Assembly: GCA_001724025.1 (NCBI GenBank)
Contig: MEDJ01000020.1
Coordinates: forward strand, 62,001-126,000
Source: Acidobacteria bacterium SCN 69-37
Lineage (GTDB): Bacteria > Acidobacteriota > Vicinamibacteria > Vicinamibacterales > SCN-69-37
Reading direction: 5' to 3'
Length of the DNA stretch: 64,000 nucleotides
Position 1 is the first letter of the stretch. Each line of letters starts with the position of its first letter. Position numbers and translations under genes: made by a program. The notes below the pieces were generated by a model. It did not search any database. It was not told where the DNA came from and saw only the letters and a program-made list of their open reading frames with translations. Positions 1-64,000 of this stretch are shown here, piece after piece.

Positions 1-797
1 GCCGCACGCGCGAGCTGGACCTGCGCATCGGCGCCCGCAGCGCGTGCCTGAATCAGCGCGATCTGCTGTGGCGCCGTGGCCGCGGCCCGGGCCTGCGATC
101 GCGATTGCTCGACGAGCCCGGCGGCCTGCGCGCGGCGCGCTTCGACCACCTGGAGGCCCGCCTGGGCCTCGCGCACGGCGGCCTCCGCGGACGCGACCGC
201 GGCGTCGGCGGCCTGGGCATCGGCGGTTGCCGCGTCGAGCTGCTGGCGCGGGATCTCGTCCTTGGCCGCCAGGGGCTGCAGCCGCGTCAGATCCTGCTGC
301 GCGCGCGTGTGGCGCGCCTGGGCCTCGGCCAGCCGGGCCTGCGCCGAGGCGGTCTTCGCCTGCGCCGCGTCCACCTCGCGCTCGGCCGCCACGAGCCCGG
401 CATCCGCGTTACCCGCCGCCGCGTTGGCCACCTGCTGGCCGCTGGTTGCGCTGGCCGACGTGATCGGCACGTCGGTGTGCGCGGCCCGCGCGGCCGCTTC
501 GGCAATCGCGAGATCGGCCTCGGCGCGCGTGACGGCGAGCTGGTAGTCGCGCGGATCGAGCTCGACGAGCACGTCGCCGGCCTTCACCATCTGGTTGTCG
601 ACGACGGCAATGGTCGCTACCGTGCCGCCCACGCGCGTGGCGGCCGGACTCACGTGGCCGCTCACCTGTGCATCGTCGGTGTCTTCGCTCGGCGAGAGCG
701 TGCGCCAGGCGACATAGCCGATGACGAGAACCGCGACGACGGCCGCCGCGGCGACGAGGCGACGACGCGTACCGGTCTGTGATGCTTCCGTGGCCAT
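1..797 (-). CDS. HlyD/EmrA-family membrane fusion protein (partial, C-terminus outside window)
   Basis: Periplasmic adaptor of a tripartite efflux pump, linking an inner-membrane exporter to the TolC-like channel encoded just upstream. About 265 residues are visible from ATG at 797 to the left edge. A short cytoplasmic tail is followed by one membrane helix (about residues 14-30, rich in A/V) and a lipoyl/biotinyl-like half-motif (SPAATRVGGTVATI then VDNQMVKAGDVLVELDPRDY) typical of HlyD and EmrA. A long Ala/Gln-rich alpha-helical hairpin follows, as in adaptors that dock on TolC. The ATG overlaps the tolC stop (TAATG), so the two are probably translationally coupled. The exporter (EmrB-type MFS or ABC) would be expected beyond the left edge. 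The family is clear; the substrate is unknown. Confidence 0.88.
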   Translation of the reverse strand, partial: MATEASQTGTRRRLVAAAAVVAVLVIGYVAWRTLSPSEDTDDAQVSGHVSPAATRVGGTVATIAVVDNQMVKAGDVLVELDPRDYQLAVTRAEADLAIAEAAARAAHTDVPITSASATSGQQVANAAAGNADAGLVAAEREVDAAQAKTASAQARLAEAQARHTRAQQDLTRLQPLAAKDEIPRQQLDAATADAQAADAAVASAEAAVREAQAGLQVVEARRAQAAGLVEQSRSQARAAATAPQQIALIQARAAGADAQVQLARA

Positions 798-2185
798 TAC
801 TGTTGTCCTCCCACCCACGCGACGAAGTACGTTTCCACCTGGCCAAGCGCGCGGACCAGGGCGCCCGTAGCCGCCGCGTGCGCATACACGCTGGTGATGT
901 ATTGCTCGGCTGACGCGGCCACCGATTCCTGCGCCTGGACCAGTTCGAGGGAACTGGCGACGCCGGCACGGAATCGATCCCGGGCCTGTTCGAGTTCCTG
1001 CTGCGAGAGGGCGCGCGCCGCGTCGGCGACGGCCACACTGGCGTCGGTCGCCTTGATATCGAGCAGGGCCGCCTCGACCTCGTAGCGCACGCCGTTCGTC
1101 AGGTCCGCGAGTTCGGCCTCGCGGGCGCGCAGGTCGGCCGTGGCCCGTGCCGTGCGGGCCTGTGTGGCGCCGCCCTCGAAGATCGGCACGTGCAGGCTCG
1201 CCGTCACCGACCACGTCCGATCGATGGCCGAGGTGCTGCGGCCGATCCCGCCCACGTCGGCGTCGACGTGCACGCTCGGCAGCGTGCCGGCGCGTTCGGC
1301 CCCGCGAAGTGCGCGCGCGGCCTCGAGTCGTGCCTGCGCGGCGGCCAGATCCCGGCGGTTGGCCAGCGCCTCGTTCACGGCCTCGTCGGTCGTGAGCGGG
1401 GGCGTGGGCACGAAGTGCGGGGTATCGGTGAGCGTGAACGCCTGGCCGGCGGGCAGGCCGATGGCGCGGGCGAGCGTGATCTTGCGCTTGTCGCGGACGT
1501 TCTCGGCGTCGATCAGGCGGGCGCGCGCCGATTGCAGCTGCACCTGCTGGCGCAGGACATCGACGCCGGCCACCAGGCCCGCGGTGCGCTGATCGTCGGC
1601 CAGCCGCACGAGCGCGTCGGCCGTGTCGACCTGCGCACGCGCCGAGGCCACGCGTGCCTCGTCGGCTTCGGTCTGCAGATACAGGACGCCGACGGCCAGC
1701 GCCACGGCTTCGCGCATCTCGCGCACATCGGCCCGGCCGGCCCGTGTGAGCGCGCGGCTGCCCTTCAAGCCGCCGATGGCGCGCGCGTCGAAGAGCGCGG
1801 TCGAGACGCCGAGCCGCGCATCGAACAGGTCGAACGGGCCGACGAGCGACGGCAGGCCGGGAAAGTCGAACCCGAAGGCGGCGGTGCTGACGACCTGCCG
1901 GACCTGGCGGACCGATCCCGAAAGGTGCGGCAGCAGGGCACTCATGGCCTCGCGGTTGGCGCTCTCGGTCGAGGCCAGGTGCTGCTGCTCGAGGATGATC
2001 GCGAGATTGCGTTCGAGCCCGCGCGCCACGGCATCGGCGAGCGAGAGGGCGATTGGATCTGCCGACGCGGGACCGACCGGGACGCCACGCTGGGTCGCGG
2101 GCAGGGCCATCTGTGCGACGGCGGGTGTCGCCGCGAAGAGGAAAGCCAGCAGAGAACCCGCGGCGCGGAAACGACGCGGCGTCAT
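797..2185 (-). CDS. TolC-family outer-membrane efflux protein
   Basis: Outer-membrane channel of the efflux system, 462 residues. It has a cleavable signal peptide (hydrophobic stretch ending ATPAVAQ near residue 24), then two homologous OEP repeats of long amphipathic helices (about residues 45-240 and 260-455), the normal layout and length for TolC/NodT-type proteins. It starts at ATG 2185 inside the end of tetR (ATGA overlap) and ends in a TAATG overlap with the adaptor gene, making tetR-tolC-hlyD one operon. The OEP family is certain; which drug or metabolite it exports cannot be told. Confidence 0.9.
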   Translation of the reverse strand: MTPRRFRAAGSLLAFLFAATPAVAQMALPATQRGVPVGPASADPIALSLADAVARGLERNLAIILEQQHLASTESANREAMSALLPHLSGSVRQVRQVVSTAAFGFDFPGLPSLVGPFDLFDARLGVSTALFDARAIGGLKGSRALTRAGRADVREMREAVALAVGVLYLQTEADEARVASARAQVDTADALVRLADDQRTAGLVAGVDVLRQQVQLQSARARLIDAENVRDKRKITLARAIGLPAGQAFTLTDTPHFVPTPPLTTDEAVNEALANRRDLAAAQARLEAARALRGAERAGTLPSVHVDADVGGIGRSTSAIDRTWSVTASLHVPIFEGGATQARTARATADLRAREAELADLTNGVRYEVEAALLDIKATDASVAVADAARALSQQELEQARDRFRAGVASSLELVQAQESVAASAEQYITSVYAHAAATGALVRALGQVETYFVAWVGGQQ

Positions 2186-2796
2186 CGAGCCGCCAGTCCG
2201 CGCCAGATGGTGGCGCTCGTGGTGGCGGCAATGCGATCGACGGGCCCGGGCAGCCAGCCGCGGATCCGCTGCTTCGCCAGGCCGCTGGCCAGGGCCACGA
2301 TGGTCTGGGCGGCGGCCGCGGGCGACAGGTCGCGACCGACCTCGCCGCGTCGGCGGGCGCGGGTCAGGGCCGTGCGCCAGGCATGGACCTGGTCGTGGAA
2401 AATCCGTTCGAGCTGCTGCAGCGTCCGTTTACGCATGTCGCGTCCCATCTCGAAGTGCACGTGTTCGAAGAAGCCGCGGTTCTGATCGACGAAGACGAGG
2501 CCCGCGGCGAGGAACGCCGTGAGCCGATCGACGAGCGGGCCGTCGCCGGTGATGAGCGGCACCGTCTCGTCGCGCAGGCGGGTGTGGTCGACGAGCATCG
2601 CGTGCTCGAGGATGTCGGCCTTGGACTTGAAGTAGAGATAGACCGTGCCCTTCGCGACGCCGGCGCGACGGGCGATGTCGTCGACGGTGGTGCCGGCCAG
2701 GCCGAGCTGGCCGAAGCTCTCGCGCGCCGCCTCGAGCAGCTGCGCGCGGCGGAACTCGCTCACGACCTCGGCTTTCCTGACCCGTGAATGACTCAT
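2182..2796 (-). CDS. TetR/AcrR-family transcriptional regulator
   Basis: Local repressor of the efflux operon, 204 residues. The N-terminal TetR DNA-binding domain (about residues 15-62) has the usual helix-turn-helix, with GTTVDDIARRAGVAKGTVY followed by LYFKSKADIL. The C-terminal half is a ligand-binding domain of the TetR_C type. It is the first gene of the operon and overlaps tolC by ATGA. A 7-bp inverted repeat with a 6-bp spacer lies 11-30 bp upstream of the start, consistent with autorepression. The ligand is unknown but is probably a pump substrate. Confidence 0.92.
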   Translation of the reverse strand: MSHSRVRKAEVVSEFRRAQLLEAARESFGQLGLAGTTVDDIARRAGVAKGTVYLYFKSKADILEHAMLVDHTRLRDETVPLITGDGPLVDRLTAFLAAGLVFVDQNRGFFEHVHFEMGRDMRKRTLQQLERIFHDQVHAWRTALTRARRRGEVGRDLSPAAAAQTIVALASGLAKQRIRGWLPGPVDRIAATTSATIWRGLAAR

Positions 2797-2806
2797 GTGT
2801 CCAGAT

Positions 2807-2826
2807 GACTGACTCGTCGGTCAGTC
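2807..2826. promoter_or_regulatory. Candidate TetR operator
   Basis: Perfect inverted repeat GACTGAC - 6 nt - GTCAGTC centred between the tetR start and a possible -10 box. TetR-family operators are commonly 15-20 bp palindromes located in this way. Binding is inferred. Confidence 0.6.
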
Positions 2827-2835
2827 CATCCCGCC

Positions 2836-2841
2836 AGCATA
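2836..2841 (-). promoter_or_regulatory. Possible -10 box of the tetR-tolC-hlyD operon
   Basis: Reads TATGCT on the minus strand, 39 nt before the tetR ATG and directly upstream of the candidate operator. No convincing -35 was found 17 nt further up. Confidence 0.3.
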
Positions 2842-3008
2842 GCACAGGGCATCGAACGTCCGTCCATCTCCGTGCGGACGCGGGACGGGATCGGGGCAAA
2901 GGGGAGCTCTGCCGAGCCGTCCGTCGCCCCTGGCGTTGGCACGATCTTCGTGCTTGAAGTCCGTCGCGCGACGATGGCATCGTCGTCGGTATGGGAAGGA
3001 GACATGCG

Positions 3009-3566
3009 ATGGCGGCGGCCCCCGCACTGATGACGGTTGACGAATATTTCCGGACACCGGAAACGGTGCTGCCGGCGGAGCTGGCGTTCGGGATCATGCA
3101 CGTGGCCGACGCGCCCACGCCGCGGCACCAGTCGGCTGTTGCGGACCTGTTCCGGGCGATGGATCGGCACGTGCGCGAGGGCGAACTCGGGCAGGTGTGG
3201 CTCTCGCCCCTCGATGTCGTGCTCGATGTCGAGCGCGCGCTCGTCGTCCAGCCAGACCTGATGTTCATCGCCAGGGAACGCGAGTGGATCGTGCAGGACC
3301 GGGTTCGCGGGGCCCCGGATCTGGTGATCGAGGTGCTGTCGCCCAACCCGCGCATCGGCCGGACAGAGGAGCACATCCGCTGGTTCGCCGCGTGCGGCGT
3401 GCGCGAGTGCTGGCTCGTGCACACACAGCGGCGGGACGTGCGCGTCATCGCGTTCGACGGAGCGGGCGGCATGACGCGGCGGCTGTACACGACGAACGCG
3501 GCCATCCGTTCGGACGTCCTGCCGGCGTGGACGATGTCGATTGGTGAGGTGCTGCGCGGGGCATGA
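3009..3566 (+). CDS. Uma2-family (DUF820) restriction-endonuclease-fold protein
   Basis: Member of the Uma2/DUF820 family, which has a PD-(D/E)XK nuclease-like fold; the cellular role is unknown. It has 185 residues, normal for the family. The conserved core is visible: an N-terminal MTVDEYF motif, PDLMFI in the middle and APDLVIEVLSPN, with the invariant Asp and Glu of the fold. An upstream ATG at 2991 is possible, but AAGGAG at 2996-3001 is best spaced for ATG 3009. It is monocistronic and divergent from tetR. Acidobacteria and cyanobacteria often carry many paralogues. Confidence 0.85.
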   Translation: MAAAPALMTVDEYFRTPETVLPAELAFGIMHVADAPTPRHQSAVADLFRAMDRHVREGELGQVWLSPLDVVLDVERALVVQPDLMFIAREREWIVQDRVRGAPDLVIEVLSPNPRIGRTEEHIRWFAACGVRECWLVHTQRRDVRVIAFDGAGGMTRRLYTTNAAIRSDVLPAWTMSIGEVLRGA

Positions 3567-3680
3567 GGCCGAGAGCGGTATGAAGCGACGACGCTGGTGG
3601 CCGCGGCCGATTCGAGGCAGACGACGAGCCGTGGCAGACACGACCACGGCAGGACCAATGGCCCTGCCGTGCGTGAACGC

Positions 3681-3725
3681 CGGTTGTCGGTCGTCGGTAA
3701 TCGGTCGCCGGTCGGCGGTCGTCGT
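3681..3725. repeat. Heptanucleotide CGGTNNN tandem array
   Basis: Six consecutive 7-nt units all starting CGGT (endings TGT, CGT, AAT, CGC, CGG, CGT), lying between the Uma2 gene and the convergent barrel gene. A related three-unit array is at 19875-19895. No coding role is apparent. Confidence 0.75.
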
Positions 3726-3727
3726 CT

Positions 3728-4327
3728 TCAGTTGAACCGGATCTTGCCGAGGAGTTCGAACTGGAAGTTCTTGGCCTCGTCGAAGTTGCCGTCCACCGTG
3801 ATGGAGCGCTGGCCCCAGTTGCCGCGGCCCTCGATACCGATCCGGAAGATCTCGACCCCGATGCCGCCCATGATGCCGATGTCGCCGTTGCGGTAACTGT
3901 CGTCGAGCTTCACGCCGCCGTACGTCTGCTTCAGGTTCCAGGTGAACACGGGACCGCCCACGGCGTACACCGTCAGGCCGTTCTGACTCCGTGCGCCGAT
4001 GTTGAGCCGCAGCAGCGCCGGAACTTCGATGGCCTGCGTCTTGAAATCGAGGCCGCCCGAATCGACGTTGCGTTCCTGGTAGATCAGCTCGCCCGTGAAA
4101 CCGAGCAGGCCGTTCTTGTTGCCGCCGAACCAGAGGCCCGCGCCCCAGCCGGTCTTGCTGTCGAACAGGTCGTCGAGCCCATCGGCCCGAACCGATCCGC
4201 GCGTAATCATGCCGAGCGCCCCGACCCCGGGGCCATCGTCGGACGAACCCTGCGCAAACGCCGGCACGGCGGTAAGCGACAGGAGAAGAACTGCGAGGAC
4301 AACACTCCCACGACGAATGAATGACAT
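3728..4327 (-). CDS. Outer-membrane beta-barrel protein (porin-like)
   Basis: Small secreted barrel of 199 residues. A signal peptide (MSFIRRG then a Leu/Val core ending AFAQ, cleavage near residue 26) precedes alternating-polarity beta strands rich in Gly and aromatics. The last strand ends FELLGKIRFN, a typical outer-membrane-insertion C-terminus except for the final Asn. It resembles the small OMP_b-brl/porin-like family. The start at 4327 is preferred because GAAGGGAG precedes it; a TTG 15 nt upstream is in frame but has no ribosome site. It stands alone and converges on the Uma2 gene. Function beyond outer-membrane location is unknown. Confidence 0.75.
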   Translation of the reverse strand: MSFIRRGSVVLAVLLLSLTAVPAFAQGSSDDGPGVGALGMITRGSVRADGLDDLFDSKTGWGAGLWFGGNKNGLLGFTGELIYQERNVDSGGLDFKTQAIEVPALLRLNIGARSQNGLTVYAVGGPVFTWNLKQTYGGVKLDDSYRNGDIGIMGGIGVEIFRIGIEGRGNWGQRSITVDGNFDEAKNFQFELLGKIRFN

Positions 4328-4730
4328 GCCGTCTCCCTTCAAACTCGAGGTGCTGGTTCTTCAGCACGCTCTTCATGGAGCGGGACCAGGGGAGGATGGC
4401 CCCACGCCCAGTCTACCGGAGGCCGCGCGTGCCGGCGCCCGGCCGGGCCGGACGCCGGCGCACATGGCAGATCCTGCAACGTGACCGACCGGCCGCTATC
4501 GCAGTTTCTGCCGTCGCGCCGCGCGCGCCGCCGGCCCAGGACGCGCTGAGACACGTCTGTCTCGGTCCCGCGGGACGGTGCGCGACACCGGCGCGTCGGC
4601 GCGAATTCCGGCCGCATTTTCGCGTGGCCGGCCCGCGAGTCCCCGGGCGCGCGTGCCGACACCGCCGCGCGTTCGCCGGTCCCGGCCCGGGACCGGCGAA
4701 CTGTGCCCGGCTCTTGCACAGGCCACGGCC
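4328..4730. other. 403-nt GC-rich intergenic region upstream of comEC with a strong palindrome
   Basis: No convincing gene. It contains GC-rich inverted repeats, the best being 4671-4701 with arms GTTCGCCGGTCCCGG and CCGGGACCGGCGAAC around one base. A weaker one lies near 4430-4462. The palindrome sits 30-60 nt before the likely comEC start and could act as a terminator-like structure or operator. No convincing -10/-35 pair was seen. Confidence 0.6.
4671..4701. repeat. 31-nt near-perfect palindrome upstream of comEC
   Basis: Two 15-nt arms that are exact reverse complements, separated by a single base (4686). It would fold into a very stable hairpin or serve as a dyad protein-binding site. 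Confidence 0.7.
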
Positions 4731-7211
4731 GTGCCCACGCTCCTGCTGCTGACGGCCGCCATCGTCGCCGGCACGGCCGCCGCCCTGCGGGCGCCCGTGC
4801 CGGCGACGCTGGCCCTGTCGCTGGCCGTGGCGCTCGCCGCCCTGGCCGTGCCCCTGCCGGCCGGACGCGGCCGGCAGGGGTTCATCGTCTCGGCGCTGGC
4901 GGCCCTGGCGGCGGCGCACGCCGCAGATGTCCGCGACAGGACGCTGGCGCCGCCGCTGGGGATTTGGTTCGCACAGCGGCCCGAGCCGGCATCCGGGAAC
5001 GCCGCGCGCGGAGCGTCCGAGCCGCTGCGGCTGCGCGGCGTCCTGCGCGAGGACGCCAGCGTGGGCGATTCGGGTGCGGTCCGGCTGGTCGTCGTCGTGG
5101 CGGCCGTGCAGCCGCTGACGCCGGGGGCCGGCTGGCAGCCGGCCCCCGGCGTGGTGCGACTGTTCGTGCAGGGCGAGGCCGCGCTGGCGGTGTACGACAC
5201 CTGGACGCGGGGCCGGACGGTCGACGTCACGGCGTCACTGCGCTGGCCGCCCGTGCCCCGGAACCCGGGCGGGCCGCACCCGATCGTCGCGCGGCTCGTC
5301 CGCGGGTACGTGCTGGCCGGGACGGTGAAGAGCGCCGCGCTGGTGACGGTGACGCCCGGGCCCTGGTGGCAGGAGCGCGCGGCCGCGCTGCGGCGCCACG
5401 TGCGCCGCAGCACGGCCGCGGTGCCGGGCGGTGACGACCGCCGCGTGACCGCGGCGGTCGTCACTGCCATCTTGATTGGCGATCGGGCGGGGCTCGACAG
5501 AGCCACGACCGATCGCCTCATCGCCGCCGGCACCTATCACGTCGTCGCCATCTCTGGCGGCAACATAGCGCTCGTCACGCTGGCCGTGGCCGCGCTGCTG
5601 CGCCGCCTGCTGCGATCGCCACGCCTCGTGTCGGCTGGTGCGCTGCTCGCGGTGGTCATGTACGGCTGGACGATCGGGGGAGAACCATCGGTCACGCGCG
5701 CCGTGACCGCAGCCGTCGTCTGGCTGGCCGCCGATGTGCTGGGACTGCGGGTCGCCCCGGTCCGGCTCTTTGCGCTGGTCGTCATCGCGGTCGTCGCCTG
5801 GGATCCGCTGATGGTCATCGCCCCGGGCGCATGGCTGTCGTTCGACGCCACGCTCGGCATCATCCTGTGCGTGGGACGACTCGTCGAGTGGATGGTGCCC
5901 GCGGTCGGATCATCACCGGGACGCTGGCGGCGACGTCTGCGCGTCGTCGCCACGCTCGGGGCCGCCACGCTGGCGGCCGAACTCATGCTGCTGCCCGTGA
6001 GCGCGTGGACGTTCTCGCGCGTCAGCGTGGCTGGCCTGCCCCTGAACTTCATCGCGATTCCCGCGATGGCGGCCGTGCAGGCCGCGGGCGTCCTGGTGGT
6101 GGTGTGCACGCCGCTGGTGCCGGCCCTGGCACACGCCGCGGGCGCCGTGGCGCACCTGGCGACGATACTGCTGGTCGACTCATCGCGGCTGGTCGACTGG
6201 ATCCCGTCCCTGGCCTGGCGCGTGCCGCCGCCGTCGCCAATCGTAATGGCCGGCTACTACGTGGCGGTCGGGATCGTCATCGTCACGCGCGGACGTGCCT
6301 GGTGGCGTCGTGCCGCCGGCCTCGTTGCCGCAGGCCTGCTCGTCGTCATGGCCACGGGGCCGGGTCTGCTGCTGGCGCGACCGGCGGCAGGCACCCTGCG
6401 CGCGACGATCCTCGACGCGGGACAGGGCGACGCGATCGTCGTGCAGTTTCCCGATGGCCACGTCCTCGTCGTCGATGCGGGACCGGCAGGGGAGACGTTC
6501 GATACGGGCGAACGCATCGTCACACCCGCGTTGTGGGCGCTGGGGGCGCGCGTCGTCGACTGGGTGGCGTTCACACACGCGGATCTGGACCACATTGGCG
6601 GGGTTGCTGCCGTCGTCCGTGAATTTGCCGCCCGTGAAGTCTGGGAAGGCGTGCCCGTGATTGCCGACGACAACCGGCGCGCGCTGTACGACGTGGCACA
6701 GGCCCGCCGCGTGCCCTGGCGTCAGCTGCGCGCGGGCGACAGGCTCGAGATTGGCGGCGCGGAGCTGGCCGTGCTGCACCCGCCCGAGCCGGACTGGGAG
6801 CGGCCGCGCGTGCGCAACGACGACTCGATCGTCCTGCGCGTGCGATACGGCGCGCTCGAGTTGCTGCTCACCGGGGACATCAGCGAAGCGGTCGAGCGGA
6901 CGTTGTCGTTCGACGACACGTCACGTGGCGCGATCCGGGTGTTGAAGGTGGCGCACCACGGCAGCCGGACCTCGACATCCGCCGCCTTCGTCGAGCGCTT
7001 TCGCCCGTGGGCGGCGATCATCGGCGTGGGCCGCAACAACACGTTCGGCCACCCGGTGCCCGACGTGCTCGATCGCCTCGCCGCTGCCGGGGCGACGACG
7101 CTCAGGACCGACCGGGACGGGGCGGTGAAGATCGAGTCCGACGGCGAGACGGTGTGGATGCGGACCTGGCGCGGGCGGACGTGGCGGGCCGTGACGCGGC
7201 CGCCTCCGTGA
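4731..7211 (+). CDS. comEC: ComEC/Rec2-family DNA-uptake channel protein
   Basis: Inner-membrane protein that carries transforming DNA across the cytoplasmic membrane; 826 residues from the chosen GTG. The architecture is complete: hydrophobic N-terminus and OB-like DUF4131 region (about 1-230), Competence domain with many membrane helices (about 235-540, containing the conserved HVVAISGGNIALV region), and a C-terminal metallo-beta-lactamase domain (about 560-810) with LDAGQGDAIV, THADLDHIGG, LLTGDI and KVAHHGS. The reading frame stays open 153 nt further upstream, but that segment is Arg/Pro-rich and contains the 4671-4701 palindrome, so GTG 4731 is favoured without certainty. The last 110 nt overlap mazG on the other strand. 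No other competence gene is nearby. Confidence 0.93.
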   Translation: MPTLLLLTAAIVAGTAAALRAPVPATLALSLAVALAALAVPLPAGRGRQGFIVSALAALAAAHAADVRDRTLAPPLGIWFAQRPEPASGNAARGASEPLRLRGVLREDASVGDSGAVRLVVVVAAVQPLTPGAGWQPAPGVVRLFVQGEAALAVYDTWTRGRTVDVTASLRWPPVPRNPGGPHPIVARLVRGYVLAGTVKSAALVTVTPGPWWQERAAALRRHVRRSTAAVPGGDDRRVTAAVVTAILIGDRAGLDRATTDRLIAAGTYHVVAISGGNIALVTLAVAALLRRLLRSPRLVSAGALLAVVMYGWTIGGEPSVTRAVTAAVVWLAADVLGLRVAPVRLFALVVIAVVAWDPLMVIAPGAWLSFDATLGIILCVGRLVEWMVPAVGSSPGRWRRRLRVVATLGAATLAAELMLLPVSAWTFSRVSVAGLPLNFIAIPAMAAVQAAGVLVVVCTPLVPALAHAAGAVAHLATILLVDSSRLVDWIPSLAWRVPPPSPIVMAGYYVAVGIVIVTRGRAWWRRAAGLVAAGLLVVMATGPGLLLARPAAGTLRATILDAGQGDAIVVQFPDGHVLVVDAGPAGETFDTGERIVTPALWALGARVVDWVAFTHADLDHIGGVAAVVREFAAREVWEGVPVIADDNRRALYDVAQARRVPWRQLRAGDRLEIGGAELAVLHPPEPDWERPRVRNDDSIVLRVRYGALELLLTGDISEAVERTLSFDDTSRGAIRVLKVAHHGSRTSTSAAFVERFRPWAAIIGVGRNNTFGHPVPDVLDRLAAAGATTLRTDRDGAVKIESDGETVWMRTWRGRTWRAVTRPPP

Positions 7212-8091
7212 GCTTGACGGCGGCCCATTCCGCCTCCAGTTCGTCGAGCGACGCGTCGTGCACGTCGCGGTCACGCGCCTGGAGGCGGGCTTCGATGGCA
7301 TCGAAGCGTCTGGTGAACTTGTCGTTGGCCGCCGAGAGCGTGGCCTCCGGATCGATGCCGAGCTTGCGCGCGAGGTTGGCGATGGCGAAGAGCAGGTCGC
7401 CGAACTCCTCGGTGGCGCGTGCGGGGCTCTCGTGCAGCGCCTCCCGGAGTTCGCGGACCTCCTCGTCAATCTTGGCCATGACGTCTTCGGTGGATGGCCA
7501 GTCGAAGCCGACGGCCGCGACGCGCGCGCCAATCTTGTGCGCGCGCAGCAGGGCCGGCAGCGCGCGGGGGACGCCGCCGAGGACGCGCGGCGCCTGGCCG
7601 GCACGCCCCTGCTCGCCGGCCTTGAGCCGTGCCCATTGCTCGCGCACGGCGCCGGGCGTCGACGCCTGGTATCGCTGGCGTTCGCGCGCGGTCAGGCGCC
7701 GGCCATCGGGCGCGAAGATGTGCGGATGGCGCCGGATCAGCTTGTCGCCGATCGCGGTGACGACGGCGGCGATATCGAATCGCCCGGCTTCGGTCGCCAA
7801 CTGGGCATGGAACACGCACTGCAGCAGGACATCGCCGAGTTCGCCCTCGAGATCGTCGAACCGACCCGCATCGATCGCCTCGATGGCTTCGTAGGTTTCC
7901 TCGAGCAGATACCCACGCAACGACTCGTGCGTCTGCTGCCGGTCCCAGGCGCACCCGTCAGGCGCGCGCAGCGTGGCCATGATGTCGACGAGCCGCTCGA
8001 AGGCGGGGCCGGGCGCCGGCTTCGGTGGACGACGGGCGCGGGGCGGGTGAGGGGAGCGGCGGGCAGCAGCGGGGCGGACGCGCGAGGGCAT
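7102..8091 (-). CDS. mazG: Nucleoside triphosphate pyrophosphohydrolase MazG
   Basis: Hydrolyses (d)NTPs to NMP and pyrophosphate, a house-cleaning activity. 329 residues with two tandem MazG domains: EETYEAIEAI and EGELGDVLLQ in the first, EEVRELREAL and EEFGDLLFA in the second, together with CAWDRQQTHESLRGYLLEE near the start. E. coli MazG has about 263 residues. The extra length is an N-terminal Pro/Arg-rich leader of about 30 residues and a Ser/Arg/Thr-rich C-terminal tail of about 36 residues encoded antisense to the end of comEC. No Shine-Dalgarno is present; TAGCAT sits 9 nt before the ATG. Confidence 0.93.
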   Translation of the reverse strand: MPSRVRPAAARRSPHPPRARRPPKPAPGPAFERLVDIMATLRAPDGCAWDRQQTHESLRGYLLEETYEAIEAIDAGRFDDLEGELGDVLLQCVFHAQLATEAGRFDIAAVVTAIGDKLIRRHPHIFAPDGRRLTARERQRYQASTPGAVREQWARLKAGEQGRAGQAPRVLGGVPRALPALLRAHKIGARVAAVGFDWPSTEDVMAKIDEEVRELREALHESPARATEEFGDLLFAIANLARKLGIDPEATLSAANDKFTRRFDAIEARLQARDRDVHDASLDELEAEWAAVKLTEAAASRPATSARARSASTPSRRRTRSSPPRPGRS

Positions 8092-8100
8092 GACGAACAG

Positions 8101-8106
8101 ATGCTA
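8101..8106 (-). promoter_or_regulatory. TAnnnT hexamer (TAGCAT) before mazG
   Basis: Gap of 9 nt to the ATG and no ribosome site, suggesting a leaderless transcript with this as the -10 box. Confidence 0.4.
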
Positions 8107-8154
8107 CAGGACGACGAGCCGGGATCCGGCGTCGTGGCGTGGCGAGCCGTCGTC

Positions 8155-8182
8155 CCCCGAGGCTGAAGCCTCGGGGCTCCGA
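8155..8182 (+). repeat. Palindromic repeat P1, GAGG type, copy 1
   Basis: Arms CCCCGAGGCT and AGCCTCGGGG around a GA loop, then CTCCGA. It lies in the divergent mazG/MBL gap. Translating it in frame would extend the MBL protein with the sequence PEAEASGL, a telltale of this repeat, so the upstream reading frame is not coding. Confidence 0.85.
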
Positions 8183-8221
8183 GAGTCTCCTCAAGGGGCC
8201 GTGTTGTACCATCTCGTGCTT

Positions 8222-9022
8222 GTGCGCGTGACGTTCCTGGGCACCGGGACGTCGCATGGCGTGCCCATGATCGGGTGCGACTGCGACGTCTGCCGGTCCA
8301 CCGATCCCCGTGACCAGCGTTTCCGGTCGTCGATCTACGTGGAGGGCGATGACGGCGGCTGTCTGCTCGTGGATACGACGACGGATCTGCGCACGCAGGC
8401 GCTGCGGGCCGGGATCCGGCGCGTGGATGCCGTGCTCTATACGCACGCTCATGCCGATCACATCTTCGGGCTCGACGAGCTGCGCCGCTTCACCATGATG
8501 ACGAAGCGGCCGGTGCCGCTCTACGGCTCCCGGCGCACGCTCGACCATCTGCGGCGGACATTCGGCTACGTCTTCGCGGCCGGTGCGCCGACAGGCGGGG
8601 GTGTCCCGAACCTGCGGCTGTGGCCGATCGAGGGCGCGTGCTGCTTCGGGACGACGGCCGTCGACATCGTGCCGATCCGGCACGGAACGTGGCACGTGCT
8701 CGGCTTCCGTGTCGGCGGGCTCGCGTACCTGACCGACTGCAACGCGATTCCGGAGACGTCGTTCGAGCGGCTGCGCGATCTCGACGTGCTCGTGCTCGAC
8801 GCGCTGCGGCCGAAGCCGCACCCGACCCACTTCTCGCTGGGAGAGGCCATCGCGGTGGCGAAACGGATCGGGGCCCGGCAGACGTATTTCACCCACATTG
8901 CCCACGAGCTGGGACACGCAGCCACCTGCGCGTCGCTGCCGCCGGGCCTGACACTGGCGTACGACGGCCTGGTGCTCGACGTGCCGGCCGGCGTGGCCAC
9001 GACGGTGCCGCCGCGGCCATGA
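8222..9022 (+). CDS. MBL-fold metallo-hydrolase, PhnP-like
   Basis: Metallo-beta-lactamase-fold phosphodiesterase-like enzyme, 266 residues. Visible motifs are FLGTGTSHGVP at the N-terminus, the CDCDVC zinc-knuckle-like cysteines of PhnP relatives, the HAHADH metal site near residue 75, and a late HFSLGEAIAVA with FTHIAHELGH. The open frame extends to 8090 but runs through palindromic repeat P1, so a GTG near 8216-8228 is the start. 8222 is preferred because TACCAT lies 9 nt upstream. It overlaps ribF by ATGA at 9019. PhnP hydrolyses cyclic phosphates in phosphonate breakdown; no phn genes are nearby, so the substrate is open. Confidence 0.85.
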   Translation: MRVTFLGTGTSHGVPMIGCDCDVCRSTDPRDQRFRSSIYVEGDDGGCLLVDTTTDLRTQALRAGIRRVDAVLYTHAHADHIFGLDELRRFTMMTKRPVPLYGSRRTLDHLRRTFGYVFAAGAPTGGGVPNLRLWPIEGACCFGTTAVDIVPIRHGTWHVLGFRVGGLAYLTDCNAIPETSFERLRDLDVLVLDALRPKPHPTHFSLGEAIAVAKRIGARQTYFTHIAHELGHAATCASLPPGLTLAYDGLVLDVPAGVATTVPPRP

Positions 9023-9984
9023 CGCGCCGGGACGCGTCCGGATCCTCCATGTCCATCGTCCGTTTCTATCCAGATGCCCCGAAGCCGGGGTGGCCGCGCC
9101 CGGTGGTGGCGCTCGGGAACTTCGACGGGCTGCACCGCGGCCATCAGCAGCTCGTCGACCAGATCCGTCGTCGCGCGGCCGAGCAGGCCGGCACGTCCGT
9201 GGTGCTGATCTTCGAGCCGCATCCGCCGCGTGTGCTGCGGCCGGACAAGGCCCCCCCGCTGATCATGACCTTCGATCAGAAGATCGAGGCCTTCGATCGC
9301 GCCGGCGTCGACGCCGTGGCCGCGGTCCGCTTTTCGCGCGAGGTGGCGCGCTGGGAGCCGGAGTATTTCGTCGAGGCCGTGCTCGTGGACTGGCTCCAGG
9401 CCGCCGAGGTGTGGGTCGGCGCGAACTTCCTGTTCGGCCGCGACAGGGCTGGGACGTTCACCCTGCTGCGGGCGCTCGGGGAGGACCGCGGGTTCCGGGT
9501 CGAGAAAATCGAGCCGGTCCTCTACAAGGACTTCGTCGTCTCGAGCACGCGCATCCGCCACCTGCTGGCCGAGGGCCGCGTGGACGAGGCCGGGGCCCTG
9601 CTCGGGCACCACTATTTCGTCGATGGCGAGGTCGTGCACGGCGACGGCCGTGGGCGCACGCTCGGGTTCCCGACGGCCAACCTGCGCGCCGAGAACGACA
9701 CGCTCGTAGCCGACGGCATCTACGTCACGATGGCGACGATCGACGGGACGTGCCATCGCGCCGTGACGAGCGTGGGCGTGCGGCCGACGATCGGCGACGG
9801 CCGCCGGACCGTCGAGACGTTCCTGCTCGAGGGGGACCACGACCTGTACGGCCGGCGGCTGCGGCTCGAGTTCGTCATGCGGCTGCGCGGCGAGCAGCGC
9901 TTCGAGAACCTCGAGGCCCTGGCCGCGCAAATCGCGGCGGACTGCCGCCAGGCGGCCACCCTGTTCGACCGCCTGCCCCTGTGA
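9019..9984 (+). CDS. ribF: Bifunctional riboflavin kinase / FAD synthetase RibF
   Basis: Makes FMN and FAD from riboflavin. About 321 residues, normal length. The N-terminal adenylyltransferase domain has VALGNFDGLHRGHQ (HxGH-like nucleotidyl-transferase site) and STRIRHLLAEG. The C-terminal riboflavin kinase domain has HGDGRGRTLGFPTANL and VTSVGVRPT. The frame is open far upstream. ATG 9019 overlaps the stop of the MBL gene (ATGA) and is chosen for coupling; ATG 9049 (MSIVRF) is an equally credible start from protein alignment habits. Neither has a ribosome site. Confidence 0.95.
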   Translation: MTRRDASGSSMSIVRFYPDAPKPGWPRPVVALGNFDGLHRGHQQLVDQIRRRAAEQAGTSVVLIFEPHPPRVLRPDKAPPLIMTFDQKIEAFDRAGVDAVAAVRFSREVARWEPEYFVEAVLVDWLQAAEVWVGANFLFGRDRAGTFTLLRALGEDRGFRVEKIEPVLYKDFVVSSTRIRHLLAEGRVDEAGALLGHHYFVDGEVVHGDGRGRTLGFPTANLRAENDTLVADGIYVTMATIDGTCHRAVTSVGVRPTIGDGRRTVETFLLEGDHDLYGRRLRLEFVMRLRGEQRFENLEALAAQIAADCRQAATLFDRLPL

Positions 9985-9994
9985 GCGGGCCTGA

Positions 9995-10000
9995 TAGAAT
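9995..10000 (+). promoter_or_regulatory. TAnnnT hexamer (TAGAAT) before the small gene and cysS
   Basis: It lies between the ribF stop and the ATG at 10011, with a gap of 10 nt and no Shine-Dalgarno. It could be a promoter for a leaderless transcript of the two-gene unit. Confidence 0.4.
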
Positions 10001-10010
10001 CGCTCCGCAC

Positions 10011-10277
10011 ATGCCCTCGACCGCGTTCACGCTGTGCGTTCCGGCCGACGACCCGTTCCGCGGCCTCGTCGCTGACGTCATGCAGGCGTATTTGAAGATC
10101 GCGGACACGGTGCCGGCGGCCTCGACCGCGACGTTCATCGCCGCCATCGCGGCGGCCGTCGACCGTCTGGCCGTCCCCGGCGCCGACATCACCGTCGTCG
10201 TCGACACCACGGACGCGCAGGTGGATGTGCGGGTGACGTGCGGCCACGCAACCGAGACCCTGACCCATCGTTCATGA
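10011..10277 (+). CDS. Small protein of unknown function, coupled to cysS
   Basis: 88 residues, not recognised. It is one compact alpha/beta unit without signal peptide or membrane helix. A predicted helix (FRGLVADVMQAYLKIAD) and a second (ATFIAAIAAAVDRL) are followed by two strands (ITVVVDTTDAQVDVRVTC). This faintly recalls the N-terminal half of RsbW-type GHKL ATPases, but no N-box or G-box is present, so that is only a guess. Its TGA overlaps the cysS ATG (ATGA), which supports it being translated. It might be a small regulator, but nothing visible assigns a function. Confidence 0.6.
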   Translation: MPSTAFTLCVPADDPFRGLVADVMQAYLKIADTVPAASTATFIAAIAAAVDRLAVPGADITVVVDTTDAQVDVRVTCGHATETLTHRS

Positions 10278-11686
10278 ATCTCTACAACACCCTGTCACGG
10301 ACGGAAGAACCCTTCGTGCCGGCCGACGGCCGTACCGTCCGGCTCTACAACTGCGGCCTCACGGTCTACGCGCGCGGCCACGTCGGGAATTTCCGGACGT
10401 TCGTCGCGATCGATGTCCTGCGTCGGACGCTGCGCTACCTCGAAGGGTACGAGGTGCAGCAGGTCACGAACTTCACGGACGTCGACGACAAGACGATTGC
10501 CGCCGCCGCGGCCGCAGACGAGCCGCTGCGTGCCTACACGGACCGCTACGTGGCCGCGTTCGGCGAGGATGCGGCGGTGCTCGGGCTGGAGCCCGTCGAA
10601 GCCAACCCGCGCGCCACCGACGACGAGAACATGCGGGCGATGGTCGAGATGATCGAGGCGCTCGAGGCGCGGGGGCACACGTATCGATCCGAGGGATCCG
10701 TGTACTTCCGCATCGCATCGCTGCCGTCGTACGGCCAGCTGGCGCGGCTCGACCACGAGGGCATGCAGGCCGGGGCGCGCGTCGACAGTGACGAGTACGC
10801 GAAGCAGGACGCGCGCGACTTCGTGCTGTGGAAGGCGTCGAAACCGGGGGAGCCGAGCTGGGATCTCGGGCTGGGACCGGGCCGGCCCGGCTGGCACATC
10901 GAGTGCTCGGCCATGGCGCTGCGGCTGCTGGGCCAGCCGCCGATCGATATCCACGGCGGCGGCATCGACCTGATCTTCCCGCACCACGAGAACGAGATCG
11001 CACAGGCCGAGGGCGCCACGGGCGTGCCGTTCGTGCGGTGCTGGTTCCACGTGGAGTTCCTCAACTTCGACAGCGAGAAGATGTCGAAGTCGATCGGGAA
11101 CGTCTTCACGGTGCCGGAGATCGTCGCGAGAGGCTTTCGCGGATCGACGCTGCGGTACCTGCTGATGTCGGTGCACTACCGCAAGCAGCTGACGTTCAGC
11201 TGGGAGATCCTCGAGCAGGCCGAGGCCGCGATGACGCGCCTGTCGGACTTCGTGGCGCGGCTCGGCCGGGTGACGGGGCCGGCGGCCGCTGTGGAGCTGT
11301 CCGCCCGCCTGGACCGTGCGCGCGCCGAGTTCCGCGAGGCCATGACCGACGACCTGAACGTGCCGCGCGCCCTGAGCGTGGTGTTCGATCTGCTGCGCGA
11401 GGTCAATGGCGCGATCGATGCCGGCACCCTGGGTGCGCCCGACGCGGCGGCTGTGCAGGAGACGTTCGCCTGGTTCGATCAGGTTCTGGGCGTGCTGTCC
11501 CTGCGCAGAGCAGAGGACGAACAGCCGCCGGTGCCCGTGGAGGAGATCGAGCAGTTGATCGAAGAGCGTCGCGCGGCGCGACAGTCGCGCAATTTCGCGC
11601 GCGCCGACGAGATCCGGAAGGATCTCGACGCACGGGGGATCGTGCTGGAAGATTCGCCGACGGGCACGCGCTGGAAGCGGAAGTAG
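10274..11686 (+). CDS. cysS: Cysteinyl-tRNA synthetase
   Basis: Charges tRNA-Cys; class I synthetase, 470 residues, normal length. The ATP-binding HIGH-like motif is HVGNFR and the KMSKS motif is present as SEKMSKSIGN. Zinc ligands are seen in LYNCGLTVY, WHIECSAMA and FPHHENEIAQ. ATG 10274 is chosen over an upstream in-frame start because it overlaps the preceding stop and gives the standard N-terminus MNLYNTLSR. The C-terminal DALR and anticodon-binding part ends in SRNFARADEIRKDLDARGI, as expected. Confidence 0.97.
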   Translation: MNLYNTLSRTEEPFVPADGRTVRLYNCGLTVYARGHVGNFRTFVAIDVLRRTLRYLEGYEVQQVTNFTDVDDKTIAAAAAADEPLRAYTDRYVAAFGEDAAVLGLEPVEANPRATDDENMRAMVEMIEALEARGHTYRSEGSVYFRIASLPSYGQLARLDHEGMQAGARVDSDEYAKQDARDFVLWKASKPGEPSWDLGLGPGRPGWHIECSAMALRLLGQPPIDIHGGGIDLIFPHHENEIAQAEGATGVPFVRCWFHVEFLNFDSEKMSKSIGNVFTVPEIVARGFRGSTLRYLLMSVHYRKQLTFSWEILEQAEAAMTRLSDFVARLGRVTGPAAAVELSARLDRARAEFREAMTDDLNVPRALSVVFDLLREVNGAIDAGTLGAPDAAAVQETFAWFDQVLGVLSLRRAEDEQPPVPVEEIEQLIEERRAARQSRNFARADEIRKDLDARGIVLEDSPTGTRWKRK

Positions 11687-11693
11687 TCGAATT

Positions 11694-11940
11694 GACCGTG
11701 GAGGGCACGGAGACCACGGAGGCGTTACTGTGTGGCGACGAGCGCGCAGGCGGGATCAGGAGAGACCAGAAACAAACGCGCCATCACTTACGCCGCGCGC
11801 TTGTTTCTGGTCTCTCCTGATCCCGCCGACGGCGACCGTTGGTCGCCGTCGGGCCGCATCGCGGCCCGATGCGCTCGTCGCCCGAGCCTGCGGCCAAAGA
11901 CGGGGGATCGGCTCCGTGCCCTCCATGTCCTCCACGGTTC
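11694..11940. repeat. Large nested palindromic element between cysS and manD
   Basis: Several layers of inverted repeat fill this gap. The core is a pair of 33-nt arms, 11749-11781 and 11795-11827, with one mismatch and a 13-nt loop. Outside it, 11734-11745 (GGCGACGAGCGC) pairs exactly with 11871-11882, and 11700-11712 pairs with 11912-11924. Two side hairpins sit in the right half: 11826-11852 (12-bp arms, GTT loop) and 11851-11867 (7-bp arms). There is no reading frame with credible coding character. It may be a non-autonomous mobile element or a very strong terminator for cysS. Confidence 0.75.
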
Positions 11941-11981
11941 GATCCCTCCACGGTTAGATCCCTCCGCGGTTCGGAGCATCC

Positions 11982-13190
11982 ATGAAAATCACTGACGCCC
12001 GCGTCTTCGTCTGCTCGCCCGGCCGGAACTTCGTCACGCTGAAGATCACGACTGACGAGGGCGTCTACGGTCTTGGTGACGCGACGCTGAATGGTCGGGA
12101 ACTGTCGGTGGCGAGCTATCTCCGCGACCACGTGCTGCCGTGCCTCATCGGTCGGGATCCGTTTCAGACCGAGGATATCTGGCAGTACCTCTATCGCGGG
12201 GCGTACTGGCGGAAGGGGCCCGTCGCGATGACGGCCATTTCGGCCGTCGACGTGGCGCTGTGGGACATCAAGGGCAAGGCGCTCGGACAGCCGCTCTACA
12301 ACCTGCTCGGTGGTCGGTGCCGCGAAGGCGTCACCGCGTACGGCCACGCCAACGGTCGAGACATCGAAGAGACCGCCGACGAGGTCGCCCGGCACCTGGC
12401 ACTGGGATATCGCGCCGTCCGTGCGCAGTCGGGTGTGCCGGGCCTTGCTTCGACCTACGGCGTGGCCAGGGACGGCAAGCCGTACGAGCCGGCCGAGCGC
12501 GGGCTGCCGACCGAGCACGTCTGGTCGACAGAGAAATACATGCGGCACGTGCCTGCGCTCTTCGAAGCGCTACGAGTGCGGTTCGGCGGTGACGTACACC
12601 TGCTGCACGACGCACATCACAGGCTGACACCGATCCAGGCCGCGCGCGTCGGTCGCGCGCTCGAGCCGTATCACCTGTTCTGGCTCGAAGATCCCACGCC
12701 TGCCGAGTTGCAGGACGGCTTCCGGATCATCCGCCAGCACACGACGACGCCGATCGCGGTGGGCGAGATCTTCGACAGCGTGTGGGACGCGAAGCAGCTC
12801 ATCAGCGAGCAGCTCATCGATTACCTGCGCATGACCGTGCTGCACGGCGGCGGATTGACGCCGATGAAGAAGACGGCGGCCTTCGCGCACATGTATCACG
12901 TCCAGACCGGCTGCCACGGCGCCACCGATCTGTCGCCGATCACGATGGCCGCGGCGTTACATTTCGATCTCTCGATCCCGAACTTCGGCCTGCAGGAGCA
13001 CATGCCGCACACGGCCGAGACCGACGCGGTCTTCCCGCACGCGTACCGGTTCGAGGACGGCTATCTGCACCCCGGCGAGGCGCCGGGGCACGGCGTGGAC
13101 TTCGACGAGGCGCTGGCCGAGCGCTATCCCTACCAGCGCGCCTATCTGCCGGTGAACCGCAAGGAAGACGGCACGCTCTGGGATTGGTAG
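11982..13190 (+). CDS. manD: D-mannonate dehydratase ManD (enolase superfamily)
   Basis: Dehydrates D-mannonate to 2-keto-3-deoxygluconate (KDG) in glucuronate breakdown. 402 residues, the standard ManD length, with the family N-terminus [21 protein letters not shown]. The residues known to matter in characterised ManD enzymes are all in place at the same numbering: metal ligands Asp210, Glu236 and Glu262, and catalytic Arg147, Tyr159 and His212. It converges on kdgK-eda, whose products take KDG onward. The intergenic region upstream is filled by a large palindrome and no clear promoter was seen. Confidence 0.95.
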
Positions 13191-13198
13191 CGAGGTTT

Positions 13199-13224
13199 CC
13201 CCGAGGCTGAAGCCTCGGGCTCCG
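13199..13224 (+). repeat. Palindromic repeat P1, GAGG type, copy 2
   Basis: CCCCGAGGCT, GA, then AGCCTCGGG (one G short), then CTCCGG. It is placed just after the manD stop and forms an inverted pair with copy 3. Confidence 0.8.
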
Positions 13225-13262
13225 GCGAGTCCGCAGGACGTCTGTCGGCCGCGCGCGTGTTT

Positions 13263-13290
13263 TCGGAGCCCCGAGGCTTCAGCCTCGGGG
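13263..13290 (-). repeat. Palindromic repeat P1, GAGG type, copy 3
   Basis: Inverted copy (TCGGAG then the palindrome with a TC loop), 38 nt from copy 2. The two lie back to back between the convergent manD and kdgK genes, suggesting a bidirectional terminator role or a two-copy mobile unit. Confidence 0.85.
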
Positions 13291-13297
13291 AGATCCG

Positions 13298-14338
13298 TCA
13301 TCGCACGACTCGGCCCGATCCATCGCCCTTCGCGAGGGCGTCGACTTCGTCGACGGAGACGCGATTGAAGTCGCCGGGAATCGTGTGTTTCAGCGCACTG
13401 GCGGCCACGGCGAAGCGCAGTGAGGCGTCAGGCGTCCGGCCCGTGACGAGGCCGTAGATCAAACCCGCCGCAAAGCTGTCGCCGCCGCCGATTCGATCGA
13501 CGATTCGCAGGTCGTAGCGCTGGCTCCGATGGCCCTGGCCCGCGTGCGCGTCCCAGAGCAGCGCGCTCCAGCCGTTGTCGCTCGCCGAGCGGCTTTCGCG
13601 CTGCGTGATGGCCACCAGGCGGACCCCGAACTGATCGCATACCTGTTGCGCCGCGGCTTCGTAGGCAGAGGCGTCGAGCGCGCCGGTCGTCACGTCCGTG
13701 TGCGCGACCTGCACACCGAGCACGCTCTGCAGGTCTTCCTCGTTGGCGATGACGACGTCGATGCCGGTGACGAGCGGGCGCATCACGGCCTGGGCTTCGG
13801 CCTCGGTCCAGAGCTTCCTGCGGTAGTTCAGGTCGATGCTGACCGCGGCACCCCGGGCGCGCGCCGCGTCGATGGCTGCGCGCGTAGCGTCGGCGGCCCG
13901 ACGGCCGAGCGCGGGCGTGATGCCGGTCACGTGCAGCCACGCGGCCTCGTCGAGCACCCCTGCCCAGTCCACGTCGTCCGGGCCGATCTCGCTGATGGCC
14001 GAGTGCGCTCTGTCGTAGACGACGGCCGAGGCGCGCTGACTGGCGCCGGTTTCGGCGAAGTAGATGCCGACGCGGTCACCGCCGCGCGCGATGGCGTCGG
14101 TCCGCACGCCTTCGGCGCGCAGTGCGCGGATTGCGGCCTCGCCGATCGTGTGGCGGGGCAGGCGTGTGACATACCAGCTCTCGAGGCCGAAGCGGGCGAG
14201 GCTCACGGCCACGTTGGCTTCGCCGCCGCCGAACGTCGCGCCCAGGACGGGGGATTGGAAGAAGCGTTCGAATCCCGGCGGACTCAGCCGCAGCATGATT
14301 TCGCCGAACGTGACGACCTTCTGCCGCCGCGCGCTCAC
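13298..14338 (-). CDS. kdgK: 2-dehydro-3-deoxygluconokinase (PfkB family)
   Basis: Phosphorylates KDG to KDPG, the second step after ManD. 346 residues with the PfkB ribokinase fold. The N-terminal GEIMLRLSP and GGGEANVAVSLARFG match the KdgK sugar-binding signature. The C-terminal PfkB signature RIGGGDSFAAGL contains the catalytic base Asp287 and the anion hole. The gene starts in an ATGA overlap with the end of eda, so the two are coupled. The substrate call rests on the neighbours (manD, eda) as well as on the sequence. Confidence 0.9.
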   Translation of the reverse strand: MSARRQKVVTFGEIMLRLSPPGFERFFQSPVLGATFGGGEANVAVSLARFGLESWYVTRLPRHTIGEAAIRALRAEGVRTDAIARGGDRVGIYFAETGASQRASAVVYDRAHSAISEIGPDDVDWAGVLDEAAWLHVTGITPALGRRAADATRAAIDAARARGAAVSIDLNYRRKLWTEAEAQAVMRPLVTGIDVVIANEEDLQSVLGVQVAHTDVTTGALDASAYEAAAQQVCDQFGVRLVAITQRESRSASDNGWSALLWDAHAGQGHRSQRYDLRIVDRIGGGDSFAAGLIYGLVTGRTPDASLRFAVAASALKHTIPGDFNRVSVDEVDALAKGDGSGRVVR

Positions 14339-14985
14339 TTCGCCCCCCGCGCGCGCGCCACGTTTGCCACGATCGTCCGGCTCTTTTCGACGATCACCTC
14401 GAAGCGGCCGTCGGCAATCGCCTTCGTATCGAGCAGCGAGGTGCCGATGCCCACGGCCACCGCGCCGGCGGCAATCCAGTCGCCGGCATTGTCGACGGTC
14501 ACACCGCCGGTGGGCATCAGCTTGAGGTAGGGCATCGGGCCGCGGAGGTCCTTGAGGTAGCTGGGGCCGAGCGCCGTGGCGGGGAAGATCTTGATGAGGC
14601 GCGCCCCGCGCTCCCAGGCATCGAGCACCTCGGTGGGCGAAAAGCAGCCGGGGGCCGCGGGCACGCCGTGCGCGATCGCGGCCTCGACGATGGCCGGGCG
14701 GAACACGGGCGAGACGATGAATCGGGCTCCGGCGTCGACGACGCGCGCGACGGTCTCGGAATCGGTGACGGTGCCGGCGCCGAGCAGGAACCTGTCGGGC
14801 AGGTTCGCGGCGAGCCGGCGGATGTGATCGACGGCGCCCGGGACGGTCATCGTCACCTCCAGTGCGCGGACGCCACCCTCGACGAGGGCCGCGACCACGT
14901 CGGACAGGCGCGACGGATCGTCGAGGCGAATCACGGCCACGACGCCGGCATCCTCGATGGCGGCGAGAGTCTGTTCGATGGACAT
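14335..14985 (-). CDS. eda: KDPG aldolase (2-keto-3-deoxy-6-phosphogluconate aldolase)
   Basis: Splits KDPG into pyruvate and glyceraldehyde-3-phosphate, closing the pathway manD-kdgK-eda. 216 residues, class I aldolase TIM barrel. The Schiff-base Lys132 lies in ARLIKIFPA and the general acid/base Glu43 in RALEVTMT, both at the positions expected from E. coli Eda. LGAGTVTDSE is the phosphate-binding loop region. It is first in its operon. There is no ribosome site, and a perfect TATAAT lies only 8 nt before the ATG, so the mRNA is probably leaderless. Confidence 0.95.
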   Translation of the reverse strand: MSIEQTLAAIEDAGVVAVIRLDDPSRLSDVVAALVEGGVRALEVTMTVPGAVDHIRRLAANLPDRFLLGAGTVTDSETVARVVDAGARFIVSPVFRPAIVEAAIAHGVPAAPGCFSPTEVLDAWERGARLIKIFPATALGPSYLKDLRGPMPYLKLMPTGGVTVDNAGDWIAAGAVAVGIGTSLLDTKAIADGRFEVIVEKSRTIVANVARARGAK

Positions 14986-14993
14986 GGGCGCTG

Positions 14994-14999
14994 ATTATA
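14994..14999 (-). promoter_or_regulatory. Consensus -10 box TATAAT before eda-kdgK
   Basis: Exact TATAAT on the minus strand ending 8 nt before the eda ATG, so transcription should begin at or next to the start codon. No good -35 was found. Confidence 0.6.
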
Positions 15000-15082
15000 C
15001 GGGGCGGACGTCACGTTGCCGGTGGTCTGCCGGTCGCGCCTGCCGTTCTTGATCCACAATGACCGCTCGTGGGAGGGGCAGC

Positions 15083-15859
15083 GTGACTGTACGGAACCAG
15101 TGTGATCTCTCGGGACGCGTGGCGGTGGTCGTGGGAGGAACGAGCGGGATTGGCCGGGCGCTGGCTGTCGGCCTGGCGGAGGCGGGCGCCGACGTCGTGG
15201 CGACCGGGCGGCGGCAGGCGCAGGTCGACGACGTGGCCGACGCCATCGAGGCGCTGGGACGCCGGTCGCTGCGGCAGGTGTGCGACGTGTCGGATACGAC
15301 GTCGATCGAGGCCCTGCGCGATCAGGTCATCGCGTCGCTCGGCCGTGTCGACATCCTGGTGGCCGCGGCCGGACAGACGAAGCGGGTGCCGTCGCTGGAG
15401 ATGACCGACGCCGACTGGTCGCACATCATCGAAACGAATCTCACGGGCGTGTTCCGATCGTGCCGCGTGTTCGGGGCCCCGATGGTGCAGCAGCGGTACG
15501 GCCGCATCATCACGATCGCGTCGCTGACGTCGTTCCTGGGCTTCTTCGAGGTGGCGGCGTACACGACGTCGAAGGCCGGGGTGGCGGGCCTGACGCGCGC
15601 GCTGGCCGTGGAGTGGGCGCCGTACGGCGTCACCGTCAATGCGATTGCCCCCGGCGTGTTCCGCACGGCCCTGAACTCGGCGCTGCTCGATCAGCCGCGC
15701 GGACAGGAACTGCTGCTGCGCACACCGATGAAACGCTTCGGCCAGGTCGAGGAACTCGTCGGCGCCGCCGTGTTCCTGGCGTCCGACGCCTCGGCGTTCG
15801 TGACCGGTCAGACGCTCGGTGTCGACGGCGGCTTCCTGGCCAGCGGGGTGAACCAGTGA
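15083..15859 (+). CDS. SDR-family oxidoreductase (gluconate 5-dehydrogenase-like)
   Basis: NAD(P)-dependent dehydrogenase of the classical SDR family, 258 residues. Cofactor loop VVGGTSGIGRA, catalytic Ser in IASLTSF and YxxxK as YTTSK, with the usual C-terminal PEELVGAAVFLAS-like region and VDGG near the end. The GTG at 15083 is chosen because GGGAGGGG ends 4 nt upstream; an ATG at 15059 is in frame without a ribosome site. In this setting it probably oxidises or reduces a sugar acid feeding KDG metabolism, but SDR substrates cannot be read from sequence. The next gene starts 15 nt after its stop, so they are probably co-transcribed. Confidence 0.88.
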   Translation: MTVRNQCDLSGRVAVVVGGTSGIGRALAVGLAEAGADVVATGRRQAQVDDVADAIEALGRRSLRQVCDVSDTTSIEALRDQVIASLGRVDILVAAAGQTKRVPSLEMTDADWSHIIETNLTGVFRSCRVFGAPMVQQRYGRIITIASLTSFLGFFEVAAYTTSKAGVAGLTRALAVEWAPYGVTVNAIAPGVFRTALNSALLDQPRGQELLLRTPMKRFGQVEELVGAAVFLASDASAFVTGQTLGVDGGFLASGVNQ

Positions 15860-15873
15860 GGAGGAGAGTCGTC

Positions 15874-18800
15874 ATGTCCGAGGCCCTTCGTTCGTCCGTT
15901 CCCGCGGCAGGCCGGCGTCGTCGGTTGGCCGTGCTGGTGGCGGCCGTCGCGGCGATGGCCGCGCTGCCGGTCGTCGTGTCGGTGCAGACCCCGGCGCATC
16001 CACCGATGAAGCCCGGCGAGGTCGTGCAGCTCGACGCCGCCGAGGCGCGGACCGCCGCGCAGGAACTGCGGCAGTCGATGGCGATCGACCTGGCGCCGGG
16101 GCTCGAGATCGACGTCTGGGCCACGTCGCACCTGGTGGCCGACGCCCTCGGCCTCGATGTCGACGCGAACGGCATCGTCTACGTCGGATCGACGCCGCGC
16201 GGGAGCCAGTGGCTCGACACGCGCCAGCACCCGGACTGGGTCCCGGAGATCCAGCGGCTCAAGACGACAGAGGACCTGCGCCAGTTTTTCCGCGAGAAGA
16301 TGGCGACCGAGCTGAGCGACAAGAACACCTGGATCACCGACTTCAACGGCGACGGCGTGCGCGACTACCGCGACCTGATGGGGGTGCCCGAGCGCATCTT
16401 CAAGATCGAGGATACGGACGGCGACGGCATCGCCGACAAGTCGACGGTCATCTTCGAGGGATTCAACGAGGACATCGCGGCCGACATCCTGGGCGGCCTG
16501 ATGGTGCACCGCGAGACCGGCGACATCTACGCGACGATTGCGCCCGACCTGTGGCGCCTGCGTGATACCGACGGCGACGGCATTCTCGACTTCAAGGAAT
16601 CGATCAGCCACGGCTACTCGATCCATCCGTCGTTCTCGGGGCACGACATGTCGGCCGTCACGCAGGGGCCCGACGGCCTGATCTACTGGAAGATCGGCGA
16701 AATCGGCATGAACGTCGTCGACAAGACGGGCAAGCGGTGGGCGTACCCGCACACGGGGGCGGTGCTGCGATCGAACCCGGACGGGACGGACTTCGAGGTC
16801 TACGCGTATGGCGTGCGCAATCCGCAGGAGATCTCGTTCGACGACTACGGCAACCTGATCAGCGCCGACAACGACGGCGACTATCCCGGCGAGAACGAGC
16901 GCATCATCTACATCGCGGAAGGATCGGACACGGGCTGGCGATCGACGTGGCAGTTCGGCAAGTACACCGATCCGGACAACAATCGCTACAACCCGTGGAT
17001 GGACGAGGGAATGTCGAAGGTGCGGTTCCCCGGACAGCCTGCCTACATCACGCCGCCGATCGCCCCGTTCTCGGCCGGCCCCTCGGGCTTCAAGTTCAAC
17101 CCGGGCACGGCGCTGGATCCGAGCTGGAAGAATCACTTCTTCGTCACCAGCTACACGGGCGGCGCGGCCAATGCCCGCCTCTTCGGCTTCACGCTGACGC
17201 CGAACGGCGCGGGCTTCGCGCTGGGCGAGATGAAGCAGATGATGCAGGGCGTGCTGAGCCCGGGCATGGCGATCGGTCCGGATGGCGCAATCTACCTCAC
17301 CGACTGGGTGCGCGGCTGGGGCCCGACGGGCGAGGGGCGCGTGTGGAAACTCGATTCGATCGCCGGCAAGGGCAGCGCGATCCGGCGCGAGGTCAACGGC
17401 CTGCTGAAGGAGAACTTCGCGGCGCGTCCGGTGCCCGGCCTGGTCACGCTGCTGCAGCACGAGGATCAGCGCGTGCGGCTGAAGGCGCAGTTCGAACTGG
17501 TGCGCCGGGGCGAGCAGGCCGCGTTCACGGCCACGGCGGCGAACCGGGAGCATCAGCTGGCGCGCGTACACGCCATCTGGGGCCTGGGCCAGTTGCTGCG
17601 CGCCGGGAAGGTGCAGGCCTCGGCCCTGACGTCGCTGCTGACCGACGCGGATCCGGAGATTCGCGCCCAGGTGGCGCGCACGCTGGGCCTGGCGCGCAGC
17701 GCCGACGCCGCGTCGGCGCTGATGCCGCTGATCAAGGACGAGAGCGCGCGTGTGCGTTCGCTCGCCACGATCGCGATCGGCCGGTTGGGCTATCGTCCCG
17801 CGCTGCCGTCCGTCGTCGAGATGCTGGCGGCCGACAATGAACAGGACGCGCACCTGCGCAACGCCGGCGTGGTGGCGTTGACGGGCATCGGCGATCGCGA
17901 GGCGCTCGCCGGCCTTTCGACGCACGCGTCACGCGGCGTGCGCCTGGCGGCCGTCATCGCCTTGCGCCGCCTGCACGACCCGGCCGTCGCACGGTTCCTC
18001 GACGACGCCGACGCGCTCGTGGTGACGGAGGCGGCCGGCGCCATCAATGACGAGGGCGGGATTGTGGACGCGCTGCCGGCACTGGCACGCGTGCTCGACC
18101 GCCAGGGGATCACGGGCGAACCGCTCGTGCGGCGCGCCATCAGCGCCAATCTGCGGATCGGAGACGCTGCCGCCGTGACGCGCGTGGCCGCCTATGTACG
18201 CCGGACCGGATTGCCCGAGCCGCTGCGGATCGAGGCGATTGCGACCCTGGGCGTGTGGGGTGCCCCGTCGAACATGGACCGCGTCGACGGATCGTGGATC
18301 GCGCCGCTGCCGCAGCGCGACGGATCGGCTGCGCGGACGGCCGTGTCCGGACTCGTGGGCCTGCTCACCGACGCGTCGACGTCTTCGGCGGTGAAGGTGG
18401 CGTGGATCGAGGCGGCAGCCAAGATCGGGGCCTCGTCGGATGCCGGGGCGATTCTGGCGCGCCTGCAGGCCGATGCCGACCCGCAGGTTCGGGTGGCGGC
18501 CCTGCACGGGCTCCAGCGGCTCGCGGTGCCCGAACTCGAGGCGGGCGTGCGCGCGGCCATGGCCGATGCGGACATCACCGTGCGCACGGCGGCCATCAGC
18601 GCGCTGCCGGAGATGTCGATCGCGGCGCCGGCAAAGGTCGAGCTGCTGGGCGCGGTGATGGGGAAGGGCAACCAGGCCGAGCAGCAGAGCGCCGTCCGCG
18701 CGCTGGCCGGCGTGGCCAGTCCAGAGGCGGTGCAGGCACTCGGACGCCTGGCCGACGGGCTGACGACGGGAGCCGTGGCGCCGGCGGTGCAACTCGATCT

Positions 18801-19332
18801 GCTCGAGGCGTTGCAGGCCACCAAGGCCGAGCCGCTGCAGCAGCGTCTCGATCAACTGAAGGTCGGCCGCGATCTCGCCAACGTGGGCACGGCGTTTCCG
18901 GCCGCGCTGACCGCCGGCGGATCGCCCATCCGCGGGCGCCAGGTGGTAATGCAGCACGAGGCCGCGCAGTGCAGCCGGTGTCACGCGATCGGGGCGAGCA
19001 CCTCCGACGTCGGCCCGAATCTCGCCGGCGTCGGCAGCCGGTTGAGCCGCCAGCAGTTGCTCGAGTCGTTGATCGATCCGAGCGCGAGGCTGGCGCCGGG
19101 CTTCGGACAGGTGTCGATCACGCTGAAGAACGGGCAGAAGCTCGAGGGGACGCTGCGCGAGGAGACGGCCACGGCCATCGCCGTGGAGGACCCGTCACGC
19201 GGATTGCAGCGCGTCGACGTGTCCGACATCGCCAGCCGGACCAACGGCATCTCGGCCATGCCGAACATGGGCCTGCTGCTCACGCCGCGCGAAATCCGCG
19301 ACGTCGTCGAGTTCCTCGCTGGCCAGAAGTGA
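15874..19332 (+). CDS. Secreted beta-propeller / HEAT-repeat / cytochrome c protein
   Basis: Large exported protein, 1152 residues. The order is: signal peptide or anchor (about 18-40); a soluble-dehydrogenase-like beta-propeller (about 60-500) with three acidic DxDGDG-type loops (FNGDGVRDYRD, DTDGDGIADKS, DTDGDGILDFKE) that look like calcium sites; HEAT repeats (about 520-990); and a C-terminal cytochrome c domain with CSRCH near residue 1032, then the heme-binding tail found in planctomycete-type membrane-bound dehydrogenases. AGGAGAG lies 7 nt before ATG 15874. It probably acts in the periplasm as an electron-transferring dehydrogenase. Linkage to the SDR and KDG genes suggests a sugar or sugar-acid substrate, which is inference. 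Confidence 0.85.
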   Translation: MSEALRSSVPAAGRRRRLAVLVAAVAAMAALPVVVSVQTPAHPPMKPGEVVQLDAAEARTAAQELRQSMAIDLAPGLEIDVWATSHLVADALGLDVDANGIVYVGSTPRGSQWLDTRQHPDWVPEIQRLKTTEDLRQFFREKMATELSDKNTWITDFNGDGVRDYRDLMGVPERIFKIEDTDGDGIADKSTVIFEGFNEDIAADILGGLMVHRETGDIYATIAPDLWRLRDTDGDGILDFKESISHGYSIHPSFSGHDMSAVTQGPDGLIYWKIGEIGMNVVDKTGKRWAYPHTGAVLRSNPDGTDFEVYAYGVRNPQEISFDDYGNLISADNDGDYPGENERIIYIAEGSDTGWRSTWQFGKYTDPDNNRYNPWMDEGMSKVRFPGQPAYITPPIAPFSAGPSGFKFNPGTALDPSWKNHFFVTSYTGGAANARLFGFTLTPNGAGFALGEMKQMMQGVLSPGMAIGPDGAIYLTDWVRGWGPTGEGRVWKLDSIAGKGSAIRREVNGLLKENFAARPVPGLVTLLQHEDQRVRLKAQFELVRRGEQAAFTATAANREHQLARVHAIWGLGQLLRAGKVQASALTSLLTDADPEIRAQVARTLGLARSADAASALMPLIKDESARVRSLATIAIGRLGYRPALPSVVEMLAADNEQDAHLRNAGVVALTGIGDREALAGLSTHASRGVRLAAVIALRRLHDPAVARFLDDADALVVTEAAGAINDEGGIVDALPALARVLDRQGITGEPLVRRAISANLRIGDAAAVTRVAAYVRRTGLPEPLRIEAIATLGVWGAPSNMDRVDGSWIAPLPQRDGSAARTAVSGLVGLLTDASTSSAVKVAWIEAAAKIGASSDAGAILARLQADADPQVRVAALHGLQRLAVPELEAGVRAAMADADITVRTAAISALPEMSIAAPAKVELLGAVMGKGNQAEQQSAVRALAGVASPEAVQALGRLADGLTTGAVAPAVQLDLLEALQATKAEPLQQRLDQLKVGRDLANVGTAFPAALTAGGSPIRGRQVVMQHEAAQCSRCHAIGASTSDVGPNLAGVGSRLSRQQLLESLIDPSARLAPGFGQVSITLKNGQKLEGTLREETATAIAVEDPSRGLQRVDVSDIASRTNGISAMPNMGLLLTPREIRDVVEFLAGQK

Positions 19333-19338
19333 GAGGGC

Positions 19339-19812
19339 GTGTCGCCTGACCCCATCCACATCCGCGTCGCTCGCGAGGGCGACGCGGATGCGATCGTGTC
19401 GATCGTCAACGAGGCCTACAGGGCCGAGGCGTTCTTCGTGGCCGGTGATCGCATCAGCCGGGCCGATGTCGATACGTTCGTGCAGGCCGGTTCGTGTTTC
19501 GTCGCCGAGGCGGACGGGGCCGTTGTCGCGTGCGTGCAGGTCGAGGTGGACGACGGCCGCGGGTATTTCGGCATGCTCGCCGTGCGGCCCGATGCGCAGG
19601 GCCGTGGCATCGGCCGCACGCTCATCGCGTTCGCCGAAGCCACCGTGCGCCAGCGCGGGTGCGTGGCCATGGACATCAAGGTCGTCAACCTGCGCGTCGA
19701 TCTGATCCGGTTCTACGCCTCACTTGGCTACACCGCCGGCGGCACCGAGCCGTACGTGCACCGCCCTGTCCTGCAGCCCTGTCACTTCGTGCTGATGACG
19801 AAAGCGCTCTGA
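19339..19812 (+). CDS. GNAT-family N-acetyltransferase
   Basis: 157 residues, a single GNAT domain. The acetyl-CoA loop is visible as LAVRPDAQGRGIGRTLIAFAE, followed by LRVDLIRFYASLGY. It starts with GTG 6 nt after the stop of the HEAT/cytochrome gene, with GAGAGG as a ribosome site, so it is probably the last gene of that operon. The acceptor molecule is unknown; the short form resembles small-molecule or amino-group acetylases. Confidence 0.85.
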   Translation: MSPDPIHIRVAREGDADAIVSIVNEAYRAEAFFVAGDRISRADVDTFVQAGSCFVAEADGAVVACVQVEVDDGRGYFGMLAVRPDAQGRGIGRTLIAFAEATVRQRGCVAMDIKVVNLRVDLIRFYASLGYTAGGTEPYVHRPVLQPCHFVLMTKAL

Positions 19813-19895
19813 TTAACGGCGGCAGGCGGCACGGCTGCGCGGCGGCGGGCTACCGGCGGCGGGCCGCTGGCTGCCGGTAGCCGGTAGTCGGTTAT
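19813..19895. repeat. GC-rich low-complexity stretch with CGGTNNN units
   Basis: Contains GCGGC-type runs and then three 7-nt units CGGTAGC, CGGTAGT and CGGTTAT at 19875-19895, the same type of array as at 3681. Its end reaches the stop of the convergent gene. Confidence 0.6.
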
Positions 19896-20563
19896 TGCAC
19901 CTTGTCGTAGACGGCCTTGGCCTGTCTGCCGGGGCCACCGCTGAAGTTGTCGACGCGCAGCGTGAACTCGAGGCGGTTCCCCTCGCGCGCGAGCTCGTAG
20001 GTGTGCGACACCTTCGTCTCGCCGTAGATGAACTCCTGCTTCAGCGCGCGGCCGTCCCAGCGCGATTTGGTCGTGACCTCGGCGCCCTCGCCCACGTCCG
20101 CGCGGTAGGTTTTGTTGTCGACCGCGAACGTTCGTTCGCCACGGGAGTCGGTGAAGGTGACGGACTCGGCCGTGGCGGCCAGCGTGAAGGCCTCGGCCAC
20201 CTGCTGATACGCGCGGATGGCCTGCTGACCCGCCATCTCGCGCGGACTCGGTGGCGCCGGGGGCGTCGCCGCGCCGCCTCCGCCTCCACGTCCGCCGCCA
20301 CGCTGCAGCGCGAGCGACGTCGCCACGGGACGATGTGAAGGACGGTCCGGGGCGATCTCCAGGAGGCCGGCCGAGCCGCGACCCCCGGCCGGCGCGGTAC
20401 GGAACTGCGGGCTGAGCTCGGCATTGATTCGCCACGGACCGCTGAACGCCGTCGCGAGATCTGCCGGCGTCAGGCGCTGGGCGGAGACTGGCACGGACTG
20501 CAGCGCGGCGAATGCCGCGACACTGGTGAGAAGAGACACGAATATCAGACGTCGGACCCGCAT
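19892..20563 (-). CDS. Secreted protein of unknown function
   Basis: 223 residues. The signal peptide (MRVRRLIFVSLLT then a hydrophobic core ending VSAQ) predicts export. The middle (about residues 88-110) is a Gly/Pro/Ala-rich linker. The C-terminal half (about 120-223) is a small beta-rich domain with SVTFTDSRGERTFAVD and the repeated pattern of strands ending DNFSGGPGRQ, reminiscent of secreted acidobacterial lipocalin-like proteins. GAGGTC upstream serves as the ribosome site. No catalytic motif is visible. It is divergent from the SMP-30 gene and may share its promoter region. Confidence 0.7.
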   Translation of the reverse strand: MRVRRLIFVSLLTSVAAFAALQSVPVSAQRLTPADLATAFSGPWRINAELSPQFRTAPAGGRGSAGLLEIAPDRPSHRPVATSLALQRGGGRGGGGGAATPPAPPSPREMAGQQAIRAYQQVAEAFTLAATAESVTFTDSRGERTFAVDNKTYRADVGEGAEVTTKSRWDGRALKQEFIYGETKVSHTYELAREGNRLEFTLRVDNFSGGPGRQAKAVYDKVQ

Positions 20564-20641
20564 CGAATGACCTCGGACTGCGATACGCTCTCCGGCCTGC
20601 GTTCATTTACGTCTACGTCACGTTCCAAGCGAGGAGGGGCC

Positions 20642-21862
20642 ATGGCCGGAAGGAGCAGCGGGCGCGCGGACGATCGCCGTGTGTCGCGGCGTCGCGTGAT
20701 TCAGGGAGTGGTGGCCACGGGAGCCGCGGCGCTGACGCCCGCGCTGGCGGCCGCGCAAGGGACGGCACAGGCGCCGACGGTGATCTCATCGCCCCCGCGC
20801 GATTTCGGGCCGGGTGCACCGCCGCCCATCTACTTCACCGATCCGGACGTGCTCACGGTCGACCCGGCGTTCGACGCGCTCGTGCAGCCGAATGCGGCCG
20901 TCGAGCGGCTGTGGCGCGGCGGCACCTGGCTGGAGGGCCCGGCGTGGAACAGCGTCGGCCGCTTCTTCGTGGTCAGCGACATTCCGAACAACCGCCAGTG
21001 CCGCTGGCTCGAGGACGACGGCCGGGTGACGGTGTTCCGATCGCCGGCCAACAACAGCAACGGCAACACGTTCGACTTCCAGGGGCGGCAACTCTCGTGC
21101 GAGCACCTGACGCGACGCGTCGTGCGGTACGAGCACGATGGATCGATCACCGTGATTGCCGATCGATGGGACGGCAGGCGCTTCAGTTCTCCCAACGACG
21201 TCGTCGCGCACCCCGACGGCAGTTACTGGTTCACCGATCCGCCGTATGGCGCAAGCCTGTTCGAGGGGCAGCCCGACGAGGCGGGTGGACCGACGAATCC
21301 GGCCGGGCTCCTGCGTCCGCGCATCGGGCAGCCTCCCGAGTCGGGCTCGATGCGTCGCGAACTGCCGAATGCGCTTTATCGCGTCGACACCAGAGGCACC
21401 GTGACGCGCGTTGCGACCGAAGACCAGGTGCCGAACCCGAACGGCCTCGCGTTCTCACCGGATCATCGGCGTTTGTATGTCACCAGCACGGGCCGCGGGC
21501 CCGGCGATACGCACGGTGGCGGGCTCGGTGATCTGCACGTGTTCGACGTGACGGCCGACAACCGGCTCGCCAATCATCGGCTGTTCGCGGACTGTTTGAT
21601 CGACGGCGTGCGGTGTGCGCCGGACGGCGTGCGCTGCGACCTGCACGGCAATGTGTGGGCGTCGAGCAACACGGGACGGGCCATTGGCTACAACGGCGTG
21701 ACCGTGTGGGCGCCCGACGGCCGGCTGATCGGCCGCATCCGCCTGCCCGAGGTGTGCGGCAACCTCTGCTTCGGCGGCCCGAAGCGCAATCGCCTGTTCA
21801 TGGCCGCCAGTCAGTCGATCTACGCGCTGTACGTGAACACGCAGGGCGCCGGGCCCGCATAG
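20642..21862 (+). CDS. SMP-30/gluconolactonase-like protein with Tat signal
   Basis: 406 residues with an N-terminal twin-arginine signal (SRRRVIQGVVATG, cleavage after AAAQ), so probably exported folded to the periplasm. The rest is a six-bladed SMP-30/gluconolactonase propeller: LEGPAWNSVGRFFVVSD, FSSPNDVVAHPDGSYWFTDP and PNPNGLAFSPDH carry the Glu, Asn and Asp metal ligands usual for the family. GAGGAGGGG precedes ATG 20642. Gluconolactonase-type enzymes open sugar lactones to acids, which fits the KDG/sugar-acid neighbourhood; the exact lactone is not determined. Confidence 0.9.
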   Translation: MAGRSSGRADDRRVSRRRVIQGVVATGAAALTPALAAAQGTAQAPTVISSPPRDFGPGAPPPIYFTDPDVLTVDPAFDALVQPNAAVERLWRGGTWLEGPAWNSVGRFFVVSDIPNNRQCRWLEDDGRVTVFRSPANNSNGNTFDFQGRQLSCEHLTRRVVRYEHDGSITVIADRWDGRRFSSPNDVVAHPDGSYWFTDPPYGASLFEGQPDEAGGPTNPAGLLRPRIGQPPESGSMRRELPNALYRVDTRGTVTRVATEDQVPNPNGLAFSPDHRRLYVTSTGRGPGDTHGGGLGDLHVFDVTADNRLANHRLFADCLIDGVRCAPDGVRCDLHGNVWASSNTGRAIGYNGVTVWAPDGRLIGRIRLPEVCGNLCFGGPKRNRLFMAASQSIYALYVNTQGAGPA

Positions 21863-21937
21863 GCCACGGCGCGATCGCGCGGAGTGCTGGCGCACTCGTT
21901 TCCGTTCTTACGGAGCCCGGGGGGCGCTTCTTTTTTA

Positions 21938-21964
21938 CGGAGCCCTGGGGCTTCAGCCCCAGGG
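21938..21964 (-). repeat. Palindromic repeat P1, TGGGG type, copy 4
   Basis: CGGAG then CCCTGGGGCT-TC-AGCCCCAGGG, paired back to back with copy 5 between the convergent SMP-30 and SDR genes. A degenerate partial copy precedes it at 21911-21925. Confidence 0.85.
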
Positions 21965-21975
21965 AAACTCGCGTC

Positions 21976-22003
21976 CCCCGGGGCTGAAGCCCCGGGGCTC
22001 CGA
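21976..22003 (+). repeat. Palindromic repeat P1, GGGG type, copy 5
   Basis: CCCCGGGGCT-GA-AGCCCCGGGG then CTCCGA, 11 nt after copy 4 and in opposite orientation. A degraded copy follows near 22024-22041. Confidence 0.85.
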
Positions 22004-22052
22004 ACGGATCGTGTGAGACCTCCGTCCCCCGTGGGCTCCGAGCGGAGAGTGC

Positions 22053-22862
22053 CTAGAACAGCGTCAGGCCGCCGTCCACCCGGATGAACTGACCGTGAAT
22101 GAACCGGGCGGCCGGCGAGCAGAGAAACGCGACGGTGTTGGCCTGGTCGCGCGGGGCGCCGTAGCGGACGAGCGTGCCGTCCTCGACGAGCATTGCGGGA
22201 TCGGTCTGCCGCGTCTGCTTGAACCGCGCTGTGGCCGTGGCGCCCGGGCTGACGCAGTTGACGCGGACGTTGTGCGGTCGCGTCTCGAACGCCAGGCACC
22301 GCGTGTAGTGCACGATGCCCGCCTTGATGGACGAGTAGACGACCTCGGGTGATGTGCCGAAGTGGCCGGCGCTCGAGGCCACGTTGACGACCGCCCCGGT
22401 CCGGCGTGCGATCATGCCGGGCACGACCGCGCGGCAGACCAGCATCGTGCCGACGAGATTGCGATCGATCAGCGCGCGGATGTCCTCGATCTTGATGCCG
22501 AGTGCGGTGTTGGGATTCGGCTTGCCGCCCCTGGCCGCGATGTCACCGCCCGCGGCGTTGACGAGCAGGGTGAGTGGGCCGAGCGCGCGCTCGGCCTCGG
22601 CCACCAGGCGCGTCACCTGCGCCTCGTCCCCGATATCGCCGGTGACGGCCGTCGTCGGGCGGCCGAACGCGGCCACGACCCGTTCGGAGTCTGCGAGCGT
22701 GGTGAATTCGCCGTACTCCGCAGGCGATGTCTCCGTCTGATCGTGAAGCACGACCGCAGCGCCGAGTTGGGCGAGTCGCATCGCCATCGCGTGCCCGAGC
22801 CCGCGCCCCGAGCCGGTGACCAGCGCCACCTGTCCTTCGAGTGAGAATTCCGGATCCATCAT
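22053..22862 (-). CDS. SDR-family oxidoreductase
   Basis: 269 residues, classical SDR. Cofactor site VTGSGRGLGHA, the NAAGG loop, catalytic Ser in VASSAGHF and YxxxK as YSSIK, and a C-terminus INGQ-like FIHGQFIRVDGG. CGGGAGA lies just upstream of the tandem ATG pair at 22857-22862. It resembles 3-oxoacyl-ACP reductase and sugar-alcohol dehydrogenase types. In this cluster it may act on a keto-sugar acid, but the substrate is not readable. Confidence 0.88.
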   Translation of the reverse strand: MMDPEFSLEGQVALVTGSGRGLGHAMAMRLAQLGAAVVLHDQTETSPAEYGEFTTLADSERVVAAFGRPTTAVTGDIGDEAQVTRLVAEAERALGPLTLLVNAAGGDIAARGGKPNPNTALGIKIEDIRALIDRNLVGTMLVCRAVVPGMIARRTGAVVNVASSAGHFGTSPEVVYSSIKAGIVHYTRCLAFETRPHNVRVNCVSPGATATARFKQTRQTDPAMLVEDGTLVRYGAPRDQANTVAFLCSPAARFIHGQFIRVDGGLTLF

Positions 22863-22908
22863 GTCTCCCGGGCCGGAATGCCGCCGGCCGCTCTCCGCTG
22901 CGCGTCTT

Positions 22909-22936
22909 CCCTGGGGCTGAAGCCCCAGGGCTCCGT
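22909..22936 (+). repeat. Palindromic repeat P1, TGGGG type, copy 6
   Basis: CCCTGGGGCT-GA-AGCCCCAGGG then CTCCGT, in the gap between two co-directional minus-strand genes. The rest of the gap to 23003 is GC-rich sequence without a gene. Confidence 0.85.
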
Positions 22937-23003
22937 ACCCCGTCGCGCGGTCGCGCCGCCCGCCGCTCGCGGCCCGCAGCCGCCGCCGTGCCGCCCGCCG
23001 CCC

Positions 23004-24014
23004 CTATGCCATCCACCCTCGCGCGTGGACGAACGCGAGACTGCGGGCGAGCTGATCGCCTTCGTACGCGATCAGTTCGTCGTGCGGGGCCTCGCGTTCC
23101 CACGGTGTGCGCCAGTCGTCTCCATCGCCCAGTCGGTGGTGCCGCAACCGTCCCAGGGCCACGGCCAGTTCGCGGGCGTCGCGTGCCGGATATCCACGCC
23201 ACCAGTCCTCGGTGAACAGGCGGATGTGCCGGACGTCGAGCGCCGCGGGCTCGATCGAGGCGGTGACGGGCAACGAGGCGGCGCGGCGTGCGAGGACGTC
23301 GACAATCGCCTCGAACGGGACGCAGCCGTCACCGATGGCGCAGCGCACCAGCCGATAACCCTCGGTCGTGGCCTGCGCGCGGTAATCCTTCAGGTGGACG
23401 TGGAACAGGCGCGACGCCACGCGCTCGGTGAACGCCACCGGATCTTCGCCGACGGCAAAGGGATTGCCGGTGTCGAGCACGATGCCGACGTTGTCGCCTG
23501 CCTCGGCCGCAAACGCCAGCAGTTCCTCGCTGCCGAAATCCTGGTGATCCTCGAGACCGATGCGGATCCCCTCGTCACGTGCGGCCGCGGCCTCGCGCGC
23601 GAGAACCGTGCGGGCATGCGTCACGATGGGCGGCCAGCGCTCGCCGAGCCGCGCGCGGGCGCCCTCGAGGACCGGGGCGAGGTGCATGCGGATCAGTCCG
23701 GAGCGCAGCGCGCGCGCGACGCGGCGCGCGTCTGCCAGCGTCTCGCCCGGCTCGTGCTGCAGCCACGTGCTGCAGATGATAGTCATGTCCGCCGACGCCG
23801 CGTCATCGGCGATCCGCGCGAGCCGTGTGTCGTCGAGCGCGGTGAGCCAGCGGAGATCGAGTTCGAGCGTGCGCGCACGACTCTCGCGCGCCAGGCGGAT
23901 GAACCCGTCGAGCCCGATCGGCTCGGGATTCGCCCGCGGCGTGCCCAGCGCCTGAAGACCGAGCGTGTAGGTGAGACCGTAGGGATTGAGGCCGACGCGG
24001 AGGGGGGAAGGCAT
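23004..24014 (-). CDS. Sugar phosphate isomerase/epimerase (xylose-isomerase-like TIM barrel)
   Basis: 336 residues of the AP-endonuclease-2/xylose-isomerase-like barrel family. Metal-site motifs are visible: GIRIGLEDHQDFG (Glu), NVGIVLDTGNPFAV (Asp), LFHVHLKDYRA (His, Lys, Asp) and a late Glu in TASIEPAAL. It probably isomerises or epimerises a sugar or inositol derivative. The ATG at 24014 is chosen; the frame opens further to a GTG at 24035, but TATCGT lies 5 nt before the ATG, matching the leaderless pattern. The neighbouring SDRs and lactonase support a role in sugar catabolism. Confidence 0.82.
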   Translation of the reverse strand: MPSPLRVGLNPYGLTYTLGLQALGTPRANPEPIGLDGFIRLARESRARTLELDLRWLTALDDTRLARIADDAASADMTIICSTWLQHEPGETLADARRVARALRSGLIRMHLAPVLEGARARLGERWPPIVTHARTVLAREAAAARDEGIRIGLEDHQDFGSEELLAFAAEAGDNVGIVLDTGNPFAVGEDPVAFTERVASRLFHVHLKDYRAQATTEGYRLVRCAIGDGCVPFEAIVDVLARRAASLPVTASIEPAALDVRHIRLFTEDWWRGYPARDARELAVALGRLRHHRLGDGDDWRTPWEREAPHDELIAYEGDQLARSLAFVHARGWMA

Positions 24015-24045
24015 GGGTAACGATAATGGCGGCACGGCGGCGAGG

Positions 24046-24077
24046 GCTACAAGGCTACAAGGCCACAGCGCTACGAG
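24046..24077. repeat. Octanucleotide tandem array (GCTACAAG type)
   Basis: Four 8-nt units in register: GCTACAAG, GCTACAAG, GCCACAGC, GCTACGAG. The same unit recurs at 38166, 38333 and 45107. Confidence 0.75.
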
Positions 24078-24114
24078 TGGGCGGCCGGCTGCCCGCCGCC
24101 GCGCCGCCTGTCCC

Positions 24115-25809
24115 TCATCGTCCCAACATCGACGTACCGTTGTAAAAGATGCCGGCGACCGACGCGAGCGCGTAGCTGGCGAGCGCGCCGCCGATCATCG
24201 CCTTCAGGCCGAGGCTCGCGATGTCGCGCCGGCGGCTTGGCGCCATGGGTGATATGCCCCCGATCTGAATCGCGATCGAGGCGAAGTTCGAGAAGCCGCT
24301 GAGCGCGTAGGACACGAGGAAGACCGATCGGGGATCGAGGGCCGGCACGTCACCGCGCGTCGCGGCCGTGAGATACGACGCGAGATCGGCGTAGGCGACG
24401 AACTCGGTCAGCACGAGTTTCTCGCCGAGCAGCCGACCCACCTCGTAGCAGTCCTTGAACGGCGTGCCCATGGCGAATGCGACAGGCCAGTGCAGCCAGC
24501 CGAGAATCATCTGCAGCGACAGCGGCTCGCCCGCAGGCAGCGGGCCGAACGCGAGGAACAGGGCGTCGGCGGCCACCACCGCCCCGGCAAGGATCGGGAG
24601 CAGCCGGCGCGGCAGCGGCGTCGTGCGGCCCATGAGCATGAACGCCGTGATCCACGCCGCAATGGCCATGCCGATGACGAGCGCCGATGCCGCGGGGACG
24701 AGCAGCGTCCCGGCCGCGGCCGCGATCGCCAGGACGCCGAGCAGCAGCCACCACACGAGCGTGTCGCGCGGCGGACCGAAGCGCTGCACACCGGCGACCA
24801 CCAGGAGGACGGCGAGGCCGAGCAGGTTGAAACGCAGCAGACCCGATCCGTCGTGGAACAGACCGCCCGCCCAGCCGATGCCCATGTTCACCATCGCCAG
24901 CAGCGCGATGAACGCCATCAGCATGGCCGTGACGTTGATCGTCAACTGCCAGCCGACGGTCGATCCGTTGGCCGCCGCGTCGAGGACGTTCGCGTCCTCG
25001 ATCGGCACGTCCATCTTGACGCTGCCCATCGTCGAGGGCTGCTCGCGCTCGGGCACCATCACCTTGGCCATGATGAACGCGGCCGGGGCCGAGAGGACCG
25101 AGGCCGAGATGAGGTGTGCGGCGATGTTCGGGAAGTAGCCGGACAGCATCAGCACGTAGGCGCCGAGCACGCCGCCGGCCGTGTTCGCGAACCCGCCGAC
25201 CATGATGGCCATCAGCTCGGATCGCGTCATCGACTGGATGAACGGCCGGACGACGAGCGGCGCCTCGGTCTGGCCCACGAAGATGTTGGCGGAGTTCGAC
25301 AGCGCCTCCGCGCCCGACACCCGCATCGTCTTCGCCATGATGCGGGCGAAGAGATCGACGATCTTCTGCATCACGCCGAAGTAGTAGAGGACCGAGAGGA
25401 GGGCGCTGAAGAAGATGATCGTGGTCAGCACCTGGAGCGCCAGGATCATGCCCGGCACGGTGCCGTTGGCCACCGCGGCTTGCAGGACCGGGTCCGACGA
25501 GTCGGCAGCCAGGCGCGTCAGGAACTCCTTGAGCGACATCGGCGTCAGGCCGACGGCATCGCTGCCGAGGGCGCCGAACACGAAGATAGTCCCTTCGCGG
25601 CTGAACGCGAGCAGCGCGTTGAAGACGTCGTTCAGCTTGAGAAAGAGCCGGGAGCCGGGCTCCCACCAGAGCACCAGGCCGGCAAAGACGAACTGCAGCG
25701 CCAGCCCCCAGACGACGACGCGCCAGGGGAACGCCCGCCGGTTCTCCGACAACAACCAGGCACAGCCGATGAAGACGAAGATGCCGACGAACGAGATGAG
25801 GTTCTGCAT
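24115..25809 (-). CDS. CNT-family nucleoside transporter (NupC-like)
   Basis: Inner-membrane concentrative nucleoside importer, 564 residues. The conserved CNT core is clear: an N-terminal helix set, the gate/nucleoside-recognition segment (ALSNSANIFVGQTEAPLVVRPF, with the GQTE signature) and C-terminal motifs (LTEFVAYADL, YALSGFSNFASIAIQIGGI). NupC has about 400 residues. The extra roughly 150 residues are an inserted block of hydrophobic helices at about 325-440, between the halves of the conserved core. There is no ribosome site; TATGAT lies 11 nt before the ATG. Nucleosides are the family substrate; the exact specificity is unknown. Confidence 0.9.
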   Translation of the reverse strand: MQNLISFVGIFVFIGCAWLLSENRRAFPWRVVVWGLALQFVFAGLVLWWEPGSRLFLKLNDVFNALLAFSREGTIFVFGALGSDAVGLTPMSLKEFLTRLAADSSDPVLQAAVANGTVPGMILALQVLTTIIFFSALLSVLYYFGVMQKIVDLFARIMAKTMRVSGAEALSNSANIFVGQTEAPLVVRPFIQSMTRSELMAIMVGGFANTAGGVLGAYVLMLSGYFPNIAAHLISASVLSAPAAFIMAKVMVPEREQPSTMGSVKMDVPIEDANVLDAAANGSTVGWQLTINVTAMLMAFIALLAMVNMGIGWAGGLFHDGSGLLRFNLLGLAVLLVVAGVQRFGPPRDTLVWWLLLGVLAIAAAAGTLLVPAASALVIGMAIAAWITAFMLMGRTTPLPRRLLPILAGAVVAADALFLAFGPLPAGEPLSLQMILGWLHWPVAFAMGTPFKDCYEVGRLLGEKLVLTEFVAYADLASYLTAATRGDVPALDPRSVFLVSYALSGFSNFASIAIQIGGISPMAPSRRRDIASLGLKAMIGGALASYALASVAGIFYNGTSMLGR

Positions 25810-25820
25810 CGCCGGCCGCT

Positions 25821-25826
25821 ATCATA
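25821..25826 (-). promoter_or_regulatory. TAnnnT hexamer (TATGAT) before the CNT transporter
   Basis: Gap of 11 nt to the ATG, no Shine-Dalgarno. Candidate -10 box of a leaderless or very short-leader mRNA. Confidence 0.45.
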
Positions 25827-25868
25827 GCGGAGAGCGCGTCCGATCCGCCGTCCGTCGGACTGCCGTCC

Positions 25869-27083
25869 TCACTCGTCGCGCAGGGCGTCGATCGGGGTCC
25901 GCGCGGCCGCACGGCTGGCCGGAAAGTAGCCGAAAATCAGGCCCGCCGACACGGCAAAGGCCACGGCCGTCGCCATGGCGTTGACGGAGACGATGGTCTG
26001 CCACCCGAACATGGATGTCATCAGCGACGAGGCGACCAGGCCGATGGCGATGCCGATCAGGGCGCCGAACAGGCCGAGCACCACGGCTTCGATCAGGAAC
26101 TGGATGCGGATGTCACGCGCCCGCGCGCCAATCGCCAGGCGCAGGCCGATCTCGCGCGTCCGTTCGGTGACCGACACCAGCATGATGTTCATGATGCCGA
26201 TGCCGCCGACGACGAGAGAGACGGCGGCCACCGAGGCGAGCATCAGTCCCATCGTGGCCATGGACGACAACCGGAGGTTGAGCGATTCCTGCGGCCGGCG
26301 GATGTAGAAGTCATCGTCGCCGCCCACGGGAATGCCGTGCCGCAGGCGCAGGACCTCGGACGCGCCGTGCTCCGCGAGCAGCGTATCGGCCGCCGAACGG
26401 GTCGAACAGATGATCTCGCTGACGTAGGTCCGTCCCTCGATGCTGCGTTGCGCGGTCGTGTAGGGCATGACGACCACGTCATCCTGGTTGACGCCGGACC
26501 GATCCGACCCGCGGCGCGCCAGGACGCCGATGATCGTGAACGGGAAGAGCCCGATCCGGACCGTCGCGCCGATGGGATCCGTCGATCCGAACAGTTCGTC
26601 GGCCACGTTCGCGCCGAGCAGCGCCACCTTGGCCCGCTGCGCTACCTGATAGTCTGAAAAGATGGTGCCGGTGGCGACAGTCCACTTCCGGATGTCGAAG
26701 TACGACGGCGCGATGCCGACCAAGCGCGTTCTCCAGTTGCGATTGCCGATGATGACCTGTTCGCGTCCGTTGACCACCGACGAGCAGGCCCCGATCGCCG
26801 GCACGGCCGCTTCGACGGCGTACGCATCGTCGGCGGTCAGCGTCCGGCGACTGTTCGAGCCGCCACGGACGCCGGCGGTGTTGGCGCTGCCGGGCATGAT
26901 CCAGACGAAGTCCTCGCCGAGGGCGTCGAGCTGCGCTTCGATCGCCGCGGTTCCACCGGCACCGAGCGCCACGGTGGACATCACCGCTGCAATGCCGACG
27001 CTGATGCCGAGGGCCGTGAGCGTGCTGCGCAGCCGGTTGCGCAGCAACGCGCGAAGGGCCATCCGGACAGCGTTCCCTATCAT
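25869..27083 (-). CDS. MacB-type ABC transporter permease
   Basis: 404 residues with the MacB/FtsX layout: first membrane helix near residues 20-40 (LTALGISVGIAAVMSTV), a periplasmic MacB_PCD domain (about 45-260), then three helices at about 285-395 with SLVVGGIGIMNIMLVSVTERTREIGLRLAIGA, the family signature. A perfect AGGAGGTGA precedes the ATG. The usual ATP-binding subunit (MacA/MacB ATPase) is not next to it, so it must pair with an ATPase encoded elsewhere. The role is probably export or lipoprotein/peptide extrusion; substrate unknown. Confidence 0.9.
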   Translation of the reverse strand: MIGNAVRMALRALLRNRLRSTLTALGISVGIAAVMSTVALGAGGTAAIEAQLDALGEDFVWIMPGSANTAGVRGGSNSRRTLTADDAYAVEAAVPAIGACSSVVNGREQVIIGNRNWRTRLVGIAPSYFDIRKWTVATGTIFSDYQVAQRAKVALLGANVADELFGSTDPIGATVRIGLFPFTIIGVLARRGSDRSGVNQDDVVVMPYTTAQRSIEGRTYVSEIICSTRSAADTLLAEHGASEVLRLRHGIPVGGDDDFYIRRPQESLNLRLSSMATMGLMLASVAAVSLVVGGIGIMNIMLVSVTERTREIGLRLAIGARARDIRIQFLIEAVVLGLFGALIGIAIGLVASSLMTSMFGWQTIVSVNAMATAVAFAVSAGLIFGYFPASRAAARTPIDALRDE

Positions 27084-27238
27084 CGCGATTCACCTCCTGT
27101 GTTCGACCGTAACACGCACGAACGCACGCGCGGACAGTGCGACGCGCCTTGCACGGAAATTGGTGCGCGTCCGGTCGACTTCTGGTGTGTTTCGGGGATG
27201 TTCGTGAAGAGACGCTCATCGTGGCTGGAGTCCTGGAC

Positions 27239-27958
27239 GTGAGCACCGAGCCGCTGTTCGCTGTGGTGTACGAAGACGACGATCTGCTGGTGGTCGACAA
27301 GCCGGCCGGCCTCGTGGTGCACCCGAGCAAGGACGGCGAGCGGTCGAGCCTCATCGGTCGTGTGCGTCTGTATCTCGGGCACGGCGAGGGGCGACTGGTC
27401 AATCGGCTCGATCGGGAAACGAGCGGGCTCGTCGTGATTGCGAAATCCGCGGTCGTTGCCGGTGCGCTGGGTCGGCTGTTCGCGACGCGCGGCGTCGAAA
27501 AGACCTACCTGGCGATCGTCCACGGGGCGATGGGCGAGGGCACGCAGGTGATTGCCGCCCCGCTCGGCCGCGACGAGGCGAGCGCGGTGGCCATCAAGGA
27601 CGCGGTGCGCCCGGACGGGGCGCCTGCCGAGACGGTCGTGACGATGGCGCGGACGTTCACGCGCGACGGCCGGACGTTCTCGCTCGTCCGCGTGCAGCCG
27701 CGGACCGGACGCAAGCACCAGATCCGCATTCACCTCGCGCACATCGGCCACCCGATCGTCGGCGACAAGATCTATGGCGATGACGAGAGGCGGTATCTGC
27801 GGCTGGTGACCGGCGCGTTGACGGATGCGGACCGGGCGGCGCTTCTGCTCGACCACCACGCGCTGCACGCAGCCACGCTGCGGTTCCGCTGGCGTGACAG
27901 GGACCGGGACATCCACGTCGATCCGGACGATCGATTCCGCGGCTTCCTGCCCGACTGA
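27239..27958 (+). CDS. RluA-family RNA pseudouridine synthase
   Basis: Isomerises specific uridines in rRNA or tRNA. About 239 residues. The catalytic Asp sits in NRLDRETSGLVV near residue 58; other family motifs are VYEDDDLLVVDKPAGLVVHP and GRKHQIRIHLAHIGHPIVGD. There is no S4 domain. The open frame reaches to 27137; GTG 27239 gives the standard N-terminus and has GGAG 8 nt upstream, with GTG 27221 as an alternative. Which RluA/RluC/RluD target it modifies cannot be decided from the sequence alone. Confidence 0.9.
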   Translation: MSTEPLFAVVYEDDDLLVVDKPAGLVVHPSKDGERSSLIGRVRLYLGHGEGRLVNRLDRETSGLVVIAKSAVVAGALGRLFATRGVEKTYLAIVHGAMGEGTQVIAAPLGRDEASAVAIKDAVRPDGAPAETVVTMARTFTRDGRTFSLVRVQPRTGRKHQIRIHLAHIGHPIVGDKIYGDDERRYLRLVTGALTDADRAALLLDHHALHAATLRFRWRDRDRDIHVDPDDRFRGFLPD

Positions 27959-27980
27959 CGGGGCTGGCGCGCGGGCACGC

Positions 27981-27986
27981 TACAAT
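27981..27986 (+). promoter_or_regulatory. TAnnnT hexamer (TACAAT) before the nuclease-helicase gene
   Basis: Gap of 11 nt to ATG 27998 and no ribosome site. Confidence 0.4.
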
Positions 27987-27997
27987 CGGCGCATCCC

Positions 27998-30900
27998 ATG
28001 CGCGTGCGCGCCGGCCGTCTCACGTCATCGCCAACGGATCTGGCGAACTTCCTGGCCTGTCGCCACAAGACGGAGCGCGATCTGCTGATGGCGCGCGGCC
28101 GATTGCCGCGTCCCGAGTGGAGTGACCCGCTCGTCGACGTCCTGCGGGCGCGCGGGCTCGACCACGAACGCGCCTACGTGGACGCCCTGAGGGCCCAGGG
28201 ACTGCACGTCGTGGATCTCACCACGGGCCCGGACGACATCCGCCCTGACGATGATGAGGCCGTGGCTGCGACGATGGCGGCCATGCGAACAGGCGCGGAC
28301 GTCATCGTCCAGGCGCCGCTCGCGCACGAGGGATGGTTCGGCTACGCGGACGTGCTGCGACGCGTGGAGGGCGCCAGTGCGCTCGGCGCGTGGCACTACG
28401 AAGCGCAGGACACGAAGCTCGCGCGCGAGACGCGCGGCGGCACCATCCTGCAGTTGTGCGTGTACGCGCACATTCTCGGCACGCTGCAGGGGCGTGTGCC
28501 CGACAACCTGCGCGTGGTGACGCCCGCCGGCGTGGAGACGTATCGCGTCGACAGCTTCGCGGCGTTCTATCGTCGGCTGCTCGACGACTACGGGCGGTTC
28601 GTGTCCGCGCGGCAGACGGTCGACGAGACGGACGTCTATCCCGATCCGACCGATCACTGCGACGTCTGTCGATGGCAGGTCGCGTGCGCGCGCCGGCGAC
28701 GCCAGGACGATCACCTGTCGTTCGTCGCGGGATTGGGACGCAGTCAGCAGGACGAGCTCGTGTCGCACGACGTCGAGACGCTGGAGCGTCTGGCGACCGA
28801 ATCGGCCGTCGCGTTCACGCCGCATCGCGGGTCGCGCGAGACCTACGAGAAGCTGCATCACCAGGCGAGGGTCCAGAAGGCACAGCGTGACAGGCAACGG
28901 CCCGTCCACGAACTGCTCGACTCCGCTGACGCGGGCTTCGGCCTGCGACAGTTGCCGCTGCCCTCGGCCGGGGATCTGTTCCTGGACTTCGAGGGCGATC
29001 CTTTCGCCCGTGAAGGCGGTCGTGAATATCTGGTGGGACTCGGCCGGGTCACTGCCGATGGCACCTTCGCGTACGACTGCCGCTGGGCGTTCACCGACGC
29101 CGACGAGCGGACGCTTTTCGAGTGGCTCATCGACACGCTCACGGGGGCGATTGCCGACACCCCGGACGCGCACGTCTATCATTTCGCGCCGTACGAGCCG
29201 GCGGCCATCAAGCGGTTGATGACCCGTCACGCGACTCGCGAAGTGGAGGTCGACGACCTGTTGCGCGCCGAACGGTTCGTCGATCTGCTGGCGGTCGTAC
29301 GGCGATCGCTGCGCGCGGGCGTCGAGAGCTATTCGATCAAGAAGCTGGAACCGTTCTACGCGTTCACGCGTGACCTCGCGCTGGACGAGGCCGGCGATCA
29401 GCGGCGTGTCGTGGAACTGGCGCTCGAGACGGGCGATCCCGAGACGATTTCCGAGGCGTCCCGCCGAGCCGTCGAGGCGTACAACTGCGACGACTGCCGA
29501 TCGACGGCGTGGCTGCGCACGTGGCTCGAGCGCCTGCGGGCGGAACTGATCGACACGGGCGTCGACCTCCCGCGGCCGGCCGGGCCCGAGGTGGTCGAGC
29601 CGGAAATCAAGGACCGCGATCGGGGCGTCCTCGACCTGCGGACGCGGCTGCTGGCGCGGATCGACGAGACTGGGATCGCCATGCAGGCAGCCGAGCGCGA
29701 CGCCACGCGCTGCCTGGCCTATCTGCTCGACTGGCATCGTCGCGAAGACAAGGTCGGCTGGTGGGAGTATTTCCGCCTGCGTGGCCTGGCGCCTGACGAA
29801 CTGCTGGACGAGCCGGCGGCCGTCGTCGGGCTCGTGTGCATCGAGCACGTGGACACGAAGGTGAACAAGCGGACGGGGCGGCCCACGGGCACGGTGACGG
29901 ACCGCTATCGGTACCCGCTCCAGGAGTTCGAGATTCGCCGGAAGATGAAGCTCGAGACGCAGGACGGCGTCGCGTTCGGCACCGTCGTGCGTGTCGACCG
30001 CGCGGCCCGGACCTTCGACGTCGAGAAGGGACCGTCAGCGGCGGAGCGACACCCGGACGCCGTCTTTGCTCACGATCAGGTGCCTGGCGGGCCGATGGCG
30101 GATGTGCTGCTGGCGCTCGGCGAGCACGTGGCGGCGCACGGGATGTCCGGGGACGGGCCGTACGTGGCGGCGCGGGCATTGCTGCAGCGCGATCCACCGC
30201 GCGTCGACGGACGGCTTCTCGGAGATCTGCGCGCGTCGGCAGACGAGAGTGCCCTGGCCGTGGACGTGGTCACGCGGCTCGATCCCGGCGTGCTGCCGCT
30301 GCAGGGCCCTCCGGGCACGGGCAAGACGTTCACCGGCGCGCGCATGATCTGCGACCTCGTGCGGCAGGGACGCAGGGTCGGCGTCACGGCCACGGGACAC
30401 AAGGTCATCCGCAACCTGCTCGATGCCGTGGCGCGCGAGGCCGCGAGGCAAGATCTGCCCGTACGCCTCGGTCAGAAGCCGCGCGACGATGAGGAGGACG
30501 CCGGGACGGGGATCGCGCTCTATCGCGACAACAAGGCGCCGCTTGCGGCGCTGGTCTCGGGACAAGTCGACGTCGTCGGCGGCACGTCGTGGCTCTGGGC
30601 GCGTCCCGAATTTGCGTCGTCGGTCGACGTGCTATTCGTCGACGAGGCGGGCCAGATGTCGCTGGCCAACGCGGTGGCCGTGTCGCAGGCGGCCGATCGT
30701 CTGGTGCTGCTCGGCGATCCGCAGCAACTCGAGCAGCCGCAGCAGGGCAGTCATCCGGATGGCGTCGGTGTGTCGGCGCTCGAGCATCTGATTGGAGCAG
30801 ACGCCACGATCACCGGCGATCGCGGCCTGTTCCTGCCGGTCACGTGGCGACTGGCGCCGGCGATCTGCGCGTTCACGTCCGAGGTGTTCTACGAGCGGCG

Positions 30901-31462
30901 TCTGCACGCCCGTCCGCACGCGGCTGCCAGGCGCCTCACGGGCAGCCGCCGGTTCGACGGCGCGGGTCTGCGCGTGGTGGCGGCCTCGCACGACCACTGT
31001 CGCAACGCGTCGGATGAAGAAGTGGCGGTCGTGCGGACGATTGTCGACGAATTACTGGCGCCCGGTGTGCAGTGGGTCGATGCCGACGCGCACGGGCACG
31101 AGGTGGTGCGGCCCATGACGGCAGACGACATCCTGGTCGTGGCGCCTTACAACGCGCACGTGGCGCGGCTGGCCGACGCCCTCGGCCCTGTTGGTGTCGC
31201 GGCAGGGACCGTCGATCGGTTCCAGGGCCAGGAGGCACCTGTCGTGATCTACTCGATGGCCACGTCGCGGCCGGAAGACGCGCCGCGCGGCCTCGACTTC
31301 CTCTACGACCCGCACCGGCTGAACGTGGCGACATCGCGTGCGAAGGGGCTGTGCATCCTGGTCGCCAGCCCGCGACTCTTCGCGCCGGAGTGCCGAACGC
31401 CGCGGCAGATGCGCCTGGCCAACGCGCTGTGTCGGTATCGCGAAATGGCGGAGTCGTCGTGA
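27998..31462 (+). CDS. Fe-S RecB-like nuclease / DEDD exonuclease / SF1 helicase fusion (TM0106-type)
   Basis: Single polypeptide of 1154 residues with three DNA-processing parts. Residues 1-240: Cas4/RecB-like PD-(D/E)XK nuclease with GYADVL and QDTK motifs and a likely 4Fe-4S site, made of Cys21 plus C-x2-C-x5-C near 221-230. Residues about 325-520: RNase-H-like exonuclease domain starting DLFLDFEGDP (DxE). Residues about 740-1150: superfamily 1B helicase resembling Dna2/IGHMBP2, with Walker A GPPGTGKT near 768, Walker B VDEAGQM near 880, GDPQQLEQP, TVDRFQGQE and VATSRAK. It probably unwinds and degrades DNA ends in repair or defence. It overlaps the next gene by GTGA. Confidence 0.9.
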   Translation: MRVRAGRLTSSPTDLANFLACRHKTERDLLMARGRLPRPEWSDPLVDVLRARGLDHERAYVDALRAQGLHVVDLTTGPDDIRPDDDEAVAATMAAMRTGADVIVQAPLAHEGWFGYADVLRRVEGASALGAWHYEAQDTKLARETRGGTILQLCVYAHILGTLQGRVPDNLRVVTPAGVETYRVDSFAAFYRRLLDDYGRFVSARQTVDETDVYPDPTDHCDVCRWQVACARRRRQDDHLSFVAGLGRSQQDELVSHDVETLERLATESAVAFTPHRGSRETYEKLHHQARVQKAQRDRQRPVHELLDSADAGFGLRQLPLPSAGDLFLDFEGDPFAREGGREYLVGLGRVTADGTFAYDCRWAFTDADERTLFEWLIDTLTGAIADTPDAHVYHFAPYEPAAIKRLMTRHATREVEVDDLLRAERFVDLLAVVRRSLRAGVESYSIKKLEPFYAFTRDLALDEAGDQRRVVELALETGDPETISEASRRAVEAYNCDDCRSTAWLRTWLERLRAELIDTGVDLPRPAGPEVVEPEIKDRDRGVLDLRTRLLARIDETGIAMQAAERDATRCLAYLLDWHRREDKVGWWEYFRLRGLAPDELLDEPAAVVGLVCIEHVDTKVNKRTGRPTGTVTDRYRYPLQEFEIRRKMKLETQDGVAFGTVVRVDRAARTFDVEKGPSAAERHPDAVFAHDQVPGGPMADVLLALGEHVAAHGMSGDGPYVAARALLQRDPPRVDGRLLGDLRASADESALAVDVVTRLDPGVLPLQGPPGTGKTFTGARMICDLVRQGRRVGVTATGHKVIRNLLDAVAREAARQDLPVRLGQKPRDDEEDAGTGIALYRDNKAPLAALVSGQVDVVGGTSWLWARPEFASSVDVLFVDEAGQMSLANAVAVSQAADRLVLLGDPQQLEQPQQGSHPDGVGVSALEHLIGADATITGDRGLFLPVTWRLAPAICAFTSEVFYERRLHARPHAAARRLTGSRRFDGAGLRVVAASHDHCRNASDEEVAVVRTIVDELLAPGVQWVDADAHGHEVVRPMTADDILVVAPYNAHVARLADALGPVGVAAGTVDRFQGQEAPVVIYSMATSRPEDAPRGLDFLYDPHRLNVATSRAKGLCILVASPRLFAPECRTPRQMRLANALCRYREMAESS

Positions 31463-32055
31463 GGAACTGGAGCCTTGTGCGGAGCCACCGGGGGGTGGCG
31501 ATGGCGATCGTCTGTGGGCTGGTGGTCGCCGGAGCGCCACGGCACCGCATCGCCGCCGCGTCGCCGGCGGTGACCGTGCACCTCGAATTGATCGAACAGC
31601 CCGCCTGCCTCGCCGAGCCCGATGGCTACCGCCTTGGCTTCGACGTCCGCGCCATCTACGTCAACGAGGGCTCGACGCCGGTGGCGATTGCCGCGGAGGC
31701 CGGCCGGATCGTGGCGGTCACGTTCGACATCGAAGGCGAGGCCGAGACCGTGGCGTTCGCCGTGCCGCCGGGGCTGCTGGTGTCGACGCCGCCTGCGGGC
31801 GCGCACCAGGTGCGGATGGCGCCGGGATGGGCGGTCAGCGAACGCACGGCTGTGTGGGTGCCGCTCTCCGACGGCAGTGGTCTCGAGCCGGGGACGCATC
31901 GCGTGCGCGTCGACGTGCGCGTGCCGCTCGACGGCGCGATGACGACGCTCTCGACGCCGCCGATGGCCGTGCAGATCGACGAGCCCGGTCCGGTCCAGGA
32001 GTGCGGCTCGTTCACGCTGCCGCTGCCGCCCGCAACGCCCGTCCCCCGAGGCTGA
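31459..32055 (+). CDS. Secreted hypothetical protein whose stop codon lies in a palindromic repeat
   Basis: 198 residues from GTG 31459, which overlaps the helicase stop (GTGA); ATG 31501 is an alternative start. An N-terminal hydrophobic segment (MAIVCGLVVAG) predicts export. The remainder is beta-rich, Ig-like in feel, with Val-rich strands (GYRLGFDVRAIYVNEGS and TLSTPPMAVQIDEPG). The protein ends PVPRG because the reading frame runs into palindromic repeat P1 copy 7, where the TGA in the arm/loop terminates it. The family is not recognised. Confidence 0.65.
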   Translation: MRNWSLVRSHRGVAMAIVCGLVVAGAPRHRIAAASPAVTVHLELIEQPACLAEPDGYRLGFDVRAIYVNEGSTPVAIAAEAGRIVAVTFDIEGEAETVAFAVPPGLLVSTPPAGAHQVRMAPGWAVSERTAVWVPLSDGSGLEPGTHRVRVDVRVPLDGAMTTLSTPPMAVQIDEPGPVQECGSFTLPLPPATPVPRG

Positions 32056-32071
32056 AGCCTCGGGGCTCCGA
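32044..32071 (+). repeat. Palindromic repeat P1, GAGG type, copy 7
   Basis: CCCCGAGGCT-GA-AGCCTCGGGG then CTCCGA. The TGA at 32053-32055 is used as the stop codon of the preceding gene. A half copy follows at 32080-32095. Confidence 0.85.
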
Positions 32072-32192
32072 AAAAACGAAGCCTCGAGGCTCCGAAAGAC
32101 CGATGGCCGGGCTGCCGTGCAACCGCGCGGATCGCTCGGGTCTGCGCGCGGCCGTCGGAGAAGGCGCGCGGCGGTCGGAGGTGCGTGGCCGG

Positions 32193-32220
32193 TCGGAGCC
32201 CTGGGGCTTCAGCCCCAGGG
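32193..32220 (-). repeat. Palindromic repeat P1, TGGGG type, copy 8
   Basis: TCGGAG then CCCTGGGGCT-TC-AGCCCCAGGG, opposite in orientation to copies 7 and 9 on either side. Confidence 0.85.
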
Positions 32221-32249
32221 GACAAGCCGATCCTTCAACGCCTGTTGTC

Positions 32250-32277
32250 CCCCGAGGCTGAAGCCTCGGGGCTCCGA
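32250..32277 (+). repeat. Palindromic repeat P1, GAGG type, copy 9
   Basis: CCCCGAGGCT-GA-AGCCTCGGGG then CTCCGA; the two following half copies repeat its right arm and flank. Confidence 0.85.
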
Positions 32278-32393
32278 AAAAACGAAGCCTCGGGGCTCCC
32301 AAAGACCGAAGCCTCGGGGCTCCGAAAGGCCGGACCGCCCGGCTCCGAGACACTGATGGCCGCGGAGCTGAAAAGGCGCGTGGGCGTCCGACG

Positions 32394-32399
32394 TAAAAT
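32394..32399 (+). promoter_or_regulatory. TAnnnT hexamer (TAAAAT) before htpG
   Basis: Only 6 nt separate it from the htpG ATG, with no Shine-Dalgarno; strong candidate for leaderless transcription. Confidence 0.5.
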
Positions 32400-32405
32400 G
32401 TCCGG

Positions 32406-34343
32406 ATGAGCGCAACGGCGTCATCGAAAGAAACCCTCGGATTCCAGACCGAAGTCACCCAGCTCCTGCACCTGATGATTCACTCCTTGTACGGCAACAA
32501 GGAGATCTTCCTGCGTGAGCTCGTCTCGAACGCGTCGGACGCGTGCGACAAGCTCCGGTTCGAGTCCATCGCGAACAGCGCCCTCCTCGAGGCGCAGCCC
32601 GAGATGCAGATCCGGATTGCCGTCGACGCGGCCGCCCGCACGATCACCGTGTCGGACAACGGCATCGGGATGTCGCGGCAGGAGGTGATCGATCACATCG
32701 GGACAATTGCCAAGTCGGGCACGCGCGAGTTCTTCCAGCAGTTGACGGCGGATCACGCGAAGGACGCCCAGCTGATCGGCCAGTTCGGCGTCGGCTTCTA
32801 CTCGTCGTTCATCGTGGCCGACCGCGTGACGCTCGTCACGCGCCGGGCCGGGGCGCCGGTGGGCGACGGCGTGCGCTGGGAGAGCGCCGGCGACGGCAGC
32901 TACACCGTCGAGACGGTGGAGAAAGCGACGCGCGGAACCGACGTGATCCTTCATCTTCGCGAGGGCGAGGACGATCTGCTCGCCGGCCACGCGCTGCGCA
33001 CGATCCTGCGCAAGTACTCGGACCACATCACCGTGCCGATCCTCATGAAGAAGGAGGCATGGGACGCCGAGGCGCAGGCGCAGAAGACGACCGACGAGGA
33101 CGAACAGGTCAACCAGGCGTCGGCGCTCTGGGCGCGGCCGAAGGCCGAGATCTCGGATGAGCAGTATCGCGAGTTCTACAAGCACGTCGCGCACGACTTC
33201 GAGGATCCCCTGGCGTGGGCGCACGCGCGGGTGGAAGGCCGGCAGGAATACACGCAGCTGCTCTACATCCCGCAGCGCGCACCGTTCGATCTGTGGGATC
33301 GGGATCGCCGGCACGGCATCAAGCTCTACGTCCGCCGCGTGTTCATCATGGACGACGCCGAGCAGCTCGTTCCGGCCTACCTGCGCTTCGTCCGCGGCAT
33401 CGTCGATTCGGCGGATCTGCCGCTGAACGTCTCGCGCGAAATCCTGCAGCAGTCGAGTGGCGTGGCCGCCATGCAGCAGGCGTGCGTGAAGCGCGTGCTC
33501 GGCCTGCTCGAGGATCTGGCCGGAAAGGAGCCGGAGAAATACGCGACGTTCTGGAAGGAGTTCGGTCGCGTGCTCAAAGAGGGCGTGGCCGAGGACGTCC
33601 CGAACCGCGACCGGCTCGTGAAGCTGCTGCGATTCGCCTCGACGCACGAGGCGACCGAGGCCCAGACCGTCTCGCTGGCCGACTACGTCGGTCGGATGAA
33701 GGAAGGGCAGGCCGCCATCTACTACCTCACGGCCGACGGATTTGCGGCGGCTCGTCACAGCCCGCACCTCGAGCGCTTCGGCAAGCTCGGCGTCGAAGTG
33801 CTGCTCATGTATGACCGCATCGACGAATGGGTGATGTCGTCGCTGTCGGAATTCGAGGGCAAGCCGTTCACGTCCATCACACAGGGCGATCTCGACCTTG
33901 GCGCGCTCGACGAGTCGCCGGCCAGGGAAGAGGAAGAGAAGCAGGAAGGCGAGTTCAAGGACGTCGTCGCGCGCATGAAGGCGGTTCTGGCCGATCGCGC
34001 GAGCGACGTGCGGCTGACGCGACGGCTCACCGACTCGCCGGCGTGCCTGGTGAGCGAGGCGCACGGGATGAGCACGAACCTGGAGCGCATCCTCAAGTCG
34101 GCTGGCCAGTCCGTGCCGTCGCACAAGCCGGTGCTCGAGATCAACCCGGAGCACCCGGTGGTCGCGCGACTGAAGCAGGAGGCGGACGAGTCGCTGTTCG
34201 GCGACTGGAGCCACATCCTGTTCGATCAGGCCACGCTGGCCGAGGGCGGACAACTCGACGACCCGGCGGCCTTCGTCAAGCGACTCAATACCTTGACGTT
34301 GACGCTGGCCGGCGGAGCGCCGTCGAGAATCTGGACGCCGTAA
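32406..34343 (+). CDS. htpG: Molecular chaperone HtpG (Hsp90 family)
   Basis: Cytoplasmic ATP-dependent chaperone, 645 residues, standard length. The N-terminal GHKL ATPase has [17 protein letters not shown] (Asn/Asp contacts), [10 protein letters not shown] and [12 protein letters not shown]. The middle domain contains the catalytic Arg loop [10 protein letters not shown]. The C-terminal dimerisation domain starts after about residue 500. The start [16 protein letters not shown] matches the family. It has no ribosome site but a -10-like hexamer adjacent to the ATG. The stop is followed by a three-stem hairpin region that probably terminates it. Confidence 0.97.
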
Positions 34344-34344
34344 G

Positions 34345-34458
34345 GCAAGCCAGAAGTTCGAAGCCAGAAGCCAGGAGTTCGGGAAACTTTGAACTTCGAC
34401 GTTCGAACCTCGAAGTTCGCGGAACTTCTGGCTTCTGGCTTCCAGACTTCTGGCTTGC
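34345..34458. terminator. Three-stem palindromic structure between convergent genes
   Basis: Nested arms: 34345-34357 with 34446-34458 (13 bp, exact), 34363-34380 with 34422-34439 (18 bp, one mismatch), and 34391-34399 with 34410-34418 (9 bp, exact). The motif GCCAGAAG recurs. It begins two nt after the htpG stop and ends at the stop of the convergent phosphotransferase gene, so it is placed as a bidirectional terminator, although it has no U-tract. Confidence 0.6.
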
Positions 34459-34460
34459 AC

Positions 34461-35153
34461 TTATTGTCCTGCCCGGTGCAGGCGTCTCGTGTGGCGGACG
34501 ACTGATGTCACGAAGACGAGGGCCAGTGCCGCGGTGGCGATGAGGCCGGCGATGTCGAAGGGGGTCAGTCCCGTGCCGGCAACGTCGCGGGTCGGGCGCA
34601 GGAACAGCACGGTGTTGCCGCCAATGAGCAGGAGACGCAGTTCGGTCGGGCCGATGCCGAATGCGCTCATGTGGAACTCGCCCAGGCTGTGCGTGGCGAG
34701 ATAGACCTCGATCGAGACGAGGAGATACGTCACGAGTGCGGCCACCGCGATGCCTGGGTGGATCAGGCCCGAGAGCATCAGGCCGCCGAAAAGCCACGTC
34801 ACGCCCACCACGTCCAGCACGTGATCGACGTAGTAGCCGTAGCGCGGCCGCTGGCAGTCGCGGACGCGCGCAACGGTCCCGTCCAGGCTGTCGCCGAACC
34901 AGTTCACCATCAGGCCCGCCGACGCGATCAGCAGGCCCCACGCCGAGGCGTGGGCCAGCCAGTAGCCGGCACCGACGCCGGCCATGGCGACGAGCGCGAG
35001 CAGGGTCAGGTGATCCGGGTGGATCCACGCGGGCAGACGCCTGGCAATCCAGATCAGCACGCGCCGCTCGATGCGTGCGAGCGGATTGCGCTGAATGCGG
35101 ACGTCTGGCGTGAATCGGGGCGAAGATGCAGCGGACGGCGACGCAGTAGCCAT
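34461..35153 (-). CDS. CDP-alcohol phosphatidyltransferase family protein
   Basis: Membrane enzyme of phospholipid synthesis type, 230 residues. The diagnostic motif DSLDGTVAR followed by GYYVDHVLD gives D-x2-D-G-x2-A-R-x9-G-x3-D-x3-D, with all catalytic Asp residues present near 100-126. Several hydrophobic helices follow (about 75-225). An N-terminal segment of about 40 residues is polar and Arg-rich. It transfers a phosphatidyl or related group from a CDP-linked lipid to an alcohol; which alcohol is unknown. It is monocistronic. The upstream 228 nt are GC-rich with GGCGGC runs. Confidence 0.9.
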   Translation of the reverse strand: MATASPSAASSPRFTPDVRIQRNPLARIERRVLIWIARRLPAWIHPDHLTLLALVAMAGVGAGYWLAHASAWGLLIASAGLMVNWFGDSLDGTVARVRDCQRPRYGYYVDHVLDVVGVTWLFGGLMLSGLIHPGIAVAALVTYLLVSIEVYLATHSLGEFHMSAFGIGPTELRLLLIGGNTVLFLRPTRDVAGTGLTPFDIAGLIATAALALVFVTSVVRHTRRLHRAGQ

Positions 35154-35363
35154 CGAGTCTCTCCTGTCAGGTAATGCGCGGGAACGCCGCGCGTTGGCTC
35201 ACGGTGGAGGCCGCGGGCGGCGCGGCGGCACGGCGGCGGGGGGGCGGTTGGGCGGTACGGCTGCGGGCGGCAGGCGGCGCGGCAGCGGAGCGGCTGGCGG
35301 CTCCCGACCATCGGCTCCCGCTTCTTGGAGTCTCGCGCGTCAGCCGCGGGGGAGGCCTCGACG
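35154..35363. other. GC-rich divergent intergenic region
   Basis: 210 nt of GCGGC/GGCGG-rich low-complexity DNA between the phosphotransferase and marC genes. No gene or clear operator was seen; the only promoter-like feature is TAGAAT just before marC. Confidence 0.5.
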
Positions 35364-35369
35364 TAGAAT
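35364..35369 (+). promoter_or_regulatory. TAnnnT hexamer (TAGAAT) before marC
   Basis: Gap of 12 nt to ATG 35382, no Shine-Dalgarno. Confidence 0.4.
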
Positions 35370-35381
35370 GCCGACACGGAC

Positions 35382-35966
35382 ATGGACCTGTTCTCGTCGA
35401 TCCTGACGCTGTTCCTGATCATGGACCCGATCGGGAACATCCCGTTGTTCCTGTCCGTGCTCCGCGTCGTGCCCGCCGAGCGCCGGCGCCGCGTGCTCTT
35501 GCGGGAAATCGGCTTCGCCTACCTCGTGCTGGCGGCGTTCGTCCTGTCGGGGCGCTACATCATGCAGGTGCTGCACCTCGAGCCCGAAACCATCGGCATT
35601 GCGGGCGGCATCGTGCTGTTCCTGATCGCGTTGCGCATGGTGTTCCCGTCGCCGCAGGGCGTGATGGGCGAGACGATCGAGGGGGAGCCGTTCTTCGTGC
35701 CGCTCGCCGTGCCGCTGTTCGCCGGGCCGTCGACGCTGGCGGCGCTCCTGCTCCTGGAACAGGCCGCGGTGCCGCAGACCGGCGGTCTCTTCCTGGCCGT
35801 CACCATCGCGTGGGCCGCGAGCGGCCTCATCCTGCTCGGGTCGACCTTCTTCTATCGCGTGCTGGGCGAGCGCGGGTTGGCGGCGCTCGAGCGGCTGATG
35901 GGGATGATCCTCGTCATGGTGGCCGTGCAGATGGCGATTGACGGCATCCGTCGTGTGCTCGCATGA
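35382..35966 (+). CDS. MarC-family integral membrane protein
   Basis: 194 residues, six predicted membrane helices, typical MarC/UPF0056 length. Family motifs are visible: LFLIMDPIGNIPLFL at the start, GGIVLFLIALRMVF and PLAVPLFAGPSTLAALLLL in the centre, LERLMGMILVMVAVQMAIDGI at the end. The function of the family is not established; it was once linked to multiple antibiotic resistance. It overlaps the Smr gene by ATGA, indicating a two-gene operon. Confidence 0.9.
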   Translation: MDLFSSILTLFLIMDPIGNIPLFLSVLRVVPAERRRRVLLREIGFAYLVLAAFVLSGRYIMQVLHLEPETIGIAGGIVLFLIALRMVFPSPQGVMGETIEGEPFFVPLAVPLFAGPSTLAALLLLEQAAVPQTGGLFLAVTIAWAASGLILLGSTFFYRVLGERGLAALERLMGMILVMVAVQMAIDGIRRVLA

Positions 35967-36412
35967 CCAGCCTCGTCGTCGGCGACCAGGTGCAGACGCC
36001 GCTTGGCAAGGCCGTGGTGGCCGAGATCCGGCGCGGGGGTCGGGTCGTCGTGACCATCGGCAATCGCCACGTCGTGCTGGCCCAGGCGGATGTGGTGCAA
36101 CTGCAGCCGCGGGTCGGCCGCGCGCGCCGGGCGTCGGAGGGGGCGCGCCGTGAGGCGGAGGTCCCACCAGACGAGGGGGCCGGGATGGCCGCGATCGACC
36201 TGCACGGTTGTACCGTGGAGGACGCGCTGGAGCGGACGATGGCGGCGATCGATGCGGCGCTGCGGGACGGGTGGACGGGCATGCGGATCATTCACGGACG
36301 TCATGGCGGTCGTATCCGCGCAGCGGTCCATGCGCGCCTCCGCCAATTGCCGCCCGTCCGCCGGTTTCATCTCGATCCCGCGAACCCAGGCGTGACGATT
36401 GTCGAGTGGTGA
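35963..36412 (+). CDS. Smr-domain protein (MutS2 C-terminal-like)
   Basis: 149 residues. The N-terminal 50 residues form a small beta domain resembling the KOW-like segment of MutS2 (VGDQVQTPLGKAVVAEIR, then VVVTIGNRHVVLAQADV). After a charged linker the Smr domain begins with AIDLHGCTVEDALE and continues to IIHGRHGGRIRAAVHARL. The canonical HGxGxG-type loop is altered to HGRHGG. Smr domains nick or bind branched DNA or RNA; this stand-alone form looks like the MutS2 tail without its ATPase. It is coupled to marC by ATGA. Confidence 0.85.
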   Translation: MTSLVVGDQVQTPLGKAVVAEIRRGGRVVVTIGNRHVVLAQADVVQLQPRVGRARRASEGARREAEVPPDEGAGMAAIDLHGCTVEDALERTMAAIDAALRDGWTGMRIIHGRHGGRIRAAVHARLRQLPPVRRFHLDPANPGVTIVEW

Positions 36413-36449
36413 GTCCGGCTCCGGACGTGCCCCGATCGTGGAAGGACAC

Positions 36450-37124
36450 ATGGCGACGACGTCGACGTATCAGGTGACCGTTGGCGACGAAACGACGATC
36501 ATCGTCCGGGACCAGGCCGTGGGATCGACGACGGGCGTCGTCTTCGTCTGCGCGCACGGCGCCGGCGGCCACCGGGACGACGCGTCGGTCGGAGCTGTCA
36601 CGGCGGCGCTGCGTGACAGGGGCATCGACACGGTCCGCTTCGACTTCCTCTATCGTGCGCAGGGGCGGCGCTTTCCAGATCCAATGCCGCGGCTGCTCGC
36701 GTGTCACCGCGCCGTGCTCGAGCGCGTGCGTGAGACCCTCGCGCCACGGCTGCTGATCATCGGCGGGCGATCGATGGGCGGCCGTGTCGCGTCGATGCTG
36801 GCGGCGGACGGCGAGCCCTGCAACGGCCTGTTGCTGCTCGCGTATCCACTGCACCCGCCGGGCCGGCCGGGGCAGCAGCGTGTCGACCACCTGGCGCGCA
36901 TCCCGGTGCCGACGATCGCCTTCAGCGGCACCCGCGACCCTTTCTGCACACCGGCGCTGATGACGCGGGCGGTGGCTCCGCTCGGCGCGCGCTGGCACAT
37001 GCACTGGATCGAGGGCGCCGATCACGACTTCCATGTGCTGAAACGATCGGGCCGCACCAACGACGACGTGTTGCGGGAAGTCGGTGATGCGGCCGCGGAA
37101 TGGGTGCAGACGCTGGGGGCTTGA
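36450..37124 (+). CDS. Alpha/beta-hydrolase (KANL3/Tex30-like)
   Basis: 224 residues, cytoplasmic. Catalytic elements visible: oxyanion loop AHGAGGHRDD, nucleophile elbow GGRSMGGRVAS, acid Asp in GTRDPFCTP and His in GADHDFH. This matches the KANL3/Tex30 or dienelactone-hydrolase-like branch. GGAAGGA lies 5 nt before ATG 36450, so an upstream in-frame start is rejected. The substrate is unknown. Confidence 0.88.
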   Translation: MATTSTYQVTVGDETTIIVRDQAVGSTTGVVFVCAHGAGGHRDDASVGAVTAALRDRGIDTVRFDFLYRAQGRRFPDPMPRLLACHRAVLERVRETLAPRLLIIGGRSMGGRVASMLAADGEPCNGLLLLAYPLHPPGRPGQQRVDHLARIPVPTIAFSGTRDPFCTPALMTRAVAPLGARWHMHWIEGADHDFHVLKRSGRTNDDVLREVGDAAAEWVQTLGA

Positions 37125-37169
37125 CGCGGACCGGGGGCGGACGCGGCTGCGCGGCTGCACGGCTGCTCT

Positions 37170-37197
37170 TCGGAGCCCCGGGGCTTCAGCCCCGGGG
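37170..37197 (-). repeat. Palindromic repeat P1, GGGG type, copy 10
   Basis: TCGGAG then CCCCGGGGCT-TC-AGCCCCGGGG, directly in the gap between the convergent hydrolase and nfo genes. Confidence 0.85.
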
Positions 37198-37201
37198 GAC
37201 C

Positions 37202-38110
37202 TCAGCGCGCGCTGGCACCGTGCGCGTCGCTCGGAAGACCACGCAGCCGCCGCAGCGTGTCGAGGTTCTTCATATCGAGGGGATCGAGGACGACGGCGTT
37301 GGGCTTGCCGGCGTCCTTCGACTTCGCGGTTTCGAGGATCAGCGGCAGGCCGTCGAAGCGTGGATCGGTGGCCAGGCGTGCGAACGCAGCCTCGCCGACA
37401 TACCCTTCGCCGATGTGTTCGTGGCGATCCACGCGGCTGCCGCACGGCTTCTTCGAGTCGTTGGCGTGCACGACCCGCAGGCGATCGAAGCCGATGTGCC
37501 GATCGAAATCCGCGAACGTGGCGGCGAATCCGGTCTCGGATGCGATGTCATAACCGGCCGCGAGCAGGTGACACGTGTCGAGGCACACACCGACGCTGTC
37601 GGTGCCGTCGAGACGCGCGATGATGCCCGAGAGGTGCTCGAACCGGTAGCCGATCGTCCGGCCCTGTCCGGCTGTGTGCTCGAGCAGCAGCCGCGTCTGC
37701 ATGCCGGGGCGCGCGCCGAGCGTCTCGCGGATCGCGTCGGCCACCAGCGTCAGGGCGTCGTCTTCCGTGCCTGATGTACAGGTGCCGGGGTGGAGGACGA
37801 CGCCGGTCAGGCCGAGCGCATCGGCGCGATCGAGTTCGTCGGCCAGGGCGGCCATCGATTGCGCGCGCAGCGCCGGATCGGTGGTGGCCAGGTTGATCAG
37901 ATAGCTGGCGTGCGAGACGACGGGAGCGAGACCGCTGGCGTCGACCGCCGCGCGGAACTGCCGGATGTCGTCGTCTGCGAGCGGCTTCGCGCGCCATTGA
38001 CTGGCGTTCTTCGTGAAGATCTGGAGCGTATCGCAGCCGTGGAGCACCGCGCGATCGACAGCGCGCGAGAGCCCCCCGGCCACGGACATGTGAGCACCGA
38101 TGCGGATCAT
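37202..38110 (-). CDS. nfo: Endonuclease IV (deoxyribonuclease IV)
   Basis: Apurinic/apyrimidinic endonuclease of base-excision repair, 302 residues. The tri-zinc site motifs of Nfo are all present: IGAHMSVAGGL, VLHPGTCTSG, LLEHTAGQG, CLDTCHLLAAGYD and VVHANDSKKPCGSRVDRHEHIGEG, followed by ILETAK. ATG 38110 is chosen because it gives the conserved start MIRIGAHMS; the frame extends seven codons further. No ribosome site is present, but TACCCT lies 6 nt before the ATG. Confidence 0.96.
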   Translation of the reverse strand: MIRIGAHMSVAGGLSRAVDRAVLHGCDTLQIFTKNASQWRAKPLADDDIRQFRAAVDASGLAPVVSHASYLINLATTDPALRAQSMAALADELDRADALGLTGVVLHPGTCTSGTEDDALTLVADAIRETLGARPGMQTRLLLEHTAGQGRTIGYRFEHLSGIIARLDGTDSVGVCLDTCHLLAAGYDIASETGFAATFADFDRHIGFDRLRVVHANDSKKPCGSRVDRHEHIGEGYVGEAAFARLATDPRFDGLPLILETAKSKDAGKPNAVVLDPLDMKNLDTLRRLRGLPSDAHGASAR

Positions 38111-38116
38111 GAGAGA

Positions 38117-38122
38117 AGGGTA
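38117..38122 (-). promoter_or_regulatory. TAnnnT hexamer (TACCCT) before nfo
   Basis: Gap of 6 nt to the ATG and no ribosome site. Confidence 0.35.
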
Positions 38123-38165
38123 CAAGGCCACGGGACCTCGGGGCTATGGTGAGACGAGGACACAC

Positions 38166-38213
38166 GGCTACGCGGCTACGCGGCTACGCGGCTACAAGGC
38201 CACAAGGCCACGG
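38166..38213. repeat. Octanucleotide tandem array (GCTACGCG/GCCACAAG)
   Basis: Units in 8-nt register from 38167: GCTACGCG three times, GCTACAAG, GCCACAAG, then GCCACGG. A shorter stretch of the same type starts at 38121. It directly abuts palindromic repeat copy 11. Confidence 0.8.
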
Positions 38214-38218
38214 ACTTG

Positions 38219-38246
38219 TCGGAGCCCCGGGGCTTCAGCCCCGGGG
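38219..38246 (-). repeat. Palindromic repeat P1, GGGG type, copy 11
   Basis: TCGGAG then CCCCGGGGCT-TC-AGCCCCGGGG, in the divergent nfo/rlmN gap. Confidence 0.85.
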
Positions 38247-38259
38247 AACAGCGAGTGCT

Positions 38260-38287
38260 CCCCGAGGCTTCAGCCTCGGGGCTCCGA
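38260..38287 (+). repeat. Palindromic repeat P1, loop-inverted copy 12
   Basis: CCCCGAGGCT-TC-AGCCTCGGGG then CTCCGA. Unlike every other copy with a right-hand CTCCGA flank, the loop is TC instead of GA, so the palindrome core is inverted relative to its flank. Confidence 0.8.
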
Positions 38288-38332
38288 AGAGCATGGGGGC
38301 GCGTCGAAGATCGTCTTCGAGCGCTGAGGCGT

Positions 38333-38356
38333 GCCACGAGGCCACCAGGCTACGCG
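38333..38356. repeat. Octanucleotide tandem array (three units)
   Basis: GCCACGAG, GCCACCAG, GCTACGCG in 8-nt register, 56 nt before the rlmN start. The surrounding stretch 38111-38411 carries only repeats and a promoter-like hexamer. Confidence 0.65.
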
Positions 38357-38397
38357 GCTTCGACGATCGCCTCGGGCTCCGGAGCGGGTCGATGCCA

Positions 38398-38403
38398 TAT
38401 TCT
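38398..38403 (+). promoter_or_regulatory. TAnnnT hexamer (TATTCT) before rlmN
   Basis: Gap of 8 nt to ATG 38412, no Shine-Dalgarno. Confidence 0.4.
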
Positions 38404-38411
38404 CTAAGCCG

Positions 38412-39491
38412 ATGATGACGGTTGCCGATCTGTCGTTCGCCGAGACGGAGCGCGCGCTGGCGGAGGCCGGCGTGCGGCCCGTGCACGCGGCGGCGCTCTG
38501 GCGCGTGTGGTACGGCGCGGGTGCGGTGGCTGACCTGCCGGCGCCCGCGCGGCGATGGCTGGACCAGCATGTCGCAGCCGAGGCGCTGCCGACGCTCGAC
38601 GTGGCGGATCGATCGGTCAGCACCGACGGCCGCACCGAGAAGTTCCTGCTGCGCCTGCACGACGGCCAGGCCATCGAGACGGTCATCATGGGCTACCCGG
38701 GCCGGTTCACAGCCTGCCTCAGCACCCAGGCGGGGTGCGCGATGGGCTGCGTCTTCTGCGCCACCGGGCAGATGGGATTTGCCCGGCACCTGACGCCGGG
38801 CGAGATCGTGGCGCAGGTGCAGCACGTGCGCCGCGTGCTGGCGGCGCGCGGCGAGCGCGTGCGCAACCTGGTCCTGATGGGGATGGGCGAGCCGCTGCAC
38901 AACTACGACGCGGTCATGAAGGCGCTCGCGATCATCGGTGACCCACGCGGTCCGGGCATCGGCCCGTCGCGGATCACCGTCAACACGGTCGGCGTCGTCC
39001 CGGGCATCCTGCGGATGGCAGAGGAGCATCGTCCCTACCATCTCGGCGTGAGCCTGCACGGGAGCACGGAGGGCGAACGCGCGCAGCTCGTGCCCGTCAG
39101 CGCGCGCTGGCCGCTGGGGGATGTGCTCGATGCCTGTCGCGTCTACAGCGGTCGCACGGGACGTCGCGTGTTCTTCGCGTGGACGCTCATTGCCGGCGTC
39201 AACGACACGGTGGCGCACGCGCGCCGGCTGGCCGACCGGCTCGCGGGCATCGACGCACACGTGAACCTGATTCACCTGAATCCCACAGCGGGATTCGATG
39301 GGACGGGCACCTCTGTCGCCGCGGCCGATGCGTTCAGGGGCGCGCTGCGGGCCGCCGGACTTCCGTGCACGATCCGCCAACGGCGCGGGATCGACGTGGC
39401 CGCCGGCTGCGGTCAACTCGAGGCCGAACGGGTGAGACGTGCGCGCCGCCCGACAGCCGACCCTGCCGCGCTCGATTACCCGATCCGATAG
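38412..39491 (+). CDS. rlmN: 23S rRNA (adenine2503-C2)-methyltransferase RlmN
   Basis: Radical-SAM enzyme that methylates A2503 of 23S rRNA, and probably A37 of some tRNAs. 359 residues. The CxxxCxxC cluster motif is Cys109, Cys113, Cys116 (CAMGCVFC); the second catalytic cysteine is in VAAGCGQL near the C-terminus. MGMGEPLHNYD and LGVSLHGSTEGERAQLVP are standard RlmN motifs. ATG 38412 is chosen from protein homology; upstream codons derive from repeats. It ends in a 16-nt tail-to-tail overlap with the GNAT gene. Confidence 0.95.
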   Translation: MMTVADLSFAETERALAEAGVRPVHAAALWRVWYGAGAVADLPAPARRWLDQHVAAEALPTLDVADRSVSTDGRTEKFLLRLHDGQAIETVIMGYPGRFTACLSTQAGCAMGCVFCATGQMGFARHLTPGEIVAQVQHVRRVLAARGERVRNLVLMGMGEPLHNYDAVMKALAIIGDPRGPGIGPSRITVNTVGVVPGILRMAEEHRPYHLGVSLHGSTEGERAQLVPVSARWPLGDVLDACRVYSGRTGRRVFFAWTLIAGVNDTVAHARRLADRLAGIDAHVNLIHLNPTAGFDGTGTSVAAADAFRGALRAAGLPCTIRQRRGIDVAAGCGQLEAERVRRARRPTADPAALDYPIR

Positions 39492-40264
39492 CCGAGCGAC
39501 GGCTGCGTCGCGGCCTCGAACCCCAGGTGCTCGAGCATGATCCGGCTCTCGGGCGGCGGCCTGACGACGCCGGTGTCGTAGCCGTGGGTCCGGGCGACCA
39601 GCAGCGGGGTCAGCACGAGCGCCGTGCCGATGCCACGACCGCGGAACTGCGGCGCGACGGCCAGCGAATACAGTCCGGCCGCGCGCTGGCCGAGGAACAT
39701 CTCGGCCACGCCCGCCGGTTCACCATCGATGCGGGCCAGGTAGTGGTGCAGGGGATGACGCGCCGCGAACCCGAGGCTGGCATAGAGGTGGCCGCGCGGG
39801 AATCGGGCGTCTCCCGAGGTGGTGGTCCAGATGTCGAGCCAGGCATCGAGTTCGTCTGGCGTCGTGACGCGGTCGACGGTGAGCCCGGGGAACCGCGACA
39901 TCTCGCGCGCCAGGCCGGGCAGGTGCGCGCCCATGCAGAGCCCCTCGGGCACCGGCTGGCAGCCCAGGGCTTCGAGCCGCGCGCCGAGGTCGGCGGGTTC
40001 GGTGGCCGCGTCGATCCGCCAGATGGCCGGCAGCGCCTGGAAGCGGAACTGTTCGACGAGGAACGGCACCTGGATGTCGGCGGCGGCCGGTGACAGCCGC
40101 GTCCACAGCACGCCGTTGTAGGTCTCGTGATCGACGCCCGTCACGACCCACGTGAGGTCTGTGGCGCGCTGGCTCGTGGCGCCCGATGCGGTGCCGAGGT
40201 ACGCGACCATCTCGGCTTCGTTTTCCGCCGCCAGTTCGGACCAGCGGGTAATCGTGGTGGTCAT
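39476..40264 (-). CDS. GNAT-family N-acetyltransferase
   Basis: 262 residues. The C-terminal GNAT domain (about 130-255) has LYSLAVAPQFRGRGIGTALVL and the late EHLGFEAATQPSLGY. The N-terminal 120 residues are a diverged, probably non-catalytic GNAT-like half, giving a two-domain protein. AAGGGGG just upstream marks ATG 40264; the frame stays open beyond it. It is divergent from the livJ-like gene. Substrate unknown. Confidence 0.82.
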   Translation of the reverse strand: MTTTITRWSELAAENEAEMVAYLGTASGATSQRATDLTWVVTGVDHETYNGVLWTRLSPAAADIQVPFLVEQFRFQALPAIWRIDAATEPADLGARLEALGCQPVPEGLCMGAHLPGLAREMSRFPGLTVDRVTTPDELDAWLDIWTTTSGDARFPRGHLYASLGFAARHPLHHYLARIDGEPAGVAEMFLGQRAAGLYSLAVAPQFRGRGIGTALVLTPLLVARTHGYDTGVVRPPPESRIMLEHLGFEAATQPSLGYRIG

Positions 40265-40350
40265 GCCCCCTTCATCGATAACACAGTTTGGCGTGGGATG
40301 CCGGGCGTTTGTCGCTCGTTTCATGGATTTTGCGGATAGGAGGCGATAAA

Positions 40351-41580
40351 ATGCGCGTTCACCCAACGGCCGACATCGGCCCCTTCGCGGTTCAGGAGCG
40401 ACGTGTGCGACGAATGTCTAGCTGTGTCCGACTGTTGATGGTTCTGGGCGCCGTGCTCACGGGGCTGGCCGCGTGCGAACGCCGGCCGTCCGGGACGACC
40501 GACGACGGGACGGGAGACATCCTGGTGGGGGTGTATGCCTCGCTCACGGGCGATGGCGCGTCGTTCGGCCAGTCCTCGCGTGAAGGGACCGAGCTCGCGG
40601 TGGACGAGATCAACGCGGCCGGCGGCCTGCTCGGTGGCCGGCAGATCCGCCTGCTCGTCGAGGACAACCAGAGCCGCCCTGAGGAGGCGTCGAACGCCGT
40701 CACCAAGCTGATTACCCAGGATCACGTGGTGGCCGTGCTGGGCGAGGTCGCCAGCCGCCGCACCCTGGCCGCGGCGCCCGTGGCGCAGCGTTACCAGGTG
40801 CCGATGATCACGCCGGCGTCGACGAACGCGCGCGTCACCGAGGTCGGCGACTACATCTTCCGCGTCTGCTTCATCGACCCCTTCCAGGGCGAGGTGCTCG
40901 CGAAGTTCGCGTACAACGACCTGAAGGCGCGGCGGGCCGCCGTGCTGAAGGACATCCAGCAGGATTACTCGGTCGGGCTGACCGAGTCGGTCGTCTCGCA
41001 CTTCACCGCGCTCGGCGGCCAGGTGTCCGAGCCGGTCAGCTACAGCTCGGGCGACCCCGATTTCCGCGCCGTGCTCACGCAGATCCGGGCGCAGAAGCCC
41101 GACGTGATTTTCGCCACCGGCTACTACACCGAGGCCGCGGTCATCGTCCGCCAGGCGCGGGAGCTCGGGATGGAGATGCCGATTCTCGGCGGCGACGGCT
41201 GGGTGGGCGATGCGCTGTCGAACGGCCGCGAGGCGCTGCGCAACACGTTCATCTCGAATCACTACTCGGGCGACAACCCGTCCCCGGTCGTCCAGCACTT
41301 CGTCGCGGCCTATCGGGACCGGTTCAAGAAGGCACCCGACTCGATCGCCGCGCTGGCCTACGATTCGGTGAAAGTCCTGGCCGACGCCCTGACGCGCGCC
41401 GGCACGACCAACGGCGCGGCCGTCCGCGACGCGCTGGCGTCGTCGAACGTCACCGGCGTCACGGGGCAGTTGACGATGAACGCGCAGCGGAACGTGTCGA
41501 AGCCCGCGGTCATCCAGGAAGTGACGTACGCCGACGGCCAGGCGAAATTCGTGTATCGCACGACGATCGACCCGGACTGA
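40351..41580 (+). CDS. Branched-chain amino-acid ABC transporter substrate-binding lipoprotein
   Basis: LivJ/LivK-type periplasmic-binding protein, about 409 residues. A lipobox (VLTGLAAC) implies lipid anchoring after cleavage, as for a membrane-tethered receptor. The mature protein opens DILVGVYASLTGDGASFGQSS with the Peripla_BP_6 pattern, and INAAGGLLGGRQIRLLVEDNQS follows. AGGAGG lies 7 nt before ATG 40351, giving a 21-residue n-region; ATG 40414 is possible but less well supplied. It is first gene of a five-gene liv operon. The ligand could be Leu/Ile/Val, another amino acid, or a related acid. Confidence 0.93.
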   Translation: MRVHPTADIGPFAVQERRVRRMSSCVRLLMVLGAVLTGLAACERRPSGTTDDGTGDILVGVYASLTGDGASFGQSSREGTELAVDEINAAGGLLGGRQIRLLVEDNQSRPEEASNAVTKLITQDHVVAVLGEVASRRTLAAAPVAQRYQVPMITPASTNARVTEVGDYIFRVCFIDPFQGEVLAKFAYNDLKARRAAVLKDIQQDYSVGLTESVVSHFTALGGQVSEPVSYSSGDPDFRAVLTQIRAQKPDVIFATGYYTEAAVIVRQARELGMEMPILGGDGWVGDALSNGREALRNTFISNHYSGDNPSPVVQHFVAAYRDRFKKAPDSIAALAYDSVKVLADALTRAGTTNGAAVRDALASSNVTGVTGQLTMNAQRNVSKPAVIQEVTYADGQAKFVYRTTIDPD

Positions 41581-41619
41581 CCGGCCGGAGGTCGCTGACC
41601 GCACCACAGACACCGACGC

Positions 41620-42519
41620 ATGGAGACGCTGCTCCAGCAGATCATCAACGGGCTCTCACTCGGCGCCATCTACGCGTTGATCGCCCTCGGCTACACGATG
41701 GTGTACGGCGTGCTGCGACTGATCAACTTCGCGCACGGCGACGTCTACATGCTCGGCGCCTTCGCCGGCTATTTCCTCGCCAACGCCCTCGGCCTCGACG
41801 GGCACCCCTCGGTCTTCTGGGCCATCCTCGTCACGATCGGCGCCATGGCCATCTGTGCGGCCATCGGCGTCGTGATCGAGCGGTTCGCCTACAAGCCGGT
41901 GCGGCACCATCCGCGGCTGACGGCCCTCATCACGGCCATCGGCGTGTCGCTGCTGCTCGAGTACGGCGGCCAGGTCGTGTTCGGTGCGACCCCGCGGTTC
42001 TTCCCGCAGATGATCGAGTCGCGGACCTACGCGCTCGGCGGCGTCCAGATCACCAACCAGAATCTGCTCATCATCGTGGTGGCCGTCATCGTGATGTTCG
42101 GGCTCGAGTACATCGTGCACCGCACGCGGATCGGCAAGGCCATGCGCGCCACGTCGTACAACCTGTCGGTGGCCAAGCTGATGGGCATCAACACCGATCG
42201 GGTGATTGCCTTCACGTTCGCGCTGGGCTCGGCGCTGGCGGCGGCCGGCGGCGTCCTGGTGGCACTGGCCATTCCGCGCATCGATCCGCTGATGGGGCTG
42301 ATGACCGGGCTCAAGGCGTTCGTGGCCGCCGTGCTCGGCGGCATCGGCAGCATCCCGGGCGCGATGGTCGGCGGGGTGCTGATCGGCCTGATGGAAACCG
42401 GGCTCAGCGCCACGGCCTATTCGACCTACCGCGACGCGGTGGCTTTCGGCGTCCTCATCCTGATCCTGATCGTGCGGCCGTCCGGCATCTTCGGATCGTC
42501 CGTGGTGGAGAAGGTGTAA
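41620..42519 (+). CDS. livH: Branched-chain amino-acid ABC permease LivH
   Basis: 299 residues, eight or so membrane helices, inner membrane. Family features include the N-terminal LLQQIINGLSLGAIYALIALGYTMVYGVLRLINFAHGD pattern (seen in parts) and the EAA-like loop in MTGLKAFVAAVLGGIGSIPG, where it contacts the ATPases. It starts 39 nt after the binding-protein stop and is followed 3 nt later by livM. Confidence 0.96.
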   Translation: METLLQQIINGLSLGAIYALIALGYTMVYGVLRLINFAHGDVYMLGAFAGYFLANALGLDGHPSVFWAILVTIGAMAICAAIGVVIERFAYKPVRHHPRLTALITAIGVSLLLEYGGQVVFGATPRFFPQMIESRTYALGGVQITNQNLLIIVVAVIVMFGLEYIVHRTRIGKAMRATSYNLSVAKLMGINTDRVIAFTFALGSALAAAGGVLVALAIPRIDPLMGLMTGLKAFVAAVLGGIGSIPGAMVGGVLIGLMETGLSATAYSTYRDAVAFGVLILILIVRPSGIFGSSVVEKV

Positions 42520-42522
42520 CGG

Positions 42523-43614
42523 ATGCCGATCGGGCGGAAACTGCTGACGATCGCCATCGTGCTGGCCGCACTCGCGGCCATGAATCAGATCATTGAGTAT
42601 GGCGTCGGAGACTTCCGGATCAATCCCTACTACGCGCGCATCATCAGCCTGGTCGGCATCAACATCACGCTGGCCGTCAGCCTGAACCTGATCAACGGCC
42701 TGGCGGGGCAGTTCTCGATCGGCCACGCCGGGTTCATGGCGGTCGGCGGGTACGCCGCCACATACCTGACGGTCTACCATGGTGCGGCCATTGCCGCGAC
42801 CGTCGGCGGCACGCCCATGCAGGGCGTGGGCAGCCTGGTCGTGATGACCGCCAGCCTGGTGACAGGGGCCGTGGCGGCCGGGCTGGCCGGGCTGGTGGTC
42901 GGCATCCCGTCACTCAGACTCAAGGGCGATTACCTGGCGATTGTCACGCTCGGGTTCGGCGAGATCATTCGCGTGATCATCCTGAACATCCCGGCGGTGG
43001 GCGGCGCCACGGGCTTCACGGCCGCGCTGCCGATTACGAACATCTTCTGGATCTACGCCGTCGCCGTCCTGACGATCGTCATCGTCCGGAACATCACGCA
43101 GTCGACGTTCGGTCGTGCGCTCGGGGCGATTCGCAGCGACGAGATTGCCGCCGAAGCCATGGGCGTGGCCACCACCCGGTACAAGGTGCTGGCGTTCGTC
43201 ATCAGCGCGGCGCTGGCGGGCGTGGCCGGCGGACTGTGGGGCCAGTTGTTCGCCAATCCGCTCAACCCGCAGAACCTCAACTTCGTGAAGTCGATCGAAG
43301 TGATCGTGATGATCGTGCTCGGCGGCATCGGATCGATCACCGGGGCCGTGCTCGGCGCCACGACCCTGACGATCCTGCCCGAGGCCCTGCGCACCTTCGA
43401 TCAGCAGTTTCCCGGGCTGCGCATGGTGCTCTACGCGCTGCTGCTGATCCTGCTGATGATCTTCCGGCCCGACGGCATCATGGGCCGGCGTGAGCTGAGT
43501 CTGGCCTGGTTCCGGCGACGCGGCGGCGGCCCCGGGCAGCCGGGCACGCGTGTCGCGCCGCTGGCCACCGCGGGCACCGCGACGCGATCGACACGGGACG
43601 AGGGCGATGGCTAG
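42523..43614 (+). CDS. livM: Branched-chain amino-acid ABC permease LivM
   Basis: 363 residues, partner permease of LivH. Core motifs NLINGLAGQFSIGHAGFMAVGGY and the EAA-like FVKSIEVIVMIVLGGIGSITG are present. The C-terminal 35 residues form a charged, Gly/Thr-rich cytoplasmic tail. Its end overlaps the livG ATG by 8 nt. Confidence 0.95.
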   Translation: MPIGRKLLTIAIVLAALAAMNQIIEYGVGDFRINPYYARIISLVGINITLAVSLNLINGLAGQFSIGHAGFMAVGGYAATYLTVYHGAAIAATVGGTPMQGVGSLVVMTASLVTGAVAAGLAGLVVGIPSLRLKGDYLAIVTLGFGEIIRVIILNIPAVGGATGFTAALPITNIFWIYAVAVLTIVIVRNITQSTFGRALGAIRSDEIAAEAMGVATTRYKVLAFVISAALAGVAGGLWGQLFANPLNPQNLNFVKSIEVIVMIVLGGIGSITGAVLGATTLTILPEALRTFDQQFPGLRMVLYALLLILLMIFRPDGIMGRRELSLAWFRRRGGGPGQPGTRVAPLATAGTATRSTRDEGDG

Positions 43615-44386
43615 TCCCGTGTCGTCCGTGCTGCTCGACGTGCGCGAGGTCACGCGCCGGTTCGGCGGGTTGACGGCCGTCAAGCACCTGAACCTGCAGG
43701 TCGCGGCCGGCACGCTCTACGGGCTCATTGGCCCGAACGGCGCCGGCAAGACCACGGTGTTCAATCTCCTGACCGGCGTCTACGCGCCATCCGAGGGGGA
43801 CATCTGGTTCGACGGCCGCCGGATGCACGGCCAGCGGCCGTGGCAGATTGCCACGCACGGCATCGCGCGGACGTTCCAGAACATCCGCCTCTTCGCCGAC
43901 ATGACGGTCCTCGAGAACGTGATGACGGCGCAGCATCTGCGGACGTCGCAGATGATTGGCGATGCGATCATCGGATCGCGCCGGCACCATCGGGAGGAGC
44001 GCGAGACGCGGGATCGGGCGCGCCATCTGCTCGCGATTTTCGGCCTCGAGGCCCTGGCCGACGAACCGGCCACGAGCCTGCCGTACGGCAGCCAGCGGCG
44101 GCTGGAGATCGCGCGGGCGCTGGCGACGTCGCCAAAACTGCTGCTGCTCGACGAACCGGCCGCGGGCATGAACCCGCAGGAGTCGGTGGCGCTGATGGAC
44201 ACGATCCGCTGGATCCGCGACGAGTTCTCGCTGACGATCCTCCTGGTCGAACACAACATGAAGGTCGTGATGGGGATCTGCGAGACCATCCACGTGATCG
44301 ATCACGGCGAGTCGATTGCCACCGGGTCCCCGGCCGACATCCAGGCGAATCCCCGCGTGATTGAGGCATACCTCGGTGTCGGCTGA
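43607..44386 (+). CDS. livG: Branched-chain amino-acid ABC ATPase LivG
   Basis: 259 residues. Walker A GPNGAGKTT at 42-50, signature-like PYGSQRRLEIARAL, Walker B LLLLDEPAAGMN and H-loop VEHNMKVV. The LivG-specific insertion and IARTFQNIRLF are visible. ATG 43607 lies inside the end of livM; the frame is open upstream, but the overlap and family N-terminus support this start. Confidence 0.96.
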   Translation: MASPVSSVLLDVREVTRRFGGLTAVKHLNLQVAAGTLYGLIGPNGAGKTTVFNLLTGVYAPSEGDIWFDGRRMHGQRPWQIATHGIARTFQNIRLFADMTVLENVMTAQHLRTSQMIGDAIIGSRRHHREERETRDRARHLLAIFGLEALADEPATSLPYGSQRRLEIARALATSPKLLLLDEPAAGMNPQESVALMDTIRWIRDEFSLTILLVEHNMKVVMGICETIHVIDHGESIATGSPADIQANPRVIEAYLGVG

Positions 44387-45098
44387 CGACGCGCTGCTCG
44401 CCATCGAGGGCCTGCACGTGTTCTACGGCGGCATCCACGCGTTGCGTGATGTGTCGCTGACCGTCAGGCGCGGCGAGGTGGTGACGCTCATCGGCGCCAA
44501 CGGGGCCGGAAAGTCGACGACGCTGCGCGCGATCTGCGGTCTGCTCTCGCCGGCGCGCGGGACCATCACGTTCGAGGGAGACGTCATCACCGGGCAGGCC
44601 GCGCACACGTTGGTGCCGCGCGGCATCTCGATGTCGCCCGAGGGGCGCGGCGTGTTCGCGAACCTGACGGTCCTCGAGAACCTCGAGATGGGTGCCTATC
44701 TGGTGAGGGACACGGCCCGGATCCGCGAGGATCTCGAGCGAGGCTTCTCGCTCTTTCCGCGCCTGCGCGAGCGGGCGAAGCAGAACGCCGGCACGCTCTC
44801 GGGGGGCGAACAGCAGATGCTGGCCATTGCGCGCGCCCTGATGTCGCGGCCGAAGCTGCTGCTGCTCGACGAGCCATCCCTCGGGCTCGCGCCGATCGTC
44901 TGCCAGACGATCTTCAGCACGATCGACGCGATCAAGACGAGCGGCACCACGGTCCTGCTCGTCGAGCAGAATGCGAACGCCGCGTTGAAACACTCCGACA
45001 GGGCGTACGTGATCGAAACAGGCGCCGTCATCCTGGAAGGCCCCGCGTCCGACATCGCCGCGCATCCGCGCGTCAAGGCCGCGTACCTGGGGGAGTGA
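44376..45098 (+). CDS. livF: Branched-chain amino-acid ABC ATPase LivF
   Basis: 240 residues from GTG 44376, overlapping the livG stop by 11 nt. Walker A GANGAGKST near 40-48, signature LSGGEQQMLAIARAL, Walker B LLLLDEPSLGLAP and VEQNANAAL. It pairs with LivG. It is last gene of the operon and is followed by an octanucleotide array and a 28-bp palindrome. Confidence 0.95.
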   Translation: MSADDALLAIEGLHVFYGGIHALRDVSLTVRRGEVVTLIGANGAGKSTTLRAICGLLSPARGTITFEGDVITGQAAHTLVPRGISMSPEGRGVFANLTVLENLEMGAYLVRDTARIREDLERGFSLFPRLRERAKQNAGTLSGGEQQMLAIARALMSRPKLLLLDEPSLGLAPIVCQTIFSTIDAIKTSGTTVLLVEQNANAALKHSDRAYVIETGAVILEGPASDIAAHPRVKAAYLGE

Positions 45099-45106
45099 GG
45101 AAGAAG

Positions 45107-45122
45107 GCTACGAGGCGACGAG
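45107..45122. repeat. Two-unit octanucleotide repeat
   Basis: GCTACGAG then GCGACGAG, just after livF and 2 nt before the 28-bp palindrome. Confidence 0.5.
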
Positions 45123-45124
45123 TG

Positions 45125-45152
45125 GTAGGGGCGACGCATGCGTCGCCCCTAC
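45125..45152. repeat. 28-bp perfect palindrome between convergent genes
   Basis: Arms GTAGGGGCGACGCA and TGCGTCGCCCCTAC are exact reverse complements with no loop. It lies between the livF stop and the stop of the minus-strand regulator, as expected of a bidirectional terminator. Read in one frame it encodes VGATHASPL, a peptide I recognise as a translation artefact of a repeat found in many bacterial genomes. Confidence 0.8.
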
Positions 45153-45162
45153 GTGCCCGACG

Positions 45163-46236
45163 TCAGCCGTCGCCGGTCTCTCCCTCCCTGAACGACGTCC
45201 AGTCGACCTGCAGCTTGCGCATGCGGGCGCGCAGGGTGTGGGGATTGATTTGCAGGAGACGGGCCGCGCCCTGGCGTCCTTCGATCCGGCCGCGTGTGTG
45301 CCGGAGGGCACGTTCGATGTGGCGGCGCATGGCCGCGTCCAGGGACTCGATGGCGTCGGTCGTGGCCTCCGTCGCACCGTGGCGGGGCGTCGACGAGGCG
45401 GCCGTGGGCCTGGTCGTGGGACCGAGGGCCGCCACGATCTCGAGGGCCCGGCCCTGTCCGATGAGCACGGCCCGGTCCATGACCGCCGCGATTTCCCGGA
45501 CGTTACCCGGCCAGTGATAGGCGCTGAGCCACCGCACGTCCTCGTCGGAAACGGGCACCGGTCTGACGCCGAACCGATCGGCCGCGCGGGCGGCGAAGTA
45601 CTCGGCGAATGCGCGGATGTCCGCGTGGCGATCGCGCAGCGGCGGGATGACGATCGGATAGACGGCCAGGCGGTAATACAGATCTTCGCGGAAGGTGCCG
45701 GCCTCGACCATCGACGGCAGGTCCCGGTGCGTGGCGGCCACCAGCCTGACGCTGACGCGGATCGCACGCTCACCCCCGACGCGCACCACCTCGCCGTCCT
45801 GCACGACGCGCAACAGCCGCACCTGGGCGGGCAGTGAGAGTTCGCCGACCTCGTCGAGGAACAGCGTGCCGCCGTCGGCCTGCTCGAACCAGCCCCTGCG
45901 GCGTGCCGTGGCGCCGGTGAACGCCCCGGGCTCGTGGCCGAAGAGCTCGGAATCGATCAGGTCCGGAGAAATGGCGCCGCAGTTGACGCGCCGGAACGGG
46001 CCCTTGCGGAAGGCCGAATCCTCGTGAATCGCGCGCGCGATCACTTCCTTGCCGGTGCCGGTCTCGCCGAACACGAGCACCGGCGCGTTGCTGCGCGACA
46101 CCATGCGCGCACGGCTCATGACCGCGGCGAGCCCCGTCTCGGCGCCGATGAGCCGGTCGTCAGGAGACGGCATCTGGCCGGTAATCAGGTGTTCGGGAAG
46201 TGGCTGGGGAGGCGGCTGATGCTTTGGCTGTGACAT
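45163..46236 (-). CDS. Sigma-54-dependent activator without sensor domain (PspF-like)
   Basis: 357 residues. A short N-terminal segment of about 25 residues leads into the AAA+ domain, with GETGTGKE at 57-64, GAFTGA at 104-109 (the loop that contacts sigma-54), GTLFLDEVGEL and the arginine-finger region near FREDLYYRL. A C-terminal Fis-type HTH (about 310-350: RRHIERALRHTRGRIEG, RLLQINPHTLRARM) binds enhancer DNA. No receiver, GAF or PAS domain is present, so activity must be controlled in trans, as PspA controls PspF. ATG 46236 is chosen over a long Arg-rich upstream frame. Confidence 0.9.
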   Translation of the reverse strand: MSQPKHQPPPQPLPEHLITGQMPSPDDRLIGAETGLAAVMSRARMVSRSNAPVLVFGETGTGKEVIARAIHEDSAFRKGPFRRVNCGAISPDLIDSELFGHEPGAFTGATARRRGWFEQADGGTLFLDEVGELSLPAQVRLLRVVQDGEVVRVGGERAIRVSVRLVAATHRDLPSMVEAGTFREDLYYRLAVYPIVIPPLRDRHADIRAFAEYFAARAADRFGVRPVPVSDEDVRWLSAYHWPGNVREIAAVMDRAVLIGQGRALEIVAALGPTTRPTAASSTPRHGATEATTDAIESLDAAMRRHIERALRHTRGRIEGRQGAARLLQINPHTLRARMRKLQVDWTSFREGETGDG

Positions 46237-46376
46237 GTGCTGGGCCGTGGTCTTCGTATAGTGGAAGGAAATCCAGATTATGACACGGCCGCTACACCTC
46301 GGGTGCCGGATCTCATCCGTCCGCGGCGTGAGGGCAGACGGTCGCCAACCGCGACGCGCTTGCGGCCCGTGAGAGG

Positions 46377-47081
46377 ATGGGCGCCAGCGAGATGACTGGG
46401 CACGGGCGGTCGGCGGACGCAGCGGACGGGGAGGATCCCGGGGGATCGACCGATCGTGCCGACGCACCGGTCGTCGAGACGGCACCGACGCTGTGGGAGG
46501 ATCGCTACGGGCCCGGCTCGTTCGAGCGGCTCCTGGCGCTGCTCGAACGCCCCTGCGTGTCGTTCGCACGCATTGCGGCGGAATTCGGCGTCTCGCGCGA
46601 GCGCGTGCGCCAATGGCACCGTGCGCATCGTCCCGAGGCTCCCACGGGGCAGGAGCGGCGACGCCTCTGTCGTGAGCTCAAGGCCCGTCGTCGTCTGCTC
46701 GCCGATGACGTGTTCGGCGCGCTGCACCAGGCGGCCAGGGCGCAACTCGAGCGGCTGCACGTGGAACTGCTCCCGGCCGCCGGCGGGTTCCGCGAACGCG
46801 CGGTCAGGATCAACGGCTGGATCGTGGCGCTGTGCGACGGTCGAGGGATGGCCGACGGGCAGCACGGCCGGTCGTGGGACGTGTGGACGCTGAACGCCCC
46901 CGACGCCGATTTCTTCTTCGTGTGGTTCGGCGGGCAGGCGTACCTGCTGCTGCCGCGTCGCGTGGCGGACGAGGTGCTGCGCGGCCACACGCTCGAGCAC
47001 GCGGGCGATCTCGTCGTTCCGTTCAGGAATCGCCTCGATGCGCTGACGCTGCCGGATCACGAACCGCGCTCCGAGGCGTGA
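46377..47081 (+). CDS. Protein with sigma-70-region-4-like HTH, function unknown
   Basis: 234 residues. Residues about 62-83 (FARIAAEFGVSRERVRQWHRA) closely match the sigma-70 region 4.2 recognition helix pattern. There is no region 2, so it is not a complete sigma factor. The C-terminal 120 residues form an unrecognised domain containing RAVRINGWIVALCDG and SWDVWTLNAPDADFFFVWFGGQAY, rich in aromatic residues. It is divergent from the PspF-like regulator across 140 nt. It may be a DNA-binding regulator or restriction-related protein; this is inference. Confidence 0.7.
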   Translation: MGASEMTGHGRSADAADGEDPGGSTDRADAPVVETAPTLWEDRYGPGSFERLLALLERPCVSFARIAAEFGVSRERVRQWHRAHRPEAPTGQERRRLCRELKARRRLLADDVFGALHQAARAQLERLHVELLPAAGGFRERAVRINGWIVALCDGRGMADGQHGRSWDVWTLNAPDADFFFVWFGGQAYLLLPRRVADEVLRGHTLEHAGDLVVPFRNRLDALTLPDHEPRSEA

Positions 47082-47492
47082 GTTGTCAAGTTTCCTTGCA
47101 TCGATCGCGGTGGCGTGGCCGAATAGCGTGCGTATGGTACGCCTTCCGTTCTTCTGTTGTTGTTGCTGTCGATCGCCACGCGGCCGTTGCCACGTGCAGG
47201 GGTAGCCCGGACGGGTTCGTCAGATTTCCACGTCTTCCGCAACCGGATTTCCCTCTCGTGATTGACAGCGGCCCGACACCCCGTCGGGCCGTTGTACGTA
47301 CAGACCACCCGCGTGGCACCACCCGATCCCCGGGGTGCCGATACACGCTCCGCGATACCGACACCCGTGTACGCCCGACAGGCGCCGCTTGCGCGCGCGG
47401 CCTGCGGGGCGTCTCCGACGTCCGCCTCGGCGGCCGCGCATACGCGCGCCACCCGGCGGCCGTGGTTCCGTTATTCGACAGGAGTCGTTGCA
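47082..47492. other. 411-nt leader region of the first TonB receptor
   Basis: No convincing gene, although one frame is open into the receptor. It contains a GC-rich hairpin at 47269-47291 (arms CGGCCCGAC and GTCGGGCCG), a short palindrome TGTACGTACA at 47293-47302, and an imperfect GGCACC...GGGTGCC hairpin near 47316-47340. A TTGACA lies at 47262-47267 without a matching -10. The long structured leader suggests post-transcriptional control, but no known riboswitch was recognised. Confidence 0.5.
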
Positions 47493-50303
47493 GTGAACGC
47501 CCATCTCATTCGGCGCGGCCCGATGCTGGCCGCCATGTTCCTCAGCCTCGTACTGGCCACCACCGGACCGCTGCACGCGCAGTCGCAAGCCGCGGCCATC
47601 GTCGGCACCGTCCGCGATTCATCGGGTGCCCCGATTGCGGGGGCGACGGTGGAGGCCACGGGGCCCGCGCTCATCGAGCGCTTCAAGGTTGCCGTCACGG
47701 GAAGTGACGGGACGTATCGCATCGTCGATCTCCGACCGGGCGAGTACTCGGTCACCGTCACCCTGTCCGGGTTCCAGAGCGTCCGCACGGACGCCGTCCA
47801 GTTGTCGAGCGGGTTCACCGCGACCGTCGACGCCGTGCTGACCATCGGCTCGATCAGCGAACAGGTGACGATCCGGGCGCAGGCCACGCTGATCGATACG
47901 CGATCGGGCACGTCCGAACAGCCAATCCAGCAGGAACTGCTGGAGGGGATCCCGGTGGGCCGCATGCCGAACGTGGCCGTGCTCATCGTGCCGGGCGCGA
48001 CATCGTCGAGGCCCGACGTCGGCGGATCGGAGACCGGTCAGACGCAGACGCTCTCGATCCATGGATCGCAGGGACGCGATCTCGTGTGGAACACGGACGG
48101 GCTCAACATGACGTCGAACACGTCCGACGGCGGCCTGTCCGGCCAGTATCCGAACCAGGGCGCGTACCAGGAAGTGATCGTGCAGACGCGGGCGCTGCCG
48201 GCCGAAGTCGGTGCGGGCGGCGTCAGCGTGAACATGGTGACGAAGGACGGGGGGAACACGGTGCGCGGGAGCCTGTTCGGCACCTACACGGGCCGCAGCC
48301 TGCAGAGCAGCAACGTGTCGCCCGATCAGGTGACGCGCGGCCTGCGGGCGCCCAGCGCAACGGACGTCTTCTACGATCTCAATGCCGGCATCGGCGGTCC
48401 GATTCGCCGGAACGCCCTCTGGTACTACGGCAGCCTGCGTCGATTCCGCATCGATCGGCTCGAGGCCAACACCTTCAATCCGGACGGGGCCCAGGCGCTC
48501 GACGAGAACCTGATCTGGAACGTCACCGGCAAGCTGACCTGGCAGATTAATCAGGCCAATCGTCTGTCCACGTTCGTCGACTACGGCGCCAAGCTCCGCG
48601 ATCACCGCCGGACCACGACGACGAACTACCAGTTCATTTCGCCGGAGGCGAGCAACTATTCGCCGCTCGGCGGTCCGATGGCCAACATCAAGCTCCACTC
48701 GACGCTGAGCGAGCGCACCCTGCTCGAAGCGGGCTTTTCCTGGTACTACGTGCCCTGGTCGCTCGACTACCAGCGGGATCTGCCGGCTGACGTCTTTGCG
48801 CGCAACGACCTGACGCAGTCCACGCTGACCGGCGCCGCCGCGCCCGCCATGACGCTCGCCTCGCAGGAGCGGCGGACGTGGAGTGCGGTGCTGTCGCACC
48901 TGCCGACGTGGCGGGGCAGTCACCAGGTGAAGACGGGCGTGCAGTTCGAGCATGCGCCGTACAAGCAGCACTTCGACTCGCTCGGCCACGGCGACTTCAT
49001 CGCGCGGTATCGCAACGGCGTGCCGGACTCGGTTCTCGTCTACAACACGCCCGTGCGCGCCAGCCTCGATCAGTTCGAACTCGCGGCGTTCGTGCAGGAT
49101 GCATGGACGATCGCGAATCGTGTGACGGTCAATGCGGGCCTGCGTTTCGAGCGGCACGTCGGCAGCCTGAATGCCCAGTCGGCGCCGGCCGGGCAGTTCG
49201 TGGGGGAACGATCGTTCGAGGCGCAGCCGGGCGTCGTGGTCTGGAACAACCTGGTCCCGCGGCTGTCGGTGGCCTACGACGTGCGCGGCACGGGCGACAC
49301 GGTCGTGAAGGCGAGCGTGAGCCAGTTCACCCAGCGTCAGGGATCGTCACTCGTCAATCAGTTCAACCCGATGCGGCAGAACACCGAGGTGCGGACCTGG
49401 TCCGATCGTAACGGCGACCTGGTGCCGCAACCGGACGAGATCGGCCCCGGGCAGGGCGGTCTCGACAGGGGCGCCACGGTTCGCATCGCCGACGATCTCG
49501 TCCGGCCGCGTCAGTGGGAGATGACCGTCAGTCTCGAGCAGCGGCTGGCCGACAACCTGGCGGTGTCGCTCAGCTACTTCCGTCGCCGGTATCAGGACCT
49601 CACGGCGGTCGTGAACATGGCCGTGTCGCCGGCCGACTACACGCCGCTCGCCATCACGAATCCGCTCGACGGATCGCCGTTCACGATCTACAGTCAGTCG
49701 ACTGCGAGCATCGGACGCGTGGACAACGTGCTCCTGAACTCGAAGGACCTGGCGCAGCAGTACGACGGCAGCGAGATTACCGTCACGCGGCGGTTCAACG
49801 AGGGGCTGACACTGTTCGGCGGCCTGACGGTCGGCTGGAACAAGACGCGCACGGGCGCCGGGACCAATCCGAACGACTTCATCAATGCCAGCGGGTACGA
49901 CCCGATCGACTCGCGGGTCATCGCCAACGTCTCGGGCATCTACCAACTGCCCGCGGGGATCTCGCTGTCGACGCGGGTCGCCTACTACGGGGGCCAGCCG
50001 CTGCGGCGTGTCTACGCGCTGACGCGCGGTCTGGTGCCGGAACTGGGGCAGACATCACAGAACGTGCTGCTCGCCCCCACGGGGACGTATCGCAAGCCTG
50101 GCCAGACGCTGTGGGATCTGCGCCTCGGCAAGTCGTTCCGCAGCAGTCAGGGCGGCACCATCGAGCCGCTGATCGAGATCTACAACCTGCTCAACGACAA
50201 CGGGTCGATTACGGAGGTCGAGACCGTGGGACCGACGCTCGGCTTCATCTCGCGCAACCTCGACGGCCGGCTCGTCCGTTTCAGCGTGCGCGTCGGCTTC
50301 TGA
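47493..50303 (+). CDS. TonB-dependent receptor, Oar-like, with carboxypeptidase-regulatory domain
   Basis: Outer-membrane active importer, 936 residues from GTG 47493 (AGGAG 8 nt upstream). Signal peptide ends PLHAQ; then a CarboxypepD_reg domain (about 30-115, AAIVGTVRDSSGAPIAGATVEATG), plug (about 130-240, with LSIHGSQGRDLVWNTDGL and NMVTKDGGNTVRGSLFG), then the 22-strand barrel to the C-terminal RLVRFSVRVGF. The plug/barrel order and length match Oar/OmpA-type receptors of Acidobacteria. It is followed at 42 nt by secreted peptidase-like genes, suggesting uptake of peptide or glycan fragments; the ligand is unknown. Confidence 0.9.
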   Translation: MNAHLIRRGPMLAAMFLSLVLATTGPLHAQSQAAAIVGTVRDSSGAPIAGATVEATGPALIERFKVAVTGSDGTYRIVDLRPGEYSVTVTLSGFQSVRTDAVQLSSGFTATVDAVLTIGSISEQVTIRAQATLIDTRSGTSEQPIQQELLEGIPVGRMPNVAVLIVPGATSSRPDVGGSETGQTQTLSIHGSQGRDLVWNTDGLNMTSNTSDGGLSGQYPNQGAYQEVIVQTRALPAEVGAGGVSVNMVTKDGGNTVRGSLFGTYTGRSLQSSNVSPDQVTRGLRAPSATDVFYDLNAGIGGPIRRNALWYYGSLRRFRIDRLEANTFNPDGAQALDENLIWNVTGKLTWQINQANRLSTFVDYGAKLRDHRRTTTTNYQFISPEASNYSPLGGPMANIKLHSTLSERTLLEAGFSWYYVPWSLDYQRDLPADVFARNDLTQSTLTGAAAPAMTLASQERRTWSAVLSHLPTWRGSHQVKTGVQFEHAPYKQHFDSLGHGDFIARYRNGVPDSVLVYNTPVRASLDQFELAAFVQDAWTIANRVTVNAGLRFERHVGSLNAQSAPAGQFVGERSFEAQPGVVVWNNLVPRLSVAYDVRGTGDTVVKASVSQFTQRQGSSLVNQFNPMRQNTEVRTWSDRNGDLVPQPDEIGPGQGGLDRGATVRIADDLVRPRQWEMTVSLEQRLADNLAVSLSYFRRRYQDLTAVVNMAVSPADYTPLAITNPLDGSPFTIYSQSTASIGRVDNVLLNSKDLAQQYDGSEITVTRRFNEGLTLFGGLTVGWNKTRTGAGTNPNDFINASGYDPIDSRVIANVSGIYQLPAGISLSTRVAYYGGQPLRRVYALTRGLVPELGQTSQNVLLAPTGTYRKPGQTLWDLRLGKSFRSSQGGTIEPLIEIYNLLNDNGSITEVETVGPTLGFISRNLDGRLVRFSVRVGF

Positions 50304-50345
50304 GTGTCGGCGCGTTCCGACCTCTTCATGGGAGTGATTCACATC

Positions 50346-51461
50346 ATGCGTATTCGAGAGTTCGTCCTGACTGCATTCCTGGCCGCCACGGTGGCGGCGG
50401 GCGCTGCCGCGCAGACGCCGGCGGCGATTCCCTACGATCGCCTGGCGCAGCGCATCGTCTCGGCACTGCACCTGACTGCGGGGGAACGCGTGCTGCTGCG
50501 GTACGACCCGAACGACCTCGGGCCGCTGGAACCTGTCCTGCGCCAGCAACTGGAGGCCGCGGGTGCGCGCGTCGAGACGCTGAACTACGGTCCGGTGGCC
50601 GATCTCCAGGGCCACCTCGACCGGACGGACGTCTACGTCTGGCTGCCGGCCGGGCCCACGGCCACGACGCCCGCCGACCAGCGCGAGATCCTCGCGAAGT
50701 GGCTCGACGCCGGTCGCGGCAGGCAGATCCACTTCCACTGGGACGGCGGATCGCGCGATCGTGACGGTCTGCTCGCGCCACATTCGGCCGAGCTCGATCG
50801 GCGCTACGTCGATGCCCTCGACATCGATTACGACAAGCTCTCGCGCGACCAGGATCGCGTCGTCGCGGCGCTCCGCTCCGGGGAAGTCCACGTGACGACG
50901 CCGGCAGGGACGGACCTGCGGTTCCGTGTCGGGGACCGGCCGTTCAACAAGCAGGATGGCGACGCGTCGCTGGCGCGCACTAAGCAGGCCCGCACGCGCG
51001 TCGACCGCGAGATCGAATTGCCCGCGGGCGTTCTTCGCGTGGCGCCGATCGAGACGTCGGTCAACGGCGTGCTCGTCGTGCCGGCCGCGCGGCTGCTCGA
51101 TGATGCGCGCGCAACGGATGTCCGTCTGGAGATCACGGCGGGTAAGGTTGTCCGCGCCACGGCGGGGACGGGGCAGGCAGCGCTCGACGCGTTCCTCGCA
51201 TCGGGCGCGTCACTGCGGTCGTTCAGGGAACTGGGGATCGGGCTCAACCCGAAGCTGTCGGTGACCGACGCCGACGCCGTGCTCCCGTACTATGGCTACG
51301 GTGACGCCGTGGTCCGGCTGAGCCTTGGCGACAATACCGAGCTGGCCGGTGACGTCCGGACGGGCGGCGGCGCGCGGTGGCTGTTCTTCAGCGACACCAC
51401 GCTGACGGCCGGATCGGAGCGCATCATCGAGAACGGCCGGCTGACGCCGAAGTTCCGGTGA
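50346..51461 (+). CDS. Secreted M29-aminopeptidase-like protein, catalytic residues doubtful
   Basis: 371 residues with a signal peptide (MRIREFVLTAFLAATVAAG, then AAAQ). The remainder resembles thermophilic M29 aminopeptidases: GERVLLRYDPNDLGPLEPVLRQ near the start and ELGIGLNPKLSVTDADAVLPYYGYGDA near the end. In characterised M29 enzymes the last region carries His, Tyr, His and Asp metal ligands; here the HxAlG-like segment reads VVRLSLG and the HWD-like segment reads LFFSD, so the metal site may be lost or remodelled. ATG 50346 is favoured; ATG 50328 is in frame. It lies between a TonB receptor and an M20 peptidase. Confidence 0.65.
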   Translation: MRIREFVLTAFLAATVAAGAAAQTPAAIPYDRLAQRIVSALHLTAGERVLLRYDPNDLGPLEPVLRQQLEAAGARVETLNYGPVADLQGHLDRTDVYVWLPAGPTATTPADQREILAKWLDAGRGRQIHFHWDGGSRDRDGLLAPHSAELDRRYVDALDIDYDKLSRDQDRVVAALRSGEVHVTTPAGTDLRFRVGDRPFNKQDGDASLARTKQARTRVDREIELPAGVLRVAPIETSVNGVLVVPAARLLDDARATDVRLEITAGKVVRATAGTGQAALDAFLASGASLRSFRELGIGLNPKLSVTDADAVLPYYGYGDAVVRLSLGDNTELAGDVRTGGGARWLFFSDTTLTAGSERIIENGRLTPKFR

Positions 51462-51484
51462 ACGGCCATCAGGGGGATCGCAAC

Positions 51485-53104
51485 ATGCGAACATATCGAT
51501 CGAGATTGATCACGCTGTCGGCCACGCTCGTGGCTGTCCTCGGTTCGGCCGTTCTGGCCGGACCGCAGGACACCGCGGCGGCGCGCGCGACCGACGACGC
51601 CAGGCTCGAGGCCTACAAGCGTGAGACCGACGCCGAGGTCGATCGCCTCCAGCGTTTCACGCAGCAGATGGTGGACCAGGTCTTCAGCTTCGCCGAACCG
51701 GCATTCCAGGAGGTCGAAACGTCGAAGTACCTGACCGATCTCCTCGAGCAGCACGGCTTCCGCGTCGAGCGCAACTATGCCGGGATCCCGACCGCGTGGG
51801 TGGCCACGTGGGGATCGGGGAAGCCGGTCATCGCGCTGGGATCGGATATCGACTGCGTCCCGGCCTCGTCGCAGACGCCTGGCGTCGCCTACCACCAGCC
51901 GCTGGTCGAGGGCGCGCCCGGGCACGGCGAGGGGCACAACTCGGGCGTGCCGCTGAACATCACGGCGGCCCTGGCCGTGAAGCAGATCATGGAGCGTGAC
52001 GGGCTGTCGGGCACGCTGAAGATCTGGCCCGGCGTGGCCGAGGAGGTCGTGGGCGCCAAGGCCTTCTACGTCCGTGCCGGCCTGTTCAAGGACGTGGACA
52101 TTTCCCTGTATGCGCACGTGAGCGCGAATTTCGGGACCGGCTGGGGATCGGGCCGCGGCACGGGACTGCAGGCCGTGCAGTACACGTTTGCGGGCGAATC
52201 GGCGCACGCGGCCGGGCAACCATGGCTCGGGCGATCGGCGCTCGATGCCGTCGAGTTGATGAACGTGGCGTGGAACTTCCAGCGCGAGCACCTGCGCCTC
52301 CAGCAGCGGTCGCACTACGTCGTCACCAACGGCGGCGCGCAGCCGAACGTCGTGCCGTCACTGGCGCAGGTCTGGTATTACCTGCGCGAGACCGACTACG
52401 AGCACATCAAGCAGATGCGCGAGACTGCGGATCGGATTGCCCAAGGGGCGGCGACGATGACCGGCACGACCGTGAGCAGTCGGCTGACCGGGTCGGCGTG
52501 GCTCGCGCACATGAACCGCACGGTCGCCGAGACGATGTACGCGAACATGACGGACGTCGGGCTGCCCACGTGGGACGACGCGGATCTGCGCCTGGCGCGT
52601 GGCCTGCAGACGGAACTGGGCGTGGCCGTCGATGGCCTCCCGACCGAGATCCCCTCGCTGCGCGACCCGGTCCCGCCCGACCAGAATTACGGCGGCGGGT
52701 CGGATGACATCGGCGACGTCTCGTGGAATGTGCCGACCGCCACGCTGAGTTACCCGGCCAACATTCCGAACCTGCCCGGGCACCACTGGGCGAACGCCGT
52801 GGCCATGGCCACACCGATCGCGCACAAGGGCACGACAGCGGGTGCCAAGGTGCAGGCCCGGACCATCCTGGACTTCCTCCTGCGGCCGGTCCTCGTCGAC
52901 GAGGCGTGGACGTACTTCCGGGATGTGCAGACCAAGGACCGGAAGTACGAGCCGTTCATCGGTCCCGACGACGCTCCGGCGATCGATATCAACAAGGAAC
53001 TGCTCGAGCGGTACCGGCCCGAGATGCGGAAGTTCTACTTCGATGCGAGCCGGTACGACACATACCTCGAACAGCTCGGCATTGCCTATCCCACCGTCCG
53101 CTGA
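51485..53104 (+). CDS. Secreted M20-family peptidase/amidohydrolase (AbgB-like)
   Basis: 539 residues, signal peptide ending SAVLAGPQ. M20 catalytic domain with the AbgB-type pattern: FSFAEPAFQEVETSKYLTDLLEQHGF, VIALGSDIDCVPA, GHGEGHNSG (metal His/Asn region), GVAEEVVGAK (catalytic Glu pair) and SLYAHVSANFG. A dimerisation domain lies at about 230-340. AbgB-like enzymes cleave p-aminobenzoyl-glutamate or aminoacylated compounds; a secreted form here would release amino acids outside the inner membrane. It starts 23 nt after the M29-like gene and is followed by a strong hairpin terminator. Confidence 0.88.
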   Translation: MRTYRSRLITLSATLVAVLGSAVLAGPQDTAAARATDDARLEAYKRETDAEVDRLQRFTQQMVDQVFSFAEPAFQEVETSKYLTDLLEQHGFRVERNYAGIPTAWVATWGSGKPVIALGSDIDCVPASSQTPGVAYHQPLVEGAPGHGEGHNSGVPLNITAALAVKQIMERDGLSGTLKIWPGVAEEVVGAKAFYVRAGLFKDVDISLYAHVSANFGTGWGSGRGTGLQAVQYTFAGESAHAAGQPWLGRSALDAVELMNVAWNFQREHLRLQQRSHYVVTNGGAQPNVVPSLAQVWYYLRETDYEHIKQMRETADRIAQGAATMTGTTVSSRLTGSAWLAHMNRTVAETMYANMTDVGLPTWDDADLRLARGLQTELGVAVDGLPTEIPSLRDPVPPDQNYGGGSDDIGDVSWNVPTATLSYPANIPNLPGHHWANAVAMATPIAHKGTTAGAKVQARTILDFLLRPVLVDEAWTYFRDVQTKDRKYEPFIGPDDAPAIDINKELLERYRPEMRKFYFDASRYDTYLEQLGIAYPTVR

Positions 53105-53140
53105 TCAGCGGACTCCACCCTCATCGCGGATAGCCTCCGC

Positions 53141-53173
53141 CACAACAGCCCGGCATCGCGCCGGGCTGTTGTG
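53141..53173 (+). terminator. Hairpin terminator after the M20 gene
   Basis: Perfect 14-bp stem CACAACAGCCCGGC / GCCGGGCTGTTGTG with a 5-nt loop, 36 nt after the stop. There is no U-tract, so it may need Rho or act through the hairpin alone. Confidence 0.7.
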
Positions 53174-53565
53174 CGTTCGGGGCCGAGCTGTCATGCCCAG
53201 AAGCCATTAAATGTGATTGATTGCCGTGACATATGGTTGCTCCGTGATATCTGCTGATCTGTAACGGCAGGTCCGCCAGCTGTCCAATCTCATCCCGCGA
53301 ATCCACTGTGGAACGGACGTTGCACTGACGCCTCCCAATGACGTCGTCCCTCTCGTGTCGTTGCCGTCCGTGTGCATGCGTGTCGTGTCGGGACGCGTGT
53401 ATCACGCCGACGGCCGGCTGGTGACGAGGGATACGGTCCGCTCGTAGTCCTCCCCCTGCCGCGTCCTTCGGCGGCATTTCTTCCCGTTCATTCATCCGTT
53501 CGTCTGCAGCCGGCTCGGTGTCGGCGTATCAGTGCCGGTCTGCGCGGCCGGCCAGGAGCATCGTC
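53174..53565. other. 392-nt upstream region of the second TonB receptor
   Basis: No gene. It holds the least GC-rich DNA of the window around 53200-53270, which is the likely promoter zone, but no -35/-10 pair better than TTGCCG-18-TGATAT (53221-53250) was found. The rest is featureless up to the AGGAG ribosome site at 53554-53558. Confidence 0.5.
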
Positions 53566-56151
53566 ATGGTTCGTCGTGTGTTCGTCAGCCTTCTGCTGGC
53601 GATGATCGTTGTCAGTCCCTCTCAGGTGCGGGCGCAGGATGGCGCCGGCATCGTGTCCGGTATCGTCCGGGATGCTCTTGGCGGCGCGATTCCCGGCGCC
53701 AGTATCCGCGTGGTCAACGAGACGAGCCACGCGGCCGTCGACGTGGTCACCGACGCGCAGGGCGTCTATCGCGTCGTCGATCTGCCACCCGGGCCGTATC
53801 GACTCGAGGTGACCCTCAGTGGCTTCGACACCATCCTGCGTCGCTTCACGCTCGCGCCGGGTGGCACGCCCGTGTTCGATGTCTCGCTCGTGCCGTCGCG
53901 CTTTGCCGAAGGCGTGGTCGTGACGGCGCGGCGTGTCGAAGAAGCGGTGCAGGACGTGCCGATTCCCGTGTCCGTCGTGAGCGGCGACCTGGCGGCAGAG
54001 GCCGGGGCGTTCAACGTCGCCCGGGTCCAGGAGCTCGTGCCGACCGTGCAGTTGTACTCCACCAATCCGCGAAATACCGCGGTCAACATCCGCGGCCTCG
54101 GTGCCCCGTTCGGTCTGACGAACGACGGGATCGAGCCCGGCGTGGGCATGTATGTCGACGGCGTCTTCTATGCCCGGCCCGCATCGACGACGCTCGACTT
54201 CCTCGACGTGGCGCAGATCGAGGTGCTGCGGGGACCACAGGGCACCCTGTTCGGCAAGAACACCACGGCCGGCGCCATCCTGATCACGACGCGACGCCCG
54301 AGCTTCACGCGCGAGACGGCCGTCGAGCTGAGCTACGGCAACGAGGGCTTCGTGCAGGCGAAGGGCTCGATCACCGGACCGCTGGGATCGAAGGTGGCTG
54401 GCCGTCTGTCGTTCTCCGGCACGCAGCGCGACGGCACGGTCCTGAACGTCACCACGGGCGACGACGTGAACGACCTGAACAACGTCGGGTTGAAAGGGCA
54501 GATCCTGTATACGCCCACCGAGCACATGGCCGTCACGTTCTCGGCCGACAACACCCGGCAGCGCCCCGAGGGCTACGCGCAGGTTCTGGCCGGCGTGGCG
54601 CCGACTCTCCGCGCGGCCAATCGTCAGTGGCCCGCCATCGCCGCAGACCTCGACTACGCGCCGCCGAGCTACAACCCGTTCGATCGCGTGACGGATACGA
54701 ACAGCCCGTGGCGGTCGAACCAGGATCTCGGTGGCACCTCGCTCAACATCGACTGGGATCTTGGCCGTGGCCGCCTCACCTCGACGACCGCCTGGCGCTA
54801 CTGGAACTGGGCTCCGGCCAACGACCGCGACTGGACGGGGCTCGACGTGGTCTCGAAGTCGCAGGCCAGCTCGACGCACAGACAATGGACGCAGGAGATC
54901 CGCTACGCGGGCGATCTTCATCGCACGCTCGGCATCGTGATCGGATTCTTCACGTTCGGCCAGGATCTGAAGTCCGATCCCACGCACAAGACGGAGGCGG
55001 GCGCCGATGCCTGGCGCTATTCGCTCGCCCCGAGTGCCCAGGCCGCGACGCCGGGGCTGCTCGCGGGCTACGGGGAAGACACCGTCCTTTCGCTGAACAC
55101 GTCGAGCTCCGCGTTGTTCAGCCAGCTCGAGTGGCGCGTGACCAGCCGCTTCCGGCTGCTGCCCGGCATCCGGTTCAACTACGACCGCAAGCAGATGGAC
55201 TTCCGGCGTGCGGTCTACGGCGGCCTCGAGACGACCGACGCGGCGCTGATTGCGCTGCAGCGGCAGATCTATGCGCCGCAGGCCTACGACGCCGACAGCA
55301 GCGATACGAACTGGTCCGGCCAGATCTCGGGTGCCTACAAGCTGACGGATCGAGTGAACGCGTACGCGACGTACGCGACCAGCTTCAAATCGCTCGGTCT
55401 CAACCTGGGCGGCGTACCGAACGACGCGGCGGGCGTCCCGGCGCTCGACGCGGCCACCGTGAAGCCCGAGGCCGTCAAGCACGTCGAGGTGGGCCTGAAG
55501 ACGGAGCCCGCGCGCGGCGTCATCCTGAACCTGTCGGCCTACAACACCGGCATCGACGACTACCAGGTGCAGGTGCAGAACGCGCAGTATGGCGTGCAGC
55601 GTGGATACCTGGCCAATGCCGACGAGGTCCGTGTGCGCGGCATGGAACTGGAGGGCAGTGCGCGCGTCGGCGACCACCTGACGCTGTATGGGGCACTGGC
55701 CAGGACGGACGCGAAATACGTGCGGTTCGTCGATGCTCCCGTCCCGCTCGAGGAAACCGGCGGCGCGGCGCAGTCGAAGGACATCTCCGGCGGGCCGCTG
55801 CCCGGCATCTCGGACTGGGCCGGATCGCTCGGGGGCGAGGTGAAGAGCCGCGGACGGTTCTTCGGTCGCGACGGCGAGGTCTTCGGCGCCATCGACACGA
55901 GCCTCCGGTCGTCGTTCTCGTCCAGTCCGACACCGTCGGCGTACCTCGTGGTGCCGGCCAACGCGCTCGTCAACGCCCGCGTCGGCTTTCGCTGGACCGA
56001 CGGCTGGAGTCTGTCGATCTGGGCTCGTAATCTGCTCGATCGCGACTACTACGAATCGCTCCAGCCCGGCGCCGGCGGCACCGGCCTCTATACGGCCCAG
56101 CTCGGCGACCCGCGCGCCTACGGCCTGACGCTGCGGCTGAGCTTGCGATAG
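53566..56151 (+). CDS. TonB-dependent receptor with carboxypeptidase-regulatory domain
   Basis: 861 residues, signal peptide to VRAQ. An N-terminal CarboxypepD_reg domain (about 28-110: GIVSGIVRDALGGAIPGASIRVVNE) is followed by a FecA/CirA-like plug (about 125-240: EAVQDVPIPVSVV, VNIRGLG, YVDGVFYAR, EVLRGPQGTLFGKNTTAGAI) and a 22-strand barrel ending GLTLRLSLR. Unlike the first receptor this one has a classical siderophore-type plug. AGGAG lies 7 nt before ATG 53566. It is on the same strand as the peptidase genes but separated by a terminator, so it is its own transcription unit. Confidence 0.92.
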   Translation: MVRRVFVSLLLAMIVVSPSQVRAQDGAGIVSGIVRDALGGAIPGASIRVVNETSHAAVDVVTDAQGVYRVVDLPPGPYRLEVTLSGFDTILRRFTLAPGGTPVFDVSLVPSRFAEGVVVTARRVEEAVQDVPIPVSVVSGDLAAEAGAFNVARVQELVPTVQLYSTNPRNTAVNIRGLGAPFGLTNDGIEPGVGMYVDGVFYARPASTTLDFLDVAQIEVLRGPQGTLFGKNTTAGAILITTRRPSFTRETAVELSYGNEGFVQAKGSITGPLGSKVAGRLSFSGTQRDGTVLNVTTGDDVNDLNNVGLKGQILYTPTEHMAVTFSADNTRQRPEGYAQVLAGVAPTLRAANRQWPAIAADLDYAPPSYNPFDRVTDTNSPWRSNQDLGGTSLNIDWDLGRGRLTSTTAWRYWNWAPANDRDWTGLDVVSKSQASSTHRQWTQEIRYAGDLHRTLGIVIGFFTFGQDLKSDPTHKTEAGADAWRYSLAPSAQAATPGLLAGYGEDTVLSLNTSSSALFSQLEWRVTSRFRLLPGIRFNYDRKQMDFRRAVYGGLETTDAALIALQRQIYAPQAYDADSSDTNWSGQISGAYKLTDRVNAYATYATSFKSLGLNLGGVPNDAAGVPALDAATVKPEAVKHVEVGLKTEPARGVILNLSAYNTGIDDYQVQVQNAQYGVQRGYLANADEVRVRGMELEGSARVGDHLTLYGALARTDAKYVRFVDAPVPLEETGGAAQSKDISGGPLPGISDWAGSLGGEVKSRGRFFGRDGEVFGAIDTSLRSSFSSSPTPSAYLVVPANALVNARVGFRWTDGWSLSIWARNLLDRDYYESLQPGAGGTGLYTAQLGDPRAYGLTLRLSLR

Positions 56152-56167
56152 GGGAGGCGACGAGCGT

Positions 56168-56195
56168 ACGGAGCCCTGGGGCTTCAGCCCCAGGG
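56168..56195 (-). repeat. Palindromic repeat P1, TGGGG type, copy 13
   Basis: ACGGAG then CCCTGGGGCT-TC-AGCCCCAGGG, between the stops of the convergent TonB receptor and glcF. Confidence 0.85.
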
Positions 56196-56206
56196 GAACT
56201 TTGCTT

Positions 56207-57508
56207 CTATCCTCCGCGGATGGATCGATCGATCAGTTCGACCGGGTGTGCGAACTCGATCGATCGGCCCGTGCGGCGGGCGGTGGCCGCCATCTGCAGG
56301 CGGCACCCGGGGTTGGCGGTGACGACGACGTCGGGGCCGTGCGTCTGGAGTGCCGTCAGTTTCCGGACGCCAAGAGGGCGGGCCGCCTCGGGCTCGAGCA
56401 GGTTGTAGATGCCCGCGCTGCCGCAGCACATGTCGTCCCCCCCGTCGACCAGCTCGACGCCGGGAATGGTCGCGAGCAGGCGTCGGGGCGCCTGGCGCAC
56501 GCCCTGCGCGTGCGCCAGGTGACACGCGTCCTGATAGACCACGCGCAGCGGCAGCGGATGTCGTGGGGCGCGTGGTGGGCCGAGTTCGTCGAGCAGTTCG
56601 GTGATGTCGCGCACGCGCGTCGAGAACTGCCTCGCACGGTCGGCCCACGTGGGATCGTCCTTCAGGAGGTGGCCGTATTCCTTCATCGCCGACCCGCAGC
56701 CCGCGGCGTTGGCTGCGATGATGTCGACCCCCGCCTGCTCGAACGTCGCAACCGTGGCGCGCGCGAAGGCGCGGGCGTCGTCGAGCCGGCCGACGTGCAG
56801 AGCAAGAGCGCCGCAGCAGCCCTGGCGTGGCGGCGCGGTCACGTCGCAGCCCTCGGCGGCGAGCACGCGGGCCGAGGCGTCGTTCGTCTCGGGGAAGATC
56901 ACCTGCTGCACGCACCCGGTCAGCAGGCCGACGCGGCAGCGCGCGGGAGACGCGGCGGCCGTGTGAGTTGGTGTGCGCCGGAAGAGCGTCCGGAACGTCA
57001 CGGACGGAGCCGCGTCCATCAAGGCGTGCAGGCGACGCGGGAGCAGCGACAGCAACCCGATCCGGCGGGCCGCGGTCACGACCGGCTGCGCCACGACCAG
57101 CGGCAGCAGCGCGAGACGCATCCGTGCGCGATGCGGGAAGAGCCGGAAGGCCAGCCCGCGGAAAAGCCGATCGGCAAGTGGTCGCGTGTGCTGTGTTTCG
57201 ATCTGCGCGCGCGTGGCCTCCAGCAGCGGACCATACTGGACGCCCGACGGACACGCCGTGACACAGGCCAGGCATCCCAGGCATCGATCGAAGTGGCGCA
57301 CGAACGTGGCATCGATCGACGCGCGTCCCTCGAGCGCGGCCTTCATGAGGTAGATCCGCCCGCGCGGCGAATCCATCTCTTCCGCCCACAGCGCATAGGT
57401 GGGGCAGGTGGGCAGGCAGAAGCCGCAGTGGACGCACGCGTCGATCAGCGCGCGGTCCGGCACGTCCGGGCCAGAAAAGGCGCCGTGCGTGTGCGGCGCC
57501 GTCGTCAC
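56207..57508 (-). CDS. glcF: Glycolate oxidase iron-sulfur subunit GlcF
   Basis: 433 residues, membrane-peripheral subunit that passes electrons from GlcD onward. Two 4Fe-4S motifs near the N-terminus: CVHCGFCLPTCP and CLGCLACVTACP. Two CCG (heterodisulfide-reductase-like) domains: GCCGALALH around residue 240 and MCCGSAGIYN around residue 370. GTG 57508 overlaps the glcE stop (GTGA). It completes a GlcDEF set, so the operon probably oxidises glycolate or D-lactate to the keto acid with transfer to quinone. Confidence 0.95.
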   Translation of the reverse strand: MTTAPHTHGAFSGPDVPDRALIDACVHCGFCLPTCPTYALWAEEMDSPRGRIYLMKAALEGRASIDATFVRHFDRCLGCLACVTACPSGVQYGPLLEATRAQIETQHTRPLADRLFRGLAFRLFPHRARMRLALLPLVVAQPVVTAARRIGLLSLLPRRLHALMDAAPSVTFRTLFRRTPTHTAAASPARCRVGLLTGCVQQVIFPETNDASARVLAAEGCDVTAPPRQGCCGALALHVGRLDDARAFARATVATFEQAGVDIIAANAAGCGSAMKEYGHLLKDDPTWADRARQFSTRVRDITELLDELGPPRAPRHPLPLRVVYQDACHLAHAQGVRQAPRRLLATIPGVELVDGGDDMCCGSAGIYNLLEPEAARPLGVRKLTALQTHGPDVVVTANPGCRLQMAATARRTGRSIEFAHPVELIDRSIRGG

Positions 57509-58773
57509 AGTGGCCCTCTTCCAGCGCCGAGCGTGTCGTGCGGATCGCATGCGGCCTTCAGCGCCGGCCACAACGCGAGCTGGCCCCGCGTCGGGGCCCA
57601 GACGTCCACGAGGCGCCGCAGCGACGCGGCGGCGCGCGTGATGACGACGTGTCCGAATACGTCGCTGGTGCGCAGCGCGCGAATGATGCGTGCCTGGGCC
57701 TCGACGTCGTCACCGCCGAGACTGAGCACGCCGGAGCCCACGGCCACGCGACCGATCCAGTCGAACGCGATGTCACCGGCCACGCGTGTCAGGAATTCGG
57801 TGGCCTGCGCGAACGCGGCGGGCTTCCAACTCAGCCGCAGCTGGACGCGATCGGGATGCGCGCCCGCGGCCTCGTGCGCGCGCCACCAGGCATCGGCGTC
57901 GTCGCCCGAGGCCGTGGCCGTGGCGGCGCCAATCAGATCGGCGCACGCGCGGGTCTCGCGACAGGCATCGTCGATCGCTGCCGTGACGGACCCATAGCGC
58001 ACCAGTACGACCACCTCGTCTGCGGCTCCGTGTGCGACGTGCGCCTCGAACGCATCGGGCTCGCACTGACGCTGGCGCAGTTGATCGAGGAGCGCCGACA
58101 CGTCTGTCGGCCGGTTCGCGCGAATGCGCAGCGTCCTCGTGTCCGGGGGAACGGGCGACAGCTTGAACGTCGCGCTCACGATGACGGCCAGGCTGCCGTG
58201 GGATCCCACCATGAGTCGTCCCAGGTCGTACCCGGCCACGTTCTTGACGACGCGGCCGCCTGACGACGAGACGAGTCCGTCGGGCATGACGACGGTCATG
58301 CCGATGAGCCGATCGCGCGATGTGCCGTGACGATGGCGCCACGGACCCGCATCGTTGGTTGCCAGCACACCGCCGATCGTGGCCAGGTGTGCGTCCGGTG
58401 GATCGAACGGGAGGAATTGCCCGCGTGTGGCGAGTGCGCGGTTGACGTCGTGCAGCCGGGCGCCGGCCTCGACGGTGGCCGTGAGATCGTCGGCTTCGTG
58501 CGCCAGGATCCGATCGAGTCGCGTCGTGCGGAGCAGGACGTCGACATCGCGCGGCGGACGTCCCCAGCCGTCCTTGCTGCCCGCGCAGCGCACCACGACC
58601 GAGAGCCGTGTGGACGACGCCCAGCGGAGCGCCTCCGCGACGTCGACGACGCCTGCCGGTTCGAGTACCACCGCCGGCATCACGCCGTCTATTTCGTCAG
58701 GCGCCGCCGGTGGTCTCGCGTGGCAGCCGGCGAGTCCGGCCGCGTCCCGCAGGCGATCGGCAGCCGTCACCAT
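57505..58773 (-). CDS. glcE: Glycolate oxidase FAD-binding subunit GlcE
   Basis: 422 residues of the VAO/FAD_binding_4 fold: FDPPDAHLATIGGVLATNDAGPWRHRHGTSRDRLIG and VVKNVAGYDLGRLMVGSHGSLAVI are the FAD-site stretches (quoted in parts). The family is shorter than GlcD and lacks its C-terminal HGxGxxK-type active-site segment. ATG 58773 overlaps the end of glcD by 7 nt; the long upstream frame is rejected because it lies in glcD. Confidence 0.92.
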   Translation of the reverse strand: MVTAADRLRDAAGLAGCHARPPAAPDEIDGVMPAVVLEPAGVVDVAEALRWASSTRLSVVVRCAGSKDGWGRPPRDVDVLLRTTRLDRILAHEADDLTATVEAGARLHDVNRALATRGQFLPFDPPDAHLATIGGVLATNDAGPWRHRHGTSRDRLIGMTVVMPDGLVSSSGGRVVKNVAGYDLGRLMVGSHGSLAVIVSATFKLSPVPPDTRTLRIRANRPTDVSALLDQLRQRQCEPDAFEAHVAHGAADEVVVLVRYGSVTAAIDDACRETRACADLIGAATATASGDDADAWWRAHEAAGAHPDRVQLRLSWKPAAFAQATEFLTRVAGDIAFDWIGRVAVGSGVLSLGGDDVEAQARIIRALRTSDVFGHVVITRAAASLRRLVDVWAPTRGQLALWPALKAACDPHDTLGAGRGPL

Positions 58774-60242
58774 CGGTCGGCCACTCCGGCGATTTCGGTC
58801 GCGTGCGCCCGGTAGGGCCCCGGCACTTCGCCGCACAGTCGCGGCGTGGGGAAAAGCTTGCCGGGATTGCAGAGCATGGCCGGATCGAACGCGCGGCGGA
58901 CGCGCTGCATCGCCGCGAGATCGTCGGGCGAGAACATCTTCGGCATCGAACAGGCTTTGTCCACGCCCACACCATGTTCGCCCGTGAGGGAGCCGCCGGC
59001 TTCGAGGCAATAGGCCAGGATCTCGGTGGCCACTGCCGCGGCGCGATCGGTCTCGCCGGGCACGCTGGCGTCATAGCAGATGAGCGGGTGCAGGTTGCCA
59101 TCACCGGCGTGGAAGACGTTGGCGATGCGCAGGCCCGACGAGGCCTCCAGCGCGCGGATGCGGCCGAGCACCTCGGACAGGCGCGATCGCGGCACCACGC
59201 CGTCCTGCACGTAGTAGTTCGGCGAAACGCGTCCCATGGCGGCAAAGGCCGCCTTGCGGCCCTTCCAGATCCGCGCGCGCTGCGCGTCGTCGGCGGCCAC
59301 GTCGATGTGTGTCGATCCGCGGCGCCGACACAGATCGAGCACCTGCGCGAAGTGTGCCTCGACCTCGGCGCCAGGTCCGTCGAGTTCGACAATCAGGATG
59401 GCCGCCGCGCGGGGGAAGTCCGGGTGCACGGCCGCCTCGGCGGCTTCGATGGCCAACGCGTCCATCATCTCGATTGCGGCAGGGACGATGCCCGCGGCGA
59501 TGACGTCGGAGACCACGTGCCCGCCGGCATCGACGCTGTCGAAGGCCGCGAGGAGCGTGCGGACCGTGGCCGGACGACGGAGCAGGCGCACGGTGACGCG
59601 CGTGATGACGGCGAGGGTCCCTTCCGATCCGATCAGCAGGGCCAGCAGACCGGGGCCCGGTTCGTCGGCGAGATCGCTGCCGATCTCCACCAGTCGTCCA
59701 TCGGGCAGCACGGCCTGCACGGCCGCCACGTGGTGCACCGTGAAGCCGTACTTCAGGCAGTGTGCACCGCCAGAGTTCTCCGCGACGTTCCCGCCAATCG
59801 AACAGACCTGCTGGCTCGAGGGATCCGGGGCGTAGTAATAGCCGAACGGCGCGACGTGCTGCGTGATGGCGAGATTGGTGACGCCCGGTTCGACCGTGAT
59901 CAGCTGGTTGGGCAGATCGACGTGCAGGATTCGGGTGAGGCGCGAGAGGACGATCACCACACCATCCGCGACAGGTTGCGCACCGCCGGACAGCCCGGTG
60001 CCGTGCCCACGCGCCACGAACGGCACGCCGGCTTCCGCGCAGGCGATGACGACCCGCTGCACCTCGCGGGCCTCGGCCGGCAGGACGACGACACCTGGCA
60101 GGGCGCGGGCGTGCGAGAGCGCGTCACACTCGTAGGCGAGCAGAGCCTGGGGATCGGTGTGCACGTGCGCAGCACCGACGATGCCTCGGAGCGTCTCCAG
60201 GAACCCGGGAGGTCCGACGGTACGCGGCGCCGGTGGCGTCAT
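58767..60242 (-). CDS. glcD: Glycolate oxidase catalytic subunit GlcD
   Basis: 491 residues, FAD-linked 2-hydroxyacid oxidase. FAD-site motifs are FVARGHGTGLSGG and CSIGGNVAENSGGAHCLKYG; the C-terminal catalytic segment has FHAGDGNLHP and SLTGEHGVGVDK, as in GlcD and D-lactate dehydrogenases. Together with GlcE and GlcF it points to glycolate rather than a stand-alone D-lactate dehydrogenase. It starts in an ATGA overlap with the metallophosphoesterase gene, so all four genes are one operon. Confidence 0.95.
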   Translation of the reverse strand: MTPPAPRTVGPPGFLETLRGIVGAAHVHTDPQALLAYECDALSHARALPGVVVLPAEAREVQRVVIACAEAGVPFVARGHGTGLSGGAQPVADGVVIVLSRLTRILHVDLPNQLITVEPGVTNLAITQHVAPFGYYYAPDPSSQQVCSIGGNVAENSGGAHCLKYGFTVHHVAAVQAVLPDGRLVEIGSDLADEPGPGLLALLIGSEGTLAVITRVTVRLLRRPATVRTLLAAFDSVDAGGHVVSDVIAAGIVPAAIEMMDALAIEAAEAAVHPDFPRAAAILIVELDGPGAEVEAHFAQVLDLCRRRGSTHIDVAADDAQRARIWKGRKAAFAAMGRVSPNYYVQDGVVPRSRLSEVLGRIRALEASSGLRIANVFHAGDGNLHPLICYDASVPGETDRAAAVATEILAYCLEAGGSLTGEHGVGVDKACSMPKMFSPDDLAAMQRVRRAFDPAMLCNPGKLFPTPRLCGEVPGPYRAHATEIAGVADRW

Positions 60243-61075
60243 CGCGACGGCACCGTTCCGGGTTCGGGGAGGAAGGGGCGGCGACGCGTGGCGTAGATGC
60301 GTTCGGCCGGCACGCTGACGAGTGTGGCCTCGGGCCAGCGCAGCGCCGTGAGACGCCAGCCGAACACGCAGCCGGTGTCGATGCCGATCGTGCGGTTCCG
60401 CCAGGTGGCCTCGAGCACCGGGGTGTGGCCGTAGACCACGTGTGCCGCACCTGTGTAGTCGGCAATCCAGGGATGCCGCGTGTCGACGTCGCGCGGGTCG
60501 ACGCCGTCGCCGTGCGTGCCGTTGGCGGCCAGATCCCTGACGTCCGGTGTGTCGACGCCGTGCAGCGGCTCGGGCAGGCCCGTGTGCGCCACGACGAGCC
60601 GGCCGTCGTCGAAGCGATAGTGACCGGGCAGGGCGCCGAGGAAGGCGCGCGCGCGGTCGCGCGTCTCGGCAGACTCCGCGTCGAACTCGGCGACCGTCGT
60701 GTCGAGTCCGTAGAGCAGTGGCAGCGCCTCACCACCGAGGTAGCGCTCGGCCTTCAGGTCGTGATTGCCGGCGACGCAGCCTGCCGCGCCGTTGTCGACC
60801 ATCCGCATCACGAGATCGACCACCGCCACGCTGGCCGGGCCGCGGTCGACCAGGTCGCCGACGAAGACCGGCAGCCGCCCCGTCGGTGATCGCCAGATCG
60901 CCCGATCGTCACGCGTGTAGCCGAGCGTGGCCAGCAGCGCGTTCAGTTCGTTGAAGCAGCCGTGGAGGTCGCCGATGATGTCGAACGGCCCGGACAGATG
61001 ACGCTGGTCGAGCGCGAGCATGCGGCGTCGCGCATCGCGTCCGTCGCCGGCCGGGAGCACCGGGTGTCGAGTCAT
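60239..61075 (-). CDS. PPP-family metallophosphoesterase (ApaH/PrpE-like)
   Basis: 278 residues. Metal-site motifs of the serine/threonine-phosphatase-like fold: FDIIGDLHGCF, VFVGDLVDRGP and VAGNHDLK, then the His in VVAHTGLP and YGHTP. It resembles PrpE/ApaH-type enzymes (protein phosphatase or Ap4A hydrolase) and the phosphatase part of bacterial Pnkp, without a kinase domain. It is the first gene of the glcDEF operon (ATGA coupling). In that place phosphoglycolate would be an attractive substrate, since its product is the GlcD substrate, but this is inference; classical phosphoglycolate phosphatases belong to the HAD family. Confidence 0.82.
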   Translation of the reverse strand: MTRHPVLPAGDGRDARRRMLALDQRHLSGPFDIIGDLHGCFNELNALLATLGYTRDDRAIWRSPTGRLPVFVGDLVDRGPASVAVVDLVMRMVDNGAAGCVAGNHDLKAERYLGGEALPLLYGLDTTVAEFDAESAETRDRARAFLGALPGHYRFDDGRLVVAHTGLPEPLHGVDTPDVRDLAANGTHGDGVDPRDVDTRHPWIADYTGAAHVVYGHTPVLEATWRNRTIGIDTGCVFGWRLTALRWPEATLVSVPAERIYATRRRPFLPEPGTVPSR

Positions 61076-61128
61076 GCGTGCAACAGGATGACGGACCCGT
61101 GACGGTATGCGCAAGGCGGGGAAGTTTT

Positions 61129-61156
61129 TCGGAGCCCTGGGGCTTCAGCCCCGGGG
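61129..61156 (-). repeat. Palindromic repeat P1, hybrid copy 14
   Basis: TCGGAG then CCCTGGGGCT-TC-AGCCCCGGGG. The left arm is TGGGG type and the right arm GGGG type, leaving one T-G mismatch. It lies between cysA and the phosphoesterase gene. Confidence 0.8.
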
Positions 61157-61165
61157 AGACACGTT

Positions 61166-62218
61166 CTACTCCAGGAAGACGCGCACGCGCTGCGGGCTGA
61201 CGTGCAGGCGGTCGCCGGGCCGGACGTCGAGGTCATCGAAATCCGATCGAGCCAGGTCCACGTTCACCAGCCGGCCATCGTCGGTCTTCAGTTCCAGCCG
61301 GACAACGGGCCCGGCGGGTGTGACGTGGGCGAGCGCGGTCCAGAAGCCGTTGCCCGCGTCGGTCCGGCTCACGCGCAGTTCATGGGGACGAGCATAGGCC
61401 GCAGCGGCGTGCGCGTCGGCGGCCGTGTGTGCGGGATAGTCGACGGCGAAATCCCCGAAGTGTCCGCGGCCGGCACTCACGGTCCCGACGAAGCGGTTCA
61501 CGTTGCCGACGAAATTCATGACGAACGGCGTGGCCGGATCGTCGACCACCGCCGCGGGCCGGCCCTCCTGTTCGATCTGGCCCCGGTTCATGATCACCAC
61601 GCGGTCGGCCAGGTCGAAGGCCTCCTCCTGATCGTGCGTGACGAACACGCTCGTCAGCTTGATGTCATGGTGCAGGCGGCGGAGCCAGCGGCGCAGATCG
61701 CGGCGGACGTTGGCATCGAGGGCCCCGAACGGCTCGTCGAGCAACAGGACCTTCGGCTCCACGGCCAGGGCGCGGGCGAGTGCGACACGCTGGCGCTGGC
61801 CGCCGGAGAGCTGTGTCGGATAGCGATCGTGCAGGTAGTCGAGCTGGACCAGGCCCAGCAGGTCGTGGACGCGCCGGCTGATCTCGGCTTTCGACGGCCG
61901 GCGCTCGCGCGGCCGGACATCGAGGCCGAACGCGACGTTGTCGAAGACGGTCATGTGTCGGAAGAGGGCATAGTGCTGGAAGACGAAGCCGACGCCGCGC
62001 TGGCGCACGTCCTGCGTGGTTGCGTCCTCGCCGCTGAGGAGCACGGTGCCCGAGTCCTGCGTTTCGAGGCCCGCGATGATCCGGAGCAGCGTCGTCTTGC
62101 CGCAGCCCGACGGACCGAGGAGGGCGAAGAGTTCACCGCTCGCCACGGTGAAGCTCACGTCGCTGACCGCGACGAACGACCCGAAGCGCTTGTTCAGGTT
62201 CCGGACTTCGATGCTCAT
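61166..62218 (-). CDS. cysA: Sulfate/thiosulfate ABC transporter ATPase CysA
   Basis: 350 residues. Walker [14 protein letters not shown] at 34-46, signature [15 protein letters not shown], Walker [12 protein letters not shown], and VTHDQEEA. The C-terminal regulatory domain (about 235-350, TOBE-like, PHELRVSR) is that of CysA. The ATG overlaps the cysW stop (ATGA). It is last gene in the visible operon sbp-cysT-cysW-cysA. Confidence 0.95.
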
Positions 62219-63099
62219 AAGGGATCACCCGGGACCGCCATGGCCCGCTGCAGCCGTCGTTCGATCACGACCTTCAGCACGAGCGTGACGATGGCGAGGC
62301 CGGCCAGCAGGGATGCGGCGGCGAAGGCGGCCTGGAACTGGTACTCGTTGTAGAGAATCTCGACGTGCAGGGGCAGCGTGTTCGTCTCGCCGCGGATCTT
62401 GCCCGACACGACCGAGACGGCGCCGAATTCGCCCATCGCCCGCGCGTTGCACAGCAGGACGCCGTAGAGCAGGCCCCACTTGATGTTCGGCAGCGTCACG
62501 CGCCGGAAGATCTGCAGGCCGCTGGCGCCGAGCACGCGCGCGGCCTCTTCTTCTTCGCGGCCCATCGCCTGCATGACCGGAATGATCTCGCGGGCCACGA
62601 ACGGGAACGAGACGAAGACCGTGGCCAGCACGATCCCCGGCAACGCGAAGACGACGCGGATGTCGTGATCGGTCAGCCAGGGGCCGAGCCAGCCCTGGCG
62701 ACCGAAGAGCAGGATGAAGACCAGTCCGGCAATGACGGGGGATACGGCGAACGGCAGATCGATCAACGTGAGCAGGATGTTCTTGCCGCGGAAGTCGAAC
62801 TTCGCGATCGCCCACCCGGCCGAGACGCCGAACACCAGGTTGAGTGGCACCGCGACGGCCGCGGCCAGCAGGGTCAGGCGCAGCGCCGACAGCGCGTCGG
62901 GCTGGAGGATGGCGGCAGCATACGCGCCCAAGCCGAACCGGAGGGCCTCGGTGAATACAGCCAGCAGCGGGACGAACAGGAACAGGACGAGAAACGCCAG
63001 CGCCACGGTCACGAGGCTCCAGCGAAGCCATCGCGGTTCCGTGAGGTGGGTGACGCGTCCCGATGTGCGCGCGCGTCGATGCGAAACAACTCCGGACAT
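62215..63099 (-). CDS. cysW: Sulfate ABC permease CysW
   Basis: 294 residues, six membrane helices. CysW-typical segments are [19 protein letters not shown], the EAA loop [23 protein letters not shown], and [24 protein letters not shown] (quoted in parts). It starts 12 nt after cysT and overlaps cysA by ATGA. Confidence 0.95.
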
Positions 63100-63111
63100 C
63101 GTCTCGGTTCC

Positions 63112-63942
63112 CTAGGTGGACAGGCGCCGGCCCGCCCACGACTGGAGGCCGTTGATGAGCAGCAGCAGGAGGAACGAGAGCAGCAGCAGCACGACGGCAA
63201 TGGCCGTGGCGCGCGCGTAATCGAACTGCTCGAGCTGCGTGATGATGAGCAGCGGCGTGATCTCCGTCCGCATCGGCATGTTGCCCGCGATGAAGACGAC
63301 CGATCCGTATTCGCCGACCGATCGGGCAAAGGCGAGCGCGAAGCCCGTCAGCCACGCCGGGGAGAGGTAGGGCAGGACGACCCGGCCGAGCACCTGCCAG
63401 CGCGTGGCACCGAGGCTCGAGGCGGCTTCCTCGATTTCCAGATCCAGATCGTCGATGACCGGCTGCAGCGTGCGGACCACGAACGGCAGGCCGATGAAGA
63501 CCAGGGCCAGCGTGATCCCGAGCGGGGTGAAGGCCACGGTGATGCCCCACGCGGCGAGGTGTCGGCCAAGCCAGCCGCCTGGCGCGTAGAGTGTCGTCAA
63601 TGTGATGCCGGCGACAGCCGTGGGCAACGCGAATGGCAGATCGATCAACGCGTCGATGACCCGCTGGCCCGGCAGCCGGTAGCGCGTCAGGACCCAGGCG
63701 ACGACGAGGCCGAACACCGCGTTGATCGCCGCGGCCGCCAGGGCCGCGCCCAGACTCAGCCGGTACGAGGCCAGGACGCGCGGGTCGGTGACCGTCGCCT
63801 GGAACACCGACCAGCCGAGCTCCCAGGAGCGGATCGGCAGCGTCAGCAGCGGCAGCAGCACGATCAGCACCAGATAGAAGATCGTGTAGCCCATCGTCAG
63901 CCGGAAGCCCGGCAGGACCGTATGGCGGCGCGTGCGGACCAT
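63112..63942 (-). CDS. cysT: Sulfate ABC permease CysT
   Basis: 276 residues, six membrane helices. EAA loop IEEAASSLGATRWQVLGRVVLP and SVGEYGSVVFIAGNMP are CysT/CysU signatures. It starts 4 nt after the stop of the binding-protein gene and 12 nt before cysW, forming the inner-membrane heterodimer with CysW. Confidence 0.95.
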   Translation of the reverse strand: MVRTRRHTVLPGFRLTMGYTIFYLVLIVLLPLLTLPIRSWELGWSVFQATVTDPRVLASYRLSLGAALAAAAINAVFGLVVAWVLTRYRLPGQRVIDALIDLPFALPTAVAGITLTTLYAPGGWLGRHLAAWGITVAFTPLGITLALVFIGLPFVVRTLQPVIDDLDLEIEEAASSLGATRWQVLGRVVLPYLSPAWLTGFALAFARSVGEYGSVVFIAGNMPMRTEITPLLIITQLEQFDYARATAIAVVLLLLSFLLLLLINGLQSWAGRRLST

Positions 63943-63946
63943 GTGG

Positions 63947-64000
63947 CTAGCGTCCCCCCGGCCTGTAGATCTGATCGAAGATGCCGCCGTCGGCGAAGTG
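63947..64000 (-). CDS. Sulfate-binding protein, C-terminal end (partial)
   Basis: Only the last 17 codons and the TAG are in the window. They read HFADGGIFDQIYRPGGR; FADGG.FDQIY is the typical end of periplasmic sulfate-binding proteins (Sbp/CysP). Position directly before cysT confirms it. Confidence 0.8.
   Translation of the reverse strand, partial: HFADGGIFDQIYRPGGR

Follow-up and report, generated by a model that had tools for sequence, protein, structure and literature searches.

The window, the whole stretch of 64,000 nucleotides from Acidobacteria bacterium SCN 69-37 that was analysed, contains 14 copies and one half copy of a short palindrome, each of which carries a directional tag. 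The strand given for each copy below is the one on which the tag, GGAG, lies 5' of the hairpin, and arm types are named by their variable bases.

8155..8181, minus strand: copy with CGA arms; exact match; overlaps the 3' end of the called ORF 7258-8166
13199..13224, minus strand: copy with CGA arms, 1 nt (G) deleted in one arm
13264..13290, plus strand: copy with CGA arms; exact match
21938..21964, plus strand: copy with TGG arms, half 1 of a tail-to-tail doublet with 21976; exact match
21976..22002, minus strand: copy with CGG arms, half 2 of the doublet with 21938; exact match
22909..22935, minus strand: copy with TGG arms; exact match
32044..32070, minus strand: copy with CGA arms; exact match
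32194..32220, plus strand: copy with TGG arms, half 1 of a tail-to-tail doublet with 32250; exact match
32250..32276, minus strand: copy with CGA arms, half 2 of the doublet with 32194; exact match
32298..32325, minus strand: half copy, with the tag and tag-side arm present and the opposite arm gone; 4 mismatches
37171..37197, plus strand: copy with CGG arms; exact match
38220..38246, plus strand: copy with CGG arms, in tail-to-tail spacing with the 38260 copy; exact match
38260..38286, minus strand: copy with CGA arms, the sole copy among 121 with GA rather than TC as its tag-side apex
56169..56195, plus strand: copy with TGG arms; exact match
61130..61156, plus strand: copy with discordant arms (TGG on the tag side, CGG on the other); degenerate pattern match

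Read in its own sense, the element consists of 5'-CGGAG, a 10-nt arm, TC and a second 10-nt arm. A pattern search of the window with CCCYGRGGCTKMAGCCYCRGGGCTCCG matches 13 of the 14 copies exactly, and the maximum number of matches in 100 dinucleotide shuffles of the window is 0. A preliminary description of this DNA had located all 14 copies correctly and had counted all of them as full, which is true of 13 but not of the copy at 13199, where one arm lacks a G. The CTCCGA flank that it reported is the 5' tetranucleotide tag of a REP, GGAG, seen in reverse; CTCCG is present at all 14 copies, but the sixth base is less constant (CTCCGA at 10, CTCCGT at 3 and CTCCGG at 1). Likewise, GA and TC loops both occur, as described, but the choice between them is not free, given that, viewed from the tag, 13 of the 14 copies have TC at the apex. 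The three arm types described are present as well, and further types exist (TGA, GGTCT and GGACCT forms). A matching change in the opposite arm, reported for nearly all copies, is found in 13 of 14, the exception being the copy placed at 61129.

Searching the whole 4.43 Mb genome yields 250 exact copies, while the reversed genome, used as a control, yields none. For counts of individual features, we used a non-random sample composed of the window and 40 further stretches (853.6 of 4,432.7 kb, from contigs C1, C2, C3, C8 and C9). This sample holds 121 elements, 86 of which are exact and 6 of which have 4 mismatches; a few of those 6 may be chance matches, and 453.6 kb of reversed control sequence gave 3 raw hits at the 4-mismatch level. 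Flank counts rest on 119 elements, the other two lying too close to an end. The apex read from the tag side is TC in 120 of the 121 elements, and GGAG precedes 87 of 88 perfect TC-apex cores, the 88th being the copy with the reversed apex, which is tagged on its other side; none of the 88 is tagged with GTAG. It could be supposed that such palindromes arise by chance or composition in a genome of 69% G+C, since the arms are G+C runs, but the contrast between 250 copies and none in the reversed genome, together with the empty shuffles of the window, refutes this explanation and leaves it a negligible probability. A lack of enrichment over a random model, which would have refuted the preliminary description, is not what the shuffles show.

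The two arms vary in concert. Among the 121 sampled elements, arm position 4 is C-G in 60, T-A in 53 and otherwise in 8, and position 6 is G-C in 76, A-T in 38 and otherwise in 7. Mutual information between the paired bases is 0.80 bits at position 4 and 0.67 bits at position 6, against maxima of 0.11 and 0.08 bits in 2000 shuffles, and the overall arm pairing of 0.96 falls to 0.21-0.52 when the partner is shifted by 1-3 columns. Pairing is thus kept throughout the sample, and the arms do not mutate independently. The covariation noticed earlier is real, but within one genome it is not by itself proof of selection, because copying has multiplied a few types. The arm types also partly reflect doublets with unlike halves, which are considered below. 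The different yet self-complementary arms of related species are better evidence for a selected hairpin.

The preliminary description had named REP elements spread by RAYT transposases as the nearest analogy and had stated that no such transposase is in the window. Both statements hold. The whole genome encodes one PF01797 (Y1 transposase) protein, whose gene is on contig C1, whereas the window is on C20. This protein scores 106.7 bits against NF047646 (REP-associated tyrosine transposase; cut-off 80) and 34.5 against the IS200 equivalog model, below the cut-off of 55, and its sole solved relative by sequence search is 4er8, TnpArep (E = 1.1e-6). PMC6006769 reports W94, Q95, R104, E100 and H101 (E. 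coli numbering) as tag-reading residues; allowing E or D at position 100 and H or R at position 101, the protein agrees at all of them, with W, Q, D, R and R in order along the chain. Its conserved domain is flanked at distances of up to about 250 bp by seven palindrome copies, 5 of them exact, with 3 on one side and 4 on the other. Both orientations are represented, but the nearest copies on each side share an orientation, with inverted ones next.

Gene and palindrome are also absent together. A genome of the same genus that is 99% complete (G001) has no RAYT match and no REP, even when 3 mismatches are allowed, and the two neighbouring genes overlap there, whereas in the present genome RAYT and REPs take up 991 bp at this place. 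A second member of the same bacterial family (G003) likewise has neither. The four family genomes whose RAYT was read as having a GGAG tag hold 332, 155, 13 and 27 REP matches, and the other ten hold 0-12, five of their RAYTs (G004 and G010-G013) being without a tag read; overall, these counts agree with a REP that accompanies the RAYT and is absent without it. Repeated tagged palindromes of their own surround the RAYT in 24 of 29 relatives' loci, and none was found at the remaining 5. Given the copies, the lone RAYT amid them, the joint absence from G001 and the loci of relatives, we conclude that the palindromes and the Y1 gene very probably constitute a RAYT/REP family (REPtron) in an acidobacterium.

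The copies could instead be functional DNA or RNA elements, such as bidirectional terminators, 3'-end stabilisers or protein sites, that selection holds at gene ends and for which origin is secondary. Their placement bears on this. Element centres lie outside called genes in 98 of 121 cases, where 23.1 are expected, in a sample scored with a crude gene caller (self-trained codon scores on longest ORFs); because the caller is crude, the 23 centres that it places 'inside' genes are partly due to gene ends called too far out. In the window, the copies are mostly in non-coding gaps, as described, but the copy at 8155 reaches into a called ORF end. By the same crude gene calls, 6, 6 and 2 of the 14 window copies are in convergent, co-directional and divergent gaps, so all three classes are used, as had been claimed. 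In the sample, copies occupy 14 of 68 gaps between convergent genes, 34 of 201 between co-directional genes and 5 of 74 between divergent genes. The preference for convergent over divergent gaps (p = 0.025) is what selected elements might display, as are perfect, stable hairpins whose pairing is kept, but divergent gaps hold copies as well, and in the base columns of the copies the hairpin is not followed by a conserved run of T. The earlier judgement that termination alone does not account for all copies therefore stands, although convergent gaps do hold more of them. In the window, there are no Rfam matches to known structured RNA at gathering thresholds, and no tRNA or tmRNA is present, which argues against tRNA-linked insertion. 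Since the REP family is missing from G001 and G003, the host lineage has no need of REPs, and selected function would leave the directional tag and the tie to one RAYT unexplained. We consider this alternative improbable.

A different transposase arrangement has been published from the same phylum. The TIRYTs of several Acidobacteria belong to a related transposase family, and on either side of their genes stand terminal inverted repeats (TIRs), some of them self-complementary, that are unrelated to REPs (passages of PMC3733652). The present gene might accordingly be a TIRYT within a TIRtron and the palindromes its self-complementary TIRs, and 12 of 119 copies do have the TIR motif GGGGWSAS at their 3' foot, whereas random flanks give 2%. 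However, the other 107 copies are without it, the gene is flanked by tagged hairpins in mixed orientations rather than by a single long inverted pair, the copy number is 250, and the tag-reading residues agree with those of RAYTs. A TIRtron is thus very unlikely, and we retain the RAYT/REP assignment.

Within that assignment, the tag sets these elements apart. Published REP tags are GTAG or GTGG, and the variants named in the passages of PMC3733652 on the GTAG superfamily (GYAG, GYRG, GTRG, GTMG and GTGG) do not include GGAG, so we do not file the elements in the strict GTAG superfamily. They nevertheless resemble it in their perfect stems (6-13 bp in the superfamily), short TY loops and dimers that favour unlike stems. 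As described in parts of PMC2817692, gammaproteobacterial RAYT-associated REPs are similar in being tagged hairpins of 20-30 nt in tens to hundreds of copies, with a tyrosine transposase gene amid them and compensatory changes that preserve pairing, and those of Haemophilus influenzae and Thioalkalivibrio share the CTTCAG apex. They differ in their GT(A/G)G tag, and the present RAYT is within the cluster with the nearest REP on each side co-oriented. The E. coli TnpA-REP (PMC8266576, in part; 4er8) shares the HUH and tyrosine regions, the tag-reading residues and the mosaics of unlike REPs, and the group 3 TnpA-REPs of the same account share perfect stems and an important loop; the E. coli REPs themselves, with a bulged stem and a strict need for GTAG, are unlike those found here.

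Tags were also read across relatives, by a rule that needs a TTYA apex and therefore leaves 40 of 110 loci unlabelled, although L099, L108, L118 and L121 among these visibly carry GTAG; the GGAG labels of L100 and L102 depend on one palindrome each. On the RAYT tree, from which eight rows with duplicate proteins were left out, two changes are needed to account for the seven GGAG rows, so a switch from GTAG to GGAG, if there was one, may have occurred twice. The GTGG label is scattered, with 7 changes, no fewer than in shuffles. Several protein columns distinguish GGAG rows from GTAG rows; we do not claim any as the residue that reads the switched base, because seven rows in two groups are inseparable from relatedness.

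Many copies are paired. Of the 121 sampled copies, 86 have a neighbour within 200 bp, forming 18 tail-to-tail, 24 head-to-head and 9 tandem adjacent pairs (raw counts). Among 33 exact tail-to-tail pairs, with arm types assigned by eye, none is fully homotypic, where 13.1 alike pairs are expected; 26 are TGG/CGA, the type that adjoins the RAYT, and TGG/CGG (3) and CGA/TGA (2) are among the rest. The looser sample has one alike pair in 18, but its halves are 158 bp apart and their arms differ elsewhere. Head-to-head pairs are alike in 3 of 22 cases (mean 7.6; 2.1% of shuffles are as low), and CGG/CGG, TGG/TGG and CGA/CGA are each found in that arrangement. Tail-to-tail centres are mostly 26-51 bp apart. 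Inverted doublets have been proposed as the replicative unit of Pseudomonas fluorescens REPINs, with singlets as remnants (PMC3116915, in part), but the doublets here are more closely spaced and heterotypic, and need not form one long hairpin.

The preference of REP dimers for unlike halves has been published before, and its reason is left open in the relevant passages of PMC3733652. Here it might be plain descent, in which a single TGG/CGA master next to the RAYT was amplified without selection against like halves. The predominance of the type found beside the RAYT is as expected from descent, shared spacers mark some pairs as clearly related copies, and the head-to-head pairs also lean unlike, which a rule confined to doublets would not predict. 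On the other hand, spacers otherwise vary widely, and other unlike combinations exist while fully alike ones do not, although alike pairs occur head to head. Computed folding also tells against descent alone: an alike doublet in its best fold is favoured over two separate hairpins by 17-20 kcal/mol, against 4-7 kcal/mol for TGG/CGA, whose best fold is still one imperfect long hairpin. The prevailing doublet is thus the one that gains least energy on joining into one hairpin, among the doublets computed. We give plain descent an even chance. More tentatively, and at somewhat less than even probability, we propose that an acidobacterial RAYT lineage changed its tag from GTAG to GGAG, keeping the final AG that has been proposed to select CT as the cut site, and that selection against long hairpins keeps doublet halves that cross-pair poorly.

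By analogy with the RAYT family, the elements would spread as follows. In single-stranded DNA, as in replication, the arms would fold into a hairpin, which the genome's one RAYT would bind together with the GGAG tag at the base of the stem. Using its HUH/tyrosine site, the RAYT would then cut at a nearby dinucleotide and insert copies at other places, and the surviving copies would be mostly intergenic. The likely mobile unit would be the tail-to-tail doublet with unlike halves, mostly TGG plus CGA; mobility itself is inferred, the species being represented by one genome. CT is the usual cut dinucleotide. Of the 119 copies with usable flanks, 26 have it at offset -3, but the base columns there are T-rich with no C enrichment, so we attribute this count to T-richness and take it as no support for a cut site.

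The palindromes thus add a further case to a known type of REP/transposase system, one with an unusual tag. GGAG does not occur as a separate word in the main texts of PMC3733652, PMC2817692, PMC8266576, PMC6006769, PMC3116915 and PMC3686654, and a text search for GGAG with RAYT returned no REP paper by title among the matches listed; we do not take this to show that GGAG is unreported. In the guide model of PMC8266576, the cut site is selected by the final two bases of the tag, and the GGAG tag would provide a natural test of that model. The arm types offer a clean case for asking why REP dimers favour unlike halves, the question left open in PMC3733652. These observations also document RAYT/REP systems in an acidobacterial family, in which related species hold their own REPs beside their own RAYTs.

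The palindromes of the window, together with a transposase encoded in the same genome, constitute a REPtron, that is, a REP-associated tyrosine transposase (RAYT) with its REP family. All 14 positions listed in the preliminary description are correct, and a single degenerate 27-nt pattern matches 13 of these 14 palindromes exactly while finding no match in 100 dinucleotide-preserving shuffles of the window. The palindrome at 13199 lacks one arm base. Written in the orientation used in the RAYT literature, the element reads 5'-CGGAG, a 10-nt arm, TC, and a second 10-nt arm. The CTCCGA flank reported earlier is present, but it is the tag read on the opposite strand, usually with one extra base. 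Among 76 copies with no more than two mismatches, the columns of the tag and hairpin are near-invariant and conservation is lost within a few bases outside them, the flanks being T-rich 5' of the tag, and purine-rich and then AC 3' of the hairpin. Half REPs, consisting of the tag and the tag-side arm, adjoin full copies at 32068-32095 and 32298-32325 of the window and also beside the RAYT gene (about 2000-2125 of L011, the source genome's RAYT locus); these may be recombination remnants from within REP clusters.

The genome encodes one PF01797 protein, which scores 106.7 bits against the NCBI model for REP-associated tyrosine transposases (cut-off 80) and falls below the IS200 cut-off (34.5 versus 55). 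A sequence search found a single relative of known structure, TnpArep (4er8). Both the HUH motif and the tyrosine region are present. Residues reported to recognise the tag in E. coli are kept as W94, Q95 and R104, with E100 appearing as D and H101 as R, both of which are variants recorded in section 14 of PMC6006769. Seven palindromes, of which five are exact, flank the conserved domain at distances of up to about 250 bp, split three and four between its two sides. Both orientations occur among them, and the nearest palindromes on either side share the same orientation. The listed open reading frame of 310 amino acids extends upstream across REP copies, and its actual start probably lies at an internal position.

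Exact copies of the REP number 250 genome-wide (120 on one strand and 130 on the other), and the reversed pattern has no match across the whole genome. Arm covariation was measured in an 853.6-kb sample containing 121 elements, with up to four mismatches allowed. At arm position 4, 60 of the 121 elements have C-G and 53 have T-A; at arm position 6, 76 have G-C and 38 have A-T. The coupling at both positions is far above that of shuffled columns. Pairing drops from 0.96 to 0.21-0.52 when the partner column is shifted by one to three positions. Since copies within a genome descend from one another, these changes are not independent events. It is more telling that the arms differ among family members yet stay self-complementary: GGGGC/GCCCC in the source genome, GGGCC/GGCCC in G005, GGACC/GGTCC in G007 and GGGTC/GACCC in G008, the latter three all being present as minor forms in the source genome. 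A block of three REPs with similar spacers occurs twice about 4 kb apart (C3:158351-158511 and C3:154109-154270; L140), suggesting that some REP clusters spread whole. When genes were predicted with a crude caller, 98 of the 121 element centres fell outside them (23.1 expected). A copy is present in 14 of the 68 convergent gaps, in 34 of the 201 co-directional ones and in 5 of the 74 divergent ones. The elements may have a secondary role at transcript ends.

The RAYT and the REPs are absent together from G001, a congeneric species (99% complete, 210 contigs) that lacks a RAYT match and also any REP, even when three mismatches are allowed. Its glycosyltransferase gene, 77% identical to the source genome's counterpart, ends at 2616 of the corresponding site, L163, and is followed by a gene beginning at 2606; between the corresponding genes, the source genome holds 991 bp with the RAYT and REPs (L011 1186-2176). 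The downstream genes are also counterparts, sharing 41% identity over 78 residues (E = 5e-18). G003, of the same family, likewise has neither RAYT nor REPs. Among 14 family genomes, the pattern has 332, 155, 13 and 27 matches in the four with a RAYT read as GGAG, and 0 to 12 in the remaining ten (three read GTAG, two lack a RAYT match and five were not read), counts that favour near relatives of the source genome's REP, from whose arms the pattern was derived. The 155 matches, at up to three mismatches, form a second large GGAG family in G005, with tags CGGAG and TGGAG and arms that differ by a paired change beside the apex. The G008 RAYT is identical to one on a contig titled Acidobacteria bacterium isolate Ww335, and the family is therefore acidobacterial.

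Repeated palindromes tagged GTAG, GTGG or GGAG were found at 24 of 29 relatives' RAYT loci (the 30 returned by the RAYT search less the source genome's own), and none at L093, L095, L101, L109 or L115. Reading the tag by rule at 110 RAYT loci from two sets (80 and 30) gave 54 GTAG, 8 GTGG, 8 GGAG and 40 without a label. A TTYA apex predominates in the tagged hairpins near RAYT genes (203 of 279 for GTAG, 42 of 68 for GGAG and 32 of 50 for GTGG). When the tags are mapped onto a tree of 102 distinct RAYTs, GGAG occurs in seven rows and requires two changes, as against a shuffled mean of 6.9, a value as low being reached in none of 500 shuffles, and five of the seven fall into one well-supported group with the source genome's RAYT. 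Long regular REP arrays lie beside two RAYTs, L092 in G027 (about 20 similar copies, all oriented alike, at 37-bp intervals) and L121 in G016 (about every 56 bp). In G037 and other genomes of the order, the RAYT model has up to 12 matches per genome, most of them under the curated cut-off, a pattern suggestive of a second, more distantly related Y1 group in this order.

Tail-to-tail pairs in which both copies are exact and the spacer is at most 30 nt number 33 genome-wide: 26 TGG/CGA, 3 TGG/CGG, 2 CGA/TGA and 2 in which the tag-side arms are of the same type. One TGG/CGA pair, and one partner in each alike pair, have discordant arms. No pair among the 33 is fully homotypic. Shuffling expects 13.1 alike pairs on average, and two or fewer were never reached in 100,000 shuffles; because some pairs are near-copies of others, this deficit of alike pairs is an association and does not count separate events. 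Among the 22 head-to-head pairs, unlike halves are also favoured, though less strongly (3 alike versus 7.6, with 2.1% of shuffles as low). DNA folding energies, calculated with four real or typical spacers, indicate that an alike doublet folds best as one long hairpin, which is more stable than two REP hairpins by 17-20 kcal/mol; the gain is 4-7 kcal/mol for TGG/CGA and 10-15 kcal/mol for the remaining two mixed types. Within that long hairpin, uninterrupted Watson-Crick pairing extends over at most 27 bp in alike doublets and 10 bp in TGG/CGA. Two explanations fit the doublet data: the pairs may descend from a TGG/CGA master located next to the RAYT, or selection may act against long hairpins. 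A heterodimer preference, with suggested protection from SbcCD-type clearance, already appears in Di Nocera et al. (PMC3733652, section 14).

Described REPs bear the tag GT[AG]G, from which the GGAG of the present REPs is a formal departure. The literature searched yielded no description of REPs of this design in Acidobacteria. Tyrosine transposases with repeats are already known in the phylum, since one paper describes acidobacterial TIRYTs with terminal inverted repeats on either side (PMC3733652) and another lists Acidobacteria among the organisms that carry class 3 proteins of atypical structure (PMC6006769). By analogy with the known family, and from the co-occurrence of gene and repeats, the REPs of this genome would be moved by its RAYT.

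Follow-up and report, generated by a model that had tools for sequence, protein, structure and literature searches.

Several enzymes are known in which a nuclease stapled by an iron-sulphur (Fe-S) cluster is combined with a helicase motor. In Dna2, for which a beta-barrel and a helical stalk have also been described (PMC4716839), and in Bad, a DNA2-like helicase-nuclease of Geobacillus (Wilkinson et al. 2020, PMC7430649), single-stranded DNA, along which a 5'-3' motor moves, threads the Fe-S-stapled nuclease tunnel. The gene for Bad has a methyltransferase gene as neighbour. UvrD-Cas4-like fusions occur in defence loci that also contain Mod/Res genes and WYL proteins nearby (Hudaiberdiev et al. 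2017, PMC5704561), and COG2251 has been described as a DUF83-type nuclease with an RNase H-like domain and, frequently, a tandem AAA region (Majorek et al. 2014, PMC3985635). In the literature searched, COG2251 appears only in two family surveys, and no functional study (activity or phenotype) of any TM0106/TIGR03491 member was found. The family nevertheless occurs in many bacterial phyla and on plasmids, where its annotation is automatic.

The member analysed here is encoded in a stretch of 64,000 nucleotides from Acidobacteria bacterium SCN 69-37 (the window). It is an ordinary member of TIGR03491, 'TM0106 family RecB-like putative nuclease' (COG2251), a name also carried by full-length homologues in NCBI annotation. 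The TIGR03491 profile covers residues 13-510 (E 5e-66, 223.5 bits in an NCBIfam search), above the curated cut-off of 97.45 bits. The three-in-one enzyme of the original prediction is not an unusual invention: the three-domain architecture is already published and catalogued, in a family known from many phyla. Apparently new, and not found in the literature searched, are the joint loss of four cysteines in one group, a link to Ku, LigD and DUF72 genes, and a same-genus locus without the nuclease.

Domains, conserved residues and structural models

The features of the locus are collected in Table 1. All domains of the predicted single chain (a Cas4-like Fe-S nuclease, a DEDD-type exonuclease and a Dna2/IGHMBP2-like helicase) were found with their residues intact, and Pfam models AAA_30, AAA_11 and AAA_12 match residues 762-1124. 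The check for lost catalytic residues suggested with that prediction was carried out on 77 aligned relatives drawn from many phyla, later widened to 119; all three active sites are near-invariant in up to 119 relatives. The biochemistry that can be predicted for the window protein is well supported by sequence.

Table 1. Features of the TM0106-family locus (window positions)
Feature	Position	Strand	Evidence
TM0106-family (TIGR03491/COG2251) nuclease-exonuclease-helicase, 1154 aa	27998..31462	+	ORF list, TIGR03491, Pfam, full-length model
Cas4/Dna2-like iron-staple PD-(D/E)XK nuclease domain, ~residues 1-245	27998..28732	+	TIGR03491 N-terminus; Foldseek to Cas4, Dna2
Cys21, predicted Fe-S ligand 1	28058..28060	+	kept in 71/72, 77-relative alignment
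Asp118, PD-(D/E)XK motif II	28349..28351	+	116/116 aligned
Asp138-Thr-Lys140, PD-(D/E)XK motif III	28409..28417	+	K140 116/116; D138 = 109 D + 7 E
Cys221-x2-Cys224-x5-Cys230, predicted Fe-S ligands 2-4	28658..28687	+	77/77; 110/118 in wider set
RNase H-like (RNase_H_2, PF13482) 3'-5' exonuclease-like domain, residues 327-510	28976..29527	+	Pfam 5.7e-16; conservation; Foldseek
Helical stalk and beta-barrel-like insert, residues 535-730, between exonuclease and motor	29600..30187	+	full-length model secondary structure
SF1B UPF1/Dna2-like helicase core, residues 750-1154	30245..31459	+	AAA_30/11/12; IGHMBP2, UPF1, Dna2 by sequence and fold
Walker A QGPPGTGKT	30302..30328	+	K776 119/119
Walker B Asp882-Glu883 (DEAGQ)	30641..30646	+	118/118 aligned
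Secreted-type protein gene, native RluD/HtpG neighbour	31459..32055	+	4-base overlap with nuclease stop codon

In the nuclease domain, D118 and K140 are kept in 77/77 sequences of the first alignment, and motif III is followed by Q152-x3-Y156, of which Q152 is invariant or nearly so. Both motifs named in the original prediction, GYADVL (115-120) and QDTK (137-140), are present, although the Q of the latter is not conserved. C21 and the predicted C221-x2-C224-x5-C230 triad are also in place, and they form the iron-staple pattern, i.e. one N-terminal cysteine and a C-terminal three-cysteine cluster around a PD-(D/E)XK core, which is conserved as a unit. C221, C224 and C230 are replaced (by G, A, V or Y) in eight sequences (L138, L144, L145, L148, L149, L150, L155, L156), and in seven of these C21 is replaced as well (by S or N); in the eighth this position is unaligned. 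The eight form one well-supported group in the gene tree and keep the active sites of both nucleases along with the helicase motifs; the tyrosine after Q152 is missing in two. Joint loss of the cysteines with retention of the active sites is as expected of four ligands of one cluster, and supports the prediction that the cysteines share a single Fe-S cluster, which the window protein would bind. The naturally cysteine-less variant is an available control for what the cluster does.

DEDD exonucleases of the DnaQ type carry four carboxylates, D-E-D-D, the third usually being Asp, and a third motif of the form YxxxD or HxxxD. Here D330, E332, E400 and Y495-x3-D499 are conserved in 118-119 of 119 sequences, and the carboxylates read strictly D-E-E-D. 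The motif II position E400 is Glu in 118/119 (Asp in one), and each of the eight short forms checked likewise has Glu there, so that a glutamate as third carboxylate is a family trait. The domain shares D330, E332 and Y495-x3-D499 with the DEDD type but has Glu where the third Asp is expected, and is a putative exonuclease of this type. Foldseek matched this domain to RNase T and the PolC exonuclease, with weak E-values.

The helicase motifs are intact and invariant or nearly so (K776, D882-E883, R951, Q1076, R1114). AlphaFold2 models had a mean pLDDT of 92.7 for residues 1-522 and of 88.5 for the full-length protein (pTM 0.83). The shorter model matched Cas4 (8d3l, 6.5e-5; 4r5q, 9.9e-4) and Dna2 in Foldseek, whereas the best PDB match of the full-length model is Dna2 (1.1e-25), followed by IGHMBP2 and UPF1. 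Global TM-scores against Dna2 are low (0.35-0.39), as would be expected where several domains are compared and one of them is extra; judged from the model, the likeness is one of parts and their order, not of overall shape. The insert before the motor is laid out as in Dna2/UPF1. As a separate observation, the model of the two-domain nuclease-exonuclease core (27998-29563) has matches among the predicted proteins of giant viruses (Faunusvirus, Yasminevirus, Cafeteria roenbergensis virus and Sylvanvirus), where TM-scores over the query are 0.57-0.67.

Since the solved structures nearest to the motor, by sequence and by fold, include UPF1, IGHMBP2 and Sen1, and the middle domain is RNase H-like, the enzyme might be thought to process RNA or RNA-DNA hybrids. 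The best full-length match is to Dna2, however, and the genomic links described below are to DNA repair and DNA restriction genes. To our knowledge, the characterised Fe-S nucleases of the Cas4/Dna2 type act on DNA, and we regard an RNA substrate as improbable.

Locus, distribution and defence context

The original prediction drew attention to a secreted protein translationally coupled to the nuclease. The coupling is real in so far as the downstream ORF overlaps the nuclease stop codon as GTGA (31459-31462) and begins with a signal-like stretch; the ORF has no Pfam match, and the overlap is no evidence about function. In a genome of the same genus (G001), nupC, RluD, the secreted protein, HtpG and MarC follow one another in this order without the nuclease, ~60 bases separating RluD from the secreted gene. 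Coupling is thus incidental, and a partnership of nuclease and secreted protein was ruled out on the basis of this synteny. Nuclease copies in G001, G003, G004 and G008 also lack the RluD, secreted-protein and HtpG neighbours seen in the window, and a functional link between the two has next to no probability. An ABC-transporter permease gene between nupC and RluD (window 25869-27083) is likewise absent from the syntenic locus of G001.

The nuclease copy of G001 lies elsewhere and is 48% identical to the window protein, against 77% for HtpG, and the gene tree does not group the two copies. As the G001 locus is intact without the nuclease, the gene was either gained in the window's genome or lost in G001. 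Its GC content equals that of its surroundings, so that it is not an obviously recent arrival.

Two forms of the family exist, a fusion of ~1150 aa and a short form of ~500 aa. Members above the cut-off, counting either form, were found in 15 of 60 relatives and in 43 of 346 genomes of the phylum. Plasmid records matching the family number 122; carriage by phage is essentially nil, with a single phage record that matches the helicase part only. The gene tree mixes phyla. Judged by these surveys and the tree, the family is patchily distributed, horizontally moved and accessory. An origin of the short forms by gene splitting was considered and rejected: in eight of them (~500 aa) the residues of nuclease and exonuclease are retained, and no neighbouring gene is a credible helicase. 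On a Rhizobium johnstonii plasmid (L173:8001-11397) the homologue is annotated as two overlapping CDSs, a nuclease part and a helicase part, perhaps through a frameshift or a natural split.

Whether homologues lie in defence islands was a check suggested with the original prediction; most of the plasmid copies inspected have defence genes nearby, but the copy in the window does not. About 10 of 11 inspected plasmid copies lie within 8 kb of genes for WYL, SIR2 plus ATPase, ubiquitin-like, DUF4011/Abi, restriction or toxin-antitoxin proteins; annotations near them also include KTSC beside SIR2/ATPase, E2/ThiF, VapBC and SNF2/Sacsin-type genes. None of six control stretches from the same plasmids has a comparable system; their content is metabolic or transposon-related, and nothing closer to such a system than toxin-antitoxin genes or an McrC fragment occurs there. 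On an Ensifer plasmid (L084:1113-11369) a hypothetical gene, an SNF2/DrmD-like helicase, a Sacsin/TmtA-like protein and the TM0106 enzyme form a co-directional row adjoining the genes for plasmid replication; the row may be a defence operon of several genes.

Among 98 neighbours of chromosomal relatives close to the window, PADLOC identified BREX (L142), type III restriction-modification (L007) and PDC-S28 (L011) components, a DrmD-like gene and three WYL matches. None of the three systems was found among 98 control genes, which gave mainly matches to housekeeping paralogues and come from Acidobacteriota genomes overlapping the neighbour set only in part. The excess of defence neighbours over controls is suggestive, the comparison being informal. 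No defence neighbours were seen at the window copy, which has housekeeping surroundings, or at many of the inspected loci of close chromosomal relatives. PADLOC matches to the protein itself (MkoA/MkoC/DpdJ) are confined to the helicase region, and the nuclease part is covered by none of the system models.

Linkage to Ku and LigD, and the proposed role

When 1045 called genes from 80-odd loci were clustered, no widely shared operon partner emerged, and the only recurrent link was to Ku, LigD and DUF72 in one subclade. All three occur together with the TM0106 enzyme at six distinct loci (L013, L018, which is identical to L139, L067, L136, L141 and L157) from two phyla, Eisenbacteria and some Acidobacteriota, compared with about 0.4 Ku-containing flanks expected by chance. 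L018 is a named Acidobacteria locus and L139 comes from a genome classed in the window's phylum, in agreement with the window's place in the Acidobacteriota. DUF72 lies directly upstream of the enzyme gene on the same strand. Two further loci (L023 and L158) have the DUF72-TM0106 pair on contigs that end before Ku-LigD would be reached. Ku was confirmed by PF02735, and LigD by Pfam in L018. The linked loci carry two LigD lineages (~37% identical) in two gene orders.

These findings lend some weight to the view that the protein is a double-strand-break repair enzyme that resects or cleans ends for end joining or recombination, its placement in defence islands reflecting general mobility. Dna2 is itself an enzyme of repair and resection. 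In the phylum sample, moreover, Ku is present in 21 of the 29 genomes that carry the fusion form and in 97 of the remaining 317 (Fisher p 1.5e-5, uncontrolled for genome size and shared ancestry). Within the window's order, however, this co-occurrence is not significant (p 0.13), and all Ku-linked loci belong to a single subclade of the gene tree, outside which the window protein falls. No Ku was found in the window's genome, so there is no linkage to non-homologous end joining (NHEJ) for this copy. That genome already encodes two large PDDEXK_1 proteins side by side, which from their size and adjacency look like AddAB. The sporadic presence of the family is also unlike that of core repair genes. 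We regard this repair reading as rather unlikely.

We favour instead, with a probability of about 0.55, a stand-alone, horizontally moved, Dna2-like machine for processing DNA ends, most likely directed against invading or broken DNA and accessory (defence-type) in nature. Its mobile, patchy distribution and the wealth of defence genes around plasmid copies speak for foreign DNA as the target; for the lineage of the Ku-linked subclade, the linkage speaks for break repair. The original prediction of a resection or anti-phage enzyme is accordingly a reasonable one that gains some contextual support from relatives, although the window copy itself lies outside a defence island.

By analogy with characterised relatives, we infer the polarity, substrate, division of labour between strands and biological role as follows. 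The SF1B motor, predicted to run 5'-to-3', would travel on single-stranded DNA and open the duplex. The threaded strand would be cut inside a tunnel formed by the N-terminal iron-staple nuclease, and the middle RNase H-like domain would trim 3' ends, thus serving the other polarity. As one nuclease would cut the threaded strand and the other trim 3' ends, one chain could consume both strands of an exposed end. Such an activity might serve to destroy or process invading or broken DNA, as expected of an accessory gene and not of a core repair gene.

In at least one lineage (Eisenbacteria and some Acidobacteriota), the enzyme and DUF72 might tentatively be seen as a third arm of NHEJ that processes Ku-held ends before LigD acts, the enzyme being a stand-alone anti-invader nuclease elsewhere. 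If so, one end-processing machine would have been recruited into both repair and defence. Should the favoured reading of an accessory machine be true, the family would unite a helicase and two distinct nucleases in one chain, with a scope like that of RecBCD or AddAB. Its role is testable through three handles: the same-genus locus without the gene, the Ku-LigD-linked subclade, and the subclade naturally without the four cysteines.

Comparison with known systems

Cas4, the CRISPR adaptation nuclease, shares the nuclease fold and the pattern of Fe-S ligands, but in the window protein this nuclease is fused to two further domains, and no Cas4 family model matched the protein in the Pfam or NCBIfam results. 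UvrD-Cas4-like fusions similarly join a Cas4-like nuclease to an SF1 helicase. Their motors are UvrD-like and 3'-5', whereas the window protein has a UPF1/Dna2-like SF1B motor and an exonuclease domain in addition. Bad likewise joins an Fe-S nuclease to an SF1 helicase, here of 5'-3' polarity, and is sporadically distributed. The description consulted mentions no RNase H-like domain in Bad.

Eukaryotic Dna2 (PDB 5ean/5eaw/5eax) has an iron-staple nuclease followed by a stalk, a beta-barrel and an SF1B motor, in the same order as here. The window protein differs in that a further domain, the RNase H-like exonuclease, separates the nuclease from the motor; RNase_H_2 at 327-510 thus makes it Dna2-like, but not a Dna2. 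From TIGR03491/COG2251 it differs in no respect of architecture: an N-terminal PD-(D/E)XK domain with four cysteines, an RNase H-like domain and a tandem AAA helicase are common to both.
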